DNA of 64,000 nt, taken from the NCBI RefSeq assembly GCF_001421015.2, contig NZ_CP013023.1, forward strand, positions 1,044,001 to 1,108,000, in the 5' to 3' direction. Position 1 is the first letter of the stretch. Each line of letters starts with the position of its first letter. Source of the DNA: Paenibacillus bovis. Lineage in GTDB: Bacteria > Bacillota > Bacilli > Paenibacillales > Paenibacillaceae. Both the position numbers and the translations under genes were made by a program. Below the pieces are notes generated by a model. The model saw only the letters and a program-made list of their open reading frames with translations, had not been told where the DNA came from and searched no databases. Of the stretch, positions 1 to 64,000 are shown piece after piece.

Positions 1-1088
1 CCCGCACCCGTCCGGACGGCGGAGCACTGGAATCCATGCTGCAAAAGTGGATTTCCAATCTGCAGCAGCAGGTTATGGAAGAAAATAATGTCTCTCCGGA
101 CGATCCTTCGATCGGTATCGAAGTGCAGCGCCGGATTCATGCGGTAACCGCAGAGATGGAAGGCTGGGTGCATGGTTTTGATTTTGCCAAAGTACTGTCT
201 GCCTACTGGCAGGGCATTCGCCTGAATGAAGATACCCTCAAGCAGTCCGCATTGCGCTGGCTGCGTGGCGAATATCAGACCCGCACCGAAGCACGTCGTG
301 AATTGAATGTAAGTGTCATTATCGATGATGATGGCTGGTATGACTATATGAAGCTGTGGGCAGAATTTGCTGCCCGGATCGGATACAAGGGTCTGCTGCT
401 GTTCGTCGATGAAGGCGTGAATTTATATAAAATCTCCAACAGTGTCTCCCGTCAGAGCAACTATGAGAAACTGCTGACGATCTTCAACGATACGATGCAG
501 GGCAAAGCCGGTCATCTGGGCGTATTTGTCGGTGGTACGCCGCAGTTCGTCGAAGATCCGCGCCGCGGACTGTACAGCTATGAGGCGCTGCGCTCAAGAT
601 TGGCGGAGAGCCGGTTTGGCAGCAGTGGTACCAAGAACTTTGCCGGTCCGGTCATTCGGCTGGAGATGCTGTCCCATGAAGAGATTCTGCTGATGCTGCA
701 CAAGCTGCAGGATATCCATTGTCAGCATTACAAGTATGAAAGCGTACTGGAGCAGCACCAGCTGGTCGCCTTTATGCAGACCGCGGTATCGCGCCTGGGA
801 GCAGACGAGCTGCTGACCCCGCGGGAAGTGGTCCGGGATTTTGTGGATCTGCTCAATACGCTGCACTTTAACGAAGAGCTGACCTTTGACGGATTGCTCG
901 GCGAACTGGCAGCAGCGCCTGCTCCGGTATATGCCGGTCATGTAGACCGGAATGATCCCGATATGATTATTCATCCCGGATCTTCCGCTGCGTCTGGCGG
1001 CAACCGTAGCGCAGCCGCCCAGCGTGGACCGGCTGCCACCAGTGCACCGGATGAAGTCGATGATTTTCTGGCGGAGTTTGATCTGTGA
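1..1088 (+). CDS. ATP-binding protein, C-terminal part (SngB/BrxD-like), truncated by window edge
   Basis: The frame is open to the left edge. The first in-frame ATG (36) has no ribosome-binding site and sense codons precede it, so this is the C-terminal part of a longer protein whose Walker A must lie outside. A Walker B-like strand is visible (GLLLFVDEGVNLYK, around residue 125 of the visible part), followed by a sensor-like GVFVGGTPQF. This fits the DUF2791-type P-loop ATPases of BREX type 2 (BrxD) and of Shango (SngB). The protein ends in an A/P/G-rich tail and an acidic DDFLAEFDL end. Its stop overlaps the helicase start by 4 bp, so the two are translationally coupled and probably form a complex. 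Exact family membership is inferred from the helicase partner and the motif pattern. Confidence 0.75.
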   Translation, partial: RTRPDGGALESMLQKWISNLQQQVMEENNVSPDDPSIGIEVQRRIHAVTAEMEGWVHGFDFAKVLSAYWQGIRLNEDTLKQSALRWLRGEYQTRTEARRELNVSVIIDDDGWYDYMKLWAEFAARIGYKGLLLFVDEGVNLYKISNSVSRQSNYEKLLTIFNDTMQGKAGHLGVFVGGTPQFVEDPRRGLYSYEALRSRLAESRFGSSGTKNFAGPVIRLEMLSHEEILLMLHKLQDIHCQHYKYESVLEQHQLVAFMQTAVSRLGADELLTPREVVRDFVDLLNTLHFNEELTFDGLLGELAAAPAPVYAGHVDRNDPDMIIHPGSSAASGGNRSAAAQRGPAATSAPDEVDDFLAEFDL

Positions 1089-3370
1089 GCGGGCATCCGT
1101 TTTACCGGCTGGCTCCGTTTATTCAGGAATACATCTATCGCAGCGGCTGGAAAGAGCTGCGCGAAGCCCAGGTGGAAGCCTGCCGGGTGCTGCTGGATAC
1201 ACCGCATCATCTGCTGATTGCTTCGGGTACGGCTTCCGGCAAGACAGAAGCGGCCTTTTTCCCGGCGCTGACTGCGCTGTATGAGCAGCCGTCCCGCTCG
1301 GTCGGCATTCTGTATATCGGGCCGCTCAAGGCACTGATCAATGACCAGTATGAACGGCTCAAAGGTGTGCTGCGCGATTCGGAGATTCCGGTCTGGCACT
1401 GGCATGGCGATGTGCCGCAATCGCACAAAACCAAGCTGGTGCAGAATCCGTCCGGCATTTTACAGATTACGCCCGAATCGCTGGAAGGTCTGCTCATGAA
1501 CAAGCCCAATGCTATCCCGGCACTGTTCGGCGATCTGCGCTATATCGTGGTGGACGAAGTCCATGCCTTTATGGGAGCGGACCGGGGGATTCAGGTGTTG
1601 TCGCAGCTGTCCCGGATTCAGCGGATGGCAGGCTGTCGTCCGCAGCGGATCGGATTGTCTGCGACACTGAGTGATTACGAGAGTGCCTGTAACTGGCTGT
1701 CTTCGGATACCGGTCAACCGGTCGAAGTCGTCTCGCCGCAGGGATCGCGCAAGCTGCGCATCAGTATCGAGCATTTTTCCTTTCCCGATGCGCGCAATGA
1801 AGAGCAGGCCCAGCAGCTGGAGTATGCCCAGCAGGCGTATCATAATTTCATATATGACCAGACCCATCACAAAAAGGCACTTATCTTCACCAACAGCCGC
1901 TCGGATGCGGAGTATCTGACCCTGGAAATGAGACGGGTCGCCGCCAAACGGCAGGAGCCGGATATTTTCCATGTGCATCATGGCAGTATCTCGGCGATGC
2001 TGCGCGAGGAAGCCGAAGCTGCGCTGCGGGAAGGGTATGGCCCGGCAGTTGCAGCCGCTACATTGACACTGGAGCTGGGAATCGATCTGGGTGAACTGGA
2101 GCGAGTCATCCAGCTGGGCGCGCCGTATTCATGCTCCAGCTTTGTTCAGCGTCTGGGCCGCTCCGGCAGACGGGAAGGCTCGGTCTCCGAGATGATTTTC
2201 GTGTGTCCGGAGGAAGAAGACGAACAAGCGCAGCTGCCGGCACGGATGCCATGGATTATGCTGCGCGCGATTGCAGTTATCGAACTATATGTCAAAGAGC
2301 GCTGGGTCGAGCCATTCAGCGCACGCAAGCTGCCGATCGGTATTTTGTATCATCAGACGATGAGCACACTCAAAAGTATGGGCGAAGCCGAGCCATCCGA
2401 GCTGGCGCGCGCGATTCTGACGTTGCCGCCGTTTCGTCATTTTACCGTGGAGCAGTATCAGCTGTTCCTGCAGTATCTGCTGCAGCTGGATCATATCCAG
2501 CGTACCGAGGAAGGCACACTGATCATCGGGCTGGCCGGAGAGAAGATCGTGAATAATTTCCGCTTCTATGCGGTATTCAAGGATGACGAGGAACATTCGG
2601 TCTATAATGGATCGGAAGAAATCGGTTCGATCACCACGGTGCCGCCACCAGGCTACTGCTTCTCGCTCGCCGGCAAACTGTGGAAAGTGGAAGAGGTCGA
2701 TACCCGTCACAAAGCGGTCTACGTCAAATCGTCCAAAGGCAAAGTCGATACCCTCTGGCTAGGAGCAGGCGGTGATGTGGATACCCGGATTATGCAAAAG
2801 ATCCGCGATATTCTCGCTTCGTCGGATATTTACTCTTATCTGGCGCCCAATGCCGCTTCCCGATTGGAGCGTGCACGTCGCCTCGCCAGAGAAACAGGTT
2901 TGCTGGAACAGATTGTGATTCCTGCAGGTGGCGATTCCTGCTTTATCCTGCCATGGGTAGGCAGCAAGGCGTTCCGAACACTGGAGCGGCTACTCAAGCA
3001 TAATCTGTCCGAGCGTCTCGCCCTGCGCGCCGTGACACCGATGGAGCCGTATTATCTGGTCGTCTCCGGCAAGGCGGATGCCGCAGAGATGCTGGCCGAG
3101 ATTATCGCCGAGTGCAAACGGATCGATTATCCCGAGCAGCTGTTGGCCGATGAGGAAGCTCCGTATCTCGGCAAATACGATGAGTTTATCCAACCGGGAC
3201 TCGTTCGGCAGGCTTTTGCCATGGATGGTCTCGATATGGAGGGACTACGCAGCGGACTGAATATGCCGGGGGTGCAGATCAATCTGATGCCTTCGGCAAA
3301 CAAAGACACCAATGAACCTATAAATGAACCTATCCATGAACCGATACGCGAAGAAGCTGGAGAATATTGA
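1085..3370 (+). CDS. DEAD/DEAH-box helicase, Lhr-like (SngC/BrxHI-like)
   Basis: A 761-residue superfamily 2 helicase. It has a Q-like REAQVEA near residue 27, motif I GTASGKT near 48, motif Ia GPLKALINDQ, motif II DEVH near 157, motif III SAT near 192 and motif VI GRSGRR near 360. The long C-terminal half resembles Lhr/BrxHI helicases. The start is GTG at 1085, inside the GTGA overlap with the upstream ATPase. The last residues carry a short repeated NEPI/HEPI pattern. An ATPase followed by this helicase matches the last two genes of Shango (TerB-like SngA, ATPase SngB, helicase SngC) and also brxD-brxHI of BREX type 2. An antiphage role is therefore likely but not proven, because the upstream gene is not visible. 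Confidence 0.85.
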   Translation: MSGHPFYRLAPFIQEYIYRSGWKELREAQVEACRVLLDTPHHLLIASGTASGKTEAAFFPALTALYEQPSRSVGILYIGPLKALINDQYERLKGVLRDSEIPVWHWHGDVPQSHKTKLVQNPSGILQITPESLEGLLMNKPNAIPALFGDLRYIVVDEVHAFMGADRGIQVLSQLSRIQRMAGCRPQRIGLSATLSDYESACNWLSSDTGQPVEVVSPQGSRKLRISIEHFSFPDARNEEQAQQLEYAQQAYHNFIYDQTHHKKALIFTNSRSDAEYLTLEMRRVAAKRQEPDIFHVHHGSISAMLREEAEAALREGYGPAVAAATLTLELGIDLGELERVIQLGAPYSCSSFVQRLGRSGRREGSVSEMIFVCPEEEDEQAQLPARMPWIMLRAIAVIELYVKERWVEPFSARKLPIGILYHQTMSTLKSMGEAEPSELARAILTLPPFRHFTVEQYQLFLQYLLQLDHIQRTEEGTLIIGLAGEKIVNNFRFYAVFKDDEEHSVYNGSEEIGSITTVPPPGYCFSLAGKLWKVEEVDTRHKAVYVKSSKGKVDTLWLGAGGDVDTRIMQKIRDILASSDIYSYLAPNAASRLERARRLARETGLLEQIVIPAGGDSCFILPWVGSKAFRTLERLLKHNLSERLALRAVTPMEPYYLVVSGKADAAEMLAEIIAECKRIDYPEQLLADEEAPYLGKYDEFIQPGLVRQAFAMDGLDMEGLRSGLNMPGVQINLMPSANKDTNEPINEPIHEPIREEAGEY

Positions 3371-3388
3371 TCTCCAGCTTCTTTTTTT
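3353..3388 (+). terminator. Rho-independent terminator of the ATPase-helicase operon
   Basis: An 11-bp perfect stem (GAAGCTGGAGA with TCTCCAGCTTC) with a 7-nt loop is followed by seven T. The helicase stop codon lies in the loop, so coding region and terminator overlap. Confidence 0.92.
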
Positions 3389-3413
3389 GCTTGTTTGATA
3401 TAAATAAAATAGT

Positions 3414-3992
3414 TCAGAATAGCGCAGTCAGCAGCGGCACCATGCGCGCTGCCAGCTGCTGCGAAGTCTCCCGCTCACTGCTGCGCTCCTGGCTCCATCG
3501 CAGTGTGGCACCGTATAGCGACCAGCTGATCATAGTAGCGGTAACTTTCAGCTGGGCAGGCTCCTGCTCGGGCTGCTGCTTGGTCAGCTGATCCAGTATG
3601 TATTCCTCCAGCTGGATCTTTACCTGCTTTTCTATCATCTGCCGCACTTCGAGATTATTGCGGTGACATTCATTGGCTGAATATTCATGGTAATCGCACA
3701 GGGCACAGATCAGCAGAGGAAGAGATTCCGGCTGTAATCCGTTATGGGTATCAATGCCTTTGTAAATGAGCTGGATCAGCTGGCTGTTGATCATGTCATC
3801 CAGCAGTTCATATTTGTCCGTGTAATGAGTATAAAAAGTCACCCGGTTAATCATGGCATGACGGGTCACATCGCTGACAGTAACCTGCTGAAAATTCCGG
3901 GTACGCAGTAGTTCCATAAAAGACTGCTGAATCAGCTGGCGTGTCCGGATGACCCTAGGGTCCTGAGCGTTGGGGCGAGTCGAAAGAGTCAA
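3414..3992 (-). CDS. TetR/AcrR family transcriptional regulator
   Basis: A 192-residue TetR-type repressor. The N-terminal helix-turn-helix spans roughly residues 15-60, with the usual VTFYTHYTDKYELL recognition-helix signature. The C-terminal ligand-binding half is typical in length and not assignable to a ligand. The start is TTG at 3992, preceded by AAAGGAGG at good spacing. It is transcribed away from the Old Yellow Enzyme gene at 4250 across 257 bp containing repeats, so it probably represses that gene and possibly itself. Its N-terminal DPRVIRTR motif is shared with the second TetR protein at 61295, suggesting they are from the same subfamily. Confidence 0.9.
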   Translation of the reverse strand: MTLSTRPNAQDPRVIRTRQLIQQSFMELLRTRNFQQVTVSDVTRHAMINRVTFYTHYTDKYELLDDMINSQLIQLIYKGIDTHNGLQPESLPLLICALCDYHEYSANECHRNNLEVRQMIEKQVKIQLEEYILDQLTKQQPEQEPAQLKVTATMISWSLYGATLRWSQERSSERETSQQLAARMVPLLTALF

Positions 3993-4032
3993 GTTGGTGT
4001 CCTCCTTTGTCCATATCCAATAGTTTTCTGCC

Positions 4033-4073
4033 TAAACGACAGATACAGAGTAATGTTCACTTAAACGACAGAT
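4033..4073. promoter_or_regulatory. Direct repeat TAAACGACAGAT, candidate TetR operator
   Basis: Two exact copies of TAAACGACAGAT (4033-4044 and 4062-4073) lie 29 bp apart, upstream of the TTG-started TetR gene. They are a candidate autoregulatory site. Direct rather than inverted repeats are less usual for TetR proteins, so the assignment is tentative. Confidence 0.4.
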
Positions 4074-4175
4074 CAAGGATTTTGTTGGTTGTACCGGGCT
4101 TCTGCCGCTTATACAATAAGCACATAACCGATCAGGTTGCATGCACCTGCTGAGGAAATGCTGCTGTCCCAATAC

Positions 4176-4206
4176 TTACTTTTTAATACTAATTTCTCAA
4201 AAGTAA
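4176..4206. promoter_or_regulatory. Inverted repeat TTACTTTT...AAAAGTAA upstream of the Old Yellow Enzyme gene
   Basis: Perfect 8-bp arms (4176-4183 and 4199-4206) are separated by 15 bp, ending 43 bp before the ATG at 4250. The position suits an operator. A similar ACTTACTTTT sequence occurs in inverse orientation at 9168-9182 upstream of the FAD monooxygenase gene. Confidence 0.4.
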
Positions 4207-4249
4207 TGATTATAGTATAAACGAAAATGATGCTGGAGGTAGAATAAAA

Positions 4250-5389
4250 ATGACATTTACTGAAAATAATCTGCAGGCGGTTCCCGCTTCTGCTGTCGCA
4301 AAGCTGTTTGAACCTTTTCGTTATGGACCGCTTGAATTATCCAGTCGGATCGTAATGGCGCCGATGGCGCGCGGGTTCTCCCCGAATGGTGTACCCGGAC
4401 CCGATGTAGCCGATTATTATCGCCGTCGTGCCGAACAGCAGGTAGGGCTGGTTATTACCGAAAATATATCGATCCCGCATCCTTCTGCCAATCAGGACCC
4501 AACGATCTATCCGGACTTTAACAGTGAGGAAGCCCGGGCAGGCTGGAAGCATGTCGTGGATGAAGTGCACCGTGTAGGCGGAAAGATTATCCCGCAGCTG
4601 ATGCATACCGGAATAGCCAGAGCCGCTGTTCCACAGCCGGATGGAGCCGAACCATCGATCAGTCCGTCCGGTCTCGATGTAAATGGAGAGCGGCAGGGTG
4701 AGCCGATGACCGTAGAAGAAATCCGGGAAGTTATAGCGGCTTATGCAGAAGCGGCTGCCGAGGCGCAGCGGCTGGGATTTGACGGGATCGAGCTGCACGG
4801 AGCCCATGGTTATCTGATAGATCAGTTTCTGTGGGAAGGTACGAACCGCCGCACCGATGAATATGGAGGCAGTATTGCCAAGCGCACCCGATTTGCTGCC
4901 GAGGTTATAGCAGCTTGCCGCCAGGCAGTTGGGCCGGATTTCCCGATTATTTTCCGCTTCTCCCAGTGGAAATTCCCGGTGTATACCGCCCGGCTGGCGC
5001 AAAATCCGGAAGAGCTGGCAGAAGTGCTGAAGCCGCTGGCAGCAGCAGGCGTAGATATTTTCCATGCATCGACTCGCCGCTTCTGGGAGCCGGAGTTCGA
5101 AGGATCCTCCCTGAGCCTGGCAGGTTGGGCCAAGCAGATTACCGGCCAACCGACAATCTCTGTAGGCTCAGTAGGACTGCAGCAGGACTTTGCCGGCTTT
5201 ATGGCAGGAGAAGGCTCGGAACCGTCGAGTCTGAATGATCTGACAGAACGAATGGCGACAAGCGAATTTGACCTGGTCGCTGTAGGTCGTGCACTGCTTG
5301 CCGATCCGGCATGGGCAGTCAAGATTCGCGATGGCCGCGAGGATGAACTAAAGCCGTTTCATTCTGATGCGATAGGGACTCTTTATTGA
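4250..5389 (+). CDS. NADH:flavin oxidoreductase, Old Yellow Enzyme family
   Basis: A 379-residue FMN-dependent ene-reductase with a TIM barrel. An N-terminal LFEPFRYGPLELSSRIVMAPM strand is followed by IIPQLMHTG, the substrate/FMN-binding HGAHGYLIDQFL (around 183-194), the TDEYGGS loop, and a C-terminal FDLVAVGRALLADPAW phosphate-binding region. Such enzymes reduce activated C=C bonds of electrophiles using NAD(P)H. A GGAGG ribosome-binding site precedes the ATG. The gene is divergent from a TetR repressor, a common arrangement for electrophile- or quinone-inducible reductases. No Fe-S extension is present, so it is the classic single-domain form. The physiological substrate cannot be told from sequence. 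Confidence 0.93.
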   Translation: MTFTENNLQAVPASAVAKLFEPFRYGPLELSSRIVMAPMARGFSPNGVPGPDVADYYRRRAEQQVGLVITENISIPHPSANQDPTIYPDFNSEEARAGWKHVVDEVHRVGGKIIPQLMHTGIARAAVPQPDGAEPSISPSGLDVNGERQGEPMTVEEIREVIAAYAEAAAEAQRLGFDGIELHGAHGYLIDQFLWEGTNRRTDEYGGSIAKRTRFAAEVIAACRQAVGPDFPIIFRFSQWKFPVYTARLAQNPEELAEVLKPLAAAGVDIFHASTRRFWEPEFEGSSLSLAGWAKQITGQPTISVGSVGLQQDFAGFMAGEGSEPSSLNDLTERMATSEFDLVAVGRALLADPAWAVKIRDGREDELKPFHSDAIGTLY

Positions 5390-5400
5390 AATGTTTGTCA

Positions 5401-5443
5401 AAGCAAAAAGCGACCGGAGTATAACTCCAGTCGCTTTTTGCTT
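5401..5443 (+). terminator. Rho-independent terminator after the Old Yellow Enzyme gene
   Basis: A long stem (GCAAAAAGCGAC with GTCGCTTTTTGC, plus inner GGAG/CTCC) has T-rich sequence on both sides, so it could work on either strand. Confidence 0.88.
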
Positions 5444-5486
5444 TGATTATGGCCGAAATAATGAGGCATAAGCAGCTGCTACAATA

Positions 5487-5645
5487 CTGCTGAAGATAAA
5501 TTAAGATAAAGTGGCTTCAGCAGTGGCTATGAGGCTATCAGTCGTCTACCATGATAGACGGCTTGGACATAGACATAGCATAAATCAACCGGCAAACAGG
5601 GTCGAGACTGGATATCCAGTCTATTCATCAATACACATAGCCACT
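5487..5645. other. Cluster of nested inverted repeats, possible structured RNA
   Basis: A perfect 10-bp outer stem (AGTGGCTATG at 5522-5531 with CATAGCCACT at 5636-5645) encloses two perfect hairpins: CGTCTA/TAGACG (5543-5560) and the 18-bp palindrome AGACTGGATATCCAGTCT (5605-5622). Another 9-bp inverted repeat (5487-5495 with 5515-5523) overlaps the left outer arm and would compete with it. The cluster lies between convergent genes, immediately 3' of the ROK gene on the minus strand. It may be a 3'-UTR structure or a small RNA. Confidence 0.4.
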
Positions 5646-5648
5646 TGT

Positions 5649-6860
5649 TTATTCCTGTTCGGTAAAATAGTCCAGCACCATGCAGCCAGCTCCCTGTGCC
5701 ACGATATCGTAGGCTTCGCTGGACTGGTGAATCTGCACCGTGCTGTTCGGATAATGGTTCAGCCGGCTCTGCGCCGTAGCGGAAGCTACTTCATAAAAAA
5801 GCGGCTTGGGAACCAGTGTGCCGCCAAATACAACCACATCCGGACGCAGCAGAAAAACAAGATTGCTCAGACCGATGCCAAAATAATAAGCCGCGTCCCG
5901 AACGACCTCAAGACAAAGCGGATCTTCCTGCTCCAGTGCACCCAGCACATGGTGAAATCCGATCTGCTCGATATCGTCATTCTCATTTTGCAGCATAGAT
6001 ACATGGCCGCGCTTGATCCGGCGTACGACTTCATCGCGGATCGCCGGCAGGCTGCTGTATGCCTGCAGACAACCATACGATCCGCAGCTGCAGCGATGAC
6101 CATGGATATCTACAATCATATGTCCAAAAGCATCGTCCATCTCGGTTCTGCTACCAACCATCCGGCCCTGCACAATCGTGCCGCAGCGAATACCGATATC
6201 GCTGGAGACAAACACGAGATTGCCCGACTCCTTCCAATAATGAATCCGGTATTCTGCCAATGCAGCCAATGGGGTACCGTTATCCAGCAGGACACGAATA
6301 TTGGTTAGTGCTTCCAGCTGCGCCACGATAGGCAGCTCCTCCCATCCTCCAGCCGGGAACAGATGGGCTTTGCGAAGGATACCCCGCTCCCGATCGATCG
6401 GGTCCAGTACGCCTACACCGATACCCAGCAGCTGCTCGGCACGAATATGGTGTTGATTCATCCATTCCCGGACACAGTCGGCGATGAAGTTCAGTGTATA
6501 TTCACCGGTGCAGCGCTCATCCATCTGCAGCTTGGCAGTATCCAGAATGTTCAGTTTGAGATCCAGCAGTAGTGCCGTGGTATACAGGCTGGTAATCTCT
6601 ACACCGATCAGATAGCAGGCAGTAGGCTGGATAACGTACATGAGCGGACGCCGTCCACCGCTGGATTCACCGATTCCGCTATCGTAAATCAATCCTTCCT
6701 GTACCAGTTCCTCCAACAGACGCGCACAGGTCACGCTTTTGTATCCGGTCATTTCGGCTAACGTATGTATACTGACAGGTCCCAGTTTGCGTACCAGGCT
6801 GTAGAGTAGTTTGAGATTTTTGAGCTTGGGAGAAGTGGAACCGATAAATTGCTTTAACAT
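5649..6860 (-). CDS. ROK family transcriptional regulator (NagC/XylR type)
   Basis: A 403-residue protein with an N-terminal winged helix (about 10-70) and a ROK sugar-kinase-like domain. The zinc/ROK signature GHRCSCGSYGCLQAYSS is intact. The ASP-box region GIGVGVLDPIDRERGIL and the DNGTPLAALAEY segment correspond to ROK sugar-binding elements. The ATG at 6860 was chosen because GTGGAGGAC lies just upstream; an earlier in-frame ATG five codons upstream would place the SD inside the gene. ROK repressors respond to sugars or sugar phosphates. The divergently transcribed neighbour is a purine nucleoside phosphorylase, so a nucleoside- or ribose-linked signal is possible, but this is inference. 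Confidence 0.9.
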   Translation of the reverse strand: MLKQFIGSTSPKLKNLKLLYSLVRKLGPVSIHTLAEMTGYKSVTCARLLEELVQEGLIYDSGIGESSGGRRPLMYVIQPTACYLIGVEITSLYTTALLLDLKLNILDTAKLQMDERCTGEYTLNFIADCVREWMNQHHIRAEQLLGIGVGVLDPIDRERGILRKAHLFPAGGWEELPIVAQLEALTNIRVLLDNGTPLAALAEYRIHYWKESGNLVFVSSDIGIRCGTIVQGRMVGSRTEMDDAFGHMIVDIHGHRCSCGSYGCLQAYSSLPAIRDEVVRRIKRGHVSMLQNENDDIEQIGFHHVLGALEQEDPLCLEVVRDAAYYFGIGLSNLVFLLRPDVVVFGGTLVPKPLFYEVASATAQSRLNHYPNSTVQIHQSSEAYDIVAQGAGCMVLDYFTEQE

Positions 6861-7195
6861 AATAGTCCTCCACATAATGGATTTGCCGAAAACAGGATGT
6901 TTTTATTTTATAGGATTCGATATGGAAAAAGAAGCTGTTTGAGTATGGCTTCTGATATTTTGCGAAAATAGGTTTATTGCAATTATATATAAAGTATATC
7001 TATAAAACCCACAAAAGAAATGATTATATTCATTTAGCTTATAAATAATCTCTTATTATACATACTTTTTATATAAAATAGTTAAAGTGTGTTTACTTAC
7101 CTGTACTTATCCTTTAGACTAAATCACGTCGAGTATACCGAACAGAGCAGTCATCCAGACGTGATAAGATGATTCAGATAATGGAGGAAATGATA
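6861..7195. other. AT-rich divergent promoter region, no gene
   Basis: This 335-bp spacer between the ROK regulator and the phosphorylase gene is AT-rich. It contains runs such as TTTTTATATAAAAT but no open frame with a ribosome-binding site and no recognisable purine riboswitch. Promoters for both genes must lie here; I could not fix a single convincing -35/-10 pair. Confidence 0.6.
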
Positions 7196-8017
7196 ATGCA
7201 TAATCTACAGGATATTCAGCAGGCAACCGATTTTATTATGAACCAAACGGCACACCGTCCAACGATTGGTCTGATTCTGGGATCGGGATTAGGCGCTTTA
7301 GCAGATGATATTGAGAATCCTCATTGTATTCCTTATAGCGAGATTCCCCATTTTGCCAAATCCGAAGCGGTAGGACATGCCAATGAACTCGTTATTGGAC
7401 AGTTAATGGGCAAAACAGTCGTTGCGATGAAAGGTCGTTTCCACTATTACGAAGGATTCACGCTGGATGAAGTTACTTTCCCTGTACGGGTGATGAAAGC
7501 TCTTGGTGTAGAGAATGTGATTATTACCAATGCCTGCGGTGCAATAAATACCGATTTTCAGCCGGGCGAACTGATGCTGATTACCGATCATATCAATCTG
7601 GTAGCCAATAATCCGCTGATCGGTCCGAATAATCCCGAACTGGGTACCCGTTTCCCCGATCTCTCCAAAGTGTATCATCCCGAGCTACGCCGGATAGCGA
7701 CCGATGTCGCGCAGGAGATGAACCTTTCCCTGCAGCAAGGGGTATACGCGTGGTGGAGCGGTCCGGCTTATGAGACACCGGCAGAGATTCGCATGATTCG
7801 TACGATGGGAGCGGATGCGGTAGGCATGTCGACCGTACCGGAAGCGATTGTAGCTACCCACGCCAGCATAGGCGTGCTAGGGATTTCCTGCCTGACCAAT
7901 ATGGCCTGCGGTATTCTGGATCAGCCGCTGAATCACGAAGAAGTGATTGAGGTGGCCGGACGGGTCAGAACCGATTTCGTCAAACTGATCAAAGGGATTC
8001 TGGAACAAATGCAATAA
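7196..8017 (+). CDS. pupG: Purine nucleoside phosphorylase, trimeric type
   Basis: This 273-residue enzyme cleaves purine (deoxy)nucleosides with phosphate to free base and (deoxy)ribose-1-phosphate in purine salvage. The phosphate-binding GSGLGALADDI (about 29-39), the GRFHYYEG segment, NACGAIN, the substrate loop AWWSGPAYETPAEIR and the VGMSTVPEAIVA signature mark the class I trimeric type (inosine/guanosine preferring). The start was set at ATG 7196 because GGAGG lies 8 nt upstream; in-frame ATGs further 5' lack this. In related bacteria this gene often sits with deoB. Here it is alone, followed 51 bp later by a transporter, and divergent from a ROK regulator. The symbol follows B. subtilis usage and is based on family recognition. 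Confidence 0.93.
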   Translation: MHNLQDIQQATDFIMNQTAHRPTIGLILGSGLGALADDIENPHCIPYSEIPHFAKSEAVGHANELVIGQLMGKTVVAMKGRFHYYEGFTLDEVTFPVRVMKALGVENVIITNACGAINTDFQPGELMLITDHINLVANNPLIGPNNPELGTRFPDLSKVYHPELRRIATDVAQEMNLSLQQGVYAWWSGPAYETPAEIRMIRTMGADAVGMSTVPEAIVATHASIGVLGISCLTNMACGILDQPLNHEEVIEVAGRVRTDFVKLIKGILEQMQ

Positions 8018-8068
8018 AGAGTGAGTCACAGAAGATACCGTTCTTCTTGAGAGTTAAGATGGGGTGAA

Positions 8069-9007
8069 GTGTTGAAAGGTATAATTTATATTTTACTGGG
8101 TGCCTGCAGCTACGGCGTGCTGTCTACCTTTGTAAAATTGGCGTATCATGACGGATTTATCGTCAACGACGTGGTAGGCATTCAGATGCTGCTCGGAGCC
8201 TTGCTGCTGTGGGGCTTTCTGCTTGTCAGCCGACTCGGCAAAAAGAACAGTGCTGCGCCCAAATATGCGGCAGCCAGCCATAAGCAGATCATTCTGCTGA
8301 TCGGACTCGGCTCTACGACAGGATTAACCGGAATGTTCTATTATCTGGCGCTGCAGTATATATCTGCTTCGCTGGCGATTGTGCTGCTGTTCCAGTTTAC
8401 CTGGATGGGGGTGCTGGCAGAGGCAATTATAAACCGCAGACTGCCAGGTGCAGGCAAATTGCTATCCCTGATCCCGCTGCTGATTGGTACACTTAGCGCT
8501 ACCAACCTGTTTGCGACAGGGCTTGGCGGTATTCACTGGCTCGGATTCCTGTATGGACTGCTGGCTGCTGTCTCGTATACGATCTTTATTTTATTGAGCG
8601 GCAGAGTAGCGGTACAGGTGAATCCGGTGCTGAAGACTGCGCTGATGGTGAGCGGTGGATGTATGATTTGTATGATTGTGCTGCCACCAGCCTTTTTGTC
8701 GGATGCTCGCTTGTTCGTAGAGCTGGCACTGCGATACGGTCTCGCACTAGCTGTGCTCGGTCCGTTTTTGTCTACGCTAATGTTCTCCAAGGGAGCTCCG
8801 TTAACCGGCTCGGGCATGGCTTCTATTCTGGGCGCTGCAGAGCTGCCTACCGCGGTACTTATGTCTGCAGTGGTTCTTCATGAGCAGGTCGGTATGCCGC
8901 ATTATCTCGGTATGCTGCTGATTCTGCTCGGTATTGTTTTCCCAGAAATATGGAAAAGAATATCTATACGCCGACATACGCTGTCTTCCAAGTCGCATAA
9001 CCAATAG
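8069..9007 (+). CDS. EamA/DMT superfamily transporter
   Basis: A membrane protein of about 312 residues with ten predicted hydrophobic segments in two EamA repeats (about 1-140 and 150-300). The first begins LLGACSYGVLSTFVKLAY, and the second has GLLAAVSYTIFILLSGRVA. It ends in a short basic tail. DMT proteins of this class export or import small metabolites. The start is ambiguous: GTG at 8069 or TTG at 8072, both just downstream of GGGGTGA, with TTG better spaced. It follows the phosphorylase gene by about 50 bp and may share its transcript. The substrate is unknown. Confidence 0.88.
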   Translation: MLKGIIYILLGACSYGVLSTFVKLAYHDGFIVNDVVGIQMLLGALLLWGFLLVSRLGKKNSAAPKYAAASHKQIILLIGLGSTTGLTGMFYYLALQYISASLAIVLLFQFTWMGVLAEAIINRRLPGAGKLLSLIPLLIGTLSATNLFATGLGGIHWLGFLYGLLAAVSYTIFILLSGRVAVQVNPVLKTALMVSGGCMICMIVLPPAFLSDARLFVELALRYGLALAVLGPFLSTLMFSKGAPLTGSGMASILGAAELPTAVLMSAVVLHEQVGMPHYLGMLLILLGIVFPEIWKRISIRRHTLSSKSHNQ

Positions 9008-9133
9008 ATTAAAAGTATAATACACACGTAAAAGCATCTTTTATAGTCGTCCAGGATAAACATACTAGTATCCGATCCGATAACTATATAAAGAGGCTTT
9101 TTTGTTGTCTATATCGTACGGGCACTGTAAAAG

Positions 9134-9162
9134 TTGACAACATCCTTTCACTTAAATATAAT
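9134..9162 (+). promoter_or_regulatory. Consensus sigma-A promoter of the FAD monooxygenase gene
   Basis: A perfect -35 TTGACA (9134-9139), 17-bp spacer and perfect -10 TATAAT (9157-9162). Just downstream, the imperfect palindrome TACTTATTAAAAGTA (9164-9178) and a direct repeat CTTAAATATAAT (9151-9162, 9189-9200) lie where a repressor could act, which would suit an otherwise very strong promoter. Confidence 0.8.
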
Positions 9163-9249
9163 CTACTTATTAAAAGTAAGTTAACGACCTTAAATATAAT
9201 TGCTATGACAAATAAAGATACTGAGAAACGTCAGAGAAAGGAGAATCCG

Positions 9250-10350
9250 ATGGATCTGAATACACAGGTCTGTATCGTCGGAGCAGGTCCCGGTGGAGCG
9301 CTGCTGGGTTATCTGCTGGCTGCCCGGGGTATATCCGTTATCCTGCTGGAACGGCATGGACATATCGATAAAGAGTTCCGCGGTGAACATCTGAATACGA
9401 CCGGTGAGGCCATTCTTCGTGAACACGGACTGTACGAGCAGGTGCGTGAGGCCGGACTGCTGGAAATGGAGCGGGTAGAGTACTTTCAGGACGGTCAGGT
9501 GATCAAAAGTATCCTGCCCGGACCGGAGGAGCGCCACACCGGTATACATGTGCCGCAGAAAAATCTGCTGCAGGTTCTGCTCGGGCAGTCCTTGAACTTC
9601 CCCAATTACCGACTTATGATGGATACAACCGTAACGGAGCTGATCCGGGAATCAACAGAAGGTCCGGTGACCGGTGTACGGGTTCGTCATCACGGCGAAG
9701 AGTGGACGATTCACAGCCAGATCGTCATCGGAGCAGACGGCAGATATTCGACAGTTCGCAAGCTTGCCGGTATTCAGACAACCATTCTCCGTCACGGATT
9801 TGATCTGCTATGGGCACGTATTCCTGCACCGGACGGCTGGCCGCCTACGGTACGCATGGCTCTGGCACAGGATGCCCAGCTGGCCTTGTTCACCCAGCAT
9901 GGCGGATATATCCAGATTGGCTGGAATATTCCGCAGGACACGTATCCGCAGCTGCGCAAATCGCCGGTCGACCCTTTTGCGAGCGCATTGATTGATGCGT
10001 TTCCGCAGCTGGAGACTATGGTGCAGCAGTATATCCGCTCCTGGGAAGATTTTGTACTGCTCAAGGTGCAGAGCTGTGTATGCGATACATGGGCCCAGCC
10101 GGGACTGGTTATTATGGGCGACGCTGCCCATACGTTCAGTCCAACCGGGGCGATCGGCGTGAACAGCGCGATGCAGGATGCCCATGTACTCGCACCACTG
10201 CTGATCGAAGCGCTTGAAGCGGAAGATGTTAGTCTGGAGCGGCTTCGCCAGTTTGAACAGCTACGCCGGCAGGAGACTGCGAATGAGCTGGACAGTCAGT
10301 TTACGAGAGAAGCTGGTTTTCGTGCGCATTTTCCGGCTTATCATGCCTGA
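9250..10350 (+). CDS. FAD-dependent monooxygenase, PHBH/aromatic hydroxylase type
   Basis: A 366-residue flavoprotein. The FAD-binding Rossmann motif GAGPGG is at residues 11-16, an R-rich EFRGEHLNTTG segment near 45 suits the second FAD contact, the DG motif GADGRYSTVRKLAG is near 165, and the GDAAHTFSPTGAIGVNSAMQDA motif starts near 290. These define group A flavin hydroxylases, which use NAD(P)H and oxygen on aromatic or related substrates. The ATG at 9250 follows AAAGGAG; an upstream in-frame start at 9205 has no SD. RibA follows 75 bp downstream on the same strand, giving a possible link between a flavoenzyme and flavin supply. Confidence 0.9.
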   Translation: MDLNTQVCIVGAGPGGALLGYLLAARGISVILLERHGHIDKEFRGEHLNTTGEAILREHGLYEQVREAGLLEMERVEYFQDGQVIKSILPGPEERHTGIHVPQKNLLQVLLGQSLNFPNYRLMMDTTVTELIRESTEGPVTGVRVRHHGEEWTIHSQIVIGADGRYSTVRKLAGIQTTILRHGFDLLWARIPAPDGWPPTVRMALAQDAQLALFTQHGGYIQIGWNIPQDTYPQLRKSPVDPFASALIDAFPQLETMVQQYIRSWEDFVLLKVQSCVCDTWAQPGLVIMGDAAHTFSPTGAIGVNSAMQDAHVLAPLLIEALEAEDVSLERLRQFEQLRRQETANELDSQFTREAGFRAHFPAYHA

Positions 10351-10425
10351 AACCAATGAATGATCCAATAGACATCTATCGACGTATTTACAAATATAGC
10401 ATTCCCAATTCCGGAGGTAATCCAT

Positions 10426-11199
10426 ATGATCAATCCTAAAATTGCAGCAGCGCTCCAGAATCATATTCAAATCGTGCCAAGCGGCGAGAAATCGATTTAT
10501 CTGGTCGGCCCGATCCGTCTGCCGGTGAATCTGGACGGTGAGACGGTAGTCTTCCAGTGGTACTGCTGGCTGCGCTGTGACAGTATGCCGGGTGCGAACT
10601 GCGGCGACCGTAATTACGACCATGCCGCTATTATCGAGATGCTGTCTTCGTCCAATCTGGCAGAAGCCCAGCAATCCAGCGTACTCGTCTATGGTGATTT
10701 CAAAGGATCACCGGACGCGCTGATCCGGATGCACAGTATCTGTCATACCGGCGATATTTTTGGCAGCAAGCGCTGTGACTGCGGCTACCAGCTCAAACAA
10801 TCGATGAAAATGATCGCGGCCCATGGATCGGGTGCGCTGTTCTATCTGGCGAACCACGAGGGACGCGGTATTGGTCTGTTCAGCAAAGCGATGGCCTATG
10901 TACTGCAGGAGCAGGGGCTGGATACTGTCGAAGCCAATCTGGAGCTGGGCTTCGAAGATGATATGCGCAATTATGACGACGCCATCGCCGTATTGAATCA
11001 GCTGCGTCAGCTGCCGGTCACGCTGATCACCAACAATCCGCGCAAGCTGGATGCGCTTCAGCGCTCCGGTGCAGAGGTGAGCGGACGTGTACCGCTATGG
11101 GGCGACATTTCCGAGTTCAACGAAAAATACCTGCAGACCAAAGTAGACCGCTCCGGGCATTTCGGCAGTGGACCACTGACTCCAATCATTACAGATTAA
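10426..11199 (+). CDS. ribA: GTP cyclohydrolase II, stand-alone
   Basis: A 257-residue enzyme of the first riboflavin step, converting GTP to 2,5-diamino-6-ribosylamino-pyrimidinone phosphate, formate and pyrophosphate. Zinc ligands C106, C117 and C119 appear in HSICHTGDIFGSKRCDCG with the E. coli spacing (11 and 2). The catalytic loop is NHEGRGIGL. The tyrosine corresponding to E. coli Tyr105 is retained in KAMAYVLQ, which argues for the canonical product rather than the formamide product of Met variants. About 50 extra N-terminal residues precede the usual start. It is not fused to RibB, and no other rib gene is near, so this may be an extra copy serving a local need. The SD GGAGGT precedes the ATG. 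Confidence 0.93.
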   Translation: MINPKIAAALQNHIQIVPSGEKSIYLVGPIRLPVNLDGETVVFQWYCWLRCDSMPGANCGDRNYDHAAIIEMLSSSNLAEAQQSSVLVYGDFKGSPDALIRMHSICHTGDIFGSKRCDCGYQLKQSMKMIAAHGSGALFYLANHEGRGIGLFSKAMAYVLQEQGLDTVEANLELGFEDDMRNYDDAIAVLNQLRQLPVTLITNNPRKLDALQRSGAEVSGRVPLWGDISEFNEKYLQTKVDRSGHFGSGPLTPIITD

Positions 11200-11210
11200 C
11201 CTTCTACAAT

Positions 11211-11260
11211 CGGAAACCAGATGCATTGTTCACGGAACATTCATGCAGCCTGGCTTCCGG
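11211..11260 (+). terminator. Imperfect hairpin after ribA
   Basis: The arm CGGAAACCAG...TGCAT pairs with ATGCAGCCTGGCTTCCG through small bulges. The downstream tract is only moderately T-rich (TTGTGTTATATTTC), so termination is probable rather than certain. Confidence 0.5.
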
Positions 11261-11304
11261 TTGTGTTATATTTCTATAAAGGATGAGCTATATCATTTAG
11301 CTTT

Positions 11305-11333
11305 TTGTCACTTTATAATCTAAAGTGTATATA
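11305..11333 (+). promoter_or_regulatory. Promoter with palindrome filling its spacer
   Basis: TTGTCA (11305-11310), 17 bp, TATATA (11328-11333). The palindrome CACTTTA-taatc-TAAAGTG (11309-11327) occupies the spacer almost exactly, as expected for a repressor that blocks RNA polymerase. It drives the Spo0E-like gene about 140 bp downstream. Confidence 0.5.
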
Positions 11334-11471
11334 AATGTGATATGGTAGAAATAGGAATCGTTTGGTAAAATTCGTAGACAGAGTATTAGATGACAGACTG
11401 CACAAAGATAGAATAAATAGATAGACAGCTGCAGCTGTTTCTTCAAGACATCGCGGTAGGAGGTGAGTTTC

Positions 11472-11663
11472 TTGGAAGAGCTTAAATTGATTGAAGCATG
11501 CATCGAACAAGAGCGCCGGGAACTTAATGAAATGGTACAATTTTATGACCTTCATGACCACCGCGTATTGGACCAGTCGAGAAGAGTAGACACCATACTT
11601 AACCATTACAACCATTTGAAGCAGGCATTATTAGGTACTCGAAGTTCAATCGTAGGGTCATAA
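11472..11663 (+). CDS. Spo0E-like aspartyl-phosphate phosphatase
   Basis: A 63-residue helical-hairpin protein of the Spo0E family, which dephosphorylates Spo0A~P and delays sporulation. The family signature S-x-x-x-D is present in LDQSRRVDTIL, preceded by a heptad-rich helix (LIEACIEQERRELNEMV). TTG at 11472 was chosen as start because AGGAGGTG lies 8 nt upstream; an in-frame GTG inside that SD is less likely. The second Spo0E-like gene at 42040 has the same layout (AGGAGGTG, short spacer, TTG), supporting this start. It is monocistronic with its own terminator at 11749. Confidence 0.85.
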   Translation: MEELKLIEACIEQERRELNEMVQFYDLHDHRVLDQSRRVDTILNHYNHLKQALLGTRSSIVGS

Positions 11664-11748
11664 GTAATCAAGCAGGGAATATAAGTAGTGGAGTGAATTA
11701 TACTTATAGCTTGGGATCTAATCAGGAATAAATAGCACATTATGGATA

Positions 11749-11775
11749 GGCCCCCGTGTACACGGGGGCTTTTTT
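11749..11775 (+). terminator. Rho-independent terminator after the Spo0E-like gene
   Basis: A very GC-rich palindrome, GCCCCCGTGTACACGGGGGC, is followed by six T. Confidence 0.93.
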
Positions 11776-11860
11776 ATATCTATTAGCAAGAAAGGCTAAA
11801 AGGTGAACAAGAAAAGAGCAGAAATGTACATGGAATATGCAGCCGGTTAATCTGACCGCC

Positions 11861-11898
11861 AAAAAAAGACACACCGGCATATGCACCGATGTGTCTTT
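11861..11898 (-). terminator. Terminator of the aldo-keto reductase gene
   Basis: On the minus strand, AAAGACACATCGG pairs with CCGGTGTGTCTTT around a short loop and runs into seven T. It ends 27 bp past the reductase stop. Confidence 0.88.
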
Positions 11899-11924
11899 GG
11901 TATTGTAGTTGGAGCCGGGAATGA

Positions 11925-12755
11925 TTAGAAGTTGAAGTTGTCCGGATCCGGGCCGGTACGCTCGTTTTTGTTGAGCGCATTCAGTTGATCCACTTCGTCC
12001 GCTGTCAGCTGGAAGTCGAAAATGTTTGCGTTATCTACGATACGCTCTTCTTTGACCGAACGAGTCAGTACGACTACGCCTTTGTCGAGTACCCAGCGCA
12101 GCAGCACTTGTGCAGGGCTCTTGCCGTATTTCTCAGCAATAGTAGTGACTACTTCATTGTCGAACAGCTTGCCTTGTGCCAGCGGGGACCATGCTTCGAC
12201 CTGAATCCCTTTTTGTGCACAATAGTCGAGCAGTTCATTTTGCGTCAGCAGCGGATGAAACTCGATCTGGTTAACAGCCGGCACGACTTCCGCGTCTGCC
12301 AGCAGATCATCCAGATGGTGCGGCTGGAAGTTACTTACGCCGATGGCACGAATACGGCCTTCTTTGTACAAATTCTCCATTGCGCGCCAGGAATCTTTGT
12401 ATTTGCCTTTGACCGGCCAGTGGATCAGGTACAGGTCGAGTACATCCAGACCGAGCTTCTCCATCGTGGAGTCAAATGCCGCCAGAGCGGATTCATAGCC
12501 CTGGTCACCATTCCACAGCTTGGACGTAATGAACAGATCTTCACGGGCTACACCGGATTCACGGATCGCTTTGCCCACGCTCTCTTCATTCTTGTATGCG
12601 GCAGCCGTATCGATAGAGATATAACCCGCCTTGATTGCAGCAGTGACGGACTTTGTCGCGTCTTCTCCTTCTTCAACCTGCCATACGCCGAGACCGAACC
12701 ATGGCATTTCGACACCATTGTTCAGTTTTTTGGTGGATCGGATATCAGTAGTCAT
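11925..12755 (-). CDS. Aldo/keto reductase (AKR5, YvgN/YtbE-like)
   Basis: A 276-residue NADPH-dependent reductase of aldehydes and dicarbonyls such as methylglyoxal. The TIM-barrel tetrad is visible: Asp and Tyr in SIDTAAAYKNEESVG, Lys in LFITSKLWN and His in YLIHWPVKG. The NADPH-binding end has LTRSVKEERI, and the C-terminus GPDPDNFNF is typical of the Bacillus glyoxal reductases. The start ATG follows GAGGAGGAATACA. It is a single gene with its own terminator. The neighbouring MFS transporter at 12819 lies upstream on the same strand with a 63-bp gap, but nothing ties them functionally. Confidence 0.93.
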   Translation of the reverse strand: MTTDIRSTKKLNNGVEMPWFGLGVWQVEEGEDATKSVTAAIKAGYISIDTAAAYKNEESVGKAIRESGVAREDLFITSKLWNGDQGYESALAAFDSTMEKLGLDVLDLYLIHWPVKGKYKDSWRAMENLYKEGRIRAIGVSNFQPHHLDDLLADAEVVPAVNQIEFHPLLTQNELLDYCAQKGIQVEAWSPLAQGKLFDNEVVTTIAEKYGKSPAQVLLRWVLDKGVVVLTRSVKEERIVDNANIFDFQLTADEVDQLNALNKNERTGPDPDNFNF

Positions 12756-12818
12756 GATTGTATTCCTCCTCAGTATGCTAAGATCGCTTCTTATAAATCA
12801 TACCCTATTTCGTAGTTA

Positions 12819-14069
12819 TTAATCGATAGTACGTATATTTTGGTCATTTGTAGGCTCCGGATAAATGTATCCGCGGCTGCCGGCACCAAAGCCAGTGTAT
12901 AGCAGACTGGCTGCTGCTGCGACGAGCAGCGTCAGCGGAATCGTCCATGTACCGGTCGCATCATGCAGAATACCAAACAGGGTCGGTCCGCAGGCTGCCA
13001 GCAAATAACCGACAGATTGAGCCATACCGGATACCTCGGTGGCCTGCTCCGGTGTACGGGTACGCAGGTTGAAAAACATCATCGATAGACTGAATGCGGC
13101 GGCTCCGGCAATTCCGAGCAGAATCAGGCAAAAAGCAATCCAGCCCATATGTCCGCTGCCCATCATAATGCCGAATAGCGCAATCAGATACAGCACTACT
13201 GTGCCGAATACAAGCACCCGCTGTGTTTTGAGCCGGGCAGCCAGAATCGGAATAATAAAGTTAAACGGCAGCATCGAGAACTGCATCAGAGACAGCATAT
13301 AACCGGACTGTACACGGCTCATTCCCTGTTCCTGCAGAATATCCGGCAGCCAGGCGATAGACACATAATAGATCATCGATTGCAGACCCATGAAAAAAGT
13401 GATTTTCCAGGCGATCGGCGAGCGCCATACACTATGACCGGACGTATGTGAGCGGGCGGCCAGCTTGGCGACCTTGTTGTGCCGCAGCTGCGGAATCCAG
13501 CAGAGCAGAGATGCCATCGCCAGTACGGTCCAGGTAAGCAGGGAACCCTGCCAACCCAGCCCCAAATTCACGGCCAGCGGCAGGCTGAGCGCTGACGCAA
13601 TCGCGGCAAATACGTTGGTACAGATCGAGTACACACTCGTCATAATCCCGATCCGGAGCGGGAACTCCCGCTTGATCAGACCCGGCAAAATCACATTCAG
13701 TACCGCGATTGCCAGACCGGTCAGGAATGTACCGGTAATCAGAAGACTGATGCCGCCAAATGGACGCATCCAGCCGCCGGCCACCAGAATGACCATGGCA
13801 AAGAAAATAATTTTCTCCATGCCATAGCTGCCGGCGAGTTTGGCGACAAACGGAGACAGCAGTGCAAAGGCCAGCAGCGGAATCGTTGTCAGGAAGCCGG
13901 CCATGGTATTGGATACGGTAAAGTCCTGCCGCATCAATTCGAGCAGTGGACTCAGACCGGTAATCGGCCCCCGCATATTAATAGATACAAACAGGATACA
14001 AAAAACGAGAAAAGCCAGATTCCGCCTGGTAACGGAAGAACCTATAGAGTCGATAGTGGTTTTGTGCAT
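12819..14069 (-). CDS. MFS transporter, CynX/NimT family
   Basis: A 416-residue permease with about 12 hydrophobic segments. The N-terminal NMRGPITGLSPLLELMRQDF is characteristic of the CynX/NimT group (cyanate, nitroimidazole and related transporters; B. subtilis YycB). A cytoplasmic loop near 205-225 separates the two halves, and the C-terminus is hydrophilic. The start ATG (14069) lies 3 bp after the stop of the GntR regulator, with GAAAGGAAT as ribosome-binding site inside that gene, so the two form an operon. The regulator probably senses the transported compound. The substrate is not predictable. Confidence 0.88.
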   Translation of the reverse strand: MHKTTIDSIGSSVTRRNLAFLVFCILFVSINMRGPITGLSPLLELMRQDFTVSNTMAGFLTTIPLLAFALLSPFVAKLAGSYGMEKIIFFAMVILVAGGWMRPFGGISLLITGTFLTGLAIAVLNVILPGLIKREFPLRIGIMTSVYSICTNVFAAIASALSLPLAVNLGLGWQGSLLTWTVLAMASLLCWIPQLRHNKVAKLAARSHTSGHSVWRSPIAWKITFFMGLQSMIYYVSIAWLPDILQEQGMSRVQSGYMLSLMQFSMLPFNFIIPILAARLKTQRVLVFGTVVLYLIALFGIMMGSGHMGWIAFCLILLGIAGAAAFSLSMMFFNLRTRTPEQATEVSGMAQSVGYLLAACGPTLFGILHDATGTWTIPLTLLVAAAASLLYTGFGAGSRGYIYPEPTNDQNIRTID

Positions 14070-14072
14070 TGC

Positions 14073-14753
14073 TTATAAATTCCTTTCGAAAAGAATACCT
14101 GTGAAATGCGAGATATAATCGTCTACAACGGAGGCCGCCTGATCAGGCTGCTGCTCACGAATCGCCACAATCAGATTGCGGTGCCCGGTATGATAGCGAT
14201 CATTGCTCATCTCGGTCGTACTGAGGATAGACATCTGGATCTGTTCAAATAAATTGGCATACAGATCGATCAGCAGTCCGTTGTAGGAGGCGGCTACAAT
14301 CGCCTGATGCAGCTTCATATCCGCTTCTACAAACGCCTCTACATCGCCCGCTTCGGTATGCTGATGACACAGATCCGCATACTGATCCATGGTCTGAAGA
14401 TCTTCGTCGGTACGCCGCAGACAGGCCAGCCTTGCAGCTTCCCGATCCAGTGCATGACGCACCTCCATAATCTCGACCATCGTCGAACGCTGCACACGCT
14501 TTTGCAGAACCGAGCTGAGTTCACTGCTCGCTGTCACGAAGGTTCCATCTCCCTGCCGGGTAGAAAGAAGCCCTACATGCACCAGCGCCCGCACCGCTTC
14601 CCGCAGGGTGTTGCGGCTGACGCCAAACTGCTCCATTAACTCCGCTTCCCGCGGAATCCGCGTGCCAATCTCCCACTGCCCATCCTTGATCCGCTGCTCA
14701 ATCTGCGCATACACTTGATCGACCAGCGACTTTTTCTCCAACTTGTCAAACAA
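14073..14753 (-). CDS. GntR family regulator, FadR/FCD subfamily
   Basis: A 226-residue regulator. The winged helix lies at about 8-75 (IPREAELMEQFGVSRNTLRE is the typical GntR recognition segment), followed by an all-helical FCD ligand domain with metal-binding style D/H residues (EADMKLHQAIVAAS, HTGHRNLIVAI). TTG at 14753 is favoured because GGGAG lies 8 nt before it and the length then fits the family; longer in-frame versions begin without an SD. It is the first gene of an operon with the CynX-type transporter and probably controls it. The 750-bp region upstream holds two hairpin elements. Confidence 0.88.
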   Translation of the reverse strand: MFDKLEKKSLVDQVYAQIEQRIKDGQWEIGTRIPREAELMEQFGVSRNTLREAVRALVHVGLLSTRQGDGTFVTASSELSSVLQKRVQRSTMVEIMEVRHALDREAARLACLRRTDEDLQTMDQYADLCHQHTEAGDVEAFVEADMKLHQAIVAASYNGLLIDLYANLFEQIQMSILSTTEMSNDRYHTGHRNLIVAIREQQPDQAASVVDDYISHFTGILFERNL

Positions 14754-14871
14754 AACACTCACTCCCAAAGGTAGGATGATTGGTACTTTGGCTATTTTAT
14801 AAGAATCCTTTGCGTTACGCAACTTAATTTGGTGATGACGGGAGAGGGATTGCTCTGGTTTGGGGTTCGGC

Positions 14872-14998
14872 CGCTGCAGAAAGGAATAAGGGCACGTCCT
14901 CCGGTTAAGCCTGGAGATTCTTGAATTGGATATTGGAAATGAGAATCTCCAGGCTTAAAAGTCGTCCTTTACCCTTATTTCCTTTCCTCCGCTCCGTA
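14872..14998 (-). repeat. Long hairpin element, copy A of a six-member family
   Basis: Read on the minus strand: flank GGAGCGGAGG, outer arm AAGGAAATAAGGG, core strand 1 AAAGGACGAC, inner arm TTAAGCCTGGAGATTC, a 20-nt loop, inner arm back, core strand 2 CCGGAGGACGTG, outer arm CCCTTATTCCTT, end CTGCAGCG. Both helices are nearly perfect; the two core strands form a fixed asymmetric internal loop. It lies in the 750-bp region between the GntR gene and the secreted-protein gene. No protein-coding frame is supported there. The stretch between copies A and F (about 14999-15221) is AT-rich without recognisable signals. Confidence 0.8.
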
Positions 14999-15221
14999 TC
15001 GCGGTGTGACTATGTTAAAACAAATAAAAAAATAATAACCAGCTGTCCATAAACAATAGCCAGTAACCAAAAACTAAAAAACAGCAGTTAATAACCCACA
15101 AACCACTGCCAAACTATAACCCGTCTCTTTACATCTTTCGTCTATAGCGTTGCTTCCCGCCCTCCCCTAACAAAAAGGAATTTAAATCTTTCATCTGGAA
15201 CGTGCGAATGGAGATCCTGGC

Positions 15222-15345
15222 ACGGAGCGGAGGGAATGGAATCCTTCTAAAGCCATCCTTTAAGAACGGATATCTACTGCTGAAAGCAGTTATTCCAGAT
15301 ATCCGTTCTTAACAGAGGGCGACAGAAGGATCCATTCCTGCAGCG
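15222..15345 (+). repeat. Long hairpin element, copy F (variant core)
   Basis: Same plan as copy A but diverged: flank GGAGCGGAGG, outer arm GGAATGGAATCCTTCT paired with AGAAGGATCCATTCC, core strand 1 AAAGCCATCCTTTAAG, inner arm AGAACGGATATCT, a 22-nt loop, inner arm AGATATCCGTTCT, core strand 2 AACAGAGGGCGACAG, end CTGCAGCG. The outer helix has a wholly different sequence yet remains paired. The remaining bases to the gene at 15504 are AT-rich and should hold its promoter. Confidence 0.7.
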
Positions 15346-15503
15346 TTGTAACTATTCTCCACTCCCACGCTTCCCGCTTCAAATTTAAATTCCTTTTTAT
15401 TTAATTTTTACATAAAAGAGGAATACGCTAGATAAAAACGAATTATGATAATTAAGAATCGATTGTCCCACCGTTTGACCATTTAGCCAGAGGAGGAACG
15501 TAT

Positions 15504-17099
15504 ATGCAAAAAGCAGTATCCCGAAGGATTCACCTGATTTTCCTTGCTATGATGCTGACAGCGGTATCCCTGTTTGGAGGTATGCCGGGTTCCAAAGCGG
15601 AAGCAGCAACTGCACTGACGGTTGCGCAGGCGATTCAGTCGCAGACCGCAGGCACGATTACGGTAACCGGAGTTGTGGTAGGACATGCGAGTGGTGCACA
15701 GACAGCTGATTTCAGCAGTCCATTTGCCAATGATTATAATCTGCTGCTGGCAGACAGCAAGGGCGAGACCAGCAACAGCAAGCTGTTGGACGTACAGATC
15801 CCGAGCAGCTTCCGCTCCCAGTTTGGACTGCAATCCAATCCGGGGCTGATTGGTCAGACGATTACGGTGACAGGTACCGCAGGTACATACAATAATTATC
15901 CGGGTGTAAAAAGCCCGACGGCGATGACAGTTGGCGGTACGACACCAACAGATCCGACTGATCCAACGAACCCAACAGATCCAACGCCAGGTACGCCGGG
16001 CACAGGAACCACACTGCCGGATGGCACAGGCAAAAAAGTTCTGTTCGACAATACGCATGGACAGACAGCCGGAGCAGCCGACTGGGTCATCAATGGCGGA
16101 TTCTCCGATTTTGCCAGTGGACTGCGAGCAGTCGGATTTACGGTAGAATCCCTGGAGCGTCCGATTCCTTATACGTTTGGCGAGCAGGCGATCACGTATG
16201 ACAAGCTCAAAAATTATGATGTATTTGTTCTTGCAGAGCCGAATGTTCCTTTCAAAGCGAGCGAACAGGCAGCGATGCTGCAATATGTCAAAGCAGGCGG
16301 CAGTATTTTCTTTATCGGTGATCACTACAATGCCGACCGCAACAAAAACCGCTGGGACGGTTCCGAAGCGATGAACGGCTATCGCCGCGGAGCGTACAGC
16401 AATCCGGCCAAAGGCATGAGTGCAGAAGAAGCCGCTTCCCCGGCAATGCAGGGTGTAAGCAGCTCCGACTGGCTGGGTACGAACTTTGGTATTCGTTTCC
16501 GCTACAATGCACTGGGTGATGTGAATGCTACCGATATCGTAGCTTCGAATCAATCTTTTGGTATTACGGCAGGAGTCAAATCGGTAGCGATGCATGCAGG
16601 TTCCACGCTGGCTATCCTTGACCCAAGCAAAGCCAAAGGTATCGTATATGTTCCATCCGGCGTCTCCAAATGGGGTAACGCAGTCGATCAGGGCGTATAC
16701 AATGGCGGCGGACGAAGTGAAGGTCCTTATGCTGCAATCTCCAAGCTGGGTGCCGGCAAAGCCGCCTTTATCGGGGACTCTTCTCCGGTTGAAGATGCAT
16801 CACCGAAATACCTGCGCGAAGAGACAGGCGCAGCCAAGAAAACCTATGATGGATTCAAAGAAGTAGACGATGCCACACTGCTCGTACAGACCGTGAGATG
16901 GCTCGCCAACAAAGAAAGCTACACCAGCTTCAGCGGAGTGAGCGGTCTGACACTGGACAGCCCGACACCACTGCTACCAATCGAGACCCCGGCTTCTTCC
17001 ACAGAGCCGCAGGCAGAACCATGGGCAGCTCCGCAAGCAGGCTACAAATGGTATGATCCAAAAACCTACAAAGCCGGTTCTTACGGTGCTGCTTCCTAA
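15504..17099 (+). CDS. Secreted protein: OB-fold (DUF6359-like) domain, Pro/Thr linker, GATase-like domain
   Basis: A 531-residue exported protein. The signal peptide is residues 1-34 (HLIFLAMMLTAVSLFGG, cleavage after KAEA). Residues 36-145 form a small beta domain resembling the DUF6359/YhcR OB folds (TVTGVVVGHASG, GQTITVTGTAGTY). A TDPT-repeat linker at about 150-172 leads to a 300-residue alpha/beta domain that starts KKVLFDNTHGQTAG and contains YDVFVLAEPN and GGSIFFIGDHYNADRN, like a class I amidotransferase/DUF4350 fold. A late GKAAFIGDSSPVEDAS strand and a C-terminal YKWYDPKTYKAG tail follow. The SD AGGAGG precedes the ATG. OB folds suggest nucleic-acid or sugar binding, but the function is unknown; the GATase-like call rests on the fold pattern only. 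Confidence 0.75.
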   Translation: MQKAVSRRIHLIFLAMMLTAVSLFGGMPGSKAEAATALTVAQAIQSQTAGTITVTGVVVGHASGAQTADFSSPFANDYNLLLADSKGETSNSKLLDVQIPSSFRSQFGLQSNPGLIGQTITVTGTAGTYNNYPGVKSPTAMTVGGTTPTDPTDPTNPTDPTPGTPGTGTTLPDGTGKKVLFDNTHGQTAGAADWVINGGFSDFASGLRAVGFTVESLERPIPYTFGEQAITYDKLKNYDVFVLAEPNVPFKASEQAAMLQYVKAGGSIFFIGDHYNADRNKNRWDGSEAMNGYRRGAYSNPAKGMSAEEAASPAMQGVSSSDWLGTNFGIRFRYNALGDVNATDIVASNQSFGITAGVKSVAMHAGSTLAILDPSKAKGIVYVPSGVSKWGNAVDQGVYNGGGRSEGPYAAISKLGAGKAAFIGDSSPVEDASPKYLREETGAAKKTYDGFKEVDDATLLVQTVRWLANKESYTSFSGVSGLTLDSPTPLLPIETPASSTEPQAEPWAAPQAGYKWYDPKTYKAGSYGAAS

Positions 17100-17220
17100 G
17101 CCAGATCGTCAAGCGGCACATACAGACAGCCTGGGATCATCCGGCAGCAAGTATATTGCTGCTGTGATTCCTCAGATATCGTATAGCTGTCGGCAGGCGT
17201 TTCCAAAAACCAACGCGTAT

Positions 17221-17271
17221 AACAAAACAGCCTCTTTCTCTGTAGATCTACAGGGAAAGAGGCTGTTTGTT
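17221..17271. terminator. Bidirectional terminator between convergent genes
   Basis: A near-perfect inverted repeat (AACAAAACAGCCTCTTTC with GAAAGAGGCTGTTTGTT, inner CTGTAGATCTACAG) separates the secreted-protein gene (+) from the DUF350 gene (-). The 17100-17220 stretch before it holds no gene. Confidence 0.85.
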
Positions 17272-17348
17272 ATGTGCCGATCTTATTCATTATTCGATGG
17301 ATATTGTGTTATGTCGCAGAATCTGATCTGCTGTCAGCATTGTTCCTT

Positions 17349-17756
17349 TTACATCAGAAATGTTCCGATCACAAAGGAGATACCGATGATCAGCGAGCGC
17401 AGCAGCTGGGCCATGGCCATATTGCCGTTTTTGATCTGTTCGCACACTTTGGTGCTGGGTGTGATCAAATCGAATATGATATACACCAGACATAGAATTA
17501 CGATACCGACAGCGGACCAGATAATAACGTCCAGCCAGTTGTTCGAGTTAATAGATACCAGTCCGACGATAATACAGAGACCGAGCAGTTTGCTGCCCAT
17601 GTACATTCCTGCAGCTTCATTGCCTTCGGCGATCTCCTTGTTATCGTTATAGCGGGTAATCAGACTGAATATATAATAGCCGACCAGCAGTGCGGCGAAT
17701 AGAATTAAGAGTCCAATCCCGACATGTAATAAATCTGTTCCAAAATGTCTCAACAT
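17349..17756 (-). CDS. DUF350 family inner-membrane protein (YjfL-like)
   Basis: A 135-residue membrane protein with four hydrophobic helices (about 12-35, 50-70, 75-97, 110-133) and the conserved NDNKEIAEGNEAAG loop between helices 1 and 2 that marks DUF350. AGGAGGGTTA precedes the ATG. It is the last gene of the minus-strand cluster with the ATP-grasp enzyme and the DUF1190-like lipoprotein, the same trio as E. coli yjfL-yjfM-yjfC. DUF350 proteins are thought to be small membrane partners in envelope or ion stress; the biochemical role is not established. A 225-bp gap separates it from the ATP-grasp gene, containing only a small GGATTGA/TCAATCC hairpin (17847-17866). Confidence 0.88.
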   Translation of the reverse strand: MLRHFGTDLLHVGIGLLILFAALLVGYYIFSLITRYNDNKEIAEGNEAAGMYMGSKLLGLCIIVGLVSINSNNWLDVIIWSAVGIVILCLVYIIFDLITPSTKVCEQIKNGNMAMAQLLRSLIIGISFVIGTFLM

Positions 17757-17981
17757 TAACCCTCCTGTAAATTAAAATGCTTGTATGCATCTCGTATAAT
17801 TGTGCAATTATCGGTAGTTCCATCTGTTCGATAAGGTTTGATACGTGGATTGATATTGGTCAATCCGTGGAATCCTACCGCTTTGCAAAAGTATGCTCTA
17901 TCCATAGGATCGCGCGGAACAGTCGGTGCTGCCACAGAACTCTGTGCTGATTTCTCCAGGCATAGATCTACAGACCGGATA

Positions 17982-19457
17982 TCAATCCTGTCTTTCAGTT
18001 GGAGTCACTGCGGCTGCACAGTAGCAGGCCAGATTGTCGGTCACTTTACCACCAATCCGTGGCAGCAGACCGGCAAAGGTACCACCGATCACAAAAGCTC
18101 CAGTCAGCAGATATCCTTCATATGTGCCGGTATCCGTCACCGCTCGGATCGGCTCCATCGGATGCAGCTGCTGATAGATTTTAGGCTGCTGCTCGTAATA
18201 GGCAGTAATCGCTTCTGCGGCCAGCCGCTCTTGATCAGCTGTATCCGGCTCGGTAGGATCAGCGTTCTCGGAATTCCAGGCTACAGCATGGCTGCCAAAG
18301 GGCGTGTTGGAAGCAGGCGGATCGCCCGAATCCTGCAGGCTGGGACGATTACTGTCTGCATCGTCTCTATGTATCGCCTGATCGTTTTTCTGCGGCGTGT
18401 GTGCTTGCCCAGCTTGTTCGATGAGCCGGGTACCCTGGCCTTCACGTCCAAAGTATCCTTTGGACACATAGGGAATATGATTTTGACGAAACGGCTCATC
18501 TGTAAAATAGGTCGGCAGCAAATACTGCTTGATCCAGCTGCATTCTTCGGCATTATACAGGGTGAAACCGGCATAATCCTGCATCTGGTCATTGCGCTCA
18601 TACAGCGACCATAATGTCGCCATAAAGCCTTTGCTCTGTGTAAGAATATGCTGCGCTGGATTGATCAGACCGAGTCTGCCTTCGGCAACGAGCTGCAGCA
18701 AATCTTCTCCCACCGCCCGGCCGGTTTCTTCTTCACGGTCTTCAACCAGATATTCAAGCGGATAGAGGCGGTACAGGATAGTGATCTGTTCTTCCTGATC
18801 ATATAATCCCTGCTCCGGTACGATCTTAAGCTGTTCCAGCGGTACATAGACAGCTTCGATTCCGGCGATCTGGCACTGTTCCAGCAGGTACATCGTATTC
18901 ATCCGGTCTTCCTCATGCCAGTCATAGCTGGTGAAATGAATCTTTGGACCGAGGCCATGCTCCGAATAATAGGAGAGTGCTTCCCGAAACATATGCTGAA
19001 TCCGGGTGTTCATCATGTCCGAAGCAGGCAGCAGTCCGGATACATGCCGAAGCAATTCCTTTTCGATAAAAGCGACCTCCGGCACACCACTCGGGGTATC
19101 GGTATTATTTTCTATACATTTTGGTTCGCCATCCGGGCTGATAATCCAGTCCAGTCGGGTCAGTCCATCCCACGGAATCGACTGCCGGGCTGTATGAGCC
19201 AGCAGTGGATGGATACCCAGCTGCTCGATCAGATATTCATCAGGCAGATACTCCTGAACAAAATGCAGCGTTTTGCGGTACAGATGATCGACCCGCTCCG
19301 AACCGAGCCGGAGCTGCTCATATTCATCGGCAGTATAGACAGTCATAGCCGGCAGGCAGTAGGGCTGTCCATACATCGTATGGTAAGGAATACGGCGGGC
19401 AATCTCGCCGGTAAACAGCTGTTCCCGGGATAACGGAATCGTGACAGTCCTACGCAT
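17982..19457 (-). CDS. Glutathionylspermidine-synthase-like ATP-grasp ligase (YjfC/YgiC-like)
   Basis: A 491-residue ATP-grasp protein of the GSP_synth family. Recognisable parts are RLDWIISPDGEPKCIENNTDTPSG (about 101-124), the substrate loop IHFTSYDWHEED, INPAQHILTQSKGFMATLW (ATP-grasp lysine region) and YVSKGYFGREGQGT. Paralogues in E. coli (YgiC, YjfC) lack the amidase half and do not make glutathionylspermidine; they are believed to ligate an amine or peptide to an unknown target. A hydrophilic stretch of roughly 60 residues (D, N, S, P rich, about 355-415) interrupts the domain just after GREGQGT and is probably a disordered insertion. The SD GGAGGATAAAGG overlaps the end of the upstream lipoprotein gene, indicating coupling. 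Confidence 0.87.
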   Translation of the reverse strand: MRRTVTIPLSREQLFTGEIARRIPYHTMYGQPYCLPAMTVYTADEYEQLRLGSERVDHLYRKTLHFVQEYLPDEYLIEQLGIHPLLAHTARQSIPWDGLTRLDWIISPDGEPKCIENNTDTPSGVPEVAFIEKELLRHVSGLLPASDMMNTRIQHMFREALSYYSEHGLGPKIHFTSYDWHEEDRMNTMYLLEQCQIAGIEAVYVPLEQLKIVPEQGLYDQEEQITILYRLYPLEYLVEDREEETGRAVGEDLLQLVAEGRLGLINPAQHILTQSKGFMATLWSLYERNDQMQDYAGFTLYNAEECSWIKQYLLPTYFTDEPFRQNHIPYVSKGYFGREGQGTRLIEQAGQAHTPQKNDQAIHRDDADSNRPSLQDSGDPPASNTPFGSHAVAWNSENADPTEPDTADQERLAAEAITAYYEQQPKIYQQLHPMEPIRAVTDTGTYEGYLLTGAFVIGGTFAGLLPRIGGKVTDNLACYCAAAVTPTERQD

Positions 19458-19462
19458 AGCCT

Positions 19463-19912
19463 TTATCCTCCAAAGAAAGAGCTGGACGATCCACTACTGC
19501 CAAAGCCGCTGTGCGATCCGGATGAGCTGCTTTTGTGGGAAGAGCTGTACCCGCCAAAAAAGTACGAACCGCCATGGCTGCCACTGCTATAGTCATCATC
19601 ACAATTATAAGGATTGCCATTCTGGTCATATTCGCAGTAATCATCATCGTCTCCGCAGCCGGTCAAGGCTACAGGTACGACCAGCATAAGAGAGAACGCC
19701 GCCATGCGTGCTTTGGAGCCGAGCGTTCGAGCCGGCTTGTCCGCAGACGCAGCATGCTGCTGAACAGCAGATGTTTCTGTTAAGGCACCGGTAATCTCAG
19801 GCAGCGATTCGGGCTTGCCGGTATGAGCGGCAGCAGCCGGTAATGGATAGATGGAACGTACAGATGGGTCAGACAGCAGTGTCTCGGGCTGGTTATGTAA
19901 ATCCTTTGTCAT
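19463..19912 (-). CDS. DUF1190-like membrane-anchored protein (YjfM/YgiB-like)
   Basis: A 149-residue protein. A 65-residue hydrophilic N-terminus is followed by a single hydrophobic segment ending in a lipobox-like ALTGC (about 72-85), then an acidic, cysteine-containing stretch (DDDDYCEYDQNGNPYNCDDD) and a C-terminus made almost wholly of Ser, Gly, His and Phe. The DUF1190 proteins YgiB and YjfM share the late hydrophobic segment, the acidic Cys region and a Ser/Gly/Phe-rich end. The start ATG overlaps the upstream stop (ATGA). Order and neighbours match yjfLMC. The assignment is by architecture and context because the sequence is low complexity. Confidence 0.75.
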   Translation of the reverse strand: MTKDLHNQPETLLSDPSVRSIYPLPAAAAHTGKPESLPEITGALTETSAVQQHAASADKPARTLGSKARMAAFSLMLVVPVALTGCGDDDDYCEYDQNGNPYNCDDDYSSGSHGGSYFFGGYSSSHKSSSSGSHSGFGSSGSSSSFFGG

Positions 19913-20394
19913 CCGTGTCTCACCTCACTCAGGAAAAACATGACTTTCTGACGATCTGCATCCAGTACGGTATAGAGCATATCGTAAGTGACTCCGTTCT
20001 CTACCCAGTAATGATCCAGCAGGCGGCGGGCAATATCCAGAGCAGCCATGGAATAATCATAGCCGCTGATCCGCTCAAAGCTGTCACCATTCCACACCCA
20101 GTATTCGGGCTGCAGGGAAGAGGGATAATCTTTTTGCCCGGTAATGGTACGGGCCAGACTTTTCTGATACGGATAAGGCAGTTCCTCTGCGAAAGGACGC
20201 GCATACACAATATGCTGCCCGGTGTTTTCGGATTCGTGGGATATATGTACCCAAATCCGGTGATTCAGTTTGATAGCGTCTACAAGCTTGTGCACAAAAA
20301 GCTCATCCGAATGCATGGACGGATATTCATGAATCCGACCCAATTCGCGCTGTTTGTCCTCTGACCATTCTATGTAGCGTAGAGGATAATGCAT
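19909..20394 (-). CDS. Uncharacterised protein, first gene of the yjfLMC-like operon
   Basis: A 161-residue soluble protein, rich in aromatic residues and charged, with no signal peptide or membrane helix. The N-terminus HYPLRYIEWSEDKQRE and the central PEYWVWNGDSFERISGYDYSM do not match a family I can name. In E. coli the corresponding upstream genes are yjfI, yjfJ (PspA-like) and yjfK (DUF2491). A DUF2491-like role is possible from position, but I cannot support it from motifs. The ATG at 20394 was chosen because AAAGGGAGTGAACATC lies directly before it; a longer in-frame start lacks an SD. Its stop overlaps the lipoprotein start. Confidence 0.7.
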   Translation of the reverse strand: MHYPLRYIEWSEDKQRELGRIHEYPSMHSDELFVHKLVDAIKLNHRIWVHISHESENTGQHIVYARPFAEELPYPYQKSLARTITGQKDYPSSLQPEYWVWNGDSFERISGYDYSMAALDIARRLLDHYWVENGVTYDMLYTVLDADRQKVMFFLSEVRHG

Positions 20395-20733
20395 GATGTT
20401 CACTCCCTTTTGAATCTTTCGTTTCAAGTACATCCATGTTTACGCATCCTGGCATAAAAAGATGCACAATTTCCATTTTCCGATAAAAAGCCCTATTTGC
20501 AAACAGGAAATTTTAACCAGAAAAAATCCGGATAAGGTGCAAGCAGACATGGGTAGCAAAGAGTACACTTGGACTACGCTGACTAATGTTTATCACCACC
20601 ACGCCAGAGTTGCAGTCTGCACTACTATCCGCTGTATAATGAACGCAGCAACGTTTCTGGCATGAACTGCGAATCAGTCATGCTTTCCTTGGATGAACGT
20701 CTGTCTCTTGTGAATAACAGGGAGGGATGGCAG
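20395..20733. other. Divergent promoter region, no gene
   Basis: This 339-bp region separates the yjfLMC-like operon from the glycosyltransferase gene. Short open frames exist on the plus strand but none has a ribosome-binding site. No riboswitch or strong palindrome was recognised. Confidence 0.6.
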
Positions 20734-22032
20734 ATGAGAATCACACCACCAGAAAATAAAAAAGTTTCGGTAGAACGTATTTCGCTGCGCAGTCTTAGAA
20801 AAGAGATGACCCGTCAGGAGTGGTGGGCGCTGGCTCTGCTGATGGCTGCAGGCCTGGGAATACGGGTCTGGTTCGGCAGACAATACGCCGGTTTTGTCAG
20901 CGATCAAGAGCTGTTTGTGCAGTGGATGAATCAGGTGAGGGAATATGGACTCGGGAGCGTCTATCTTCATAATGGCGGCATCAATTATCCGCCGCTGTTT
21001 CTCTGGCTGCTTCATGGATATGGAGCTGTACTGCAGCTGCTCGGCATCACTGCAGCACCCGGATCATTATCTTATAAAAGTATTCTGATCCTGCTAGATA
21101 TGCTGGCTCTGCTAGCAGTAACATGGTGGTCGGCAGGGCGCGCGGATCAGCGGCTGCGCTGGATGGTACTGGCAGGATTTGCCCTGAATCCGGCGCTAAT
21201 CGTCAATAGCGCAGTCTGGGGACAGGTGGATATTCTGAATGGCATGCTGATGGCCGGTTCGATCTTGCTGCTGCTTGCGTCTCCGCTGGGTGCAGGTATT
21301 TTGTTTGCGCTGGCGCTGTTGACCAAGCTGCAGTCGATTATTATCGCTCCAGTACTGGGCTGGTATGTGCTGCGTGAGCTGGCTAGCAAGCGATTTCGTC
21401 CGCTGCTGTGGATCGTTATCGGGATATGTATTCCTTTTGCTGGGATCAGTCTGTATTTTGCTGGTTATGGCGGCCTGGGAGCGATGCTCCGGGCAGCTTA
21501 TCTGAGCGCGGTCGGCATGTATACCCAGGTTACGATGAACGCACTGAATATCTGGTATTACCTGGTCGGTACCGCACCTATTACGAGTGATACGGTACGA
21601 TTATGGGGAGTGATTTCGCTGCGCAGTATCGGATTTCTGCTGCTGTTCATGGCTGTGATCTATGCAGGAATTTATCTATGGAAGCTGCGCACGATCAATA
21701 CCGCTGCTCTGCTCAAGGCAGGGGTATGGGTATCCTTTGCCTTTTTTATGCTGCCGACAGAGATTCATGAACGCTACAGCATTCCTGCTCTGGTCCTGCT
21801 CCTTTTTACCGTTATACTGGATCGGAAATGGATCGGTCTGGCAACCTTGCTCAGTCTGACCATTACCTACAATCTGTGGCAGGTCGTAAACAGCCAGCTG
21901 CAGATAACCGGCGGTATACTGGTTACCTGCCTGCATGTGATTGCCTTGCTTTGGATGGCAGTTCTTATGCTGCTGGAGCTGCGCAATAACCGGACTGATA
22001 TCCCACCTGTATCAAATAATCGAAGCTACTAG
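20734..22032 (+). CDS. GT-C superfamily membrane glycosyltransferase
   Basis: A 432-residue polytopic membrane protein with about ten hydrophobic segments. The first extracytoplasmic loop carries the acidic GFVSDQELFVQW and the NYPPLFLWLLHGYG motif, as in GT39/GT87-type polyprenyl-phosphate-dependent mannosyl or glucosyl transferases. Later landmarks are NPALIVNSAVWGQVD, LTKLQSIIIAPVLG and LPTEIHERYSIPAL. The ATG at 20734 has GGAGGG 7 nt upstream; an earlier in-frame ATG at 20662 lacks one. The sugar donor is probably lipid-linked and the acceptor outside the membrane, but neither can be named. It stands alone, followed by a terminator-like hairpin. Confidence 0.85.
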   Translation: MRITPPENKKVSVERISLRSLRKEMTRQEWWALALLMAAGLGIRVWFGRQYAGFVSDQELFVQWMNQVREYGLGSVYLHNGGINYPPLFLWLLHGYGAVLQLLGITAAPGSLSYKSILILLDMLALLAVTWWSAGRADQRLRWMVLAGFALNPALIVNSAVWGQVDILNGMLMAGSILLLLASPLGAGILFALALLTKLQSIIIAPVLGWYVLRELASKRFRPLLWIVIGICIPFAGISLYFAGYGGLGAMLRAAYLSAVGMYTQVTMNALNIWYYLVGTAPITSDTVRLWGVISLRSIGFLLLFMAVIYAGIYLWKLRTINTAALLKAGVWVSFAFFMLPTEIHERYSIPALVLLLFTVILDRKWIGLATLLSLTITYNLWQVVNSQLQITGGILVTCLHVIALLWMAVLMLLELRNNRTDIPPVSNNRSY

Positions 22033-22082
22033 CAGTATGGATTAATCGAAATTATTAGCATTATGCATATTGGAAAATAAAT

Positions 22083-22149
22083 AAGCCGCACTGTAAAGTG
22101 AGTCTTTGATTTGGAACATATAGCTTTACTGTGCGGCAGCTTATTTTTA
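22083..22149 (+). terminator. Hairpin with T-tract after the glycosyltransferase gene
   Basis: GCCGCACTGTAAAG pairs with CTTTACTGTGCGGC across a 26-nt loop, followed by CTTATTTTTAA. It ends 24 bp before the acetyltransferase start, so it could also act as a leader attenuator. Confidence 0.7.
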
Positions 22150-22172
22150 ATTCGGGAAGGAGGCTGACTGTA

Positions 22173-23126
22173 ATGAGACAAACAAGGAACGGCGCATCGG
22201 CAATGATTCCGGCAATAGCCCGATTGATCAGCGAACAGAATGCCAAACCGGCTCATCATGTCGGTTACTGTGGAACAAAGGCGGAGGAGATTGCATACTC
22301 CATACATGAAGAATTTGGGGAGTATGAATTGGAGCGTTATGTGACCCTTTTATATGAACAGGGAGAGCTGATAGGACTGCTGCTGCTGGATACGGATGAA
22401 GAAGAGGGTCAGGCTGAACTCTGGGGTCCTTTTATCCTGACAGAAGATTCTTATGAATGGCAGATGGCTGCCGATCAACTGTGGGCAGCTGCTGTAGATA
22501 AATGTTCACCTTCCATTCAGATTATTGCCGGATTCTATCATATACATAATTATCATGCCCTTGCCTGGATGCAGGCCAAACAAGCTGCAAAGCAAGGACA
22601 GCATAGTATACTGAAGCTGGAAAAGCGGCCGATACAACCTGTCACTTCAGATACCATCGGCGATCATCAGCTGCAGATTGTCGATATTGGAGAAATGATT
22701 AATACCTTATCCGCTCTGTCAGCTAACCAATCTGCCTATCTATACCTGTTCCGCAATCTGCATAACGAATGTTTTCCATCTACTTATTATGCGGCCGATA
22801 CCATTTTGAACCGCCTGGATCAAGACAATCGATTATTTGTATGTCTGAACCAAAATGAGTTTGCTGGTTATGTCTATCTGGAAGGAAACTGTGAATTTCG
22901 GGAAGGTCAAATCGAATATATCGCGGTAAGACCCGATCGCCGCGGTAAAAAGATTGGATTATATCTGCTGCATTATGCCCTACAGCATCTGTTTGAATAT
23001 ATTCAGGTCGAGGAAGTCTCTCTCTGTGTAAATAAAAGCAACCCCGCAGCCATAAACCTGTATCACAAAGCCGGATTCCATACCACAAGCGAATTGCAAT
23101 ATATCAGCCTCCAGCTTGATCGATAA
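22173..23126 (+). CDS. GNAT family N-acetyltransferase, two-domain
   Basis: A 317-residue protein. The C-terminal GNAT domain (about 185-315) is clear: IEYIAVRPDRRGKKIGLYLL is the acetyl-CoA pyrophosphate loop (R/Q-x-x-G-x-G/A type, here RRGKKIG), and CVNKSNPAAINLYHKAGF is motif B. The N-terminal 160 residues look like a degenerate second GNAT fold (LLYEQGELIGLLLLD, ELWGPFIL). The ATG at 22173 follows AAGGAGG; a longer in-frame start at 22131 lies inside the preceding hairpin. The acceptor is unknown. Confidence 0.88.
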   Translation: MRQTRNGASAMIPAIARLISEQNAKPAHHVGYCGTKAEEIAYSIHEEFGEYELERYVTLLYEQGELIGLLLLDTDEEEGQAELWGPFILTEDSYEWQMAADQLWAAAVDKCSPSIQIIAGFYHIHNYHALAWMQAKQAAKQGQHSILKLEKRPIQPVTSDTIGDHQLQIVDIGEMINTLSALSANQSAYLYLFRNLHNECFPSTYYAADTILNRLDQDNRLFVCLNQNEFAGYVYLEGNCEFREGQIEYIAVRPDRRGKKIGLYLLHYALQHLFEYIQVEEVSLCVNKSNPAAINLYHKAGFHTTSELQYISLQLDR

Positions 23127-23213
23127 TATAATAGTAATCGACAACATAGTAATAATAATGGTACGAGTAAAAGTAAAAATATCAAGATAACACCAATAGT
23201 CACTGTAACCCCG

Positions 23214-23332
23214 GAACGGCGGAGAGGAAATAAGGGCAAAGGACGACATTGGAGTGCGGGAATCTACATTCTCTCCTACTCGGTAGATTCCTGCGCTCCA
23301 CCGGAGGACGTGCCCTTATTCCTCTCCAGAGT
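23214..23332 (+). repeat. Long hairpin element, copy B
   Basis: Flank GGCGGAG, outer arm GGAAATAAGGGC paired with GCCCTTATTCC, core strand 1 AAAGGACGAC (23238-23247), inner arm TGGAGTGCGGGAATCTAC paired with GTAGATTCCTGCGCTCCA, a 15-nt loop, core strand 2 CCGGAGGACGTG (23301-23312). It lies between convergent genes, before the shared terminator at 23385. The rest of the 23127-23494 gap holds no gene. Confidence 0.82.
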
Positions 23333-23384
23333 GGATAACCTAGCCCCTTTTTCATACATTAGCTCCCCAAATCCCATACCAATA

Positions 23385-23450
23385 TGTAAATAAAAAGGCT
23401 GATGATATACACGGTGTTTGGGTGCATATCATCAGCCTTTTTCTATTTAC
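23385..23450. terminator. Bidirectional terminator between the acetyltransferase and tdk
   Basis: A long stem (AAAAAGGCTGATGATAT with ATATCATCAGCCTTTTT, extended by GTAAATA/TATTTAC) has A-rich and T-rich flanks, suiting both strands. Confidence 0.9.
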
Positions 23451-23494
23451 ATTATCCTATCCGCAGCATAACCATCAACCAACGACACCCGCGT

Positions 23495-24064
23495 TTAGAT
23501 CGGCGGATTGTTATAACACTTGCGGCACACCGGATAGTAACTCTCGTTGCCGCCGATCTGGATCTGCTCTCCGGTATACACAGGACGTCCATCTTTCATA
23601 CGCAGATTCATGGTCGCTTTGCGTTCGCAGAACCAGCAGATTGTTTTCATTTCCTCGATCTTGTCGGCATACAGCAGCATATACTTGCTGCCTTCAAACA
23701 GATGATTCTGGAAATCATTTTTCAGTCCGAACCCCATCACCGGAATATTCAGTTCGTCCACGATAGCGACCAATTGCAGCACGGATTCCTTGTTCAGGAA
23801 CTGGCATTCATCGATCAGTACACAGGAAGGCTTGGGTGTATAATTCTGGACAATCGTATAGATGTCCGTATCTTCATGAATAGCAATAGCCTGACGGCGT
23901 ACACCGATCCGGGAGGAGACATAACCCATCTCATCGCGCGTATCCAGCGCCGAAGTGAAAATCAGGACATGCTTGTTTTGTTCTTCATAGTTATGGGCAA
24001 CCTTGAGAATCTCGATCGACTTGCCGCTGTTCATTGCGCCATATTTAAAAAATAACTGTGCCAA
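23495..24064 (-). CDS. tdk: Thymidine kinase, type II
   Basis: A 189-residue salvage enzyme phosphorylating (deoxy)thymidine with ATP. The P-loop [10 protein letters not shown] is at about 7-16, the catalytic DECQFL near 90, the lasso region is [20 protein letters not shown], and the structural zinc cysteines appear as CWFC and CRKC. TTG at 24064 was chosen because it gives the family length and has AAAGGGG 11 nt upstream. The frame stays open further upstream, but that extension has unrelated composition and would run into the Hpt gene. It ends at the bidirectional terminator. A 89-bp gap separates it from the upstream Hpt gene on the same strand. Confidence 0.93.
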
Positions 24065-24153
24065 TGGGAAAAAAGCCCCTTTCTCAGTATCATTTGCTCT
24101 GTCAGCCTGATCTATTGTAACAGGAAATACCGCAGAGACCAATGCTGTACGAA

Positions 24154-24498
24154 TCAGGCAGAGGCTTGTTTGAGCAGATGATCCAGTGTCGTCACCAGAT
24201 GATGCAGATGCTCCATCTCGGATGGCGTACAGTCGCGTGGAGGCTCCTGCAGCACGATAGCCAGAATATCTCCGCATACCGTGTCCATCTCTTCGTAGGA
24301 CAGCAGCAGTGCCAGCCCTTTGATCGCATGGGCATGACGATGGATTGCATATTGAAGACCGGCTAATCCGGCACGGGAAGAATCATTATAATATTCACGA
24401 AAAAGGGTACGCAAATCGGCCATTTTCAGCTCGGCGTCCTCAAGAAAATGAATACGGGTCTGTTCCATCATTCGCTCATAGCGATCTGCTTTGGACAT
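24154..24498 (-). CDS. Hpt domain phosphotransfer protein
   Basis: A 114-residue stand-alone histidine phosphotransfer protein. The phosphorylatable histidine is in HAHAIKG (about H57), with the usual small residues and Gly afterwards, inside a four-helix bundle pattern. The ATG at 24498 has GGAAGAAGGAAA upstream; an extension of the frame to 24642 lacks a start signal. Such proteins relay phosphate between hybrid kinases and response regulators. The hybrid kinase at 34370, which ends in a receiver domain, is one possible partner, though nothing here shows a direct link. Confidence 0.85.
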
Positions 24499-24766
24499 AT
24501 AAGTTTCCTTCTTCCATGATAGGGATGCGCGATAAGCAGCGAAATCCGGGACGGTTACAGCCGGATAATTGTCGAAAAAACAAGGATAAATCGATACATG
24601 ACCATATGCGTAGAATGACAAAACACTTTTCGAAAATTCCAAAAATAGTAAAAAGGAGCTTTTTTATTTTAACATAATTATAATCGGTTCGTGAATGAGT
24701 GGGAATGGTAAAATACATCAAATTTTAAATAATTCCAAGAGTGAAATAATATTTTGAATAAATCTA
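24499..24766. other. Intergenic stretch between the Hpt gene and csoR
   Basis: AT-rich sequence that should hold the promoter of the Hpt gene (minus strand). No open frame or hairpin of note was seen before the CsoR-controlled promoter that begins at 24767. Confidence 0.5.
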
Positions 24767-24795
24767 TTGTATACCCCCATAGGGTATGTTAGGAT
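24767..24795 (+). promoter_or_regulatory. csoR promoter with CsoR box in the spacer
   Basis: -35-like TTGTAT (24767-24772), 17-bp spacer, -10-like TAGGAT (24790-24795). The spacer contains the pseudo-palindrome ATACCCCCATAGGGTAT (24771-24787), which fits the known CsoR operator pattern of G/C runs flanked by TA. Autoregulation of csoR by copper is expected. Confidence 0.8.
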
Positions 24796-24864
24796 GAGGT
24801 TACAAGATCGTTTCTCCTGTTGTCCGATAATTGGATACAAGGAGAAGTGAGAGGAGGCAATGCA

Positions 24865-25218
24865 ATGGAAGAAGCCGGAATGATCCGGGAAGAATATCCA
24901 CAGAATACAGCTCTGGCTGATCATACGGAGTGCAGCAGCACCCGGCGCAGTCATCATTCCGACGAGATGAAGACCAATATGGTCCGCCGTCTTAACCGGG
25001 TCGAAGGACAGATTCGCGGCATCAAGGGCATGATCGAGAAAGATACGTATTGCGATGATGTTTTGAACCAGATTGCCGCTGCCCAATCCGCACTGAACTC
25101 GGTCGGTCGCCTGCTGCTGGAAGGTCATATGAAGAGTTGCGTCGTCGAACGTATAGAAGCCGGCGAGAATGAAGTGATTGATGAACTGCTGATTACGATT
25201 AATAAATTATTGAAATAA
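24865..25218 (+). CDS. csoR: Copper-sensing transcriptional repressor CsoR
   Basis: A 117-residue four-helix repressor that releases DNA on binding Cu(I). The copper ligands are C63, H88 and C92 with the B. subtilis spacing (25 and 4 residues), in TYCDDVLNQI and EGHMKSCVVE. The VRRLNRVEGQIRGIKGMI helix contains the DNA-contacting basic residues. The first 33 residues are a non-conserved hydrophilic tail. The ATG at 24865 follows GAGAGGAGG. CsoR boxes occur before this gene and before copA, giving the usual circuit of csoR-copZ plus copA. Confidence 0.95.
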   Translation: MEEAGMIREEYPQNTALADHTECSSTRRSHHSDEMKTNMVRRLNRVEGQIRGIKGMIEKDTYCDDVLNQIAAAQSALNSVGRLLLEGHMKSCVVERIEAGENEVIDELLITINKLLK

Positions 25219-25221
25219 AAT

Positions 25222-25293
25222 GGATGAAGCAACAACATCCATTTAGGATGAAGCAACAACATCCATTTAGGATGAAGCAACAACATCCATTTA
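25222..25293 (+). repeat. Three exact 24-bp tandem repeats between csoR and copZ
   Basis: Three head-to-tail copies (starting 25222, 25246, 25270) of a unit beginning GGATGAAGCAACAACATCC, plus a partial fourth. Each unit contains GGATG and CATCC, so each could form a small hairpin. The array begins 3 bp after the csoR stop. The rest of the spacer to copZ is unremarkable. Confidence 0.95.
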
Positions 25294-25377
25294 GGATACT
25301 AATGCTCCGTCCATTTGGCTGAGGAACTACTATCTATTCAGAATCAAGCACCAATACACATTTGAGGAGGAATACAC

Positions 25378-25599
25378 ATGACACAAATGACACAGGTAAC
25401 ATTGGAAGTAGAAGGGATGTCCTGCCAGCACTGCGTAAAATCCGTCGAAGGTGCACTTGCCGAGATTGGCGCTACAGGAAAAGTAAATCTGGAAGCCAAA
25501 TCTGTAGATATCGAATATGATGCACAGCAGCTGGATGTTGTGAAATTAACAGAAGCGATAGAAGAACAGGGATACGATGTTGTCTCTGCTGGAGCCTGA
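25378..25599 (+). CDS. copZ: Copper chaperone CopZ
   Basis: A 73-residue heavy-metal-associated domain protein with the Cu(I)-binding motif GMSCQHC (C16 and C19), beta-alpha-beta-beta-alpha-beta pattern, and Tyr near residue 66 (EQGYDV) as in Bacillus CopZ. It delivers Cu(I) to CopA and to CsoR. GAGGAGGAATACAC precedes the ATG. It follows csoR with a 159-bp spacer carrying the tandem repeat and is probably cotranscribed with it. Confidence 0.95.
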   Translation: MTQMTQVTLEVEGMSCQHCVKSVEGALAEIGATGKVNLEAKSVDIEYDAQQLDVVKLTEAIEEQGYDVVSAGA

Positions 25600-25838
25600 G
25601 AATTCGAACGCTTGAGCAGTCTATCGCAGCAGCGACAGACTGCATGCTAACCGTGGTTGAATAGGTGCTGTACACCCGGCATTCGTTTTGCAGCGGACTG
25701 TATCCGGTGCCGGGTAGTGCAGGACATATCTGTCTCCCGGAAAGTAGGCAAGTGATACAGATAGATCCCGATCCCGGTTCGCATATCCGACAATGCTGTA
25801 TAGACAGCAGTGTAGCCAAGCCCGTATGGGCTTTTATT
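25600..25838 (+). terminator. Hairpin-rich spacer ending in a terminator after copZ
   Basis: The 25600-25938 gap holds no gene. It contains two larger inverted repeats (CAGTCT/AGACTG near 25619-25644; CCCGGC/GCCGGG near 25676-25725) and ends in AAGCCCGTATGGGCTTTTATTT (25818-25838), a short terminator. copA therefore has its own promoter just downstream. Confidence 0.6.
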
Positions 25839-25850
25839 TAACAGAAAAAT

Positions 25851-25867
25851 GTACCCCCTGGGGGTAT
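25851..25867 (+). promoter_or_regulatory. CsoR box upstream of copA
   Basis: GTACCCCCTGGGGGTAT contains a perfect 15-bp palindrome (25852-25866) and shares the ACCCC/GGGTAT pattern with the csoR box at 24771. It lies 71 bp before the copA start. Confidence 0.85.
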
Positions 25868-25938
25868 TTAAAAAGTAAAATATTACCCGTATACCATTCA
25901 ATATATGAATAAAAAAATGACAGACAGGAGGTTACGTC

Positions 25939-28473
25939 ATGAATACTTCTCCCAAATCGATCCCTACAGAATCGACGACTGCAAAAGAAATAGCGTCTGC
26001 TCCGGTACTGCCGTCTGATTCGGGTTCCGGCGGCTCTGTACGTCAGCTGCAATTGCAGATTGGCGGTATGACCTGTGCGGCTTGCTCAACCCGGATCGAG
26101 AAAGGACTGCGACGGCTCGAAGGCGTACAGGAAGCCAATGTGAATCTGGCACTGGAACGTGCTTCGGTCATTTATGATCCCGCACAGATCGATGGAGCTG
26201 CATTGGAGCGCAAGATTGAACAGCTGGGCTATCAGCCGCTCAAGGAAACTGCCGACCTCGATATTATGGGAATGACCTGCGCCGCCTGCGCGACCCGGAT
26301 CGAAAAAGGAATCCGGCGCATGGATGGCATTTCGGAGGTCAACGTCAATCTGGCGCTGGAGACTGCGCGCGTGCAATACAATCCCGGCAGCGTAACGCTG
26401 GACGAGATTACACGCAAAGTCGAAAAGCTCGGCTATCAGGCACAGCTCAAGCGCGAAGAAGGCATCGAGCAGCGGCGTGAACGCGAAGCGGTTGTGCGCA
26501 AATGGAAACTGATTATTGCTGCGGTATTATCTTTGCCACTGCTATGGGCAATGCTGGGTCATTTCAGTATTACCTCATGGATCAGCACGCCGTCCATTCT
26601 GATGAATCCGTGGTTTCAGCTTATTTTGGCTACGCCGGTACAATTTATTATCGGCTGGCAATTCTATGTAGGAGCTTACAAAGCGCTTCGCAGCGGCAGT
26701 GCCAATATGGATGTGCTGGTCGCACTGGGTACGTCGGCCGCCTACTTTTATAGTCTGTTCCTGATTATTCGTTCCATGCTGGTACCGGGAACACAGGTAG
26801 AACTTTATTTTGAAGTCAGTTCGATTCTGGTCACCCTGATTCTGCTGGGTAAATGGTTTGAACATCGCGCCAAAGGGCGCTCGTCCGAAGCGATTCGCAG
26901 TCTTATGAATCTGCGCGCCCAGATGGCAAGAGTAGAGCGGGACGGCCGGGAAGTTGAGATTCCGGTAGATGATGTACGGATCGACGATATTGTAGTCGTC
27001 AAACCGGGCGAAAAGATCCCTGTAGACGGTGAGGTATTGGAAGGTCAATCTTCGGTCGATGAGTCGATGCTCACCGGCGAAAGTCTGCCGGTAGAGAAGA
27101 CGGCCGGTGATGCTGTGATCGGAGCAACCATCAATCAGAATGGTCGATTGCGCTTCCGGGTTAATCGGATCGGTCAAAATACAGCACTCGCCCGCATTAT
27201 CCGTGTGGTCGAAGAAGCCCAGGTATCCAAAGCACCTATTCAGCGGATGGCTGATGTCATCTCGGGTATATTTGTGCCGATTGTAGTAGGGATCGCGCTG
27301 CTGACCTTTGGGATATGGTATCTATGGCTGGAACCGGGCAACTTTAGCAGTGCTCTGGAAAAAGCAATCGCAGTACTCGTTATCGCTTGTCCCTGCGCGC
27401 TGGGTCTGGCTACACCGACATCTATTATGGCGGGATCAGGCCGGGCTGCGGAATACGGCATTCTGTTCAAAGGCGGCGAACATCTGGAAGCCGCTCACAA
27501 AGTGAATACAGTTGTACTGGACAAGACCGGTACGATTACACGCGGTGAACCGGTGCTGACGGATATTCATTTTGTAGCCGGAAGTTCCGGAATCGAAGAG
27601 CAGGAATGGCTGCAGCGTATAATCAGCGCAGAGGCGGCTTCCGAGCATCCGCTGGCCCGTGCTATTGTACAAGGTTTGCAAGAACGCAATATTACCGCTG
27701 GAGCTGTAGATGCTTTCGAAAATATACCTGGCAAGGGTATACGTTCTGTGACTGACGGACAGCAGATGCTGATCGGTACAAGACTGCTGCTCCAGGAAGC
27801 GGACATTTATAACGAAGATCTGGAGCAAGAGATACAGCAGGTCGAAAGCAAAGGCAAAACCGTAATGCTGACTGCGATCAATGGACAGTATACCGGTTGG
27901 CTGGCAGTAGCCGATACAGTCAAGGAAACGTCCAAAGAAGCGATACAGCGTCTGCAGCAAATGGGTATGGAAGTGATCATGATTACCGGTGACAATGAAC
28001 GCACCGCACAGGCAATTGGTCAGCAGACCGGAGTAGATCATATTCTGGCAGGCGTTCTGCCAGAGGGCAAAGCGGCCGAGATCAAGCGTCTGCAGGAGAA
28101 AGGACGCATCGTCGCCATGGTCGGAGATGGTATCAATGATGCACCTGCACTGGCGACGGCGGATACTGGTATTGCTATCGGTACTGGCACCGATGTGGCG
28201 ATGGAAGCTGCGGATGTGACTTTGATGCGCGGGGATCTGAACGGTATCGCTGATGCGATCATGATCAGCCGCCGTACGATTCGCAATATCCGTCAAAATC
28301 TGTTCTGGGCGCTGGCGTATAACGTCATCGGTATTCCGATTGCAGCTTCCGGTCTGTTGGCTCCGTGGCTGGCAGGGGCGGCGATGGCATTCAGCTCCGT
28401 CTCGGTCGTACTGAATGCCCTGCGTTTGCAGCGTATCAAGCTGCAAAAGGTACAGCCGGATACTGGGAAATAA
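25939..28473 (+). CDS. copA: Cu(I)-exporting P1B-type ATPase CopA
   Basis: An 844-residue copper efflux pump. Two N-terminal metal-binding domains carry [14 protein letters not shown] (about 45-60) and [14 protein letters not shown] (about 113-126). The transmembrane metal site is CPC in [12 protein letters not shown] (near 484), the phosphorylated Asp is in DKTGT (near 528), the P-domain has GDGINDAPA (near 729), and an SEHPLA-type His-Pro (HPLAR) is present. A 35-residue Ser/Thr-rich leader precedes the first domain, slightly longer than in B. subtilis. AGGAGG precedes the ATG. It is under its own CsoR box. Confidence 0.97.
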
Positions 28474-28547
28474 GGTATACTATACTCCTAAAGGCAGCCT
28501 GTGAGAGCTGCAGACAAGAAGTTGATGTAGTCTTTTGGGAGGGTATT

Positions 28548-28961
28548 ATGAACGAAGATCATTTTGGCCAGCAGAACCAGCCGTATCAGACGCCACCGCC
28601 ACCACCGGGTTACCGGCCGCCTCCATCGGAGCGTAATCCGGATCAGCCTACCAGCAAGGACCGGTTCGTTATGGCGCTCACTTCATTTATACTGAGTCTG
28701 ATCGGTCTGATTAGCATGTCGGGCGTTGTATGTGTATTTATTCTTCTGGTTGTCGCCAATGCGGAATTTGGCGTGGTGCCGATGCTCGTTATAATGGGGC
28801 TGGTCATCTCGGCGGCGATTATTCTACTGTCGCTTGTGTTTGCGATATTGTCGCTGCGTTCTTCACGCGGCAGGGGATTTGCGATAACTAGCCTGACGAT
28901 TGGACTCCTGCAGATCGTAGGCTGGGCCGGGTTTATCGGATTGGCAAACTGGATAGAGTAG
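28548..28961 (+). CDS. Small membrane protein with Pro-rich N-terminus (DUF4190-like)
   Basis: A 137-residue protein. The N-terminal 35 residues are hydrophilic and proline-rich (TPPPPPGYRPPPSE), followed by three hydrophobic helices (about 42-68, 72-98, 110-133) with a conserved-looking SLRSSRGRGFAITSLTIG turn. This layout is typical of DUF4190 proteins of Firmicutes, whose function is unknown. The ATG at 28548 follows GGGAGGG. The open frame extends upstream into copA but without a start signal. It lies 74 bp after copA and may be read through from it. Confidence 0.75.
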   Translation: MNEDHFGQQNQPYQTPPPPPGYRPPPSERNPDQPTSKDRFVMALTSFILSLIGLISMSGVVCVFILLVVANAEFGVVPMLVIMGLVISAAIILLSLVFAILSLRSSRGRGFAITSLTIGLLQIVGWAGFIGLANWIE

Positions 28962-29129
28962 CTGCAAGCAGCATGAGCGTCTCTGACCGGCGCAGATGTG
29001 GATGAGGCGGTCAGCTTCCGCAGCATTGTAGCATGCTGTATGATAAGGTACAGAATCTGGTCTGCTTCATCTGATCCTGCGCATGGTTAAGATACGATTA
29101 CATTGTATAGACAGGAGTGCAATTCAACC

Positions 29130-29873
29130 GTGAATGATACGATTAATCTGTTAATGAGTCACCGCTCTATTCGGAGCTACAAGCCGGACCCGGTTACCGA
29201 TGAGCAGCTGGAGACAATTATAGCTGCCGGTCAGATGGCTTCCAGCTCCAGCAATGTACAGGCATATAGTGTAATCGCTGTTCGTGATCCGAAGCGCAAG
29301 GCCATATTGGCCGAGCTGGCAGGTAACCAGCGGTATATTGTGGAATGTCCGGTTTTTCTCGTCTGGTGTGCAGATCTGCACCGTCTGGAAAAGGCGGTCC
29401 AGCAGCATGCTCCACAGGAGGAGTCATATACGGATGCAGTCGAGAATTTTATCGTAGCAACAGCCGATGTCACGCTGGCTGCCCAGAATGCAGCGATAGC
29501 GGCCGAATCCATGGGAATGGGGATCGTTTATATCGGCGGAGTCCGTAACGAGATCGAAGAAGTGTCCGAGCTGCTTGGTCTACCGGATCGGGTCTATCCA
29601 GTCTACGGTATGTGTGTCGGTTATCCGAATCAGGAGCCTGGACAGCGTCCCCGGCTGCCGCTCAAAGCCGTGCTGCATCATGAATCCTACGATGCATTGA
29701 CGACAGAGCAGACAGTAGCCGAGTATGATGAACAGATGGCGAATTATCTGTCAGCCCGTACAGCCGGTACCAAGAGTACGCCGTGGTCTGCACTCATGGC
29801 CCAGAAATTCACTACAGCTTCCCGGATGCAGCTCAAGGATTTCCTTGAGAGAAAAGGCTTCAACAAACGCTAA
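29130..29873 (+). CDS. NADPH-dependent nitro/flavin reductase, NfsA family
   Basis: A 247-residue FMN enzyme. SHRSIRSYKPDPV (about 10-22) is the phosphate-contacting N-terminus, SSSSNVQAYSVIAV the FMN-binding loop, and GMGIVYIGGVRNEIEEVSELLGLPDRVYPVYGMCVGYP the family core. The C-terminal third includes RPRLPLKAVLHHE and a basic end. NfsA-type enzymes reduce nitroaromatics, quinones and flavins. GTG at 29130 was chosen because AGGAG lies 12 nt upstream and the protein then begins just before the conserved region; TTG at 29103 is the alternative. Confidence 0.9.
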   Translation: MNDTINLLMSHRSIRSYKPDPVTDEQLETIIAAGQMASSSSNVQAYSVIAVRDPKRKAILAELAGNQRYIVECPVFLVWCADLHRLEKAVQQHAPQEESYTDAVENFIVATADVTLAAQNAAIAAESMGMGIVYIGGVRNEIEEVSELLGLPDRVYPVYGMCVGYPNQEPGQRPRLPLKAVLHHESYDALTTEQTVAEYDEQMANYLSARTAGTKSTPWSALMAQKFTTASRMQLKDFLERKGFNKR

Positions 29874-29971
29874 GCTAAGCCAATGATTTGCCGGAAACGA
29901 TCATTGGTGAATAAGCATCCGTAATAGCTGAGACATTCTGTCAGCACTGTGCAGGTTATAGTGATGAACCC

Positions 29972-30033
29972 AGCTGCCGAAACAGCAATGATATTCCTTG
30001 ATGGACGATCACTGCTGTTTCGGCAGCTTTTTG
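29972..30033 (+). terminator. Terminator of the nitroreductase gene
   Basis: A 16-bp stem (AGCTGCCGAAACAGCA with TGCTGTTTCGGCAGCT) is followed by a T-rich tract. The rest of the 29874-30177 gap has no further feature. Confidence 0.9.
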
Positions 30034-30177
30034 CTTTATCTCTGATCCGGTTGCAAGAATATGCAACTTTAAGCAGGAAGAAGATGTATATACGGATAAG
30101 ATATACTTTTATAGAAAGCAGATAGTTATATGCAGGATGTATAACAAATATTATTTGATGGACAGAGGAGGAATATG

Positions 30178-30666
30178 ATGTCATTGACCGGAGCAGAAAT
30201 GAGACCGCTTCATCCGGACTGGAAATCGGCAGAACGGCAGGGTGCGATAATCGGTTACGGGATCTTCCTGCTGATTCTGGCAGCTATTGCCCTGCTGCCG
30301 GGCTGGCTGGGCTGGTTTGAGATGCCATGGTGGCTCAAGACAGGGCTGATCGGTCTGGGAGTGCTGCTGTTTGTGTTTTACGTTCTGATCGCACCGACTG
30401 TACGATATCAGCGTTTTCGGTTTGCTGTATCGGATGAAGAGTTGGAGATACATAACGGATTGTTTTTTATTAGTGAGACACTGGTTCCGATGAGCAAGGT
30501 GCAGCATGTGGAGCTGGAGATTGGACCGATTCTACGGCGGTATCGTCTGGCTGAAGTTCATATTGTGACAGCAGCAACCACGCATACGATCGGCGGCGTG
30601 AAACTGGAGGAAGCGGAGCAGCTCAAGCAGCGTATTGGCCGTCTGGCCAGGAGGATAGACGAATGA
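30178..30666 (+). CDS. ydbS: YdbS-like bacterial PH-domain membrane protein
   Basis: A 162-residue protein with two adjacent transmembrane helices (about 22-45 and 50-72) and one C-terminal bPH_2 domain (RFRFAVSDEELEIHNGLFF, LVPMSKVQHVELEIGPILRRY). Of two adjacent ATG codons, the one at 30178 is 6 nt from AGGAGG and is preferred. It overlaps the next gene by 4 bp (ATGA), as ydbS-ydbT do in Bacillus. There the pair is sigma-W controlled and protects against certain antimicrobial peptides; that role is from the family, not seen here. I found no clear sigma-W promoter. Confidence 0.88.
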   Translation: MSLTGAEMRPLHPDWKSAERQGAIIGYGIFLLILAAIALLPGWLGWFEMPWWLKTGLIGLGVLLFVFYVLIAPTVRYQRFRFAVSDEELEIHNGLFFISETLVPMSKVQHVELEIGPILRRYRLAEVHIVTAATTHTIGGVKLEEAEQLKQRIGRLARRIDE

Positions 30667-32333
30667 GCCGGCAGCTGCGCCGAATGCATCCGTTGTATAT
30701 TGCTTTTGCTGTACTGCGTACCGTCAAAAATCTGGCATTCCTGCTGATTTTGGCTGCGGTACGGATTCTGAGCGGAGATGGCCTGTCCGCCTCCGTTTAC
30801 TGGACGATCGGTGGATTTGTCCTGCTGCTTTTGCTGAGTGGATTGTATCAGATCGGTACATGGCGCCGGTTTACCTATCATGAAGAAGAAGATCGCTTTG
30901 TGATTCAGAGTGGACTGCTTCAGCGCAGAGAAAAAGCGATCTATTATTCACGGATACACTCGGTTAGTATTGACCAGCCGCTGATCCAGCGCCTGCTGGG
31001 CGTAGTGCAGCTCAAAATAGAAACTCCCGGAGGCAGCTCCGATGGAGATGCAGTACTCGAAGTATTATCTGCTGCCGAAGCGGAGCGTTTACAGCAGATG
31101 CTGGAGCAGGCAGCTGTGGCTGTGGATACGGAAGATGCGTTTTCGCACCATAGTGCAGATACCGAATCAACCAATCTCACGACAAAGAATCAGGATACGA
31201 ACCAGGATGCAGAGACGGGGGATCAATTCGCCTCGGGAGAAAATCATTCATATCCGGATGCAACAAGACCAACAGCTGGCTCTATAGATCATTCTGCGGA
31301 TTCAATTGCTTCGGCTGGCAGGGTGGGAACATCAGCCGGCCGGACAGCTACCCCTGCCGGATCATCACCGGTTGCTGCGCAGCTGCTCTATAAGCTGACT
31401 ACACCGCAGCTGCTGCGTGCGGCACTGACCGAGCTTAATCTGGGATTGGGCCTGGCTTTTATAGCGGGGGTATATTCCTTTGCAGGTGATATACTGCCTG
31501 GGGGTCTGCTGAATCAGCTGATGGATAATGCGAAAGGGTATATTACCGGCATTCAGGCGCTGCTCGGTGCCGTACTGATCGGTCTGGTATTCGCCTGGCT
31601 GCTGTCGCTGGTGCTGTTTATTATCAAGTACGCCGGATTCTCTGTTTATCGCAGCGGGGAAAGGCTGTCTGTCCGCTATGGCTTGCTGGAACGCAGACAA
31701 TTCGTTTTTCATCCGAAGCATGTACAGGCGGTAACGGTCAAAGAAAGCCTGATTCGCCGCTGGCTCGGCTTTGCCCAGATCCAGCTGCATGTCGTCTCCT
31801 CCGGCAAAGATGCCAAAGTGCCGGTACTGCATCCATTTATCCGCAGCAGCGAAGTACAGATGCTGCTTGATTCGGTAGTGCCCGGATTTCTGTACCGGAC
31901 ACCGGCTTATCGTTCGCCATCACGGGCGCTGTGGGCATACGTATGGCCGGGTCTGCTGATTAGCAGTATACTCGCTGCTGTCGGGACATATTTTTTATCC
32001 GGGTACGGTCTGTTGATTGGGGGCGTGCTGGCTGTAGTTCTGATCCTGCTGGATTATGGACGCTATCGTCGCTCTGGCGCCGCACTGGATGGAGAACGTC
32101 TGATTATCGTCAATCGGTATGTCACGCATTCAACGCACTGCATATTATGGAAGCATATTGAAGCCTTCAGCTTTACAGGCAGCCAGCTGCAGCGCAGGCA
32201 GAATCTGCTGAGTCTCCACCTGTATATAGCGGCAGGACATACAACATTTCAGACCAATCGGCTGAGGCGCCAGGATGCGGATCAGGTGAGTCGCTGGTAC
32301 AGCCGCACTCGCCGGACAACAGGACATGAATAA
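30663..32333 (+). CDS. ydbT: YdbT-like membrane protein with three bPH_2 domains
   Basis: A 556-residue protein with alternating transmembrane pairs and bPH_2 domains: helices at about 12-60, domain 1 with RFVIQSGLLQRREKAIYYSRIHSV, helices near 265-320, domain 2 with RLSVRYGLLERRQFVFHPKHVQAV, helices near 425-460, domain 3 with RLIIVNRYVTHSTHCILWKHIEAF. A low-complexity insert of some 75 residues (T, N, D, S, G rich, about 165-240) lies between domain 1 and the second membrane part, making the protein longer than B. subtilis YdbT. It is translationally coupled to ydbS. Membrane-envelope protection is the family role. Confidence 0.88.
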   Translation: MSRQLRRMHPLYIAFAVLRTVKNLAFLLILAAVRILSGDGLSASVYWTIGGFVLLLLLSGLYQIGTWRRFTYHEEEDRFVIQSGLLQRREKAIYYSRIHSVSIDQPLIQRLLGVVQLKIETPGGSSDGDAVLEVLSAAEAERLQQMLEQAAVAVDTEDAFSHHSADTESTNLTTKNQDTNQDAETGDQFASGENHSYPDATRPTAGSIDHSADSIASAGRVGTSAGRTATPAGSSPVAAQLLYKLTTPQLLRAALTELNLGLGLAFIAGVYSFAGDILPGGLLNQLMDNAKGYITGIQALLGAVLIGLVFAWLLSLVLFIIKYAGFSVYRSGERLSVRYGLLERRQFVFHPKHVQAVTVKESLIRRWLGFAQIQLHVVSSGKDAKVPVLHPFIRSSEVQMLLDSVVPGFLYRTPAYRSPSRALWAYVWPGLLISSILAAVGTYFLSGYGLLIGGVLAVVLILLDYGRYRRSGAALDGERLIIVNRYVTHSTHCILWKHIEAFSFTGSQLQRRQNLLSLHLYIAAGHTTFQTNRLRRQDADQVSRWYSRTRRTTGHE

Positions 32334-32417
32334 TAGACTAGACAGGCAGCTTGATATACGTGTGATTACATTTCGCTTTTATGGAAGTATGTAATGTATA
32401 GTATTGTTCTTGTTCAC

Positions 32418-32461
32418 AAAAAGGCTGCGATTCCTTATTCTCGGGAATCGCAGCCTTTTTT
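32418..32461. terminator. Bidirectional terminator between ydbT and the MFS pump gene
   Basis: AAAAAGGCTGCGATTCC pairs with GGAATCGCAGCCTTTTT around an 8-nt loop; A-rich and T-rich flanks serve both strands. Confidence 0.92.
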
Positions 32462-32547
32462 ATCGATCGGCCTACTGTCTCTTATTGAAAATAAATCTGC
32501 TGCCTTGTGCGTTCATCTGGTCGATAGCTGCATATAACCATGTTTCC

Positions 32548-33933
32548 TTACTGCTGATGATTCAGCAGTCTGCTGCTTGGCGGCAGGAACAGCGCAACCA
32601 GCAGATTCACGACAGCGACGGCCAGCATGAGGATAAACACATAATGAATACCAAGCGCCAGCTCAATGGCTGTATTGTGGGTCACAATCGCATTGAATAC
32701 CAGTCCGAATACCGCAACACTGACCGTCTGCCCAAGAGAGTTCATCAGCGTATTGGTCGATGTCGCCACACTACGCATCTGGAAGCCTACCGCTCCCTGG
32801 ATAATGACCATCGACGGAGTGACGATACAGCCCATCCCGAACCCGATCAGCACCAGCGAAGCGACAATAATCAGATAAGGCGAGTCCGAACTCATGATGG
32901 CCACCAGCAGGCTGCCGGCCACTGCCAGCGCCGAACCGAAAATGATCAGCGCTTTGGCGCCAAGCTTGTACATTAATCGCCCTGACAGGGTGGACGCAAC
33001 TGGCCAGGCGATCGACATCGGCATTAATGCCAGTCCGGCAAAGGTAGCGCTGTATCCCGATACATCCTGCAGCCATAGTGCACAATATACCGTCACACCC
33101 ATAACTGTCCAGCGGGTTGTAAAGGCCAGAATATAAGGCACGGTCAATACACTGGTACGGAATAAGGACAGCGGCAGCATCGGCTCTTCTGCCCGCTTTT
33201 CAATACGCAGGAACAGTGCCATGAAGATGACGGTCACAATAAATAATCCGATAATAACCGGAGATGTCCACGCATATTCCTCGCCGCCGGTGAGCAGTGC
33301 GAGCAGCAGCGCAGTCATCCCGATCGTAAAAGTAAGTGCGCCTGCATAATCAATAGACTTTTGTTTTTTCTCAAAGGATTCATGATAATACATAAAAATA
33401 AACAATACCGCAATAATACCGACCGGCAGATTAATAAAGAAAATCCATCGCCAGGAGATATAGTCGACAAAGTAACCGCCCACAAGCGGTCCGAACAAGC
33501 CGGCAATCGACCAGACCGAGGAGAAAATCCCCTGTACTTTGGCACGTTCCTTGCCTGGATACAGATCGCCGACAATGGTAAAGGTAACTGGTGTCAGCGC
33601 ACCGGCACCAATCCCCTGCAATGCTCGGTACCAGATCAATTCGGTCATGGAGCCGGCGAATCCGCACAGCACCGATCCAACAATAAACAGGCCCAGTCCG
33701 ATAGCGAATACCGACTTGCGTCCGTACAGATCCCCCAGCTTGCCAAAAATGGGAGTAGCAATACAGGTCGTTAATGTATAAATGGAGAAGATCCAGCTGA
33801 TCAGGCTGAGACCGCCTAGTGAATCGATAATGCGTGGTGAAGCCGTGCTGACAACCGTGGAATCCAGTGCACCGATAAAAAGTGCAGCCAGTAATCCGAC
33901 CGTTACCATTGCCCGGTTGGTTTGCTTGGACAT
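32548..33933 (-). CDS. EmrB/QacA-type (DHA2) multidrug MFS transporter
   Basis: A 461-residue proton-coupled efflux permease with roughly 14 hydrophobic segments. ALDSTVVSTASPRI in helix 1 is motif D1 of the DHA2 family, GKLGDLYGRKSVF is motif A, and RALQGIGAGALTPVTFTIVGD is motif C/B. The start ATG follows AGGAGGAAGGAATC. A perfect 19-bp palindrome sits in its promoter (34012), so it is likely under a drug-responsive repressor, but no regulator gene is adjacent. Substrates cannot be predicted from sequence. Confidence 0.92.
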   Translation of the reverse strand: MSKQTNRAMVTVGLLAALFIGALDSTVVSTASPRIIDSLGGLSLISWIFSIYTLTTCIATPIFGKLGDLYGRKSVFAIGLGLFIVGSVLCGFAGSMTELIWYRALQGIGAGALTPVTFTIVGDLYPGKERAKVQGIFSSVWSIAGLFGPLVGGYFVDYISWRWIFFINLPVGIIAVLFIFMYYHESFEKKQKSIDYAGALTFTIGMTALLLALLTGGEEYAWTSPVIIGLFIVTVIFMALFLRIEKRAEEPMLPLSLFRTSVLTVPYILAFTTRWTVMGVTVYCALWLQDVSGYSATFAGLALMPMSIAWPVASTLSGRLMYKLGAKALIIFGSALAVAGSLLVAIMSSDSPYLIIVASLVLIGFGMGCIVTPSMVIIQGAVGFQMRSVATSTNTLMNSLGQTVSVAVFGLVFNAIVTHNTAIELALGIHYVFILMLAVAVVNLLVALFLPPSSRLLNHQQ

Positions 33934-34011
33934 AGAGTTTGATTCCTTCCTCCTGCTTGATTTTCATATCTATTGTTGATTGCTGCTGCTATCCGTATGT
34001 ACGGGATTATC

Positions 34012-34030
34012 TGTAATGGATACCATTACA
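34012..34030 (-). promoter_or_regulatory. Perfect palindrome in the multidrug-pump promoter
   Basis: TGTAATGGATACCATTACA has perfect 8-bp arms around ATA. On the minus strand it is followed immediately by GATAAT (34011-34006), a good -10, so the palindrome fills the promoter spacer, 79-97 bp upstream of the pump start. It looks like a TetR-type operator. Confidence 0.7.
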
Positions 34031-34323
34031 CCCTTTACATGGTCATGAAGCATTCCAAATCGTATACCGGAATAAAGATAGTCGTCAAGCAAAAATCACT
34101 ACAATTCATCTAACAATGCCCAGTCAGAATAGTAGATTCCAAACCTCGTATTACCGGATCATTTTTCTATTCCAGACATAAAATGTATTTTTGACTGTCT
34201 AAGTCTTTTATTTTACTTTCGTAAGCTAAATACAATCTGCTATTAAATGAAAATAAGTCCAAGTTTCTACAGACAAAGTACCAATGTTCACGTATCATTG
34301 AAAGTATACTCAGCCAGCTTTTT

Positions 34324-34332
34324 TGCTATAAT
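34324..34332 (+). promoter_or_regulatory. Extended -10 promoter of the hybrid kinase gene
   Basis: TGCTATAAT (TGN plus consensus TATAAT) lies 38 bp before the chosen ATG at 34370. It supports that start over an upstream in-frame ATG, which would precede the promoter. The remaining 33934-34323 region shows only the pump operator. Confidence 0.6.
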
Positions 34333-34369
34333 CTTGCCTACATCACGAGAGAGGAAGAATGCAATATTT

Positions 34370-36676
34370 ATGAATTATAAACATCAACAGATTATTGGAT
34401 TTAGCTTTATGCTGATGCTGGCAATTCTATTCATTATTATAGAAGGTTTCTTTTTACAATATACGCTTATGTCCGAGCGATGGGTGATGACCGGTATACT
34501 CGCTATTTTATTGCTGCTATCCGGTATCGGAATCACGGTCTGGACTTTGCGCCGTACCACTGGACGACTCAAGCAGGTTACCCATGTTATCAATAATGTG
34601 GATTTTGATAACGTGCAGGATATTCCGCGCCTCCAGGTAGAGGGCGGCGATGAAGTATCCAATATCGCCGAGGCGTTTAATAAAATGTCGATTGCTCTGG
34701 AAGAGCATAATCGACAGGTACGGAAAACTTCGGAACAGATGCAGGATAATAACTGGGTACAGACCCAGCTAGCACAGATCGGCAACGTCTATCAGGGGAT
34801 TAACAATACACCGGAGCTGGCGGAGAAATTGCTTGCCAGAATCGTTCCTTTGATGGAAGCCTCCTATGGATTGTTTTATTATGTGCATCCGGATACCAAG
34901 GGAGACCAGTTCCATTTGGAATATTCATACGGCGCCCATGGCAATATGACGGGAACTATCCATGAATTTGGACCGGGTCAGGGATTGATTGGACGTGCAG
35001 CCGTGGAACAGAAAACACAGCTGCTGACAGCAAATGAAGATTATCCGATCCGTATTCAGACGGGATTTGGTCATATTGTGCCCCGGCAGATTGTAGTTAC
35101 CCCGATTGTTTTTGAGGGTCGTACGATAGCGGTACTGGAGCTTGGAGCAGCGATTGAATTCGCTCCGCGTTACTGTCAGCTGATCGAGCAGATCTGTGTA
35201 GGCTTCGGAGCGATCATCAGCAATATCGAGAAGCGGATGCAGGTGGATGAACTGCTGCGCAATACCCGGATACTCAACCAGGAGCTGCAGGCGCAGCAGG
35301 AAGAGCTGCAATCCCAGCAGGAGGAGCTTCAAGTACAACAGGAAGAATTGCAGGCGACCAATGAGCAGCTGCGGGAACGTACAAATTTTGCGGAGACCAA
35401 AGCGCATGAATTGGAAACAACTCGTCAGGAACTGGAATTGTACGCCGAACAGCTTAAGCTCAGCTCCAGCTACAAAACGGAATTTCTCGCAAATATGTCT
35501 CATGAACTGCGTACACCAATGAACAGTATTCTGATTCTGTCCCAGCTGGTTGCCGAAAGCACTCCACGGGATCATGAGGATGAAATGCCTGGATACGGTA
35601 ATATTATTCACCGATCGGCACAGGATCTGCTGGCATTGATCGATGATATTCTGGATCTGTCCAAGGTGGAGGCAGGTATGGTCGAGGTGCAGCGGGAGCT
35701 GATTTCTATTCATGATATTCCGGAAGTAATGGGCTATAACTTTAACAAGCTGGCCGAGCAGAAGAATCTGCAATTCTGGACGGAAGTAGATACCGATGCA
35801 CCGCCGACCTTTTATACCGATGGCAAAAGACTGCAGCAGATTCTCAAAAATCTGCTTTCCAATGCGTTCAAGTTTACGAGTGAGGGCAAGATTAGCTTGC
35901 GGATTGCTCCGGCAGAGAAAGTTCCGCTGCCTGAAGGTTACAGACTGCCAGAAAAGATGGATCATATGCTCGCCATCTCGGTAAAAGATACCGGGATCGG
36001 TATTGCGCCGGACAAGCAGCAGGTCGTTTTTGAAGCATTCCGTCAGGCGGAAGGCGCCCGGACCGACCGTGACTATGGCGGAACCGGACTCGGATTATCG
36101 ATCTGCCGCGAATTCTCAAGGCTGCTGGGTGGTTTTATTACGGTCGAGAGTGAGGTAGGCCGCGGAAGTACATTTACCCTGTATATTCCTTCACTGCCGG
36201 AAGACTTTGCACCGGACAGCCCGGAGACTGCTTTATCGTCTCCTGCCAGTCTGCCGGAAGAGCTGGATATGCTCAAAGGCAAAAAAATCCTGGTGGTGGA
36301 TGACGATTTCCGTAATATTTTTGCTTTGGAAGGGGCTCTCAAATCCAAAGGCATGAACGTAATAAGTGCCTATAACGGCAAGGAAGCCCTGGAAATGCTG
36401 GAGCAGGGTCAGCCGGATCTGGTCCTGATGGATATTATGATGCCTGTAATGGATGGTTATGTGACGATGGAGAATATCCGCCGACAATCACAGTGGGCAG
36501 AACTGCCGATTATTGCGTTGACCGCCAAAGCGATGAAGGATGATCGGCAGCGCTGTCTGCAAGCCGGAGCATCCGATTACCTTAGCAAACCGCTGCAGAT
36601 GGAGCAGTTGTTCTCCATGCTGCTCGTATGGCTGAGTCCTGCAGCATCCGTCAAAGGTGATGATTACAAAGCTTGA
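34370..36676 (+). CDS. Hybrid sensor histidine kinase: 2 TM, HAMP, GAF, HisKA, HATPase, receiver
   Basis: A 768-residue membrane kinase. Two transmembrane helices (about 10-30 and 38-57) with almost no extracytoplasmic loop are followed by HAMP (60-115), GAF (about 130-290), and a coiled coil with the repeated QQEELQ motif (about 300-370). HisKA follows with phospho-His 378 in MSHELRTPMNS, then HATPase with the N box NLLSNAFKF and G boxes DTGIGI and GGTGLGL, and a receiver domain (about 638-750) with acidic pocket VVDDD and phospho-acceptor D688 in LVLMDIMMP. The near-absent sensor loop and the GAF domain suggest a cytoplasmic or membrane signal. No cognate regulator is adjacent; output may pass through an Hpt protein such as the one at 24154. 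Confidence 0.93.
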   Translation: MNYKHQQIIGFSFMLMLAILFIIIEGFFLQYTLMSERWVMTGILAILLLLSGIGITVWTLRRTTGRLKQVTHVINNVDFDNVQDIPRLQVEGGDEVSNIAEAFNKMSIALEEHNRQVRKTSEQMQDNNWVQTQLAQIGNVYQGINNTPELAEKLLARIVPLMEASYGLFYYVHPDTKGDQFHLEYSYGAHGNMTGTIHEFGPGQGLIGRAAVEQKTQLLTANEDYPIRIQTGFGHIVPRQIVVTPIVFEGRTIAVLELGAAIEFAPRYCQLIEQICVGFGAIISNIEKRMQVDELLRNTRILNQELQAQQEELQSQQEELQVQQEELQATNEQLRERTNFAETKAHELETTRQELELYAEQLKLSSSYKTEFLANMSHELRTPMNSILILSQLVAESTPRDHEDEMPGYGNIIHRSAQDLLALIDDILDLSKVEAGMVEVQRELISIHDIPEVMGYNFNKLAEQKNLQFWTEVDTDAPPTFYTDGKRLQQILKNLLSNAFKFTSEGKISLRIAPAEKVPLPEGYRLPEKMDHMLAISVKDTGIGIAPDKQQVVFEAFRQAEGARTDRDYGGTGLGLSICREFSRLLGGFITVESEVGRGSTFTLYIPSLPEDFAPDSPETALSSPASLPEELDMLKGKKILVVDDDFRNIFALEGALKSKGMNVISAYNGKEALEMLEQGQPDLVLMDIMMPVMDGYVTMENIRRQSQWAELPIIALTAKAMKDDRQRCLQAGASDYLSKPLQMEQLFSMLLVWLSPAASVKGDDYKA

Positions 36677-36746
36677 TATCGTTTGGTTAAGCTATCCGTA
36701 GTGATCAACTGGTATACTCATGCTTATCAGCATATGATACAGGTCG

Positions 36747-36831
36747 AATAATCAGTAAAGGATTTGCGAGTACAGGCTGTCGTCAACTGTATCGCAAGAT
36801 TCGGTACACGGGTCGTGTATTGCTGATTATT
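36747..36831 (+). other. Three-way-junction-like inverted repeats downstream of the kinase
   Basis: The perfect outer stem AATAATCAG (36747-36755)/CTGATTATT (36823-36831) encloses TTGCGAGTACAG/CTGTATCGCAA (36764-36797) and TACACG/CGTGTA (36805-36819). It lies about 70 bp after the kinase stop and before the shared terminator, so it would be in the kinase 3'-UTR. Confidence 0.4.
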
Positions 36832-36858
36832 TGATCCCATGACTGCCAATACAATCAG

Positions 36859-36910
36859 AAAAGCCTGATCTGGCTGAAGAAGAATTTCCTTCTTGCCGAT
36901 CAGGCTTTTT
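36859..36910. terminator. Bidirectional terminator between the kinase and TatD genes
   Basis: AAAAGCCTGATC pairs with GATCAGGCTTTTT, with an inner GAAGAAG/CTTCTT helix. Confidence 0.9.
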
Positions 36911-36949
36911 GTGATTGTGAGTCTTCGACATACTAAAGTGCCATCCCTA

Positions 36950-37828
36950 TCACCCGTTAAGTTGATAAAAATTACAGGTATTGGCATACAGAATCTGACG
37001 GGCTTCGTACTCGCTTAGCCCTTGAATCGCAGCCCATTCCCGGCAGACATCTGCGGTCATGCGCGGATGAGTAGACTGCCCGGTAAATGGACCCTCAAAA
37101 GGCCACGGCCCATCCGTCTCGGCCATAACCAGCTCACGGGGATACAGGGCAGCCAGTTCACGGATCTCCGGTTCATAGGCAATATCCGGGGTGAATGAGA
37201 TATGGTATCCATGCTGCGCCATTCGTTTGACCGTGGCTGCAGAGCCCTTGAACCAGTGGAAATGGGCTCGCCGGATGCGGTACTCTTCCAGCAGTTGGCA
37301 TACCGTATCGGCATCCTCATAGACCGCATGGAGTACAACCGGTTTGTCATGCTTGGCGGCAAGCTGCAGATACTGTTCCAGCAGCTGAATATATCCGGCT
37401 TCATCCAGTTTCTCTTCACGCGCAGCCAGCTCCTGTCGCAGATAGTAAGGCAGTCCGATCTCGCCTACAGCTACCAACTGGTTCATCCGTGATTCTATCC
37501 ATTCCAGCAGCTCGCTGGTCTGCTGCCGGGAAGGAAGAGGCTGCTCGGGATGATAGCCATAAGCAGGGTACACCAGACCCGGATATTGCCGGGACAGCAG
37601 CTCGATCCGCTGGCAGGAATCCTTGTTCATCGAGACCGCGATTATCGATTCGACCTGATGATTCGGCAGACTCTGCATCATCTGACGAATAGCATCATCG
37701 TCATATTGATCCAGATGAATATGGCTATCGATAGACGGGATGGAGGGTGATTTCTCCTGCAGTTTGGATAACGAGGCAGCAGAGACAGAGGACGTTGAAG
37801 AATGCAGAACATCGTATTCGCTCATCAT
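36950..37828 (-). CDS. TatD family metal-dependent hydrolase
   Basis: A 292-residue TIM-barrel hydrolase. The metal ligands are visible: HIHLD (about 36-40), Glu in VAVGEIGLPYY, His in VVLHAVYEDAD, His in AHFHWFKGS and Asp in MAETDGPWPFEG. TatD enzymes are 3'-5' DNA exonucleases or act on small substrates. The first 30 residues are a non-conserved Ser-rich tail. It overlaps the ABC ATPase gene upstream by 4 bp and is therefore the last gene of the TPP-riboswitch operon. That location suggests a role in thiamine-precursor metabolism, for example as an amidohydrolase-like step, but this is inference. Confidence 0.88.
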   Translation of the reverse strand: MMSEYDVLHSSTSSVSAASLSKLQEKSPSIPSIDSHIHLDQYDDDAIRQMMQSLPNHQVESIIAVSMNKDSCQRIELLSRQYPGLVYPAYGYHPEQPLPSRQQTSELLEWIESRMNQLVAVGEIGLPYYLRQELAAREEKLDEAGYIQLLEQYLQLAAKHDKPVVLHAVYEDADTVCQLLEEYRIRRAHFHWFKGSAATVKRMAQHGYHISFTPDIAYEPEIRELAALYPRELVMAETDGPWPFEGPFTGQSTHPRMTADVCREWAAIQGLSEYEARQILYANTCNFYQLNG

Positions 37829-38679
37829 CCGTTCAGCTCCGCTCGCAGCGCTTCAGTCAATTGTCTGCGCAGCGCGATAAATTCCGGCGTATCCACCAGC
37901 TCTTCACGCCGCGGTCTTGGAAAAGGCACTGAGACTTTTTGGATCACATGAGCCGGGCGGCTGGATAATACATAGATCGTATCGGACAGCAGCAGCGCTT
38001 CTTCGATATGATGCGTAATAAAAACGACCGACCGCCGATTCTCTTCCCAGATGCGCAGCAGCCAAGCCTGCATCTCGCTGCGGGTAAAAGCATCCAGCGC
38101 GCTGAACGGCTCATCCAGACAAAGCAGCGATTGCGGTCCAAGCAGTGCTCGCAAAAAAGCGACCCGCTGCTGCATACCGCCGGACAGAGTACGTGGATAG
38201 GCACGGGCGAATCCGCCCAATCCTACTTTGTCCAGCCAGGTCCGGGCAAGAGCGAGCGATTCCTGACGCGGCATACCGGCAGTCTCGCGGGCGAGGATTA
38301 CATTCTTTTCAATCGTACGCCAGGGCAGCAGAGCCGGCTGCTGGGGCATATAACCGGCTTTGCCCTGCAGGCCATTGATCCGCTGGCCCTGCAGCACAAT
38401 ATCTCCCTGATCCGGCAGCAGCACCCCGCCAATCATCTGCAGCAGGGTACTTTTCCCCGAACCCGAAGGGCCAATTACCGAGACAAATTCACCTTCATGT
38501 ACAGTCAGCGATATATTTTCCATGACCTGCAGCTGTTGTTTGCCCTGGGCAAAAGCTTTGCTGATATTCCGTAGCTCCAGAAAAGGTCTGGCATTCCCAT
38601 TCTCTGCGAAAGGAGAAGCGGTGGCAGCTGCATCTCTTTCTGTAGCAGTTGCCGCCGGAGGATATGTGGAATCAGGCAC
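37825..38679 (-). CDS. thiZ: ABC transporter ATPase, thiamine-precursor uptake (ThiZ-like)
   Basis: A 284-residue nucleotide-binding subunit of the nitrate/taurine/HMP class. Walker A GPSGSGKST (about 72-80), Q-loop YMPQQPALLPW, signature LSGGMQQRV, Walker B LLCLDEPFSALD and the His switch ITHHIEEA are complete. The first 35 residues are an Ala/Thr-rich tail. GTG at 38679 is chosen because AAAGGAGGAATC precedes it; it overlaps the permease end by 8 bp. With the permease and the binding protein it should import a thiamine pyrimidine precursor such as HMP or formylaminopyrimidine. The symbol is by role. Confidence 0.88.
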   Translation of the reverse strand: MPDSTYPPAATATERDAAATASPFAENGNARPFLELRNISKAFAQGKQQLQVMENISLTVHEGEFVSVIGPSGSGKSTLLQMIGGVLLPDQGDIVLQGQRINGLQGKAGYMPQQPALLPWRTIEKNVILARETAGMPRQESLALARTWLDKVGLGGFARAYPRTLSGGMQQRVAFLRALLGPQSLLCLDEPFSALDAFTRSEMQAWLLRIWEENRRSVVFITHHIEEALLLSDTIYVLSSRPAHVIQKVSVPFPRPRREELVDTPEFIALRRQLTEALRAELNG

Positions 38680-39466
38680 GGTCGATTCCTCCTTTACTAT
38701 TGGAAGTACTGTCATTCTGCCAGCGTACACACCATTTCTCCAGCAGCACGATCAGCGAGAACATGATCAGGCTAAAAGCAATCACAATCATAATCGCAAC
38801 AAACATGCGGTCGGTACGAAAAGCAGACTGCTGAAGCAGCATATAATAACCAAGCCCTTCACTGCTGCTGATCCATTCAGCAATAATCGCCCCCATAATG
38901 CTGTAGGTAGCGGCAATTTTCAGTCCCGAGAAGACAGCCGGCAGACTGTAAGGCAGCTCCAGCTTCCAGAAAATCTGTCCACGCGTGGCTCCAATCATTT
39001 GCATATAATTCATCATCACCCGGTCGGTACCGGCGAGTCCGCCCAGTGCTGCCACCGTGATTGGGAAAAAGCACACCAGTACAATAACGATAAGCTTGGA
39101 CAACAGTCCAAAACCGAACCAGATAATCAGCAGTGGTCCGAGTGCGATCAGCGGTATATTTTGACTCAGAATCAGCAGCGGATACAGTGCACGGCGCAGA
39201 AAAGGAATATAATGCAGCACACCGGCGACGATCAGCCCGGTCGCCGCTCCAATGCCAAATCCAGATAGCGTCAACTTCAGCGTGGCCCACGTATGCCCGA
39301 GCAGACTGGTGTAACTTTTCTCGGCTTCCTGGGCGATACGGGCGGGACTTGGCAGAATCCAGTCTTCAATCTGGAAAAAGCAAGTGGCGAGCTGCCACAT
39401 GACCAGCAACAAAACGACCGCCCCAAAGGGCGGCCATATGCCTTTCCACCATGCTCTAATGGACAT
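38672..39466 (-). CDS. thiX: ABC transporter permease, thiamine-precursor uptake (ThiX-like)
   Basis: A 264-residue permease with six hydrophobic segments. The EAA loop is present (GATRGQIFWKLELPYSLPAVFSGLKIAATYS), followed by GAIIAEWISSSEGLGYYML, typical of the SsuC/TauC/ThiX group. Its ATG overlaps the stop of the upstream DUF77 gene (TAATG). The C-terminus is basic and overlaps the ATPase start. Confidence 0.9.
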   Translation of the reverse strand: MSIRAWWKGIWPPFGAVVLLLVMWQLATCFFQIEDWILPSPARIAQEAEKSYTSLLGHTWATLKLTLSGFGIGAATGLIVAGVLHYIPFLRRALYPLLILSQNIPLIALGPLLIIWFGFGLLSKLIVIVLVCFFPITVAALGGLAGTDRVMMNYMQMIGATRGQIFWKLELPYSLPAVFSGLKIAATYSIMGAIIAEWISSSEGLGYYMLLQQSAFRTDRMFVAIMIVIAFSLIMFSLIVLLEKWCVRWQNDSTSNSKGGIDRA

Positions 39467-39759
39467 TAGCGGTATTTCTCCGTTAGTCCGTCCATGCTGA
39501 TGCCGGATGGATTATGCGCGATTTTGATCTGGGAAATGATACTCGGGCTGCCCTTTTCCACCAGCGCCTCATGCATCTTCTGTACAACTTCCAATAGCTG
39601 TGGAAGCTCGCCTTCCAGCGTCGTTTCCAGTGGGTGCACTTCATATTTCAGTCCGGAAGCCTGAATCACCTCGATAGCGGCATCCACGTAATCATAGGAA
39701 TTTTCATTGTTGGGTGTTTTGGGAATAACCTGAATGCTCAGTAGAGTCGTAGCCATCAT
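39466..39759 (-). CDS. Thiamine-binding protein, MTH1187/YkoF-like (DUF77)
   Basis: A 97-residue ferredoxin-like protein of the thiamine-binding DUF77 family (TLLSIQVIPKT, LKYEVHPLETTLEGE, LPQLLEVVQKMHEALVEKGSPSI-type helix). It is common next to thiamine-precursor transporters, where it may bind the ligand in the cytoplasm. Two adjacent ATG codons (39759 and 39756) follow AGGAGG; either is possible. Its stop overlaps the permease start by one base. It lies 133 bp downstream of the binding-protein gene in the riboswitch operon. Confidence 0.88.
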   Translation of the reverse strand: MMATTLLSIQVIPKTPNNENSYDYVDAAIEVIQASGLKYEVHPLETTLEGELPQLLEVVQKMHEALVEKGSPSIISQIKIAHNPSGISMDGLTEKYR

Positions 39760-39892
39760 GATAACCTCCTGGGTAAATGAATTGGGTGAAAAATAAGATT
39801 GGTTGTCTTCGATAAAATCGACAGGATCAATCATAAAGACGAGCAGTGAGCGGTCTATTATTCATCGGTCACGCCGGGAATAACTCGGAAGC

Positions 39893-40933
39893 TTACTGGG
39901 TACCGGCAGCCGGCAGATAGTCATTGGTGAATGCTTTGGAAGCGTCCAGTTTGGCATCGAGCAGACCCTGCTTATACATCCAGTCGGCATACCCGGACCA
40001 AATCTCTGGCTTTTGCATTCCCCACTGTTTGGCATCGTCCTGATACTTGGGAGACAGCCACTTCTGGCTTGCTTTGACCAGTTCAGGATCGAGATCAGGT
40101 ACAGCCTTGATCAGAATATCAGCGGCTTTGTCCGGGTTGGCGATGGCGTATTCATATCCTTTGGCTGTTGCCGCTATAAAAGCTTTGACCAGTTCCGGGT
40201 CCTGCTGGATCTGCTTTTCGTTGGTCACAATAATCGGCGTATAATAATCGAGATTCGGCGAATAATCTTTTACATACATCATGTTCAGCGGTTCACCGCG
40301 CAGCTCGGCTTCGACACCGGTCCAGCCGTAGAAGATCCAGGCAAAGTCGATGCCTTTCTTGACCGCTGTAAAAAAGTCCGCATCTCCGATATTCACACTT
40401 TTGACTTTGCTGACATCACCGCCGTCGGTCGTCATGATTGATTTCATCACGGCTTCCTCGACCGGTGAGCCCCAGGCTCCGTAAGACTTGCCTTCCATAT
40501 CCTTGGGCGTTTTGATGTTACGGTCTACCGGTGAAGCAAAGCCCGAACTGTTGTGCTGAATCACAGCGGCTAGCGAGACGAGCGGTACACCCTGCACGCG
40601 TGCCTGGGTCACGCTTTCCTGATAGCTGATACCAAACGGAACTTTACCGGAAGCAACCATTGTATCGGCGCCGCCCTGTCCCGGTGTGATAATTTCTACA
40701 TTTAATCCGGCTTCCTTGTAGTAGCCCATCTGCTGAGCCACATAGAGACCGGTATGGTTCGTGTTCGGTGTCCAGTCCAGCACGACCTGTACATCCTTGA
40801 GAGTACTGCCGTTTGCTCCTTCGGCGCTCTGGCTGTTATCGGCCGGACTGCTTCCTTTGCCTCCGCATCCTGCAGTGATGAGCAGCAGGCATACCGCCAG
40901 CAGCGGCAGAAGCTTGTTCCAGTGTTTGTTCAT
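39893..40933 (-). CDS. thiY: ABC substrate-binding lipoprotein, thiamine precursor (ThiY/NMT1-like)
   Basis: A 346-residue lipoprotein. The signal sequence has lipobox LITAGC with C23, followed by a Ser/Asn-rich tether. The NMT1/THI5-like fold starts VVLDWTPNTNHTGLYVAQQMGYY and has TPGQGGADTMVASGKVPFGISYQE. ATG 40933 follows GAAGGGGTAGAG. It is the first gene after the TPP riboswitch, so its expression falls when thiamine diphosphate is plentiful. The ligand is most likely HMP or N-formyl-4-amino-5-aminomethyl-2-methylpyrimidine; sequence alone cannot choose. Confidence 0.92.
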   Translation of the reverse strand: MNKHWNKLLPLLAVCLLLITAGCGGKGSSPADNSQSAEGANGSTLKDVQVVLDWTPNTNHTGLYVAQQMGYYKEAGLNVEIITPGQGGADTMVASGKVPFGISYQESVTQARVQGVPLVSLAAVIQHNSSGFASPVDRNIKTPKDMEGKSYGAWGSPVEEAVMKSIMTTDGGDVSKVKSVNIGDADFFTAVKKGIDFAWIFYGWTGVEAELRGEPLNMMYVKDYSPNLDYYTPIIVTNEKQIQQDPELVKAFIAATAKGYEYAIANPDKAADILIKAVPDLDPELVKASQKWLSPKYQDDAKQWGMQKPEIWSGYADWMYKQGLLDAKLDASKAFTNDYLPAAGTQ

Positions 40934-40960
40934 TTCTCTACCCCTTCTTCCTCTGTATAT

Positions 40961-40987
40961 AAAAAAAGCGCCCCGGATCGGGACGAC
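40961..40987 (-). terminator. Riboswitch expression-platform terminator
   Basis: On the minus strand GTCCCGATCCGGGGCGC forms a compact hairpin followed by seven T, between the TPP aptamer and the thiY start. This fits transcriptional attenuation. Confidence 0.8.
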
Positions 40988-41024
40988 ATAGGTGCATATC
41001 GTATGAGGACACATACAATGCTTG

Positions 41025-41118
41025 ATTCGCTTCCTACGCTGGCATTATCCAGATCAGGTATAAGGGTCTGTATTGATCGAATACACTCTCAGCCGGCTAG
41101 CCCAGCTCCCCCAGATCG
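41025..41118 (-). ncRNA. TPP riboswitch (THI element)
   Basis: On the minus strand the conserved THI-box parts occur in order: GGGGGAGC, GGCTGAGAGTG, ACCCTT, ACCTGATCTGGATAATGCCA, GCGTAGGAAG. They match the pyrimidine-sensing (CTGAGA) and pyrophosphate-sensing (CCTGATCTGGATAAT) helices. A terminator follows at 40961, so ligand binding should stop transcription of thiY, DUF77, thiX, thiZ and tatD. Confidence 0.97.
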
Positions 41119-41337
41119 TATGCGCTTTTTCTAGGTGTAATTATAGACGAGAGCCTGCCTGCTGTCCAGCAAGTGAGGCATCCGGGGAACGATAGGATAA
41201 GCGGTGAAGGTTCAGCTTGCTGCTGACCGGGTAAGTATCCATACAGGCACTCAAAGTTAAGTACTATCTAAAATTCAGCGCCTTGTTATCAGGGTGTATT
41301 GAATAATCCAAGTCCATATCGCGGAAGGAGCTTGATC

Positions 41338-41754
41338 ATGAGTCAAACATCAGTTGAACAATCTATCGTCAAAGCACTGGAAGAAAACCGTTTTTGTGCA
41401 TTCGGCACAGTGGAGAACAATAAACCAAAGGTACGCTATATGGCGGTATATAATGAAGGATTGAATATTCATCTGGCTACCGACCGCAAAACGCAAAAAG
41501 TGGATGAGCTGGAACAGAATCCGAATTGCTATCTGCTGCTCGGTTACGAAAAAGGCGGCAATAACGAAGTAATCGAAATCGAGGCAACCTGCGCTGTATC
41601 GACAAATGATGAACTGAAGCAGCGTGTCTGGAAGGATGAATTCAAAAATTGGTTCTCCGGACCGGATGATCCCGATTATGTAGTACTGGATATTACCCCA
41701 CAAACGATTGAATATACCGACAAAGAAGGTCAGAAACAGACCTGGAACGGCTAA
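41338..41754 (+). CDS. Pyridoxamine 5'-phosphate oxidase-like FMN-binding split-barrel protein
   Basis: A 138-residue split-barrel protein. RFCAFGTVENNKPKVRYMAVYNEGLNIHLATDRKTQKVDELEQNP is the expected core (short excerpts: FGTVENNKPKVRYM and LATDRKTQKVDELE), with the flavin-contacting threonine/arginine/lysine pattern. The general-stress-protein-26-like group reduces or binds flavin or F420-like cofactors. ATG 41338 follows GGAAGGAG; an earlier in-frame start lacks an SD. It is monocistronic with a terminator at 41817. The 40934-41337 gap upstream holds the riboswitch and the promoters of both divergent genes. Confidence 0.87.
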   Translation: MSQTSVEQSIVKALEENRFCAFGTVENNKPKVRYMAVYNEGLNIHLATDRKTQKVDELEQNPNCYLLLGYEKGGNNEVIEIEATCAVSTNDELKQRVWKDEFKNWFSGPDDPDYVVLDITPQTIEYTDKEGQKQTWNG

Positions 41755-41816
41755 ACGCCTTTCGTTTGTCGATACGGATACGATTCGCTTAACAAGAATT
41801 TCAGGATAGCGATGTA

Positions 41817-41879
41817 AAATCCGGTGACGAATTTTGTAAAATGCGCAGGCAGACTACAGAATCGGACACCGGATTTTTT
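41817..41879 (+). terminator. Terminator after the split-barrel gene
   Basis: AAATCCGGTG pairs with CACCGGATTT across a 40-nt loop that could itself fold, then runs into a T tract. Confidence 0.75.
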
Positions 41880-41926
41880 GTCATTTTTTGTTTCCAATAA
41901 AAGGATAAAATAGGGACTGTAGGAAC

Positions 41927-41956
41927 TTGATCAAACCCCTGATTTTGGGGTATAAA
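41927..41956 (+). promoter_or_regulatory. Promoter of the second Spo0E-like gene
   Basis: TTGATC (41927-41932), 18-bp spacer with CCCC-tgatttt-GGGG inverted repeat, TATAAA (41951-41956). As at 11305, a palindrome lies within the spacer, but its sequence is different. Confidence 0.5.
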
Positions 41957-42039
41957 CAATGTATTACTACAAATTTTATCTATTTCAAATATAAGGCAAT
42001 GCGAGAAGTGAAAGGGGTAATCTACAGGAGGTGCTTTCC

Positions 42040-42228
42040 TTGGACCTGAAAAAGATCGAACAGCAGATTGAACAGGAACGCCGCATACTGAATCAAATGG
42101 CAGAAGAGCATGGAATCCGTGATCACCGGGTGATCGATCAATCCGAGCAGCTGGACCGAATTCTTGACTCTTATTTGCAGCATAAACACCGCAAAGGTGA
42201 CCAGGCTGCTACAGGCTGGAGTCAATAA
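42040..42228 (+). CDS. Spo0E-like aspartyl-phosphate phosphatase (second copy)
   Basis: A 62-residue helical-hairpin protein of the Spo0E family. IEQQIEQERRILNQMAEEHGI forms helix 1 and DHRVIDQSEQLDRILDSYL helix 2 with the S-x-x-x-D signature. It is clearly paralogous to the protein at 11472 (shared IEQERR-LN-M and DHRV-DQS). TTG at 42040 with AGGAGGTG upstream is chosen, matching the paralogue. It should dephosphorylate Spo0A~P; having two differently regulated copies suggests separate inputs into sporulation timing. A terminator follows at 42319. Confidence 0.86.
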   Translation: MDLKKIEQQIEQERRILNQMAEEHGIRDHRVIDQSEQLDRILDSYLQHKHRKGDQAATGWSQ

Positions 42229-42318
42229 GGATATACAAAATCCTGTGTACCGGAATAAAGAGTAGTTAAACTGTAGCCGGGCAAAGCTGGATTTGGATAA
42301 AAAATCGCAAAAATAACT

Positions 42319-42349
42319 GACGTATATATGTAATATATACGTCTTTTTT
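42319..42349 (+). terminator. Terminator after the second Spo0E-like gene
   Basis: GACGTATATA pairs with TATATACGTC around a 5-nt loop, followed by six T. Confidence 0.9.
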
Positions 42350-42553
42350 GTAACTATTTTTACAAAAAATTAAAAATTGGATCAAATATCCCTTCAAATA
42401 TGTCAGTCTATAGTATAAAATTCTCTCATGCAGCTATATACTTCGCTCTTTTATGCGTCTGCACTCCCATATCGAACTGTAATATGTAACGAGTAGCGCA
42501 AATCCGTATACAGATTTCATACCGGCTTTACATATTTTTTATACATAGGTGAG

Positions 42554-42567
42554 TGTAAGCGTTTATA
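42554..42567 (+). promoter_or_regulatory. cre-like site upstream of the nucleotidase gene
   Basis: TGTAAGCGTTTATA matches the CcpA cre consensus TGWAANCGNTNWCA except near the 3' end. It lies 56 bp before the start, so carbon-catabolite control is possible. The remaining 42229-42622 spacer is AT-rich with only the terminator at 42319. Confidence 0.45.
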
Positions 42568-42622
42568 TTGAATGAATCAGAGAACGTATACGTGCTGAAT
42601 ATACTCGGGAGGGGTTTTAATT

Positions 42623-44911
42623 TTGAAACTGGGGAAAAAGACACTCAAGAAAACAGTAGCGGCGATTGCAGCGCTGCAGCTGTTTGGCATCACGGCTGTA
42701 CCGGTATTTGCAGCGGATACGACTGCATCAGGTGCAACGGTCAAGCTTCGCCTCATGGAAACGACGGATATTCACACCAATATTATGAACTATGATTACT
42801 ATTCGGATAAACCGACAGATGAGTATGGTTACGACAAGACCGCTACATTGATCCGGGCAGCTCGTGCAGAAGCACCCAACAGCGTACTGGTGGATAACGG
42901 TGACCTGATCCAGGGTACGCCGCTGGCTGACTATGTCGCCAAAGTAAAACCGCTTAAAGAAGGCGAAGTACATCCTGTCTACAAAGCTATGAACCAATTT
43001 GGCTACGATGTCGGCAACTTTGGGAACCACGAGTTCAACTATGGTCTCGATTTCCTCAAGACTGCGATCGAAGGAGCCAATTTCCCTTATATTAATGCCA
43101 ATATCTATGTCGATGACGGCACAGGCAAAGGCGAGAAAAACTACTTTACTCCTTACAAAATCCTCGATAAGGAAGTAACCGACGAGCAGGGCGCCAAGCA
43201 CACGATCAAAGTCGGCGTAATCGGCTTTGTACCGCCGCAAATCATGCAGTGGGACAGTGCCAACCTGGCAGGTAAAGTAGTAGCCAAAGATATTATCGAA
43301 ACCGCCAAAAAATTCGTTCCGCAAATGAAAGCGGAGGGAGCGGACATCATTGTTGCAGTTCCGCACTCCGGCTTTGAAGATATTCCGCAAACCGAACTGA
43401 TGGAGAACTCTGTCCTGTATCTGAGCCAGGTGCCGGATATTGACGCAATCATGTTCGGTCATGCGCACAAAGTATTCCCGAGCGCAGACTTTGCAGGCAA
43501 AACAGGCGTTGATCTGGAAAAAGGTACTATTAATGGCGTACCTTCCGTAGAGCCGGGATTCTGGGGAGATCACCTCGGAATCATCGATCTGCAGCTCACG
43601 CAAAAAGGCGAGGATTGGGAAGTAACCGACTCCAAAGTCGAAGCACGTCCCATTTATGATGCCAAAGCCAAAAAAGCACTGGTAGAAGCCGATCAAAGCG
43701 TTGTGGATGCGGTCTACCACGAGCATGAAGAGACGCTGGAATATGTACGTGGTCCGGTAGGCAAAACGACTTCCCGTATTACCAGCTATTTTGCGCTGGT
43801 GCAGGATGACCCGTCCATCCAGATCGTAACCAATGCACAAAAATGGTATTTGGAGCAAAAGCTGCAGGGAACCGATTATGAGAAACTGCCTATTCTGTCT
43901 GCAGGGGCTCCATTCAAGGCAGGCGGACGCTCCGGCCCGAACTACTACACGGATATTGCCACAGGAACGATTGCGATCAAAAACGTATCCGACCTGTATG
44001 TGTATCCAAACACCGTCTACGCCGTTAAGGTAAACGGCGCAGAAGTGAAAAACTGGCTGGAATGGTCTGCAGGGCAATTCAACCAGATCGATCCATCCAA
44101 GTCCGGCGACCAGCCGCTGATCAACATGGACTTCCCGACGTACAACTTTGACGTGATCGATGGTGTAACCTATCAGATCGACGTGACCCAGCCGCAGAAA
44201 TACGATGCCAAAGGTACCGTAGTCAATGAATCCGCGAACCGGATCATCAACTTGCAGTACAACGGCAAGCCGATCGATCCAAAACAGGAATTTATCGTAG
44301 CAACGAATAACTACCGTGCTTCGGCGTCCAAGCTGGCGAATCCGGACGGCAAACGCATCGTTCTGGCTTCCCCGGATGAGAACCGTCAGGTAATCATCGA
44401 CTATATCCGCGAGAACGGCACCATCAATCCGACAGCCGACGGCAACTGGTCTCTGGCTCCAATCAAGGGCAATGCCAAAGTAACCTTTACGTCTTCACCA
44501 AAAGCACAGGATGCCCTGAAAGCAGCACCATCTCTGGCTGCAGGTAGCACCAGTGAGCCGATTGCCTACGCAGGTGAAGGTGCAGACGGATTTGCCAGTT
44601 ATACAATTGACCTGTCCAAAGCAGCCGCACCGGCAGCAGGCACCAAGCCAGTAGCACCAGCCAAGGACAAACCGGCTGCTCCTGCAACCAAACCAGTACC
44701 GGCCAAACCAACTGCTCCTGCCAAGCCAGTGAAGCCGGTTAAGCCAGCTCCGGCAGCAGATGGAGATACGTACACAATCCAAAAAGGCGATAACCTTTAC
44801 CGCATTAGTATCAAATACGGTGTGACCTGGCAGGAACTTGCCAAGTACAACAAAATCACAGATCCTACCCGTCTGCAGGTAGGCGATGTACTGGAGATTC
44901 CGGCCAGCTAA
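42623..44911 (+). CDS. Secreted 5'-nucleotidase / 2',3'-cyclic phosphodiesterase with LysM anchor
   Basis: A 762-residue exported enzyme. The signal peptide is residues 1-31 (VAAIAALQLFGITAVPVFA). The metallophosphatase domain has METTDIHTN (about 46-54), VLVDNGDLIQG, GNFGNHEFNYG, VAVPHSG and FGHAHKVFP, with two-metal ligands complete. The nucleotidase C-terminal domain runs to about 625 (GAPFKAGGRSGPNYYTD and NYRASASKLAN substrate segments). An Ala/Pro/Lys-rich linker (about 665-712) leads to one LysM domain (YTIQKGDNLYRISIKYGVTW). It should hydrolyse extracellular cyclic nucleotides or nucleotides for phosphate and nucleoside recovery while bound to peptidoglycan. TTG start with GGGAGGGG upstream. 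CpdB/YfkN family; LysM in place of an LPXTG anchor is the distinctive feature. Confidence 0.93.
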   Translation: MKLGKKTLKKTVAAIAALQLFGITAVPVFAADTTASGATVKLRLMETTDIHTNIMNYDYYSDKPTDEYGYDKTATLIRAARAEAPNSVLVDNGDLIQGTPLADYVAKVKPLKEGEVHPVYKAMNQFGYDVGNFGNHEFNYGLDFLKTAIEGANFPYINANIYVDDGTGKGEKNYFTPYKILDKEVTDEQGAKHTIKVGVIGFVPPQIMQWDSANLAGKVVAKDIIETAKKFVPQMKAEGADIIVAVPHSGFEDIPQTELMENSVLYLSQVPDIDAIMFGHAHKVFPSADFAGKTGVDLEKGTINGVPSVEPGFWGDHLGIIDLQLTQKGEDWEVTDSKVEARPIYDAKAKKALVEADQSVVDAVYHEHEETLEYVRGPVGKTTSRITSYFALVQDDPSIQIVTNAQKWYLEQKLQGTDYEKLPILSAGAPFKAGGRSGPNYYTDIATGTIAIKNVSDLYVYPNTVYAVKVNGAEVKNWLEWSAGQFNQIDPSKSGDQPLINMDFPTYNFDVIDGVTYQIDVTQPQKYDAKGTVVNESANRIINLQYNGKPIDPKQEFIVATNNYRASASKLANPDGKRIVLASPDENRQVIIDYIRENGTINPTADGNWSLAPIKGNAKVTFTSSPKAQDALKAAPSLAAGSTSEPIAYAGEGADGFASYTIDLSKAAAPAAGTKPVAPAKDKPAAPATKPVPAKPTAPAKPVKPVKPAPAADGDTYTIQKGDNLYRISIKYGVTWQELAKYNKITDPTRLQVGDVLEIPAS

Positions 44912-44949
44912 TTTTATGAATACAGATTAATGGCAAGTGGATCTATGAC

Positions 44950-44987
44950 AAAACAGACTGCCGGAACATTTCCGGTGGTCTGTTTTT
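44950..44987 (+). terminator. Terminator after the nucleotidase gene
   Basis: AAACAGAC and CCGGAA pair with TTCCGG and GTCTGTTT, with five T at the end. The rest of the 44912-45323 gap is AT-rich; a lone TATAAT (45106-45111) is the only promoter-like element I can point to. Confidence 0.88.
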
Positions 44988-45323
44988 ACGTTTATCTACA
45001 AGTTAAAGCTTTAGAGAATAGGCAGATGAAATGATTCATTTACGCATAATAATAGAGAATTTAAATTAATTTTAATTTATGGCTAAATACCTGTTACAAA
45101 AGTACTATAATTGGGTATATACACATGTTGTATCATTCTTACGCACTATGTCGCTTATTTTATTCACCTATTTACTCCAGTAAAATAATATCTTATCCAA
45201 ATCGGTAAACTTCTCGGAAAGAGTAAAGAAATAGTATTACGATCCGGATTCTACCAACCGATATATATAGGGATTAAAAACGTGAACACCCGCATAATGT
45301 ATTTTAGTAACAGGAGGACCTCC

Positions 45324-46349
45324 ATGAATTGTAGCGGATGCAGTTTTATTCAACCGATTGAAGATCAAGGTACGGTGTCTTTGCGCCCGCTTTCTCCTTC
45401 TCTTGAGCAGTTAATCAGACAGCAGGCTTATGACATTTATATAGTAGAAGATATTGGCTCCATCTCATACTACTCCAGAGAGCAGATGCTGGATATTCTG
45501 CACTGGGTCAGAGCGCTTCCGAGTGAGCAGGGCAGTGATCTGTCTATCGGTATTCTGGGAACCGATAATATTGGCGGTGAGCCGTCATGGTTCCCTTTAT
45601 CGACGCTGATTACACGCCTGCAGCACCACGATATTGTCGAGATTATTCGGCAAAAGCAGTTTACCAGCCATATGCAGCCGATTGTAGATGAGCAGGAGCA
45701 GATCATGGCGTATGAATTTCTGCTGCGTCCGATACCGGATGGACCGGGATTTCAGCCTTATAAGCTGTTCGAAGTCGCCCATCGTACCGGTCTGCATTCC
45801 TTTTTGGATCGTGCAGCGCGAATCTCGGCGATTGAGACCAGTGCGCTTCATCTGCCAGCCGGCGTGAAGCGGTTTATTAACTTTTTGCCATCATCGATTT
45901 ATAATCCGCAATACTGTCTTAGCCATACGTTTGCAGCGATTGAGCGTCTAAAGCTTGATCCGCAGGATTTTGTTTTTGAAGTGGTGGAGACCGAGAATAT
46001 TATGGAGATGCCCAAGCTGCAGGATATTTTTGATGTGTACCGCAGCAATGGAATCAACGTAGCCCTCGATGATGTCGGTTCCGGCTACTCTCTGCCCGAG
46101 CTGATCGGCAAGCTCAAGCCCGATTATGTCAAAATCGACCGTGGTCTGATCGACGGTTGCGACCGGGACGAGCAAAAGCAGCGGGATATCCGCAATATCG
46201 CCGAACGCACCTGGGATATCGGCAGCCGCGTACTGGCAGAAGGTATCGAGCGGCGCGAGGAATTTGATTTCTGCCGCAGTATTGGTATCAATCTGGCACA
46301 GGGCTATTTGTTCGGCAAGCCGGCAGAGCGTCCGTTTGCGGTGCTTTAA
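45324..46349 (+). CDS. EAL domain protein (c-di-GMP phosphodiesterase candidate)
   Basis: A 341-residue cytoplasmic protein. The first 90 residues carry a CSGC motif at the very N-terminus and an alpha/beta segment without a named domain. The EAL domain spans about 105-340: the signature reads EFLLRP instead of EALLR but keeps the catalytic Glu, and NFLP, VVETENI, DDVGSGYS, KIDRGLI, EGIE and AQGYLFGKP are all present. Most metal and substrate residues are thus conserved, so c-di-GMP hydrolysis is plausible. There is no GGDEF domain. ATG 45324 follows AGGAGGACCTCC. The N-terminal CxxC could bind metal or sense redox, which is inference. Confidence 0.88.
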   Translation: MNCSGCSFIQPIEDQGTVSLRPLSPSLEQLIRQQAYDIYIVEDIGSISYYSREQMLDILHWVRALPSEQGSDLSIGILGTDNIGGEPSWFPLSTLITRLQHHDIVEIIRQKQFTSHMQPIVDEQEQIMAYEFLLRPIPDGPGFQPYKLFEVAHRTGLHSFLDRAARISAIETSALHLPAGVKRFINFLPSSIYNPQYCLSHTFAAIERLKLDPQDFVFEVVETENIMEMPKLQDIFDVYRSNGINVALDDVGSGYSLPELIGKLKPDYVKIDRGLIDGCDRDEQKQRDIRNIAERTWDIGSRVLAEGIERREEFDFCRSIGINLAQGYLFGKPAERPFAVL

Positions 46350-46370
46350 CTTTAATTGTATATGTAAAAA

Positions 46371-46400
46371 AAGAAGCCCCTACATGCGTAGGGGCTTTTG
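46371..46400 (+). terminator. Terminator after the EAL gene
   Basis: AAGCCCCTAC pairs with GTAGGGGCTT around a 4-nt loop and runs into TTGTT. Confidence 0.88.
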
Positions 46401-46472
46401 TTCTGTTCATCGAATAATAATCGGATGCATGTACTGCATTAAATCCTATAACATCACGACTCTCCAAGCACG

Positions 46473-46593
46473 TAGCGGAGAAAAGAGAATTCTGCCAGCG
46501 ACCGACATTTAAGCAAGAAAATCAACCGTTTCAGATGGTAATTCGGATTTTCCTGCTTAACCGGAGGGAGTGGCAGAATCTCCTTTCAGAGCG
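46473..46593 (+). repeat. Long hairpin element, copy E (variant core)
   Basis: Flank TAGCGGAG, outer arm GAGAATTCTGCCA paired with TGGCAGAATCTC, core strand 1 GCGACCGACATT, inner arm TAAGCAAGAAAAT paired loosely with ATTTTCCTGCTTA, core strand 2 CCGGAGGGAGTGG, end AGAGCG. It lies 21 bp past the mtlD stop on the minus strand and just after the EAL terminator on the plus strand. Confidence 0.75.
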
Positions 46594-46614
46594 ATAGCCG
46601 CTTATCCGTCTAAC

Positions 46615-47769
46615 TCAAGCTTTCAGGCTTTTGAATTTCTCGTAAGCAGCCATAATTTTGTTATAGTCTTCGCTATCCTTGGCAAAGCCAGTTACATCAC
46701 TCACTACAGGACCCACGCCTTCTGCCTGGATACGTGCCTGCAGTTCGGCAGACTGTGGATCGTTATTGTTGTCGTACAGGAAAGCGGCGGCTGCACCCTG
46801 CAGCAGGTGATCACGACCCAATCCCAGCTCCGCCGCCATATTGGCAGGACCGATCAGACGATCAGCCGGACCCAGCTTGCGCAGTGGCTCACGGCCGACA
46901 CGGATGACTTCATCACGGATATATGGGTTTTTGAAACGAGTCTCGATTTTATCGATGTATTTCGCATGCTCGGCAGCATCGAATTCGTATTTTTTCACCA
47001 GGGCTGCGCCGCTTTCTTCCATGGCCGGACGGGCAATGGAGCGTACGGATTCATCCTGGATACTCTGGTCGATCGTCTCGATTCCTTTCAGGAAACCCAG
47101 GTAGGCAGTGATCGCATGACCGGTATTCAGCGTGAACAGCTTGCGTTGTACATAAGCGACCAGATTGTCGGTCAGCTTCATGCCGTCGATCTCCGGAGTG
47201 CCGCCTTTGAGCTTCGGCTCTTCCACGATCCATTCGTGGAACGCTTCTACGCCCACATCCAGCAGATTCTCACCCTGGAAAGGAGGCACGATACGGTCTA
47301 CGGAACAGTTGGCAAATCCTACATGTTCACGTGCATAGGCTTTGCCTTCTTCGGACAGATGACTCTCCACCTGCTCCTGCAGATGGCTGGTCGCGCCTAC
47401 CATGTTCTCACAGGCGATCACATTCAGCGGACCTGCACCGGCAGCACGGCGAGCTTCAATGCCCTGTGCAATGGTAGGAGCGATGAATTTGAGCACATTC
47501 GGGCCGACAGCCGTTGTGATGATCTCGGCACTGGCGATCTCGTCAATGATTTCCGGGCCATTGGACATGCAGCCGGAGACATTGGTAATCGTCTCTACGC
47601 TTTTTTCCAGATCGAGGATATGGATTTGGTAGCTCTTTTTCTCGTTGAGTTCCTGGATCATCTGTTCGTTTACATCTGCGAATACAACGTGGTAACCAGC
47701 ATTGGCCAGCAATGCTCCGATAAATCCGCGACCGATATTACCTGCACCAAACTGAATAGCTTTTTTCAT
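46615..47769 (-). CDS. mtlD: Mannitol-1-phosphate 5-dehydrogenase
   Basis: A 384-residue enzyme oxidising mannitol-1-phosphate to fructose-6-phosphate with NAD. The Rossmann start AIQFGAGNIGRGFIG (residues 4-18), the NCSVDRIVPPF motif, and the polyol-dehydrogenase segment KLFTLNTGHAITAYLGFL with catalytic Lys/Asn/His are all visible; length matches E. coli MtlD. ATG 47769 follows ACGGAGGTGCAAG. It is the last gene of the mtlR-mtlA-mtlD group, 205 bp behind mtlA with a strong hairpin in between. Confidence 0.96.
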   Translation of the reverse strand: MKKAIQFGAGNIGRGFIGALLANAGYHVVFADVNEQMIQELNEKKSYQIHILDLEKSVETITNVSGCMSNGPEIIDEIASAEIITTAVGPNVLKFIAPTIAQGIEARRAAGAGPLNVIACENMVGATSHLQEQVESHLSEEGKAYAREHVGFANCSVDRIVPPFQGENLLDVGVEAFHEWIVEEPKLKGGTPEIDGMKLTDNLVAYVQRKLFTLNTGHAITAYLGFLKGIETIDQSIQDESVRSIARPAMEESGAALVKKYEFDAAEHAKYIDKIETRFKNPYIRDEVIRVGREPLRKLGPADRLIGPANMAAELGLGRDHLLQGAAAAFLYDNNNDPQSAELQARIQAEGVGPVVSDVTGFAKDSEDYNKIMAAYEKFKSLKA

Positions 47770-47921
47770 AACTTGCACCTCCGTAAGTATAGGCTTGCTG
47801 CCAGTTTGCAGCAAGATTCAGATAGCCGGATATTGGCTTTCAATCATCATGGGCAAAAGGGCAGCAGCCGTAAATAGATGCCCGTACACACATCGTCTAC
47901 GGGCAGGAATATGGATAAACA

Positions 47922-47957
47922 GGTTAAATCAGCAGCTGATTCGCTGCTGATTTAACC
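47922..47957 (-). terminator. Perfect 15-bp hairpin between mtlA and mtlD
   Basis: GGTTAAATCAGCAGC and GCTGCTGATTTAACC with a 6-nt loop, 17 bp after the mtlA stop. On the minus strand it is followed by TGTTTATCC, not a good T tract, so it may stabilise the mtlRA message or only partly terminate. A second hairpin (CCCGTAGACG/TACGGG, about 47880-47904) follows. Confidence 0.6.
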
Positions 47958-47974
47958 ATGAGAAGCTTGTTTGA

Positions 47975-49948
47975 TTAGATAGAGAACGTACGATAGATTT
48001 CGTTGGCATCTGTTACTTTGGCCAGATGATGAACGACAGATTCGTCTTCGATCGTCTCGGCAATCTTGGTCAGGATCTGCAGATGCTCACCGCCCGCACC
48101 GGCAATACCGATAACCAGATACGCTTTGCCGCCTTCGAATTCAACGCCATTCGGATACTGGAGAACAACGATACCGGATGTTTGAATTTGTTTCTTCGCT
48201 TCGCCGACACCGTGAGGAATAGCGACACCGTTACCAATATAAGTGGAAGCAACTTTCTCACGCTCGTGCATAGCAGCGATATAATCAGGCTTCACATAAC
48301 CGGAAGCGGCGAGTAACTCACCCGCTCTGCGGATCGCGTCTTCTTTCGGTTCGCTGGCGAGACCGAGTACGATGTTTTCTTTGCGCAGTACACCGGAACC
48401 GGAAGTTGGTACGCCATCCTTCGTATCTTCTACCACATGCGGAGCATTGTGACTCAGTACTTCACTCACTTCTTTTTTAACGCCAGCAGCTTCATCAGGA
48501 ATGGAAGAGCCTGCATTACCTGCGGCAGCGTCTTTGAGCTTGGTGATCATTTCATCATAGATCGGATTATTGATAAAGTTGTCGATCGATACATGCTGTG
48601 CATTAGGCGCTTTGCCGCGTGCACGGCTGGTCAGGTTCTGCTGGGTTACGACGATATCGGCATCCCCAGGGATCGCGTCAACCGCAGAGTTGGTTACCTG
48701 AATCGGCAGACCGGCTTGCTGTACTTTCTTGCGGAAAGAAGAAGCACCCATGGCGCTTGAACCCATACCTGCATCACAGGCAAATACGATTTTGCGAACT
48801 TCACCGGTTTGCAGATCAGCAGAAGTCGTCAGGGCTGGACCGGCATTGCCGCCGGATTTCATGTTTTTGGAAGCGGATTGTGCTTTTTCCAGATCGCCTT
48901 CACCTGCAGGAGATCTACGCAGTACAAGAGCAGAGAACAGAAACGATACAAGTGTAGCAGCAACTACGCCAGCCAGTACTTGAAGATGCTCGCCTTTTGG
49001 AGCCAGACCGAGAATGGCAATAATGCTACCAGGCGAAGCAGCGCCTGTGAGACCGTTTTGCAGAACTACGTTGGTGAATACACCAGCCATACCACCGAGA
49101 ATAACGGAGATGAACAGCAGTGGTCTCATCAGAACATATGGGAAGTAGATTTCATGGATACCACCTACAAACTGGATCAAAATGGCACCCGGCGCAGATG
49201 CTTTAATGCTGCCTTTAGCGAAAATCCAGTACGCAAGCAATACACCCAGACCAGGACCAGGGTTGGCTTCCAGCAGGTAGAAGATGGATTTGCCATCTAC
49301 CAGCTGCTGCTGTGCACCGAGTGGTGTGAAGATACCATGGTTGATTGCGTTGTTCAGGAACAGGATTTTACCAGGCTCTACAAAGATGGATACGAGTGGC
49401 AGCAAACCATGGTTAACCAGGAAGTTTACGCCAACTGTCAGGATATGCGTAAATACTTCAACGAGTGGTGCGATGCCTACATAGCCGAGAAGGGCGAGCA
49501 ACATACCAATAATACCGGCAGAGAAGTTATTAACGAGCATTTCAAAACCGGATTTGATTTTACCTTCGATCATTCTGTCGAATTGTTTGATTACCCAACC
49601 ACCGAGTGGACCCATAATCATGGCACCAATCAGCATTGGAATATCGGCACCAACGATGGTACCCATTGCAGCGATGGCACCAAGCACACCACCACGATGA
49701 TCATGAACCAGCTTACCACCGCTATAAGCGATGAGCAGCGGAAGCAGGTAAGTGATCATTGGACTTACCAGTTCATTAAAATTGGCATTAGGCAGGTAGC
49801 CTGTTGGAATAAACAGGGCAGTCAACAGACCCCAGGCGATAAATGCGCCGATATTTGGCATGATCATGGCGCTCAGGAAACGTCCGAATGCCTGGACGCG
49901 GTCTCTGGCGCTTTTTTTCTCGCGAGCAGAAGCATTTACAGTGCTCAT
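47975..49948 (-). CDS. mtlA: Mannitol-specific PTS enzyme IICBA
   Basis: A 657-residue phosphotransferase permease. The membrane IIC domain (about 15-345) begins RVQAFGRFLSAMIMPNIGAFIAWG. The IIB domain (about 390-475) has the phospho-cysteine in FACDAGMGSSAMG, and a C-terminal IIA domain (about 515-657) has the phospho-histidine in GVAIPHGVGEAKK. The IIA part is fused, so no separate mtlF is needed, as in E. coli MtlA but unlike many Bacilli. Linkers around 360-380 and 478-510 are Ala/Ser/Gly-rich. Its ATG overlaps the mtlR stop (ATGA). Confidence 0.96.
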   Translation of the reverse strand: MSTVNASAREKKSARDRVQAFGRFLSAMIMPNIGAFIAWGLLTALFIPTGYLPNANFNELVSPMITYLLPLLIAYSGGKLVHDHRGGVLGAIAAMGTIVGADIPMLIGAMIMGPLGGWVIKQFDRMIEGKIKSGFEMLVNNFSAGIIGMLLALLGYVGIAPLVEVFTHILTVGVNFLVNHGLLPLVSIFVEPGKILFLNNAINHGIFTPLGAQQQLVDGKSIFYLLEANPGPGLGVLLAYWIFAKGSIKASAPGAILIQFVGGIHEIYFPYVLMRPLLFISVILGGMAGVFTNVVLQNGLTGAASPGSIIAILGLAPKGEHLQVLAGVVAATLVSFLFSALVLRRSPAGEGDLEKAQSASKNMKSGGNAGPALTTSADLQTGEVRKIVFACDAGMGSSAMGASSFRKKVQQAGLPIQVTNSAVDAIPGDADIVVTQQNLTSRARGKAPNAQHVSIDNFINNPIYDEMITKLKDAAAGNAGSSIPDEAAGVKKEVSEVLSHNAPHVVEDTKDGVPTSGSGVLRKENIVLGLASEPKEDAIRRAGELLAASGYVKPDYIAAMHEREKVASTYIGNGVAIPHGVGEAKKQIQTSGIVVLQYPNGVEFEGGKAYLVIGIAGAGGEHLQILTKIAETIEDESVVHHLAKVTDANEIYRTFSI

Positions 49949-52071
49949 AATTGTTCGACCTCCATCATATATTGTTCTATTTTGCGTGTGTACAGATCTT
50001 TCATCATGCTGGAGATCTCTGCCTGAAGTCCGGCAGGGGGATCGGAGACCAGCCGGGTAACAAAGCCGGGACGGTCGATCAGCGATTTACTGACTTCGTT
50101 TACGGCTTCAAGATAGGCTTTGCTGCTGTCCCTCGGGGCAAGCAGCACGATAGCGGCATACAGTTCGGTTGGACTGCTAACTGCCGAGATTGGTTCGCTG
50201 AACCGGATAATGCCGAGGAACAGCTTGTTTACTACACTGGATCGGCAGTGAAGCAGGATCAGTCCGTCCTGTGACAGTACCGTCTCGCCCATACGTTCAC
50301 GTTCATGCAGCTCCTGTTCCAGAATGCTGGAGCGTTCGGCGGAAGCGGTAAACATACCGGCGATCCGGTGGATCAGATCAGAGACAGAGGAGACCGGGAA
50401 TTGATCCTTGATCACCAGCCCGGCTGTCAGATCGAGAATACCGGTCAGTGTTTCTTTATGATTGCCGAGTGTATCGGTCAGGCGTGTAGCCGGATCGGCA
50501 GCTACCGAATCCATATGACTATGCTCTGCGCTCACTTCCAGCCGGGAGACAGCACTGCGGATATCGCGGATATCTTCCGGTGAGAGCAGGGGAGAGACAC
50601 GAACAGTCGGCAGCTGGCTGTCGACTTCGACGGTAGAGATAATAATATCTGCCCGGTTCTCCAGCTTGACGGCTTCTGCGGAAGAGACTACATCAATAAT
50701 CTGCAGGGACGGGAATTCCCGCTTGACCCTGATCGAAAGCAGGCTGGATGTTCCCAGTCCGCTTGCGCAGGCGATAATTGCTTTGACCGGCTTGCGCTGG
50801 GCGGCTGCGTATTCGGACATGGCGCCGATATGCATGGCCAGATAGCCAATTTCGGCCTCCGGCACTTCCCGGTGAGTGAATTCACCGAGCAGCCGGGAGC
50901 ATTTGCGCGCAATCTCAAAAGTCGGCCCGTACTGCTCTTTGATCTGAGTCAGCAGTGGATTGCGAATATCGAGTCCCAGACGGAGCCGCTCAATTGCCGG
51001 ACCGAGATGGTTGATAAATCCGGCGAACAGTTTGCTGTTGCCTTTGAGTTCAAATCCGGTCTCGGACTCGGCCATTTTGAGAATATCCCGCGCCAGCTTG
51101 ACCAGTTCAAAGCTGACATGCTCGTAATACGGGTCTGATTCGGCATTGAGGCGAGTCTCGGCTCCTTTGAGATGCATGGTGATATAACCCATTTCATCTT
51201 CAGGAATCGCAATGTCAAAAGATTGCTCCAGACGTTCCGCCAGTTTACGAGCCGTCTGGAATTCACTGAGCTGCTTGAGCTCATCCAGGATACGGGGCGC
51301 GATTACAATGCGCTGTCCGCGCCGGATGCGCTCAATCGCCAGTGCCAGATGTACAGTCAGACCGATGTATGCGCTATCGGTCAGCTTGATACGGGTATCT
51401 CGTTCCAGATCGCTGAGATACTGCTGGAGCTGGTCCATCATTCCGTCATCGACCAGATTCAACAATCGATTGCGAATATGGAACTGGACACGTCCGGCTT
51501 CTTCATCGACAGCCAGTGGCTCGCGTACCAGATGATTCAGCTGGTATTCATCGACACTCTCGTATAACAGATGAATCAATGCAGAGCGGATATGACTCTC
51601 GGTGCCTTCGACATAGATGCCAAGCCCCGGTTTGCGAACCAGTGTAATGCCAAAAGAGGACAACCACTGTTCAATTCGGTCGAGATCATTACTCAGTGTG
51701 CCTTCCGTTACTTTGAACTGGGATGCAAACGAATATAGTTTAATCGGTTCTTTGGACAGGAGAAGCTCGCTGATAATGAAGTAATGCCGTTCTTCGCGGG
51801 TATAGTCTTTCCGGGGTGTCTGTTCTTCCAGTTCACGCTGTGTACTGGCAAAGTCGGATTCACTGCCTTCCAGGGCAAGTCCCGTACCCGGTTTGCGAAG
51901 CAGCTTCAGCTTGTGCTTGCGCAGCCACTCTTCGGCAGCCGGCAATTCACGCTTGACCGTTTTCTCACTCACATCCAGATGATCTGATAGGTCACGGATT
52001 GTAATATACTCTCCATGGGAACCGACCAGAAACTGCAGCATCATCGTGAGCCGTGCGGTCAGCTTCTCCAA
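49945..52071 (-). CDS. mtlR: Mannitol operon activator MtlR
   Basis: A 708-residue PTS-controlled activator. Two helix-turn-helix parts (about 5-120; ITIRDLSDHLDVSEKTVKRELP and LYSFASQFKVTEGTLSNDL) precede PRD1 and PRD2 with regulatory histidines in VHLALAIERI, TMHLKGAE, NHLGPAIERL and AMHIGAMSE. An EIIB-Gat-like domain with Cys in IACASGLGTSSLL and an EIIA-Mtl-like C-terminal domain follow. In B. subtilis, phosphorylation of PRD2 by HPr activates it, while phosphorylation of the EIIB-like Cys inhibits it. TTG 52071 with GAGAGGAGG upstream is chosen; the longer open frame has no SD. Unusually, mtlR is the first gene of the operon, coupled to mtlA. Confidence 0.93.
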   Translation of the reverse strand: MEKLTARLTMMLQFLVGSHGEYITIRDLSDHLDVSEKTVKRELPAAEEWLRKHKLKLLRKPGTGLALEGSESDFASTQRELEEQTPRKDYTREERHYFIISELLLSKEPIKLYSFASQFKVTEGTLSNDLDRIEQWLSSFGITLVRKPGLGIYVEGTESHIRSALIHLLYESVDEYQLNHLVREPLAVDEEAGRVQFHIRNRLLNLVDDGMMDQLQQYLSDLERDTRIKLTDSAYIGLTVHLALAIERIRRGQRIVIAPRILDELKQLSEFQTARKLAERLEQSFDIAIPEDEMGYITMHLKGAETRLNAESDPYYEHVSFELVKLARDILKMAESETGFELKGNSKLFAGFINHLGPAIERLRLGLDIRNPLLTQIKEQYGPTFEIARKCSRLLGEFTHREVPEAEIGYLAMHIGAMSEYAAAQRKPVKAIIACASGLGTSSLLSIRVKREFPSLQIIDVVSSAEAVKLENRADIIISTVEVDSQLPTVRVSPLLSPEDIRDIRSAVSRLEVSAEHSHMDSVAADPATRLTDTLGNHKETLTGILDLTAGLVIKDQFPVSSVSDLIHRIAGMFTASAERSSILEQELHERERMGETVLSQDGLILLHCRSSVVNKLFLGIIRFSEPISAVSSPTELYAAIVLLAPRDSSKAYLEAVNEVSKSLIDRPGFVTRLVSDPPAGLQAEISSMMKDLYTRKIEQYMMEVEQL

Positions 52072-52596
52072 AATCGACAGCCTCCTCTCCAAATTCCGAT
52101 TGAAAACGATATCATGAAAGCGGTGTGAGAAAATAGAACTAGTTGTTATACTTAAAAGTTTAAGCTTCTGAGGGGTGGAGATCAACGGAAAGATGCCTTG
52201 ATTTGTCCTTTATCCATAAGGGACAAAGGTAAAGAAAGAACAGAAATGGGTATGTCACCAGATAGGAAAAGTTCCTTTTTCGTAACAAAGAGGAGGTCTG
52301 GAAATAACCGTTTCTTGTAGGTCATCCAGATCATTATTGGTTGGTAGGATGCGACAAATAGTGACAAAAGGAACACTGGAAAATAAATTTCAGATGGATA
52401 ATGCCAGCATATTGCACACTGATTACTTCATCCATTAAACCGGAACAAAACTTGTCTAAACATTTTTAGGGTAAGTAAAAGATATAAATATCCGGCAACC
52501 ATGAAAATAGGCAACAGATAGGAGAATAGAGGCTAGTACCGAATATATTTTATGAAGCAGATCAGGAAAATACGTTGCAGAAAGGGGATAGAATAG
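52072..52596. other. Divergent region between mtlR and the SGNH hydrolase gene, no gene
   Basis: 525 bp without a supported coding frame. The mtlR promoter and any MtlR or CcpA site should be here; I could not single out a convincing consensus by eye. The hydrolase start is preceded by GAAAGGGG. Confidence 0.55.
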
Positions 52597-53265
52597 GTGA
52601 ACAAAAATCAGATACATAATCAGCAGCGAGTTTTGTTTCAGGGGGATTCGATTACGGATGGTAATCGTGGACGTGACGCCGATCCCAATCATATTATGGG
52701 CCATGGTTATGCATTCTGGATTGCGGCTGAATTGGGACATGCGATGGCACCAACCCAGCCGGAATTCCTGAATCGGGGGATCAGCGGTAATCGTATTACC
52801 GATCTGCAGGCTCGCTGGAACGAAGATACCCTCCAGCTGCAGCCGGATATCATCAGTATCCTGATTGGTGTTAATGATATCCTGATGTCGATAATGAAGC
52901 CGGGAGGCTTCGATAAAATAGCGTATGAAAACGTCTATCGTCATCTATTGCAGCATACGCAGTCAGAGCTGCCGGAAGTTCAATGGATACTATGCGAGCC
53001 GTTCATTTTGCGAGGCGGACATACCGATGCAGATTGGGGCGGCTGGCAAGCGGCGGCAGCAGACTGCGCGGCAGTGGTACGGAGACTGGCAAAGGAATTC
53101 AATGCCGTCTTCGTCCCGTTGCAGGATGTTTTTGACGATGCCTGTGCAGTAGCGCCTGCTTCGTACTGGATATGGGATGGTATCCATCCAACAACTGCCG
53201 GTCACGGGCTGCTGGCGAAGCGATGGCTGGAGGTCGTCCAGAACAGTCCGGCTCGAATTGGCTAA
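52597..53265 (+). CDS. SGNH/GDSL family hydrolase
   Basis: A 222-residue cytoplasmic esterase/lipase-like protein. Block I FQGDSITDG has the nucleophile Ser18, block II has the oxyanion Gly in NRGISGN, block III is GVND, and block V is DGIHPTTAGH with catalytic Asp and His. There is no signal peptide. Relatives include acylhydrolases and carbohydrate acetylesterases; the HPTTAGHGLLA end is typical of intracellular acetyl-xylooligosaccharide-type esterases of Firmicutes, but the substrate is not proven. It stands alone. Confidence 0.9.
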   Translation: MNKNQIHNQQRVLFQGDSITDGNRGRDADPNHIMGHGYAFWIAAELGHAMAPTQPEFLNRGISGNRITDLQARWNEDTLQLQPDIISILIGVNDILMSIMKPGGFDKIAYENVYRHLLQHTQSELPEVQWILCEPFILRGGHTDADWGGWQAAAADCAAVVRRLAKEFNAVFVPLQDVFDDACAVAPASYWIWDGIHPTTAGHGLLAKRWLEVVQNSPARIG

Positions 53266-53356
53266 AAGAAACTGCAATTTGCTTGCAAAGAACAACCTCC
53301 GTGGGCGTAATCATCTGCTGTATGGTTAGCCGGAATATTGATTTCACACAAAATGC

Positions 53357-53392
53357 CTTGCTGTCAGTCCTGGACAACGGACTGGCGGCAAG
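53357..53392. terminator. Weak hairpin between convergent genes
   Basis: CTTGCTGTCAGTCC pairs with GGACTGGCGGCAAG with one small mismatch bubble, followed by ACATTTTATT. The rest of the 53266-53554 region shows nothing. Confidence 0.5.
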
Positions 53393-53554
53393 ACATTTTA
53401 TTAAGGCTTTTATTTTATGTTTTTTTACTTTATATAGAAGCAAAAGATTGTGGAGAAGGAAAATAACAAGCACTTTTCAGGAACGATGAGCAGGAACAGG
53501 TATAGCTATCACCGTTCCAGACAGAACGGCAGGATATTGCGTCGTTTCAGGCCG

Positions 53555-54496
53555 TTACAGCGGTTTTCTGGAATCGAATTCCACGGTTACTTCATGCTCC
53601 GGTTCCTCGCCGGCATACCATGGGTTCAGGTGGACGAGAACTTCGGTGACTTGTGTATCCGCAGTCATGATATTTTTCTTCATGACTCGTGAGATATCAT
53701 GTCCCTGCTGGATCGTTAGTGTCGCGTCTACGCCGATTCGCACATCGACTACAATATATTGACCATGCTCACGGGCACGGATACGGTCGATTCGTTTGAC
53801 TTCCGGCATATTTTTGAGCACAGCAGCATAGGCTTCGATCTTCTCGGGATGAACCGCTTTCTCCATCAGGATATCGATAGAGTCGCGTCCGGTCTCATAA
53901 GCCAGTTTGAGAATCAGCAGGGCGACGATCATACCGGCGAGCGGATCACCATACGAGAGCAACGACCAGCCGTACGCTTCACCAATCAGACCCAGACCGA
54001 TACCGGCACAGGCAGCTGCCGAGGCATATACGTCTGCCAGATGATCCTGTGCTGTCGCGATTAGGCCTTTGCTGTTGGTCTCGCGTCCGATCCGCATCGT
54101 GTATACATACAGTACCAATTTCCAGACCAGAGAAATAAATGCGGCGATCAGCGCAATAATATGCGGCTGTGAAGGTGGCTCGAACAGCAGCATAAACGAA
54201 TGATAACCGATGTATAACGCCGCAATCAGCAGGATACCGGCTACTACGCTGGCTCCGACGACCTCGGCTTTGCCGTGACCATACGGATGGTCTTCATCGG
54301 GCGGCATGGACGAGATGCGCATGGAGCCGAGCGCTGTCGCCGAAGCGATCACATCGCCTGCATTATGAATACCGTCCGCAATCAATACCTGACTGTTGAA
54401 CAGTACACCGACGATCAGCTTGAGCAGGGTCAGGATAATATTACTGACCAGACTGGCCCAGGCTGCAAGCATGGATGAATTAAGAGTTCTACTCAT
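53555..54496 (-). CDS. Cation diffusion facilitator (CDF) metal transporter
   Basis: A 313-residue antiporter with six transmembrane helices and a cytoplasmic ferredoxin-like C-terminal domain (about 215-305). Site A residues are in LIADGIHNAGDV (helix 2) and QDHLADVYAS (helix 5), a D-x3-N/H-x3-D arrangement seen in MamB/Fe-Mn-type members rather than pure zinc CDFs (H-x3-D). The DEDHPYGHGKAEVVG loop is typical. ATG 54496 follows GGAGGCCATAGTA. No metal-responsive regulator is adjacent. Mn, Fe or Zn export is possible. Confidence 0.9.
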   Translation of the reverse strand: MSRTLNSSMLAAWASLVSNIILTLLKLIVGVLFNSQVLIADGIHNAGDVIASATALGSMRISSMPPDEDHPYGHGKAEVVGASVVAGILLIAALYIGYHSFMLLFEPPSQPHIIALIAAFISLVWKLVLYVYTMRIGRETNSKGLIATAQDHLADVYASAAACAGIGLGLIGEAYGWSLLSYGDPLAGMIVALLILKLAYETGRDSIDILMEKAVHPEKIEAYAAVLKNMPEVKRIDRIRAREHGQYIVVDVRIGVDATLTIQQGHDISRVMKKNIMTADTQVTEVLVHLNPWYAGEEPEHEVTVEFDSRKPL

Positions 54497-54760
54497 TACT
54501 ATGGCCTCCTGCAATCTATATCATGCCAGAATAATATCGGCATATCAGCATAGGGATAACATAACAAGCTTGTTTATTATGTAAACGAAATGATTCAACT
54601 GTAATCGGCAGCATTCCTGCCTATCAATCCCTGCCATTCAGCAGAATGAGACACAGCAGTGAACGTCCCCAACAACATGGGGAGAAATGGCACGAAGTAT
54701 TAATATAGCACAAATCCACCGTTTAACCAAGAGAATTAACCGGGCGAATGTACACAGGAA

Positions 54761-54792
54761 AAGCGCCTCGTCTGCGGACAGAAGAGGCGCTT
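54761..54792 (-). terminator. Terminator after the GH13 gene
   Basis: AAGCGCCTC and GAGGCGCTT form a 9-bp stem; on the minus strand four T follow. The remaining 54497-54875 sequence carries no gene. Confidence 0.7.
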
Positions 54793-54875
54793 GCTGACAG
54801 GATACGCAGTCGTCTAGTTGATAGACAAATGGATGATCTGTCAGTGTGTATAGGTTACTCATGGCAGTAGATTAC

Positions 54876-56645
54876 TCAGCCGGTTTGCTGTGGCTTTTTG
54901 TCCTTGTCCAGACAGCGCAGCACCTGGTATCCATAGGCAGGAAGCTGGTATTTCAGAATACCGCCTTCCAGCTCCACTTCGCGATTTTCCAGCACATCTT
55001 CCCAGTGTGTTCCTTTGATATCAATCTCAATATCGATTGGTTCACTGGAGCTGTTGAGCGCAATAATGAATTTCTCCTGCTCATCAAATCGTTCGTAGAC
55101 CAGCTCGTTGCTGCCCTTGCGGGAATGCAGGAAACGGAATGTACCCTGACGGAGCGCCGGATACTGCTTGCGCATAGCGATGATCTGCTGGTAGTAGGCG
55201 AACAGCTCGCGATCCTGTTCTTCTTTTTCCCAGACCATGCAGCGGCGGCAATCCGGATCGCCTTCGCCTTCCATTCCGATCTCGTCTCCATAATAGATAC
55301 AAGGGGCCCCGGTAAAGGTCATCTGGAACAGCGCGGCCAGCTTGAGACGGTTTTTGTCACCGCCTGCGACAGTCAGTGCGCGCGGCGTATCATGGCTGTC
55401 GATCAGGTTAAAGGCTACTTCCGCCACCTGACGCGGATAGCGGGACATCTGGTTGCCGATCGCATGGGAGAACGTCTGCGCATCGGTTACATCTTTAATG
55501 AAGAAATCGGTCACGGCATTTTTGAAAGGATAGTTCATCACCGAGTCGAATTGGTCGCCCTGCAGCCATGGAATCGATTCGTGCCAGATCTCGCCGAGGA
55601 TATAAATATCCGGATTGATATTTTTCAGGGTCAGGCGGAATTCACGCCAGAACTGGTGATCCACCTCGTCCGCTACATCCAGACGCCAGCCGTCGATACC
55701 GTATTCTTCCGCCCAATAACGGGCTACGCCGAGCAGGTATTCTTTAACTTCCGGATTCTCGGTATTCAGCTTGGGCATCAGCGGCTCAAAGTCAAACGTA
55801 TCGTACGTTGGAATTCCGTCTTCGACTGCCAGCGGGAATTTGCGTACATGGAACCAGTCTTTGTACTTGGAATTTTCGCCTTTTTCCTGTACATCGACGA
55901 AGGGAGCAAACGTTTTGCCGGAATGGTTGAATACCGCATCGAACATCACGCGGATGCCTTTGCTGTGGCAGGTGTTGACGAGCTTTTTGAGCGTTTCTTC
56001 GTCGCCAAAGCTCGGGTCGATCTTCATATAATCTTCGGTATCGTATTTATGGTTGGTGGTCGCTTTGAAAATAGGGCACAGATAGATCGCGTTCACGCCC
56101 AGCTCGGTCAGATGGTCCAGATGATCGATAATGCCCTGCAGATCACCGCCAAAGAAATTGTTCCACTCCGGCTTGCCGCCCCATGGCAGCGTGCCTTCCG
56201 GATCGTTGGACGTATCGCCATTGGCAAAGCGCTCCGGGAAAATCTGATAAAACACAGCGTCTTTTACCCATTCCGGCGTAGTGAATACATCGACCGGATT
56301 GATGAAAGGAATATCAAACAGACGATCCATCTGCGGTTCTTCCGCGCCAAATTTGTCTTCATCCATCCAGATTTCTTCCTGGTCATCCGCCAACTTGAAA
56401 CCATACTTGAGACGACGGTATGGCGGCTTAACGGCACATTCCCAGTAATCGAACAGATCATCGGTAGCGAAAATACTCATCGGTACCAATTCTTTGGATT
56501 TTTCCCACATGTACTTGTCACCGGCGATTGCCCAGGCCTGCTTGACGTCCTGCTTTTTCGTGCGCAGACGCAGATGGATCGTCTCGCGGTCGTACGGATA
56601 ACCCCAGTTCAATTTTGGACGGTGATAGACGGCTTCGATCAGCAT
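54876..56645 (-). CDS. GH13 alpha-glucanase: neopullulanase / cyclomaltodextrinase type
   Basis: A 589-residue intracellular enzyme. An N-terminal CBM34-like beta domain (about 1-125) is followed by the catalytic barrel. The four GH13 regions are DAVFNH, GWRLDVADE (nucleophile Asp), GEIWHE (acid Glu) and LIDSHD. The FYQIFPERFANGD start is typical of GH13_20 neopullulanases, which cleave cyclodextrins, pullulan or maltooligosaccharides imported into the cell. There is no signal peptide. AGGAGG precedes the ATG. It is not linked here to a maltose transporter. Confidence 0.94.
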   Translation of the reverse strand: MLIEAVYHRPKLNWGYPYDRETIHLRLRTKKQDVKQAWAIAGDKYMWEKSKELVPMSIFATDDLFDYWECAVKPPYRRLKYGFKLADDQEEIWMDEDKFGAEEPQMDRLFDIPFINPVDVFTTPEWVKDAVFYQIFPERFANGDTSNDPEGTLPWGGKPEWNNFFGGDLQGIIDHLDHLTELGVNAIYLCPIFKATTNHKYDTEDYMKIDPSFGDEETLKKLVNTCHSKGIRVMFDAVFNHSGKTFAPFVDVQEKGENSKYKDWFHVRKFPLAVEDGIPTYDTFDFEPLMPKLNTENPEVKEYLLGVARYWAEEYGIDGWRLDVADEVDHQFWREFRLTLKNINPDIYILGEIWHESIPWLQGDQFDSVMNYPFKNAVTDFFIKDVTDAQTFSHAIGNQMSRYPRQVAEVAFNLIDSHDTPRALTVAGGDKNRLKLAALFQMTFTGAPCIYYGDEIGMEGEGDPDCRRCMVWEKEEQDRELFAYYQQIIAMRKQYPALRQGTFRFLHSRKGSNELVYERFDEQEKFIIALNSSSEPIDIEIDIKGTHWEDVLENREVELEGGILKYQLPAYGYQVLRCLDKDKKPQQTG

Positions 56646-56913
56646 GTATGTTCCTCCTGTAATTGTTATGTAAAGGCTAACGATTTTTACCCCGAAAGGT
56701 TAGAGTGGAACCATAATCTGGTATCTCTTTTGAGCAGGGTTATCCAAATCTTAAAAATGTGGAAAGGATGGTTCTTTTATTGCGGCTTTCTGCTTGATAG
56801 TTGCTGTTTGCCTGTCTATAAATGGAGTGTATATCTTTATGGCTTTGTTCAATCGTTCTATTTACAATATAGGTAGCTGTTTGTATCAAGATTATTATAC
56901 ATATATGGTATGA

Positions 56914-57126
56914 TCAAATGAAAAAGAAGTTTCTTATAACAAGGATATACTTGCCGAGTTGAAATATATTATCTATAAATATCCTGAAATAATATTGATC
57001 TATACTCCAGATCTGCTGGCATCCGGTACCTACAGTATTACCGTATCTTCCGGTTCTGCTGCAATGAAAGGCCAATTGAAAGTTCATATTGATACAGATA
57101 TAAAGAAACTGCAAGCAGCCAGTTGA
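56914..57126 (+). pseudogene. Possible gene remnant without a start codon
   Basis: A 70-codon frame starts directly after an in-frame TGA and has no ATG, GTG or SD near its start. The encoded KYPEIILIYTPDLLASG and TYSITVSSGSAAMKGQLKVH read like a natural beta-rich protein end. It may be the tail of a decayed gene. The rest of the 56646-57216 gap has only the terminator at 57155. Confidence 0.3.
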
Positions 57127-57154
57127 AATCCAATCCAATGCCTGAATAAAACAC

Positions 57155-57197
57155 AAAAAAGGAGAATTGATCCGGCTCCAAGCCAGATCGATTCTCC
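57155..57197 (-). terminator. Terminator after the CoA-transferase gene
   Basis: On the minus strand GGAGAATCGATC pairs with GATCAATTCTCC (one mismatch), followed by six T. Confidence 0.88.
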
Positions 57198-57216
57198 TTT
57201 ACTTATTCCATACTAT

Positions 57217-58731
57217 TTATTCCAGCCATTCCGGAGGACATGATCCTCTGGGTACCAGCACGGTCCGGTACTCGCCCGGTGTCTCGGACATATGCACCTG
57301 ATCCGTCACGCCCTGATAATGTCCGCATACCGTATCTGCGGTAAACAACTCCGGATCAAGATAAAGATGCTCTTCGGATGATCCCGCCGTCCGGTGAGCG
57401 AACTCTTTATCAAACAATCCCATCGACATCAGCCATAGCGATACCCGGCTCAGGGAAATATGCACCCGGTAGCTGCTGCCTTCCTCGGCGCGGCGTGCCA
57501 GTGCAGCCATTGCTCCGGCAGCAGCCAGCCATGAGATGATGTAGTCATTCACGACCAGAATCGCAGGCAGCTGCGGCTTGTCCGGCGTTCCTTCCAGACA
57601 CATTACGCCGGTCAGTGTACCGGCTGTCTGGTCGAATCCGATCCGGTCTGCCCATGGGCCTTCATTGCCACCGAGCGATACCGAGACATGAATAATACCC
57701 GGACGTACAGCAGCCGCTTGTTCGGGACTCAGACCAAAGCGCTCCAGATACGTAGGGCGACGATTGGCAAAGAAAATATCCGCGTCGCGCAGCAGCTCCT
57801 GCATTTTGGCCTGGCCCTGTTCATCTGCCACCTCCAGCGTCGAAGAGCGCATGCCCACATTGGCAGTGTAATAGGTCGTATCTACTTCCCAATCACCCGG
57901 ACGCCAAATATTCAGTACATCCGCTCCATGCAGTGCGAGTGCACGTCCGACTCCTGAACCTGCGATGACATGACCCATACCGAGCGCACGTATGCCTTCA
58001 AGAGGAGAAGAGGCGCCGGTAGACAACGGTTCGGGATCACTCTCGCCAATCTTCTCAATCTCGATCAGCGGCTGGGCGGCGATCACATCGGATACCGGAT
58101 CGCTCAGGAACTCTTCGACTGTGCGTGCGACAGGCATGACGATCCCGGCGCGACGTCCGGCTTCCTCCAGTTCGGCAGAATCCCACTGGGCAATGGCTGC
58201 AGCTACCGCTTCCGGCGTGTCCGGGCAATTCAGCAGTTTGAGTGTATTGATTTTCAGCTTTGGATACGGCTCCAGCGGCATTACCCATTTGCCATCCTTT
58301 GTCTGGTAAAAGTCGAATTTCAGTGCCTGACTTGGATCGGAAGGACTGGCTGGCGAATAGCCGTTCAACTTTTCCCATTTCCGATCATAAAAAGGAGAAA
58401 GACGATGCAGAATCTGGCGCAGATCGAGCGAAATATCCTGCCCTTTGCCACCGCGCATTCGCCATAGCTTGGCAGCAGCAACCGATTTGGCGACCATGCC
58501 GATACCTGCCGAACTGGCCAGGCGCAGTACGCTCGGTACAATAGGATCTTTGCCGGTAAAAGTAATCTGGCCGCCGCTGTCGGCTGCGGATAATCCCATA
58601 CTGTTCAGCAGCTGTTCCAGTTCATGATGAATATCAAACTCTGTATGATCCGCGCGATTCTGTTCGGCCTGACGGATTTTTTCTTTTAACTGAGCTGCCG
58701 TTTCGGTGTTATTCGTATGTTGGGATATCAT
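57217..58731 (-). CDS. CaiB/BaiF family (type III) CoA-transferase
   Basis: A 504-residue protein. The C-terminal half (about 250-500) is a full CaiB-like domain beginning GIRALGMGHVIAGSGVGRALALHGADVLNIWRPG, with ADIFFANRRPTYLERFGLS, GIIHVSVS and VVNDYIISWLAAAGAMAALARR. The N-terminal half (about 55-235) looks like a second, partial CaiB lobe (GKGQDISLDLRQ, LKINTLKLLNC). Fused double-lobe versions are known in this family. These enzymes move CoA between carboxylic acids; the acceptor is unknown. ATG 58731 follows ACGGAGTGAACCCT. It stands alone with no catabolic neighbour. Confidence 0.87.
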   Translation of the reverse strand: MISQHTNNTETAAQLKEKIRQAEQNRADHTEFDIHHELEQLLNSMGLSAADSGGQITFTGKDPIVPSVLRLASSAGIGMVAKSVAAAKLWRMRGGKGQDISLDLRQILHRLSPFYDRKWEKLNGYSPASPSDPSQALKFDFYQTKDGKWVMPLEPYPKLKINTLKLLNCPDTPEAVAAAIAQWDSAELEEAGRRAGIVMPVARTVEEFLSDPVSDVIAAQPLIEIEKIGESDPEPLSTGASSPLEGIRALGMGHVIAGSGVGRALALHGADVLNIWRPGDWEVDTTYYTANVGMRSSTLEVADEQGQAKMQELLRDADIFFANRRPTYLERFGLSPEQAAAVRPGIIHVSVSLGGNEGPWADRIGFDQTAGTLTGVMCLEGTPDKPQLPAILVVNDYIISWLAAAGAMAALARRAEEGSSYRVHISLSRVSLWLMSMGLFDKEFAHRTAGSSEEHLYLDPELFTADTVCGHYQGVTDQVHMSETPGEYRTVLVPRGSCPPEWLE

Positions 58732-58864
58732 AGGGTTCACTCCGTTTCCAAGATAGTGTAAAAGTATGACACGGTGGAATGGCATACGTAGCAGGATTCA
58801 TCGTAATCGTATGAACTCATTGTAGGCTCTAAGATTAGTAGCGTCGGGCTTAGTAGCATTCACT

Positions 58865-58985
58865 CCAGAAAGGAATAAGAGCACGTCCTCCGATTAAGCC
58901 TGGAGATCCTTTAATGGTGGGAAGGAATGAGGATCTCCAGGCTTAAAGGTCGTCCTTTGCTCTTATTTCCTTTCCTGCGTTTCGT
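58865..58985 (-). repeat. Long hairpin element, copy C
   Basis: Minus strand: outer arm GGAAATAAGAGC paired with GCTCTTATTCC, core strand 1 AAAGGACGAC, inner arm TTTAAGCCTGGAGATCC paired with GGATCTCCAGGCTTAA, a 21-nt loop, core strand 2 TCGGAGGACGTG. Compared with copy B the outer helix changes GGGC/GCCC to GAGC/GCTC, a compensated change. It lies 134 bp upstream of the CoA-transferase start. Confidence 0.85.
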
Positions 58986-59371
58986 CTAAGGATATCTTTG
59001 TTAATTATCTACATCATTCCAATAGAAACTAACAATTAAATAATGAAGGAATTAAGAATTGAGAAGTACAGTGATATAGAAATTTCAATAGCACGATGAT
59101 TGAAAATAGAAAGGAATGATATATTTAGGAACTTAAAGTGCTTAGAAAATCACAAATCTTCGATAAGTAAATTTATACATATTATTATATAACCAATATT
59201 AGCCAAGCTCAATAAACAAGAGGTTCCCAAATGTGGCATATGCCTCAATTCAATAGAAAGTGTCTATAAAATCAAGTAAATAATCCAATAAAAAATAATC
59301 CAATAAAGGAAGCGTTTGAACTAACGATCAGTCCTAGAAATAAAGCCGTGTTGCGAAATAAAATACTATGC
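58986..59371. other. AT-rich gene-free stretch
   Basis: About 390 bp of strongly AT-rich sequence with no supported frame. It has a repeated short AATAATCCAATAAA pattern near 59279-59308, and otherwise I see nothing in it. Confidence 0.5.
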
Positions 59372-59405
59372 AAAAAAACAGGCCAGAGCATGACATGCCC
59401 CGGCC
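59372..59405 (-). terminator. Orphan terminator on the minus strand
   Basis: GGCCGGGGCAT pairs with ATGCTCTGGCC (two G-T pairs) around a 3-nt loop, then TG and seven T. No intact gene lies upstream of it on this strand; only the hexanucleotide array does, suggesting a lost gene. Confidence 0.75.
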
Positions 59406-59424
59406 CGTCTATTACACTTATTTT

Positions 59425-59490
59425 GCAGTTGCAGTTGCAGTTGCAGTTGCAGTTGCAGTTGCAGTTGCAGTTGCAGTTGCAGTTGCAGTT
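59425..59490. repeat. Hexanucleotide array (GCAGTT) x 11
   Basis: Eleven exact tandem copies of GCAGTT. On the minus strand one frame would read repeated Thr-Ala, then Lys and a stop 16 bp before the terminator at 59372, but a TAA directly precedes the array in that frame. It may be an expanded tail of a decayed gene. Confidence 0.97.
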
Positions 59491-59549
59491 TAGTCTTACT
59501 TCTATATCATATTACGCAATATGCAAATGCCATCAAAGATGCCTCAGCA

Positions 59550-59670
59550 CTTAGCGGAGAGAAGGAAATAGGGGCAAAGGACGACCTTGGAGCCTGGAAA
59601 TCAACCTTTTCCTACTTCCATAATTTCCAGGCTCCACTGGAGGACGTGCCCCTATTCCTTGTCGGAGCGA
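59550..59670 (+). repeat. Long hairpin element, copy D
   Basis: Flank TTAGCGGAGAG, outer arm GGAAATAGGGGC paired with GCCCCTATTCC, core strand 1 AAAGGACGAC, inner arm TTGGAGCCTGGAAAT paired with ATTTCCAGGCTCCA, a 21-nt loop, core strand 2 TGGAGGACGTG, end TCGGAGCG. The outer helix differs from copies B and C by compensated pairs. Confidence 0.85.
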
Positions 59671-59787
59671 TGGACGCACTATATCCTTGATCCCACACTC
59701 CAACAATAAACACTGTCTAGCCTATCAGATAAAACGCTACCCTACACTGTCGCTTTATCAACCACAAGCGATACTAGCAAGATCAAC

Positions 59788-61089
59788 TCAAGCGTTGCGT
59801 TTCATTACACTTTTCAGATGGGAGAATACTTCAAAGCTCTGTTGTCCATGATACGATCCCATGCCGCTTTCACCTACGCCGCCAAATGGCAGATAGTGCG
59901 AAGTCATATGGGACAGCGTGTCATTGATACATCCGCCGCCAAAGGATACAGTGTTGAGCACCTGCTCCTGCAGTTGTTCGTCCTGGGTAAACAGGTACAA
60001 TGCCAGCGGTTTTGGACGACTTACGATCTCGTCCAGCAGAGGATTCAGGTCGTCATATTCAATCACCGGCAGAATCGGTCCGAAGATCTCTTCCTGCATA
60101 ATCCGGGAATCCCAGTCGATGCCGCCCAGGAGAGTAGGCTCGATCAGCAGCTGATCACGTACACTGCGGCCGCCAATCAGCACTTCTTCGCCTTCCATCA
60201 GAGCCGACAGACGGTCAAAGTTGCGTGTATTCACGATATGCGGGAAATCCGGATTTTGCAGTACATCGTCGCCCTGCTTGTCCTTGATTTCTGCCTGGAT
60301 CAACTCCAGCAGCTGGCTGCGTACGTCCTTGTGGACAAGCAGATAATCCGGCGCTACGCAGGTCTGACCGGCATTGAGGAACTTGCCGCGTACAAGGCGC
60401 TGCGCTGCAATCTTCAGATCGGCATCATGGTGAACGATGCTAGGGCTTTTGCCGCCTAGTTCCAGGGTTACTGGAGTCAGATGCTCTGCAGCTGCACGCA
60501 TCACGATTCGGCCGACGCCGGTGCTGCCGGTGAAGAAGATATAGTCGAATTTCTCTTTGAGCAGCGCCGTACTGGCTTCTACTTCGCCTTCTACGACAGC
60601 AATATATTCTTCCGGGAACAATTCATGGATCAGATCGTAGGTCAATTTGGATACGGCAGGTGTCAGCTCGGATGGCTTGAGTACCGCACAGTTACCGGCT
60701 GCAATTGCACCAACCAGTGGACCGAATGCCAGCTGGAACGGATAGTTCCATGGCGCAATAATCAGTGCCACGCCGTAAGGTTCAGGATAAATGGTGCTTA
60801 CCGCATCCGGCAGAGCTGCTGCAGTCGGCACCTGGCGAGGTGCTGCCCACTGCTCCAGATGTTCCAGCGCAAAGTCGATCTCGCCCATAACGATGCGGAT
60901 CTCCGAACCGTAGGCTTCGGCTTCGGATTTGTTAAGATCGGCGCGCAGTGCGTCGAGAATACGTTGGTGATAGTTTTCAATACCCTGTCTCAATTGACGC
61001 AGGGCAGTCATACGATAGGATACGTCTTTGGTCTGGCCTGTATAAAAGAACGTCCGCTGCTGCTGGACGAGTGGTTGTACATTAAGCAT
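59788..61089 (-). CDS. Aldehyde dehydrogenase, class 3-like
   Basis: A 433-residue NAD(P)-dependent enzyme oxidising aldehydes to acids. IIAPWNYPFQLAFGPLVGAI and FFTGSTGVGR (NAD-binding), ELGGKSP (general base Glu) and NAGQTCVAPDY (catalytic Cys) are intact; the C-terminal oligomerisation part is PFGGVGESGMGSYHG. It resembles B. subtilis YwdH and fatty aldehyde dehydrogenases, slightly shorter at the C-terminus and without a membrane tail. GAGGAG precedes the ATG. It is divergent from a TetR regulator that probably controls it. Confidence 0.93.
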   Translation of the reverse strand: MLNVQPLVQQQRTFFYTGQTKDVSYRMTALRQLRQGIENYHQRILDALRADLNKSEAEAYGSEIRIVMGEIDFALEHLEQWAAPRQVPTAAALPDAVSTIYPEPYGVALIIAPWNYPFQLAFGPLVGAIAAGNCAVLKPSELTPAVSKLTYDLIHELFPEEYIAVVEGEVEASTALLKEKFDYIFFTGSTGVGRIVMRAAAEHLTPVTLELGGKSPSIVHHDADLKIAAQRLVRGKFLNAGQTCVAPDYLLVHKDVRSQLLELIQAEIKDKQGDDVLQNPDFPHIVNTRNFDRLSALMEGEEVLIGGRSVRDQLLIEPTLLGGIDWDSRIMQEEIFGPILPVIEYDDLNPLLDEIVSRPKPLALYLFTQDEQLQEQVLNTVSFGGGCINDTLSHMTSHYLPFGGVGESGMGSYHGQQSFEVFSHLKSVMKRNA

Positions 61090-61178
61090 GAATAGTCAGC
61101 TCCTCAATAAATATTTGATGCAATTGTATTTATTTACATATGATCACTCGCAATATATCGGATTATAAGGCAGGAAAT

Positions 61179-61194
61179 GTTATGTTACAATAAC
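61179..61194. promoter_or_regulatory. Short inverted repeat in the ALDH-TetR intergenic region
   Basis: GTTATGTTACAATAAC (GTTAT/ATAAC arms, 6-bp spacer) lies between the two divergent starts and is a candidate TetR operator. The evidence is position and weak symmetry only. Confidence 0.35.
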
Positions 61195-61294
61195 CAGAAC
61201 TGTTGGATGTGAGGTTTATGCCACAGATGGGTAATAAATGTAGGCATAACTACCGAATAAATAGAGAAATATCGCTTACAGAAAGGATGCGACC

Positions 61295-61897
61295 ATGAAA
61301 GAACATACCGTCGATCCGCGTGTCGTGCGCACAAGGAAAGCGCTGCATGATGCACTCAAGCAGCTGATGCAGGAGCAGCCGTATGACAAAATTACGATTC
61401 AGGATATTACCAAGCTGGCTACCGTGAACCGCAAAACCTTTTATCTGCATTATGAGACCAAGGACCATCTGCTGTATGCAGTTACGGACGGGATGCTGGA
61501 TGAATTGTTTGGCGAGGCGAGGGATGCAGGTTCATTCGAACAGTCGGTGGACGAATTGCAGCGCTATATTGCGGGGCGCATTTTTGAGTATATGATTCGT
61601 TATCGGCGTTTTTTTGAAGTAATGTTTGAGCGCAAGGCGATGTTTAATTTTGTATCGTATATGAAAAGGTATATTGCGCGATTCTATGAGGAGAAGTTCG
61701 CCGAGCTGGATGACGACAAACTGCCTGTACACAAGGATGTAATCGCCAGCTATATCAGCTCTGCCTATGTAGGCATTATTCACTGGTGGCTGGAGAACGG
61801 CATGCCCTATACACCGGAGGAAATGACCGAGCAGATGATCCTGCTCAACTCCAATGGGCCAATCCAGATTATCCGCTCGTACAAGGATAAATCATAA
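61295..61897 (+). CDS. TetR/AcrR family transcriptional regulator
   Basis: A 200-residue repressor. The HTH lies at about 12-58 with ITIQDITKLATVNRKTFYLHYETKDHLL, followed by a helical ligand domain containing FEYMIRYRRFFEVMFER and SSAYVGIIHWWLENGMPYTPEEM. That last segment is characteristic of TetR proteins of the YxaF/TetR_C_7-like group. GAAAGGATGCGACC precedes the ATG. It is divergent from the aldehyde dehydrogenase gene, so an aldehyde or related stress may be the signal. The N-terminal DPRVVRTR resembles the TetR at 3414. Confidence 0.9.
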   Translation: MKEHTVDPRVVRTRKALHDALKQLMQEQPYDKITIQDITKLATVNRKTFYLHYETKDHLLYAVTDGMLDELFGEARDAGSFEQSVDELQRYIAGRIFEYMIRYRRFFEVMFERKAMFNFVSYMKRYIARFYEEKFAELDDDKLPVHKDVIASYISSAYVGIIHWWLENGMPYTPEEMTEQMILLNSNGPIQIIRSYKDKS

Positions 61898-61946
61898 TAC
61901 GGCACCACCTTCTGCGTACGACAATATCTATCTGCATGGAGAGGAC

Positions 61947-62471
61947 GTGTTGATTATTCACAAAATCACTCTTGTTTTTACATCGCTGATGTTAACGGTC
62001 TGCTTGGCCGGCTGCACCGAAGAGACGATTACGCCTCATTCCTCCCAGACGCCAGCTGTTACTTCCAAGCCAACCACACCGGATCTGCCCGAGCAAAACA
62101 GCAGCGAGAAGCAGGCGGTACAAGCCAAGCCGAATACCGATAATATTGATTGGGATGATTTCAACGATCCGCTTGTAAATAAAGATATGGCAGCCCAGAT
62201 CAAAGCATCTGTGGCAGCTATAGTAAGCCGGGATGTAGACCAGCTGCATCAAGCGATCGGCAAAGACTTGGGAAATGGATACGATTATCTGCTGGAGCAT
62301 AATGTACAATTTACCAGGGTAAGTCCGGCATACAGGGAATCCGGACGGATCGTTGTTCCTGTAGAAGGGAAACGGACAGATAACGATACCGGAGAAGTAA
62401 GCGAAGCTTCTTATGTATTTTATTTTGTAAAAGGTCCAAATGGAGCTTGGACACTGGGTTCGATTGATTAA
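61947..62471 (+). CDS. Uncharacterised lipoprotein
   Basis: A 174-residue protein with a lipoprotein signal (VFTSLMLTVCLAGC, lipidated Cys near 23), a Thr/Ser/Pro-rich tether (about 25-60) and a small soluble domain (DWDDFNDPLVNKDMAAQIK, then VSEASYVFYFVKGPNGAWTLGSID). The end has the look of an NTF2/DUF4878-like fold, but I do not assign a family. The start is GTG 61947 or TTG 61950, both after GGAGAGG. It follows the TetR gene by 49 bp and may be cotranscribed. Confidence 0.75.
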   Translation: MLIIHKITLVFTSLMLTVCLAGCTEETITPHSSQTPAVTSKPTTPDLPEQNSSEKQAVQAKPNTDNIDWDDFNDPLVNKDMAAQIKASVAAIVSRDVDQLHQAIGKDLGNGYDYLLEHNVQFTRVSPAYRESGRIVVPVEGKRTDNDTGEVSEASYVFYFVKGPNGAWTLGSID

Positions 62472-62530
62472 GCTTTATTGTGCTGATCAAGAGTTATTTT
62501 TGCTAAGGAAGATTTATTCTGCATAACAAT

Positions 62531-62556
62531 AAAAAGACGCCTTTTGGGCGTCTTTG
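62531..62556. terminator. Bidirectional terminator between the lipoprotein and MarR genes
   Basis: AAAGACGCC and GGCGTCTTT with a 5-nt loop; A-rich and T-rich flanks. Confidence 0.9.
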
Positions 62557-62575
62557 TTTTCTTTCTTAATCATCA

Positions 62576-63034
62576 TTAGTCGGAGATGCCTGCTGTTGCT
62601 GCTTCATTCACGCGTGCATTGTCTTTGATCTTGTTCAGTAGTCTTCGCAACACGATCAATTCGTCATCAGAGATCCCGTCCATCAGATCCAGGCTGATCT
62701 CTTTCATAATGACAGCGACTTCCTGCTCTAGCTGTGCGCCTTCGGGAGTTAGATAGATTTTGAAGCAGCGGCGATCATCGGTACAGGTAATCTTGCGAAT
62801 AAACCCTTTGCTCTCCAGATTGGAGATCATGCGCGTAATATTGGTTTTATCCTTGCCCAGACGCTCGCCGATTTCATTCTGAGCGAGTCCGTCCTTTTTC
62901 CACAGCAGCATTAATACAAAAGTCTGCTCGGGAGCAAGATTGAAAGGAGCTAATTTATTTTTGATATATCCGGCAATCGCAAGATGAACGTCACGAATGA
63001 ATACGGTGTAACTATTTTCTAAGTCATATGGCAT
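62576..63034 (-). CDS. MarR family transcriptional regulator
   Basis: A 152-residue winged-helix repressor. LAQNEIGERLGKDKTNITRMISNLESKGFI (short core: KDKTNITRMISNLE) is the recognition helix, and ITCTDDRRCFKIYLTPEG is the wing. Two cysteines in the wing (TCTDDRRC) are unusual and could sense oxidants. AAGGGTGAATACTC precedes the ATG. A 19-bp site found in its own promoter recurs exactly before zwf, so it probably represses both genes. Confidence 0.9.
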   Translation of the reverse strand: MPYDLENSYTVFIRDVHLAIAGYIKNKLAPFNLAPEQTFVLMLLWKKDGLAQNEIGERLGKDKTNITRMISNLESKGFIRKITCTDDRRCFKIYLTPEGAQLEQEVAVIMKEISLDLMDGISDDELIVLRRLLNKIKDNARVNEAATAGISD

Positions 63035-63081
63035 GAGTATTCACCCTTAAATAATTTTGTATTTGGCAATACATGTAGTAT

Positions 63082-63100
63082 TATAGTTGCTATATCAACC
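63082..63100 (-). promoter_or_regulatory. MarR-type operator, copy 1 (marR promoter)
   Basis: TATAGTTGCTATATCAACC, containing GTTG-N6-CAAC. It overlaps a minus-strand TATAAT (63085-63080) that serves as the regulator -10, 48-66 bp before its start. It is identical to the site at 63387. Confidence 0.8.
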
Positions 63101-63228
63101 TTTTAATCGACGTTAGACTAACATTTTTACAGATAGCTGTCAACGAAGCTATTCACAAACTGCCAAAAGTTACCGATAAATAATTTAGCCAACAAGTAAT
63201 ATTCATTGTGAAACTTTCATTTTTACCC

Positions 63229-63257
63229 TTGACATTGTTCGACACAAGGTCTATTGT
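63229..63257 (+). promoter_or_regulatory. Sigma-A promoter upstream of zwf
   Basis: TTGACA (63229-63234), 17 bp, TATTGT (63252-63257), about 240 bp before zwf. The second operator lies downstream of it, so bound repressor would act as a roadblock or on a second promoter near TATAGT (63407-63412). Confidence 0.5.
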
Positions 63258-63386
63258 AAATTTTGTAAAGAATGACTGTCACAAAAGAGACACAATGAAA
63301 GATTGACTTCATGACGAGGCTTCGATATACAGCTGCCGTTTACCAAACGCAGCTACATAACGGGTCGCTCGTTTATTTTTTGCCGA

Positions 63387-63405
63387 TATAGTTGCTATAT
63401 CAACC
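63387..63405 (+). promoter_or_regulatory. MarR-type operator, copy 2 (zwf promoter)
   Basis: An exact 19-bp duplicate of the site at 63082, placed immediately upstream of a TATAGT hexamer (63407-63412) and 88 bp before the zwf start. Confidence 0.8.
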
Positions 63406-63493
63406 GTATAGTATACCCATGAAATAAGTCTGAATACTTACACCCAGGCCATATAGAGAACCGGGTGGGGTACATTTTGGAGGAGAAACCATT

Positions 63494-64000
63494 ATGGAAG
63501 CTATGACATTTGTATTGTTCGGTTCAACAGGGGATTTGGCAAAACGCAAAATCTTCCCTGCATTGTATAATTTATTTCTTGATCGCAAGATGCCGGAAGC
63601 ATTCTCCATTATCGGTTTGGGACGCAAATCATTCAATGATGCGACTTTCCAAACCTATGTAGAACAGGCACTGCAGGAATTTTCCCGTAATACACCGCAA
63701 GAGCGTGAGACAGTGGATGCGTTTCTGCGTTCGATCCGTTATCACATTCTGAATGTGAATGATACGGCCGGCTACCAGGAACTGCTGAAGCTGGTAGAAC
63801 AGCGTGAGACAGAACTGAATATCCCGCAAAACCGCATGTTCTACATGTCTGTTGCGCCGGAATTCTTTGAAATGATCGCTGATAACATCAAAGCAAGCGG
63901 ACTCGGTAACACCACAGGCTGGAAGCGTCTGATCATCGAGAAACCATTTGGTCATGATCTGGCTTCTGCACGTCAGCTGAACGAACAGCTGAGCAGAACT
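63494..64000 (+). CDS. zwf: Glucose-6-phosphate dehydrogenase, N-terminal part, cut by window edge
   Basis: The frame starts at ATG 63494 behind TTTTGGAGGAG and is open to the right edge (169 codons seen of about 500). The NADP-binding VLFGSTGDLAKRKIFPALYN (residues 6-25) and the start of the substrate site RLIIEKPFGHDLASA (about 145-160) identify the enzyme that oxidises glucose-6-phosphate in the pentose phosphate pathway and supplies NADPH. The duplicated MarR-type site in its promoter suggests stress control of NADPH supply. Confidence 0.96.
   Translation, partial: MEAMTFVLFGSTGDLAKRKIFPALYNLFLDRKMPEAFSIIGLGRKSFNDATFQTYVEQALQEFSRNTPQERETVDAFLRSIRYHILNVNDTAGYQELLKLVEQRETELNIPQNRMFYMSVAPEFFEMIADNIKASGLGNTTGWKRLIIEKPFGHDLASARQLNEQLSRT

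Follow-up and report, generated by a model that had tools for sequence, protein, structure and literature searches.

A family of selected intergenic hairpins in Paenibacillus bovis with a possible role as strand-specific barriers to transcription

The window analysed here, a stretch of 64,000 nucleotides from Paenibacillus bovis (contig NZ_CP013023.1, positions 1,044,001 to 1,108,000), contains six long hairpins, four of them in two back-to-back pairs and two standing alone, and all were located at the places and on the strands where an initial annotation had put them. The copies, named by their first position, and their associated features are as follows:

14817–14866, minus strand: 3′ side of copy 14867 (C 19, G 6 in 50 nt)
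14867–15002, minus strand: hairpin copy with GGACGAC/GGAGGAC core, on the left in the first back-to-back pair (cmsearch 145.3 bits, fold z −7.0)
15003–15216, no strand: spacer of the first window pair, 214 bp, hypervariable among relatives
15172–15191, plus strand: 5′ arm of an extra outer stem that encloses copy 15217, complementary to the 3′ arm
15217–15350, plus strand: hairpin copy belonging to a variant subtype, on the right in the pair with 14867 (117.6 bits, fold z −9.4)
15351–15400, plus strand: 3′ side of copy 15217 (C 17, G 2 in 50 nt)
15381–15398, plus strand: 3′ arm of the outer stem enclosing copy 15217, complementary to the 5′ arm
23206–23338, plus strand: lone hairpin copy with GGACGAC/GGAGGAC core (130.9 bits)
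23339–23388, plus strand: 3′ side of copy 23206 (C 18, G 3 in 50 nt)
46465–46598, plus strand: lone hairpin copy with core CGACCGAC/GGAGGGAG (122.1 bits)
46599–46648, plus strand: 3′ side of copy 46465, weaker and mostly inside the next gene (C 13, G 8 in 50 nt)
58806–58855, minus strand: 3′ side of copy 58856, weaker (C 13, G 8 in 50 nt)
58856–58990, minus strand: hairpin copy with GGACGAC/GGAGGAC core, on the left in the second back-to-back pair (136.2 bits)
58991–59543, no strand: spacer of the second window pair, 553 bp, 33% GC
59544–59674, plus strand: hairpin copy with GGACGAC/GGAGGAC core, right member of the pair with 58856 (138.3 bits)
59675–59724, plus strand: 3′ side of copy 59544 (C 18, G 4 in 50 nt)

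By Pfam assignment, copy 23206 is flanked by a GNAT-domain gene (plus) and a thymidine kinase gene (minus), and copy 46465 by an EAL-domain gene (plus) and a mannitol dehydrogenase gene (minus); copy 58856 precedes a CoA-transferase III gene (minus) and copy 59544 is followed by an aldehyde dehydrogenase gene (minus). None of the eight genes flanking the copies carries a transposase domain, in keeping with the earlier remark that no transposase is near. Each copy forms a single long hairpin, as had been claimed, with fold energies of −47 to −67 kcal/mol (z −4.3 to −9.4) that were matched by none of 200 shuffles for any of the six, and a consensus fold of the six copies (RNAalifold) contains 38 pairs, 23 of which show a double change. 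The GCGGAG and GGAGCG ends of the initial annotation are present, but they belong to the structure itself, in which a mismatched step comes after a paired GC/GC (or AC/GT) step. Similarly, the two copies that had been set apart as variants (15217 and 46465) are indeed distinct, but represent subtypes with further members in the genome.

The copies have fared differently in two relatives, G003 and G015. Copy 14867 is identical at 115 of 120 positions in G003 and 119 of 120 in G015, and copy 15217 at 116 and 117 of 118, respectively; the 5′ arm of its extra outer stem (15172–15191) is unchanged in both, whereas the DNA that separates it from the hairpin differs, and the region 14800–15500 as a whole is longer by 166 bp in G003 and 105 bp in G015. 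Copy 23206 is present in G015 and was not found by the search of G003. At the site of copy 46465, a 3′ stub is left in G015 and just the final few bases in G003. Copy 58856 aligns to G003 at 85 of 119 positions with 21 gaps and gave no alignment in G015, and copy 59544 is identical to its G003 counterpart at 109 of 115 positions.

A genome-wide search (cmsearch, E up to 1e-9) returned 93 rows, which left 89 distinct copies, the six in the window included, once four antisense rows were dropped; at least two weaker sites (2919549 and 4788700) lie outside this set. The family was found in 64 of 118 genomes sampled across the taxonomic family, and hairpins with similar ends also occur in Bacillaceae and in Pseudomonas, a hairpin from the latter having no match when searched against plasmids. 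The hairpins reach no Rfam family threshold, the outcome of a comparison that the initial annotation had suggested: among 11 loci from eight genomes (E up to 5) only microRNA models, far below threshold, fell over the hairpins. The 89 copies, the back-to-back pairs and the C-rich 3′ sides described below lay beyond the sight of that annotation.

The 89 copies are repeated intergenic sequences with a common predicted stem-loop, the definition used by Cozzuto et al. 2008 (PMC2267715), whose families (ERIC, Efa-1, Bhal-1, Sta-1 and Bcr1) are likewise intergenic stem-loop repeats. The available part of that paper has no Saccharibacillus or Paenibacillus entry and does not report the selection at orthologous sites, mismatched core, back-to-back pairs and C-rich 3′ side seen here. 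The R0, R2 and R178 repeats of P. fluorescens are also intergenic stem-loops, and in the accessible text of PMC2718517 their location bias (tail-repeat-tail) is discussed as terminator-like; they differ in that inverted repeats surround a variable core, and that paper reads them either as possible MITE-like elements or as repeats that sit where harm is smallest. A literature search for a Paenibacillus repeat gave nothing useful among the matches listed, and one for Saccharibacillus none among the matches listed, to which the broad query lends little weight.

The hairpins are a selected structure and not the product of repeat decay, because at orthologous sites the helices and unpaired core change more slowly than the apical loops and flanks. 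In G003 and G015, helices and core differ at 2.6–5.6% of positions, compared with 13–17% for apical loops and 12–16% for flanks, so that the core loops evolve at the pace of the helices and the apical loop at that of the flanks; these rates omit, from 75 ortholog alignments, nine with diverged or lost hairpins (three in G003, six in G015) and one G006 row, and come from loci obtained mostly through model matches, which biases them toward intact copies. Stem substitutions amount to 3.7 and 4.8% in the two relatives, against 12.4 and 16.0% in flanks, a figure drawn from the 71 of 130 flanks that had 10 gaps or fewer, a choice that overstates flank conservation. Both partners of a pair had changed in 15 and 16 cases, compared with 2.2 and 1.8 expected, and 10 and 13 of these went from one Watson-Crick pair to another. 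The bulged A was altered in 0 of 44 and 2 of 21 cases. Hairpins were gap-free in 57 of 74 ortholog alignments and the two flanks in 20 and 18; in nine of the 74 the hairpin was diverged or lost.

A tree-aware covariation test, run on an alignment fitted to the model, examined 9,045 column pairs and found 14 significant, all of them among the 38 proposed (24 of which did not reach significance), with none among the other 9,007. The genome-wide covariation that the initial annotation had advised looking for is therefore present, and its argument for selected structure, from constant unpaired sequence between compensated helices, is borne out by both covariation and ortholog conservation. In the same model-fitted alignment, the strand carrying the G·A core has 69 G-U against 22 A-C combinations, and this is the selected strand. 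The annotation had left the choice between an RNA and a palindromic DNA element; the excess of G-U over A-C, together with the bias toward transcription sense described below, favors RNA over double-stranded palindromic DNA and is compatible with single-stranded DNA.

All gene-context results were obtained with gene calls, promoter weights and a terminator rule made for this analysis, and cover 88 of the 89 copies (L030 being left out), none of which extends more than 40 nt into a called gene. All 20 close pairs in this genome are back to back, and in other genomes, after deduplication, 18 pairs are −+, three ++, one −− and none +−. No homology was found among the 20 spacers, and an element that includes the spacer was rejected on this ground. 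Lone copies are sense to the preceding gene in 40 of 48 cases here and, more weakly, in 35 of 47 in other genomes (25 versus 9 between tandem genes), and the strand bias fits transcription sense better than replication direction, which was set aside as its cause. The 16 pairs that sit between tandem genes each have one member antisense to both of them. Among paired ++ copies, a predicted sense terminator stands before the hairpin in 12 of 16, after it in two, and an antisense one before it in none, although the regions counted were longer on the 5′ side; among lone ++ copies, the sense terminator precedes the hairpin in 8 of 25 and follows it in two, and since antisense terminators lie on the 5′ side in nine, this excess is not strand-specific. 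No promoter-like signal was found 5′ of the hairpins, so that promoters of their own were rejected, and a promoter signal separating hairpin from downstream gene was not significant. A 5′ UTR riboswitch or leader was rejected on the variable orientation of the genes and the presence of some copies between convergent genes.

The DNA 3′ of the hairpins is C-rich and G-poor, with a C/G ratio of 2.6–3.1 in the first 40 nt against a background of 0.91, and C exceeds G by at least six in 50 nt on the 3′ side of 76% of the 89 copies, the corresponding share being 27% for the 5′ side and 13% for background windows; within the window the tail is strong at four of six copies. The first 20 nt have a ratio of 1.9–4.8 in G005, G008, G009, G011 and G013, and the 3′ side one of 3.05 in other genera. 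In G008 (up to 3.0, 10 copies) and G009 (up to 3.6, seven copies) some 5′ bins are C-rich too. The C-rich stretch extends to ∼140 nt here and just 40–60 nt in other genomes, and is lacking beside the similar-ended hairpins of Bacillaceae (1.38, 13 copies) and Pseudomonas (0.96, three copies). Because the flanks on either side of the hairpin evolve freely, the tail is known as composition only. A C-rich, G-poor stretch is shared with Rho-dependent terminators and rut sites, as far as the available portions of PMC10319736 and PMC7815308 describe them, and the anatomy fits trimming back to a hairpin; here, by comparison, the stretch comes after a long, conserved hairpin that has a specific core, and a link to Rho is putative. 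The genome has a rho gene (665 bits). Rho is non-essential in B. subtilis, according to the accessible part of PMC10319736.

On this sequence-based evidence we tentatively suggest that the six hairpins may be cis-acting RNA elements that bring about a strand-specific stop of read-through and antisense transcription, with Rho acting through the C-rich, G-poor tail, the best of the readings weighed here, which we consider possible but short of probable. The hairpin would be transcribed within read-through RNA, its G·A-rich core would be bound by a protein or RNase, or would block 3′ exonucleases, and the C-rich, rut-like tail would load Rho, such that a back-to-back pair would close the intergenic region to transcription from both directions. 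More doubtful is the extension to the whole bacterial family, in which the members of a genome-wide set of RNA insulators would each combine a rod-like hairpin, containing stacked tandem G·A pairs, with a C-rich landing tail for Rho, lone copies acting as one-way stops and back-to-back copies as two-way stops, and a core-reading protein having co-evolved, lineage by lineage, with the sequence type. To our knowledge, intergenic stem-loop repeats have been catalogued in many bacteria without agreement on their function; here, the selection among orthologs, defined strand, fixed back-to-back layout and C-rich 3′ side make a concrete function open to test. Should the insulator reading be true, each genome would hold some ninety modular RNA boundaries suitable for transplanting and assay, and a factor recognizing stacked G·A pairs would still be to find.

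The hairpins could instead be 3′ UTR elements that stabilize or process the upstream mRNA, by blocking 3′ exonucleases or through an RNase III-type cut, with Rho uninvolved. The sense bias of lone copies, the high stability of the hairpins and an unpaired core conserved as though bound all fit such a role, but predicted terminators intervene between gene and hairpin at some ++ copies (8 of 25 lone, 12 of 16 paired), the pairs between tandem genes place one member antisense to both, and the C-rich 3′ side is left unexplained; we regard it as unlikely.

Also unlikely, and slightly more so, is a non-autonomous mobile element of the single-stranded DNA type, REP/BIME-like, in which the hairpin is a transposase site and structure is kept for mobility. 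Many copies per genome, lineage-specific sequence with a common architecture, inverted pairs resembling BIMEs (all 20 close pairs being back to back) and a tandem array of ∼7 identical 124-bp units in S. sacchari (G011) speak for it, and the available text of PMC2817692 gives high copy number, extragenic position, palindromic form, alternating orientation and lineage specificity as features of REP/BIME and RAYT systems. The present hairpins differ from those described there in their length of ∼125 nt, their unrelated spacers, their single mutual orientation in this genome and the lack of a Y1 transposase in 15 of 16 genomes: a Y1 family search (PF01797) detected a single carrier among 16 genomes of the genus, and no copy of the gene in this genome, on which basis a REP/RAYT system was rejected. 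Flanking direct repeats showed no clear excess over mismatched flanks at the 89 copies, and a MITE was rejected because no target-site duplication, which the initial annotation had named among its refuting conditions, was seen. Of two sites inspected closely, one has partial deletions in two relatives and the other lacks the hairpin within diverged flanks, with no clean empty site seen at either. Compensatory change at fixed orthologous sites also speaks against a mobile element. RepRanger (PMC12306157) has no Paenibacillus in the accessible main text, and literature searches gave no account of RAYT in Firmicutes, nor any of tsr24.

That the hairpins are multicopy trans-acting small RNAs, like tsr24 of S. 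aureus (RF02577), is improbable. A conserved RNA structure with a constant core would fit, and a hairpin from Oceanobacillus (Bacillaceae) with the same terminal motif aligns to tsr24 from end to end, though at 29.9 bits, below the gathering threshold of 50; the tsr24 model itself had no listed match in the window (gathering level) or at the genus loci (E up to 5), and a literature search with the Bacillaceae core sequence returned unrelated papers only. Against a trans-acting role stand the absence of an upstream promoter-like signal, the lack of conserved hairpin-adjacent sequence fit for a promoter or terminator, and the unconserved apical loop.

Palindromes can be corrected in a single event, which yields double changes without selection, and a lack of function, with template-switch mutation within the palindrome keeping the arms complementary, is nonetheless very improbable given that the core mismatches have been kept and change at the slow pace of the helices, that the bulged A hardly changes, that G-U exceeds A-C on one strand and that indels are few in the hairpins.

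Apart from the hairpins, the window contains a TPP riboswitch, its sole Rfam match at the gathering level.

All six members of the family of long intergenic hairpins proposed for the window in the initial annotation proved to be real, each folding into a long hairpin with z -4.3 to -9.4 and none of 200 shuffles as stable.

14867 (-), copy paired back to back with 15217
15217 (+), copy paired back to back with 14867
23206 (+), lone copy
46465 (+), lone copy
58856 (-), copy paired back to back with 59544
59544 (+), copy paired back to back with 58856

A covariance model built from these copies (R1) gave at least 125 matches in the genome, with 150 of 453 candidates scored, and a search of 62 sources after fetching sites yielded 93 rows with E of 1e-9 or lower, leaving 89 distinct copies once antisense matches were removed. 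On the selected strand, the ends of the hairpin form a GC step (AGCG...AGCG or AACG...AGTG) followed by a mismatch step, inward of which lie an outer helix, a bulged A, a further helix and the core internal loop, beyond which come a helix resembling TTTAAG/CTTAA, an inner helix that varies and the apical loop. Read by hand and antiparallel, the GGACGAC/GGAGGAC and CGACCGAC/GGAGGGAG cores would form tandem G·A mismatch runs with closing C-G pairs, a reading that covers the common core types only; by strict patterns, 25 of the 89 copies are GGACGAC-type and 11 RACCGAC-type, with 40 lacking an assigned type. In a common subtype, a side hairpin (GCGAAGCGTTCGC-like) is added at the core (rows of alignments A4 and A6; genomes G008 and G009 and other genera); this subtype is possibly the older form of the element. 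Complementary outer arms outside the hairpin were found in 14/89 copies, at a score met by 1% of mismatched flanks, and the extra outer arms of copy 15217 are kept in two relatives. Outer stems outside the main hairpin, e.g. GGTCCTATTC/GAATAGGACC, were also seen in relatives (loci L228, L232, L226, L279, and L347), and the full element may thus be about 200 nt long.

In the 93-row alignment A2, 95.5% of cells pair, whereas shuffling lowers this to 74.3% and sliding to 34.6-53.3%, and 723 cells show double changes versus 203 in the control, although A2 was fitted to the model. Because the shuffle and slid controls ignore relatedness, columns were simulated along a FastTree tree with the number of changes per column kept (60 simulations). 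Of 9,045 column pairs, 14 reached E 0.05, all of them among the 38 proposed pairs, the other 24 falling short, which supports the covarying helices of the initial annotation. G-U cells outnumber A-C cells by 69 to 22 on the strand that carries the G·A core, which marks this strand as the selected one; the count includes non-independent cells and uses an alignment biased towards the model.

Orthologous sites, mostly picked via model matches, gave 75 alignments to Paenibacillus dauci, P. wulumuqiensis and genome G006, with rates taken from 44 (P. dauci) and 21 (P. wulumuqiensis); values below are in that order. Stems differ at 3.7 and 4.8% of positions, the unpaired part of the hairpin at 8.4 and 11.5%, and flanks at 12.4 and 16.0%. 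Both sides of a pair changed 15 and 16 times versus 2.2 and 1.8 expected, 10/15 and 13/16 of these being Watson-Crick to Watson-Crick. Change is low in the core loops (2.6 and 4.9%; 5.4 and 5.6%) and at the bulged A (0/44; 2/21), and higher in the apical loops (12.8; 16.7%) and terminal mismatch step (8.7; 19.0%). Hairpins are gap-free in 57/74 of all P. dauci and P. wulumuqiensis rows, versus 20/74 and 18/74 for the flanks. On either side, identity drops to 0.53-0.79 within 120 nt and gaps are many, so the hairpin stands as an island. The hairpin is diverged or lost in 9/74 of these rows; at the site of copy 46465, a 3' stub is left in P. wulumuqiensis and just the last few bases in P. dauci, and copy 23206 was not found in P. 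dauci.

R1 matches were present in 15/16 genomes of the genus, some with just one to five weak matches, and a second model (R2) matched at least 64/118 genomes and at least 12/19 genera of the taxonomic family, lower bounds given that 29 candidates per genome were scored under stricter filters. Saccharibacillus sacchari carries about seven identical head-to-tail 124-bp units with one hairpin each (L225:7299-8153), and a further copy outside this array at 4899-5008 suggests a larger duplication.

A REP/RAYT element was rejected, as the Y1 transposase (PF01797) was found in 1/16 genomes of the genus and not in that of P. bovis. No target-site duplication was seen at hairpin copies. Comparison with Rfam, which the initial annotation had proposed, gave no family at threshold for hairpins in the window, at the genus loci or at eight named loci; among the eight named loci, an FMN riboswitch was found away from the hairpins. 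Below its gathering score of 50 bits, the Rfam family tsr24 gave a 29.9-bit alignment to a hairpin from Bacillaceae whose ends resemble those seen here. The present family is of the same kind as the intergenic stem-loop repeat families of PMC2267715, whose function is left open in the available portion of that account; no description of the present family was found in the open-access papers searched, and one may exist elsewhere. The terminal motif also ends long hairpins with a different core, in most GACTCCT...GGAAAGCG, in four other genera, one of these hairpins being the one aligned with tsr24:

L281, L285, L287, L297, L299, L302, L308, L315, L317, L324, L342, L351: different-core hairpin loci in Oceanobacillus, Gracilibacillus, Rossellomorea and Alkalihalobacillus

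Pseudomonas hairpins (L275, L277, and L289) share the terminal motif AGCGGAGGGA...TCCCGCAGCG and have several inner stems. In both cases the scan required the terminal motif; a common origin would be conjecture.

With genes called by codon score, none of 88 copies shares over 40 nt with a gene. In each of the 20 close pairs in the genome, the left copy is on the minus strand and the right copy on the plus strand. The spacers, 82-553 bp long, have no homology in common; that of the second pair in the window holds a tandem CAGTTG hexamer run (59423-59490). Close neighbours in other genomes, deduplicated, are -+ 18 (one depending on a weak match almost 1 kb off), ++ 3 (two from the S. sacchari array), -- 1 and +- 0. 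The upstream/downstream gene strands of lone copies are ++ 25, +- 15, -+ 4 and -- 4, and in other genomes ++ 25, +- 10, -+ 3 and -- 9; pairs in the P. bovis genome lie between tandem (16), divergent (3) or convergent (1) genes. Where sense and replication direction conflict, sense is followed in 7-10 cases and replication in 1-2, the counts varying with the terminus assumed.

On the selected strand, C/G is 2.6-3.1 in the first 40 nt 3' of the hairpin and falls to ~1.4-1.7 by 100-140 nt, compared with 0.65-1.7 across 5' bins and 0.91 in tandem intergenic background. An excess of C over G of at least 6 in 50 nt is seen 3' of 76% of copies (4/6 in the window), 5' of 27%, and in 13% of background windows. 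The first 20 nt are also C-rich (C/G 1.9-4.8) in S. endophyticus, S. sacchari, Saccharibacillus sp. JS10, G008 and G009, the last two having C-rich 5' bins as well, and across eight other genera and five named Paenibacillus contigs the ratio is 3.05, then 1.99 (27 rows, one sequence included twice). This richness is absent in the terminal-motif hairpins of Bacillaceae (1.38) and Pseudomonas (0.96). Insertions in the orthologs are richer in C 3' of the hairpin (C/G 1.45 and 1.68) than 5' of it (1.05 and 1.28).

No promoter-like signal was found in sense upstream of the hairpins, while a positive control gave one, and that between hairpin and downstream gene was weak and not significant. Under our own prediction rule, a sense terminator precedes the hairpin in 12/16 paired ++ copies and follows it in 2, and an antisense one precedes it in 0; for lone ++ copies the counts are 8/25, 2 and 9, so that for these the excess is not strand-specific.

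A structure conserved on one strand, mostly sense to the preceding gene, without its own promoter and with a C-rich, G-poor 3' stretch fits action on transcripts that continue past the end of a gene. The reading to which we commit is that the hairpin would serve as an RNA insulator. Once transcribed, as we presume it to be, its hairpin part would protect or would bind a putative factor, and its C-rich tail would load Rho; a rho gene is encoded in the genome. Back-to-back pairs would guard in both directions.

The window also holds a TPP riboswitch at 41013-41122 (-; 66.5 bits) and three identical tandem units of 24-bp period at 25222-25297.
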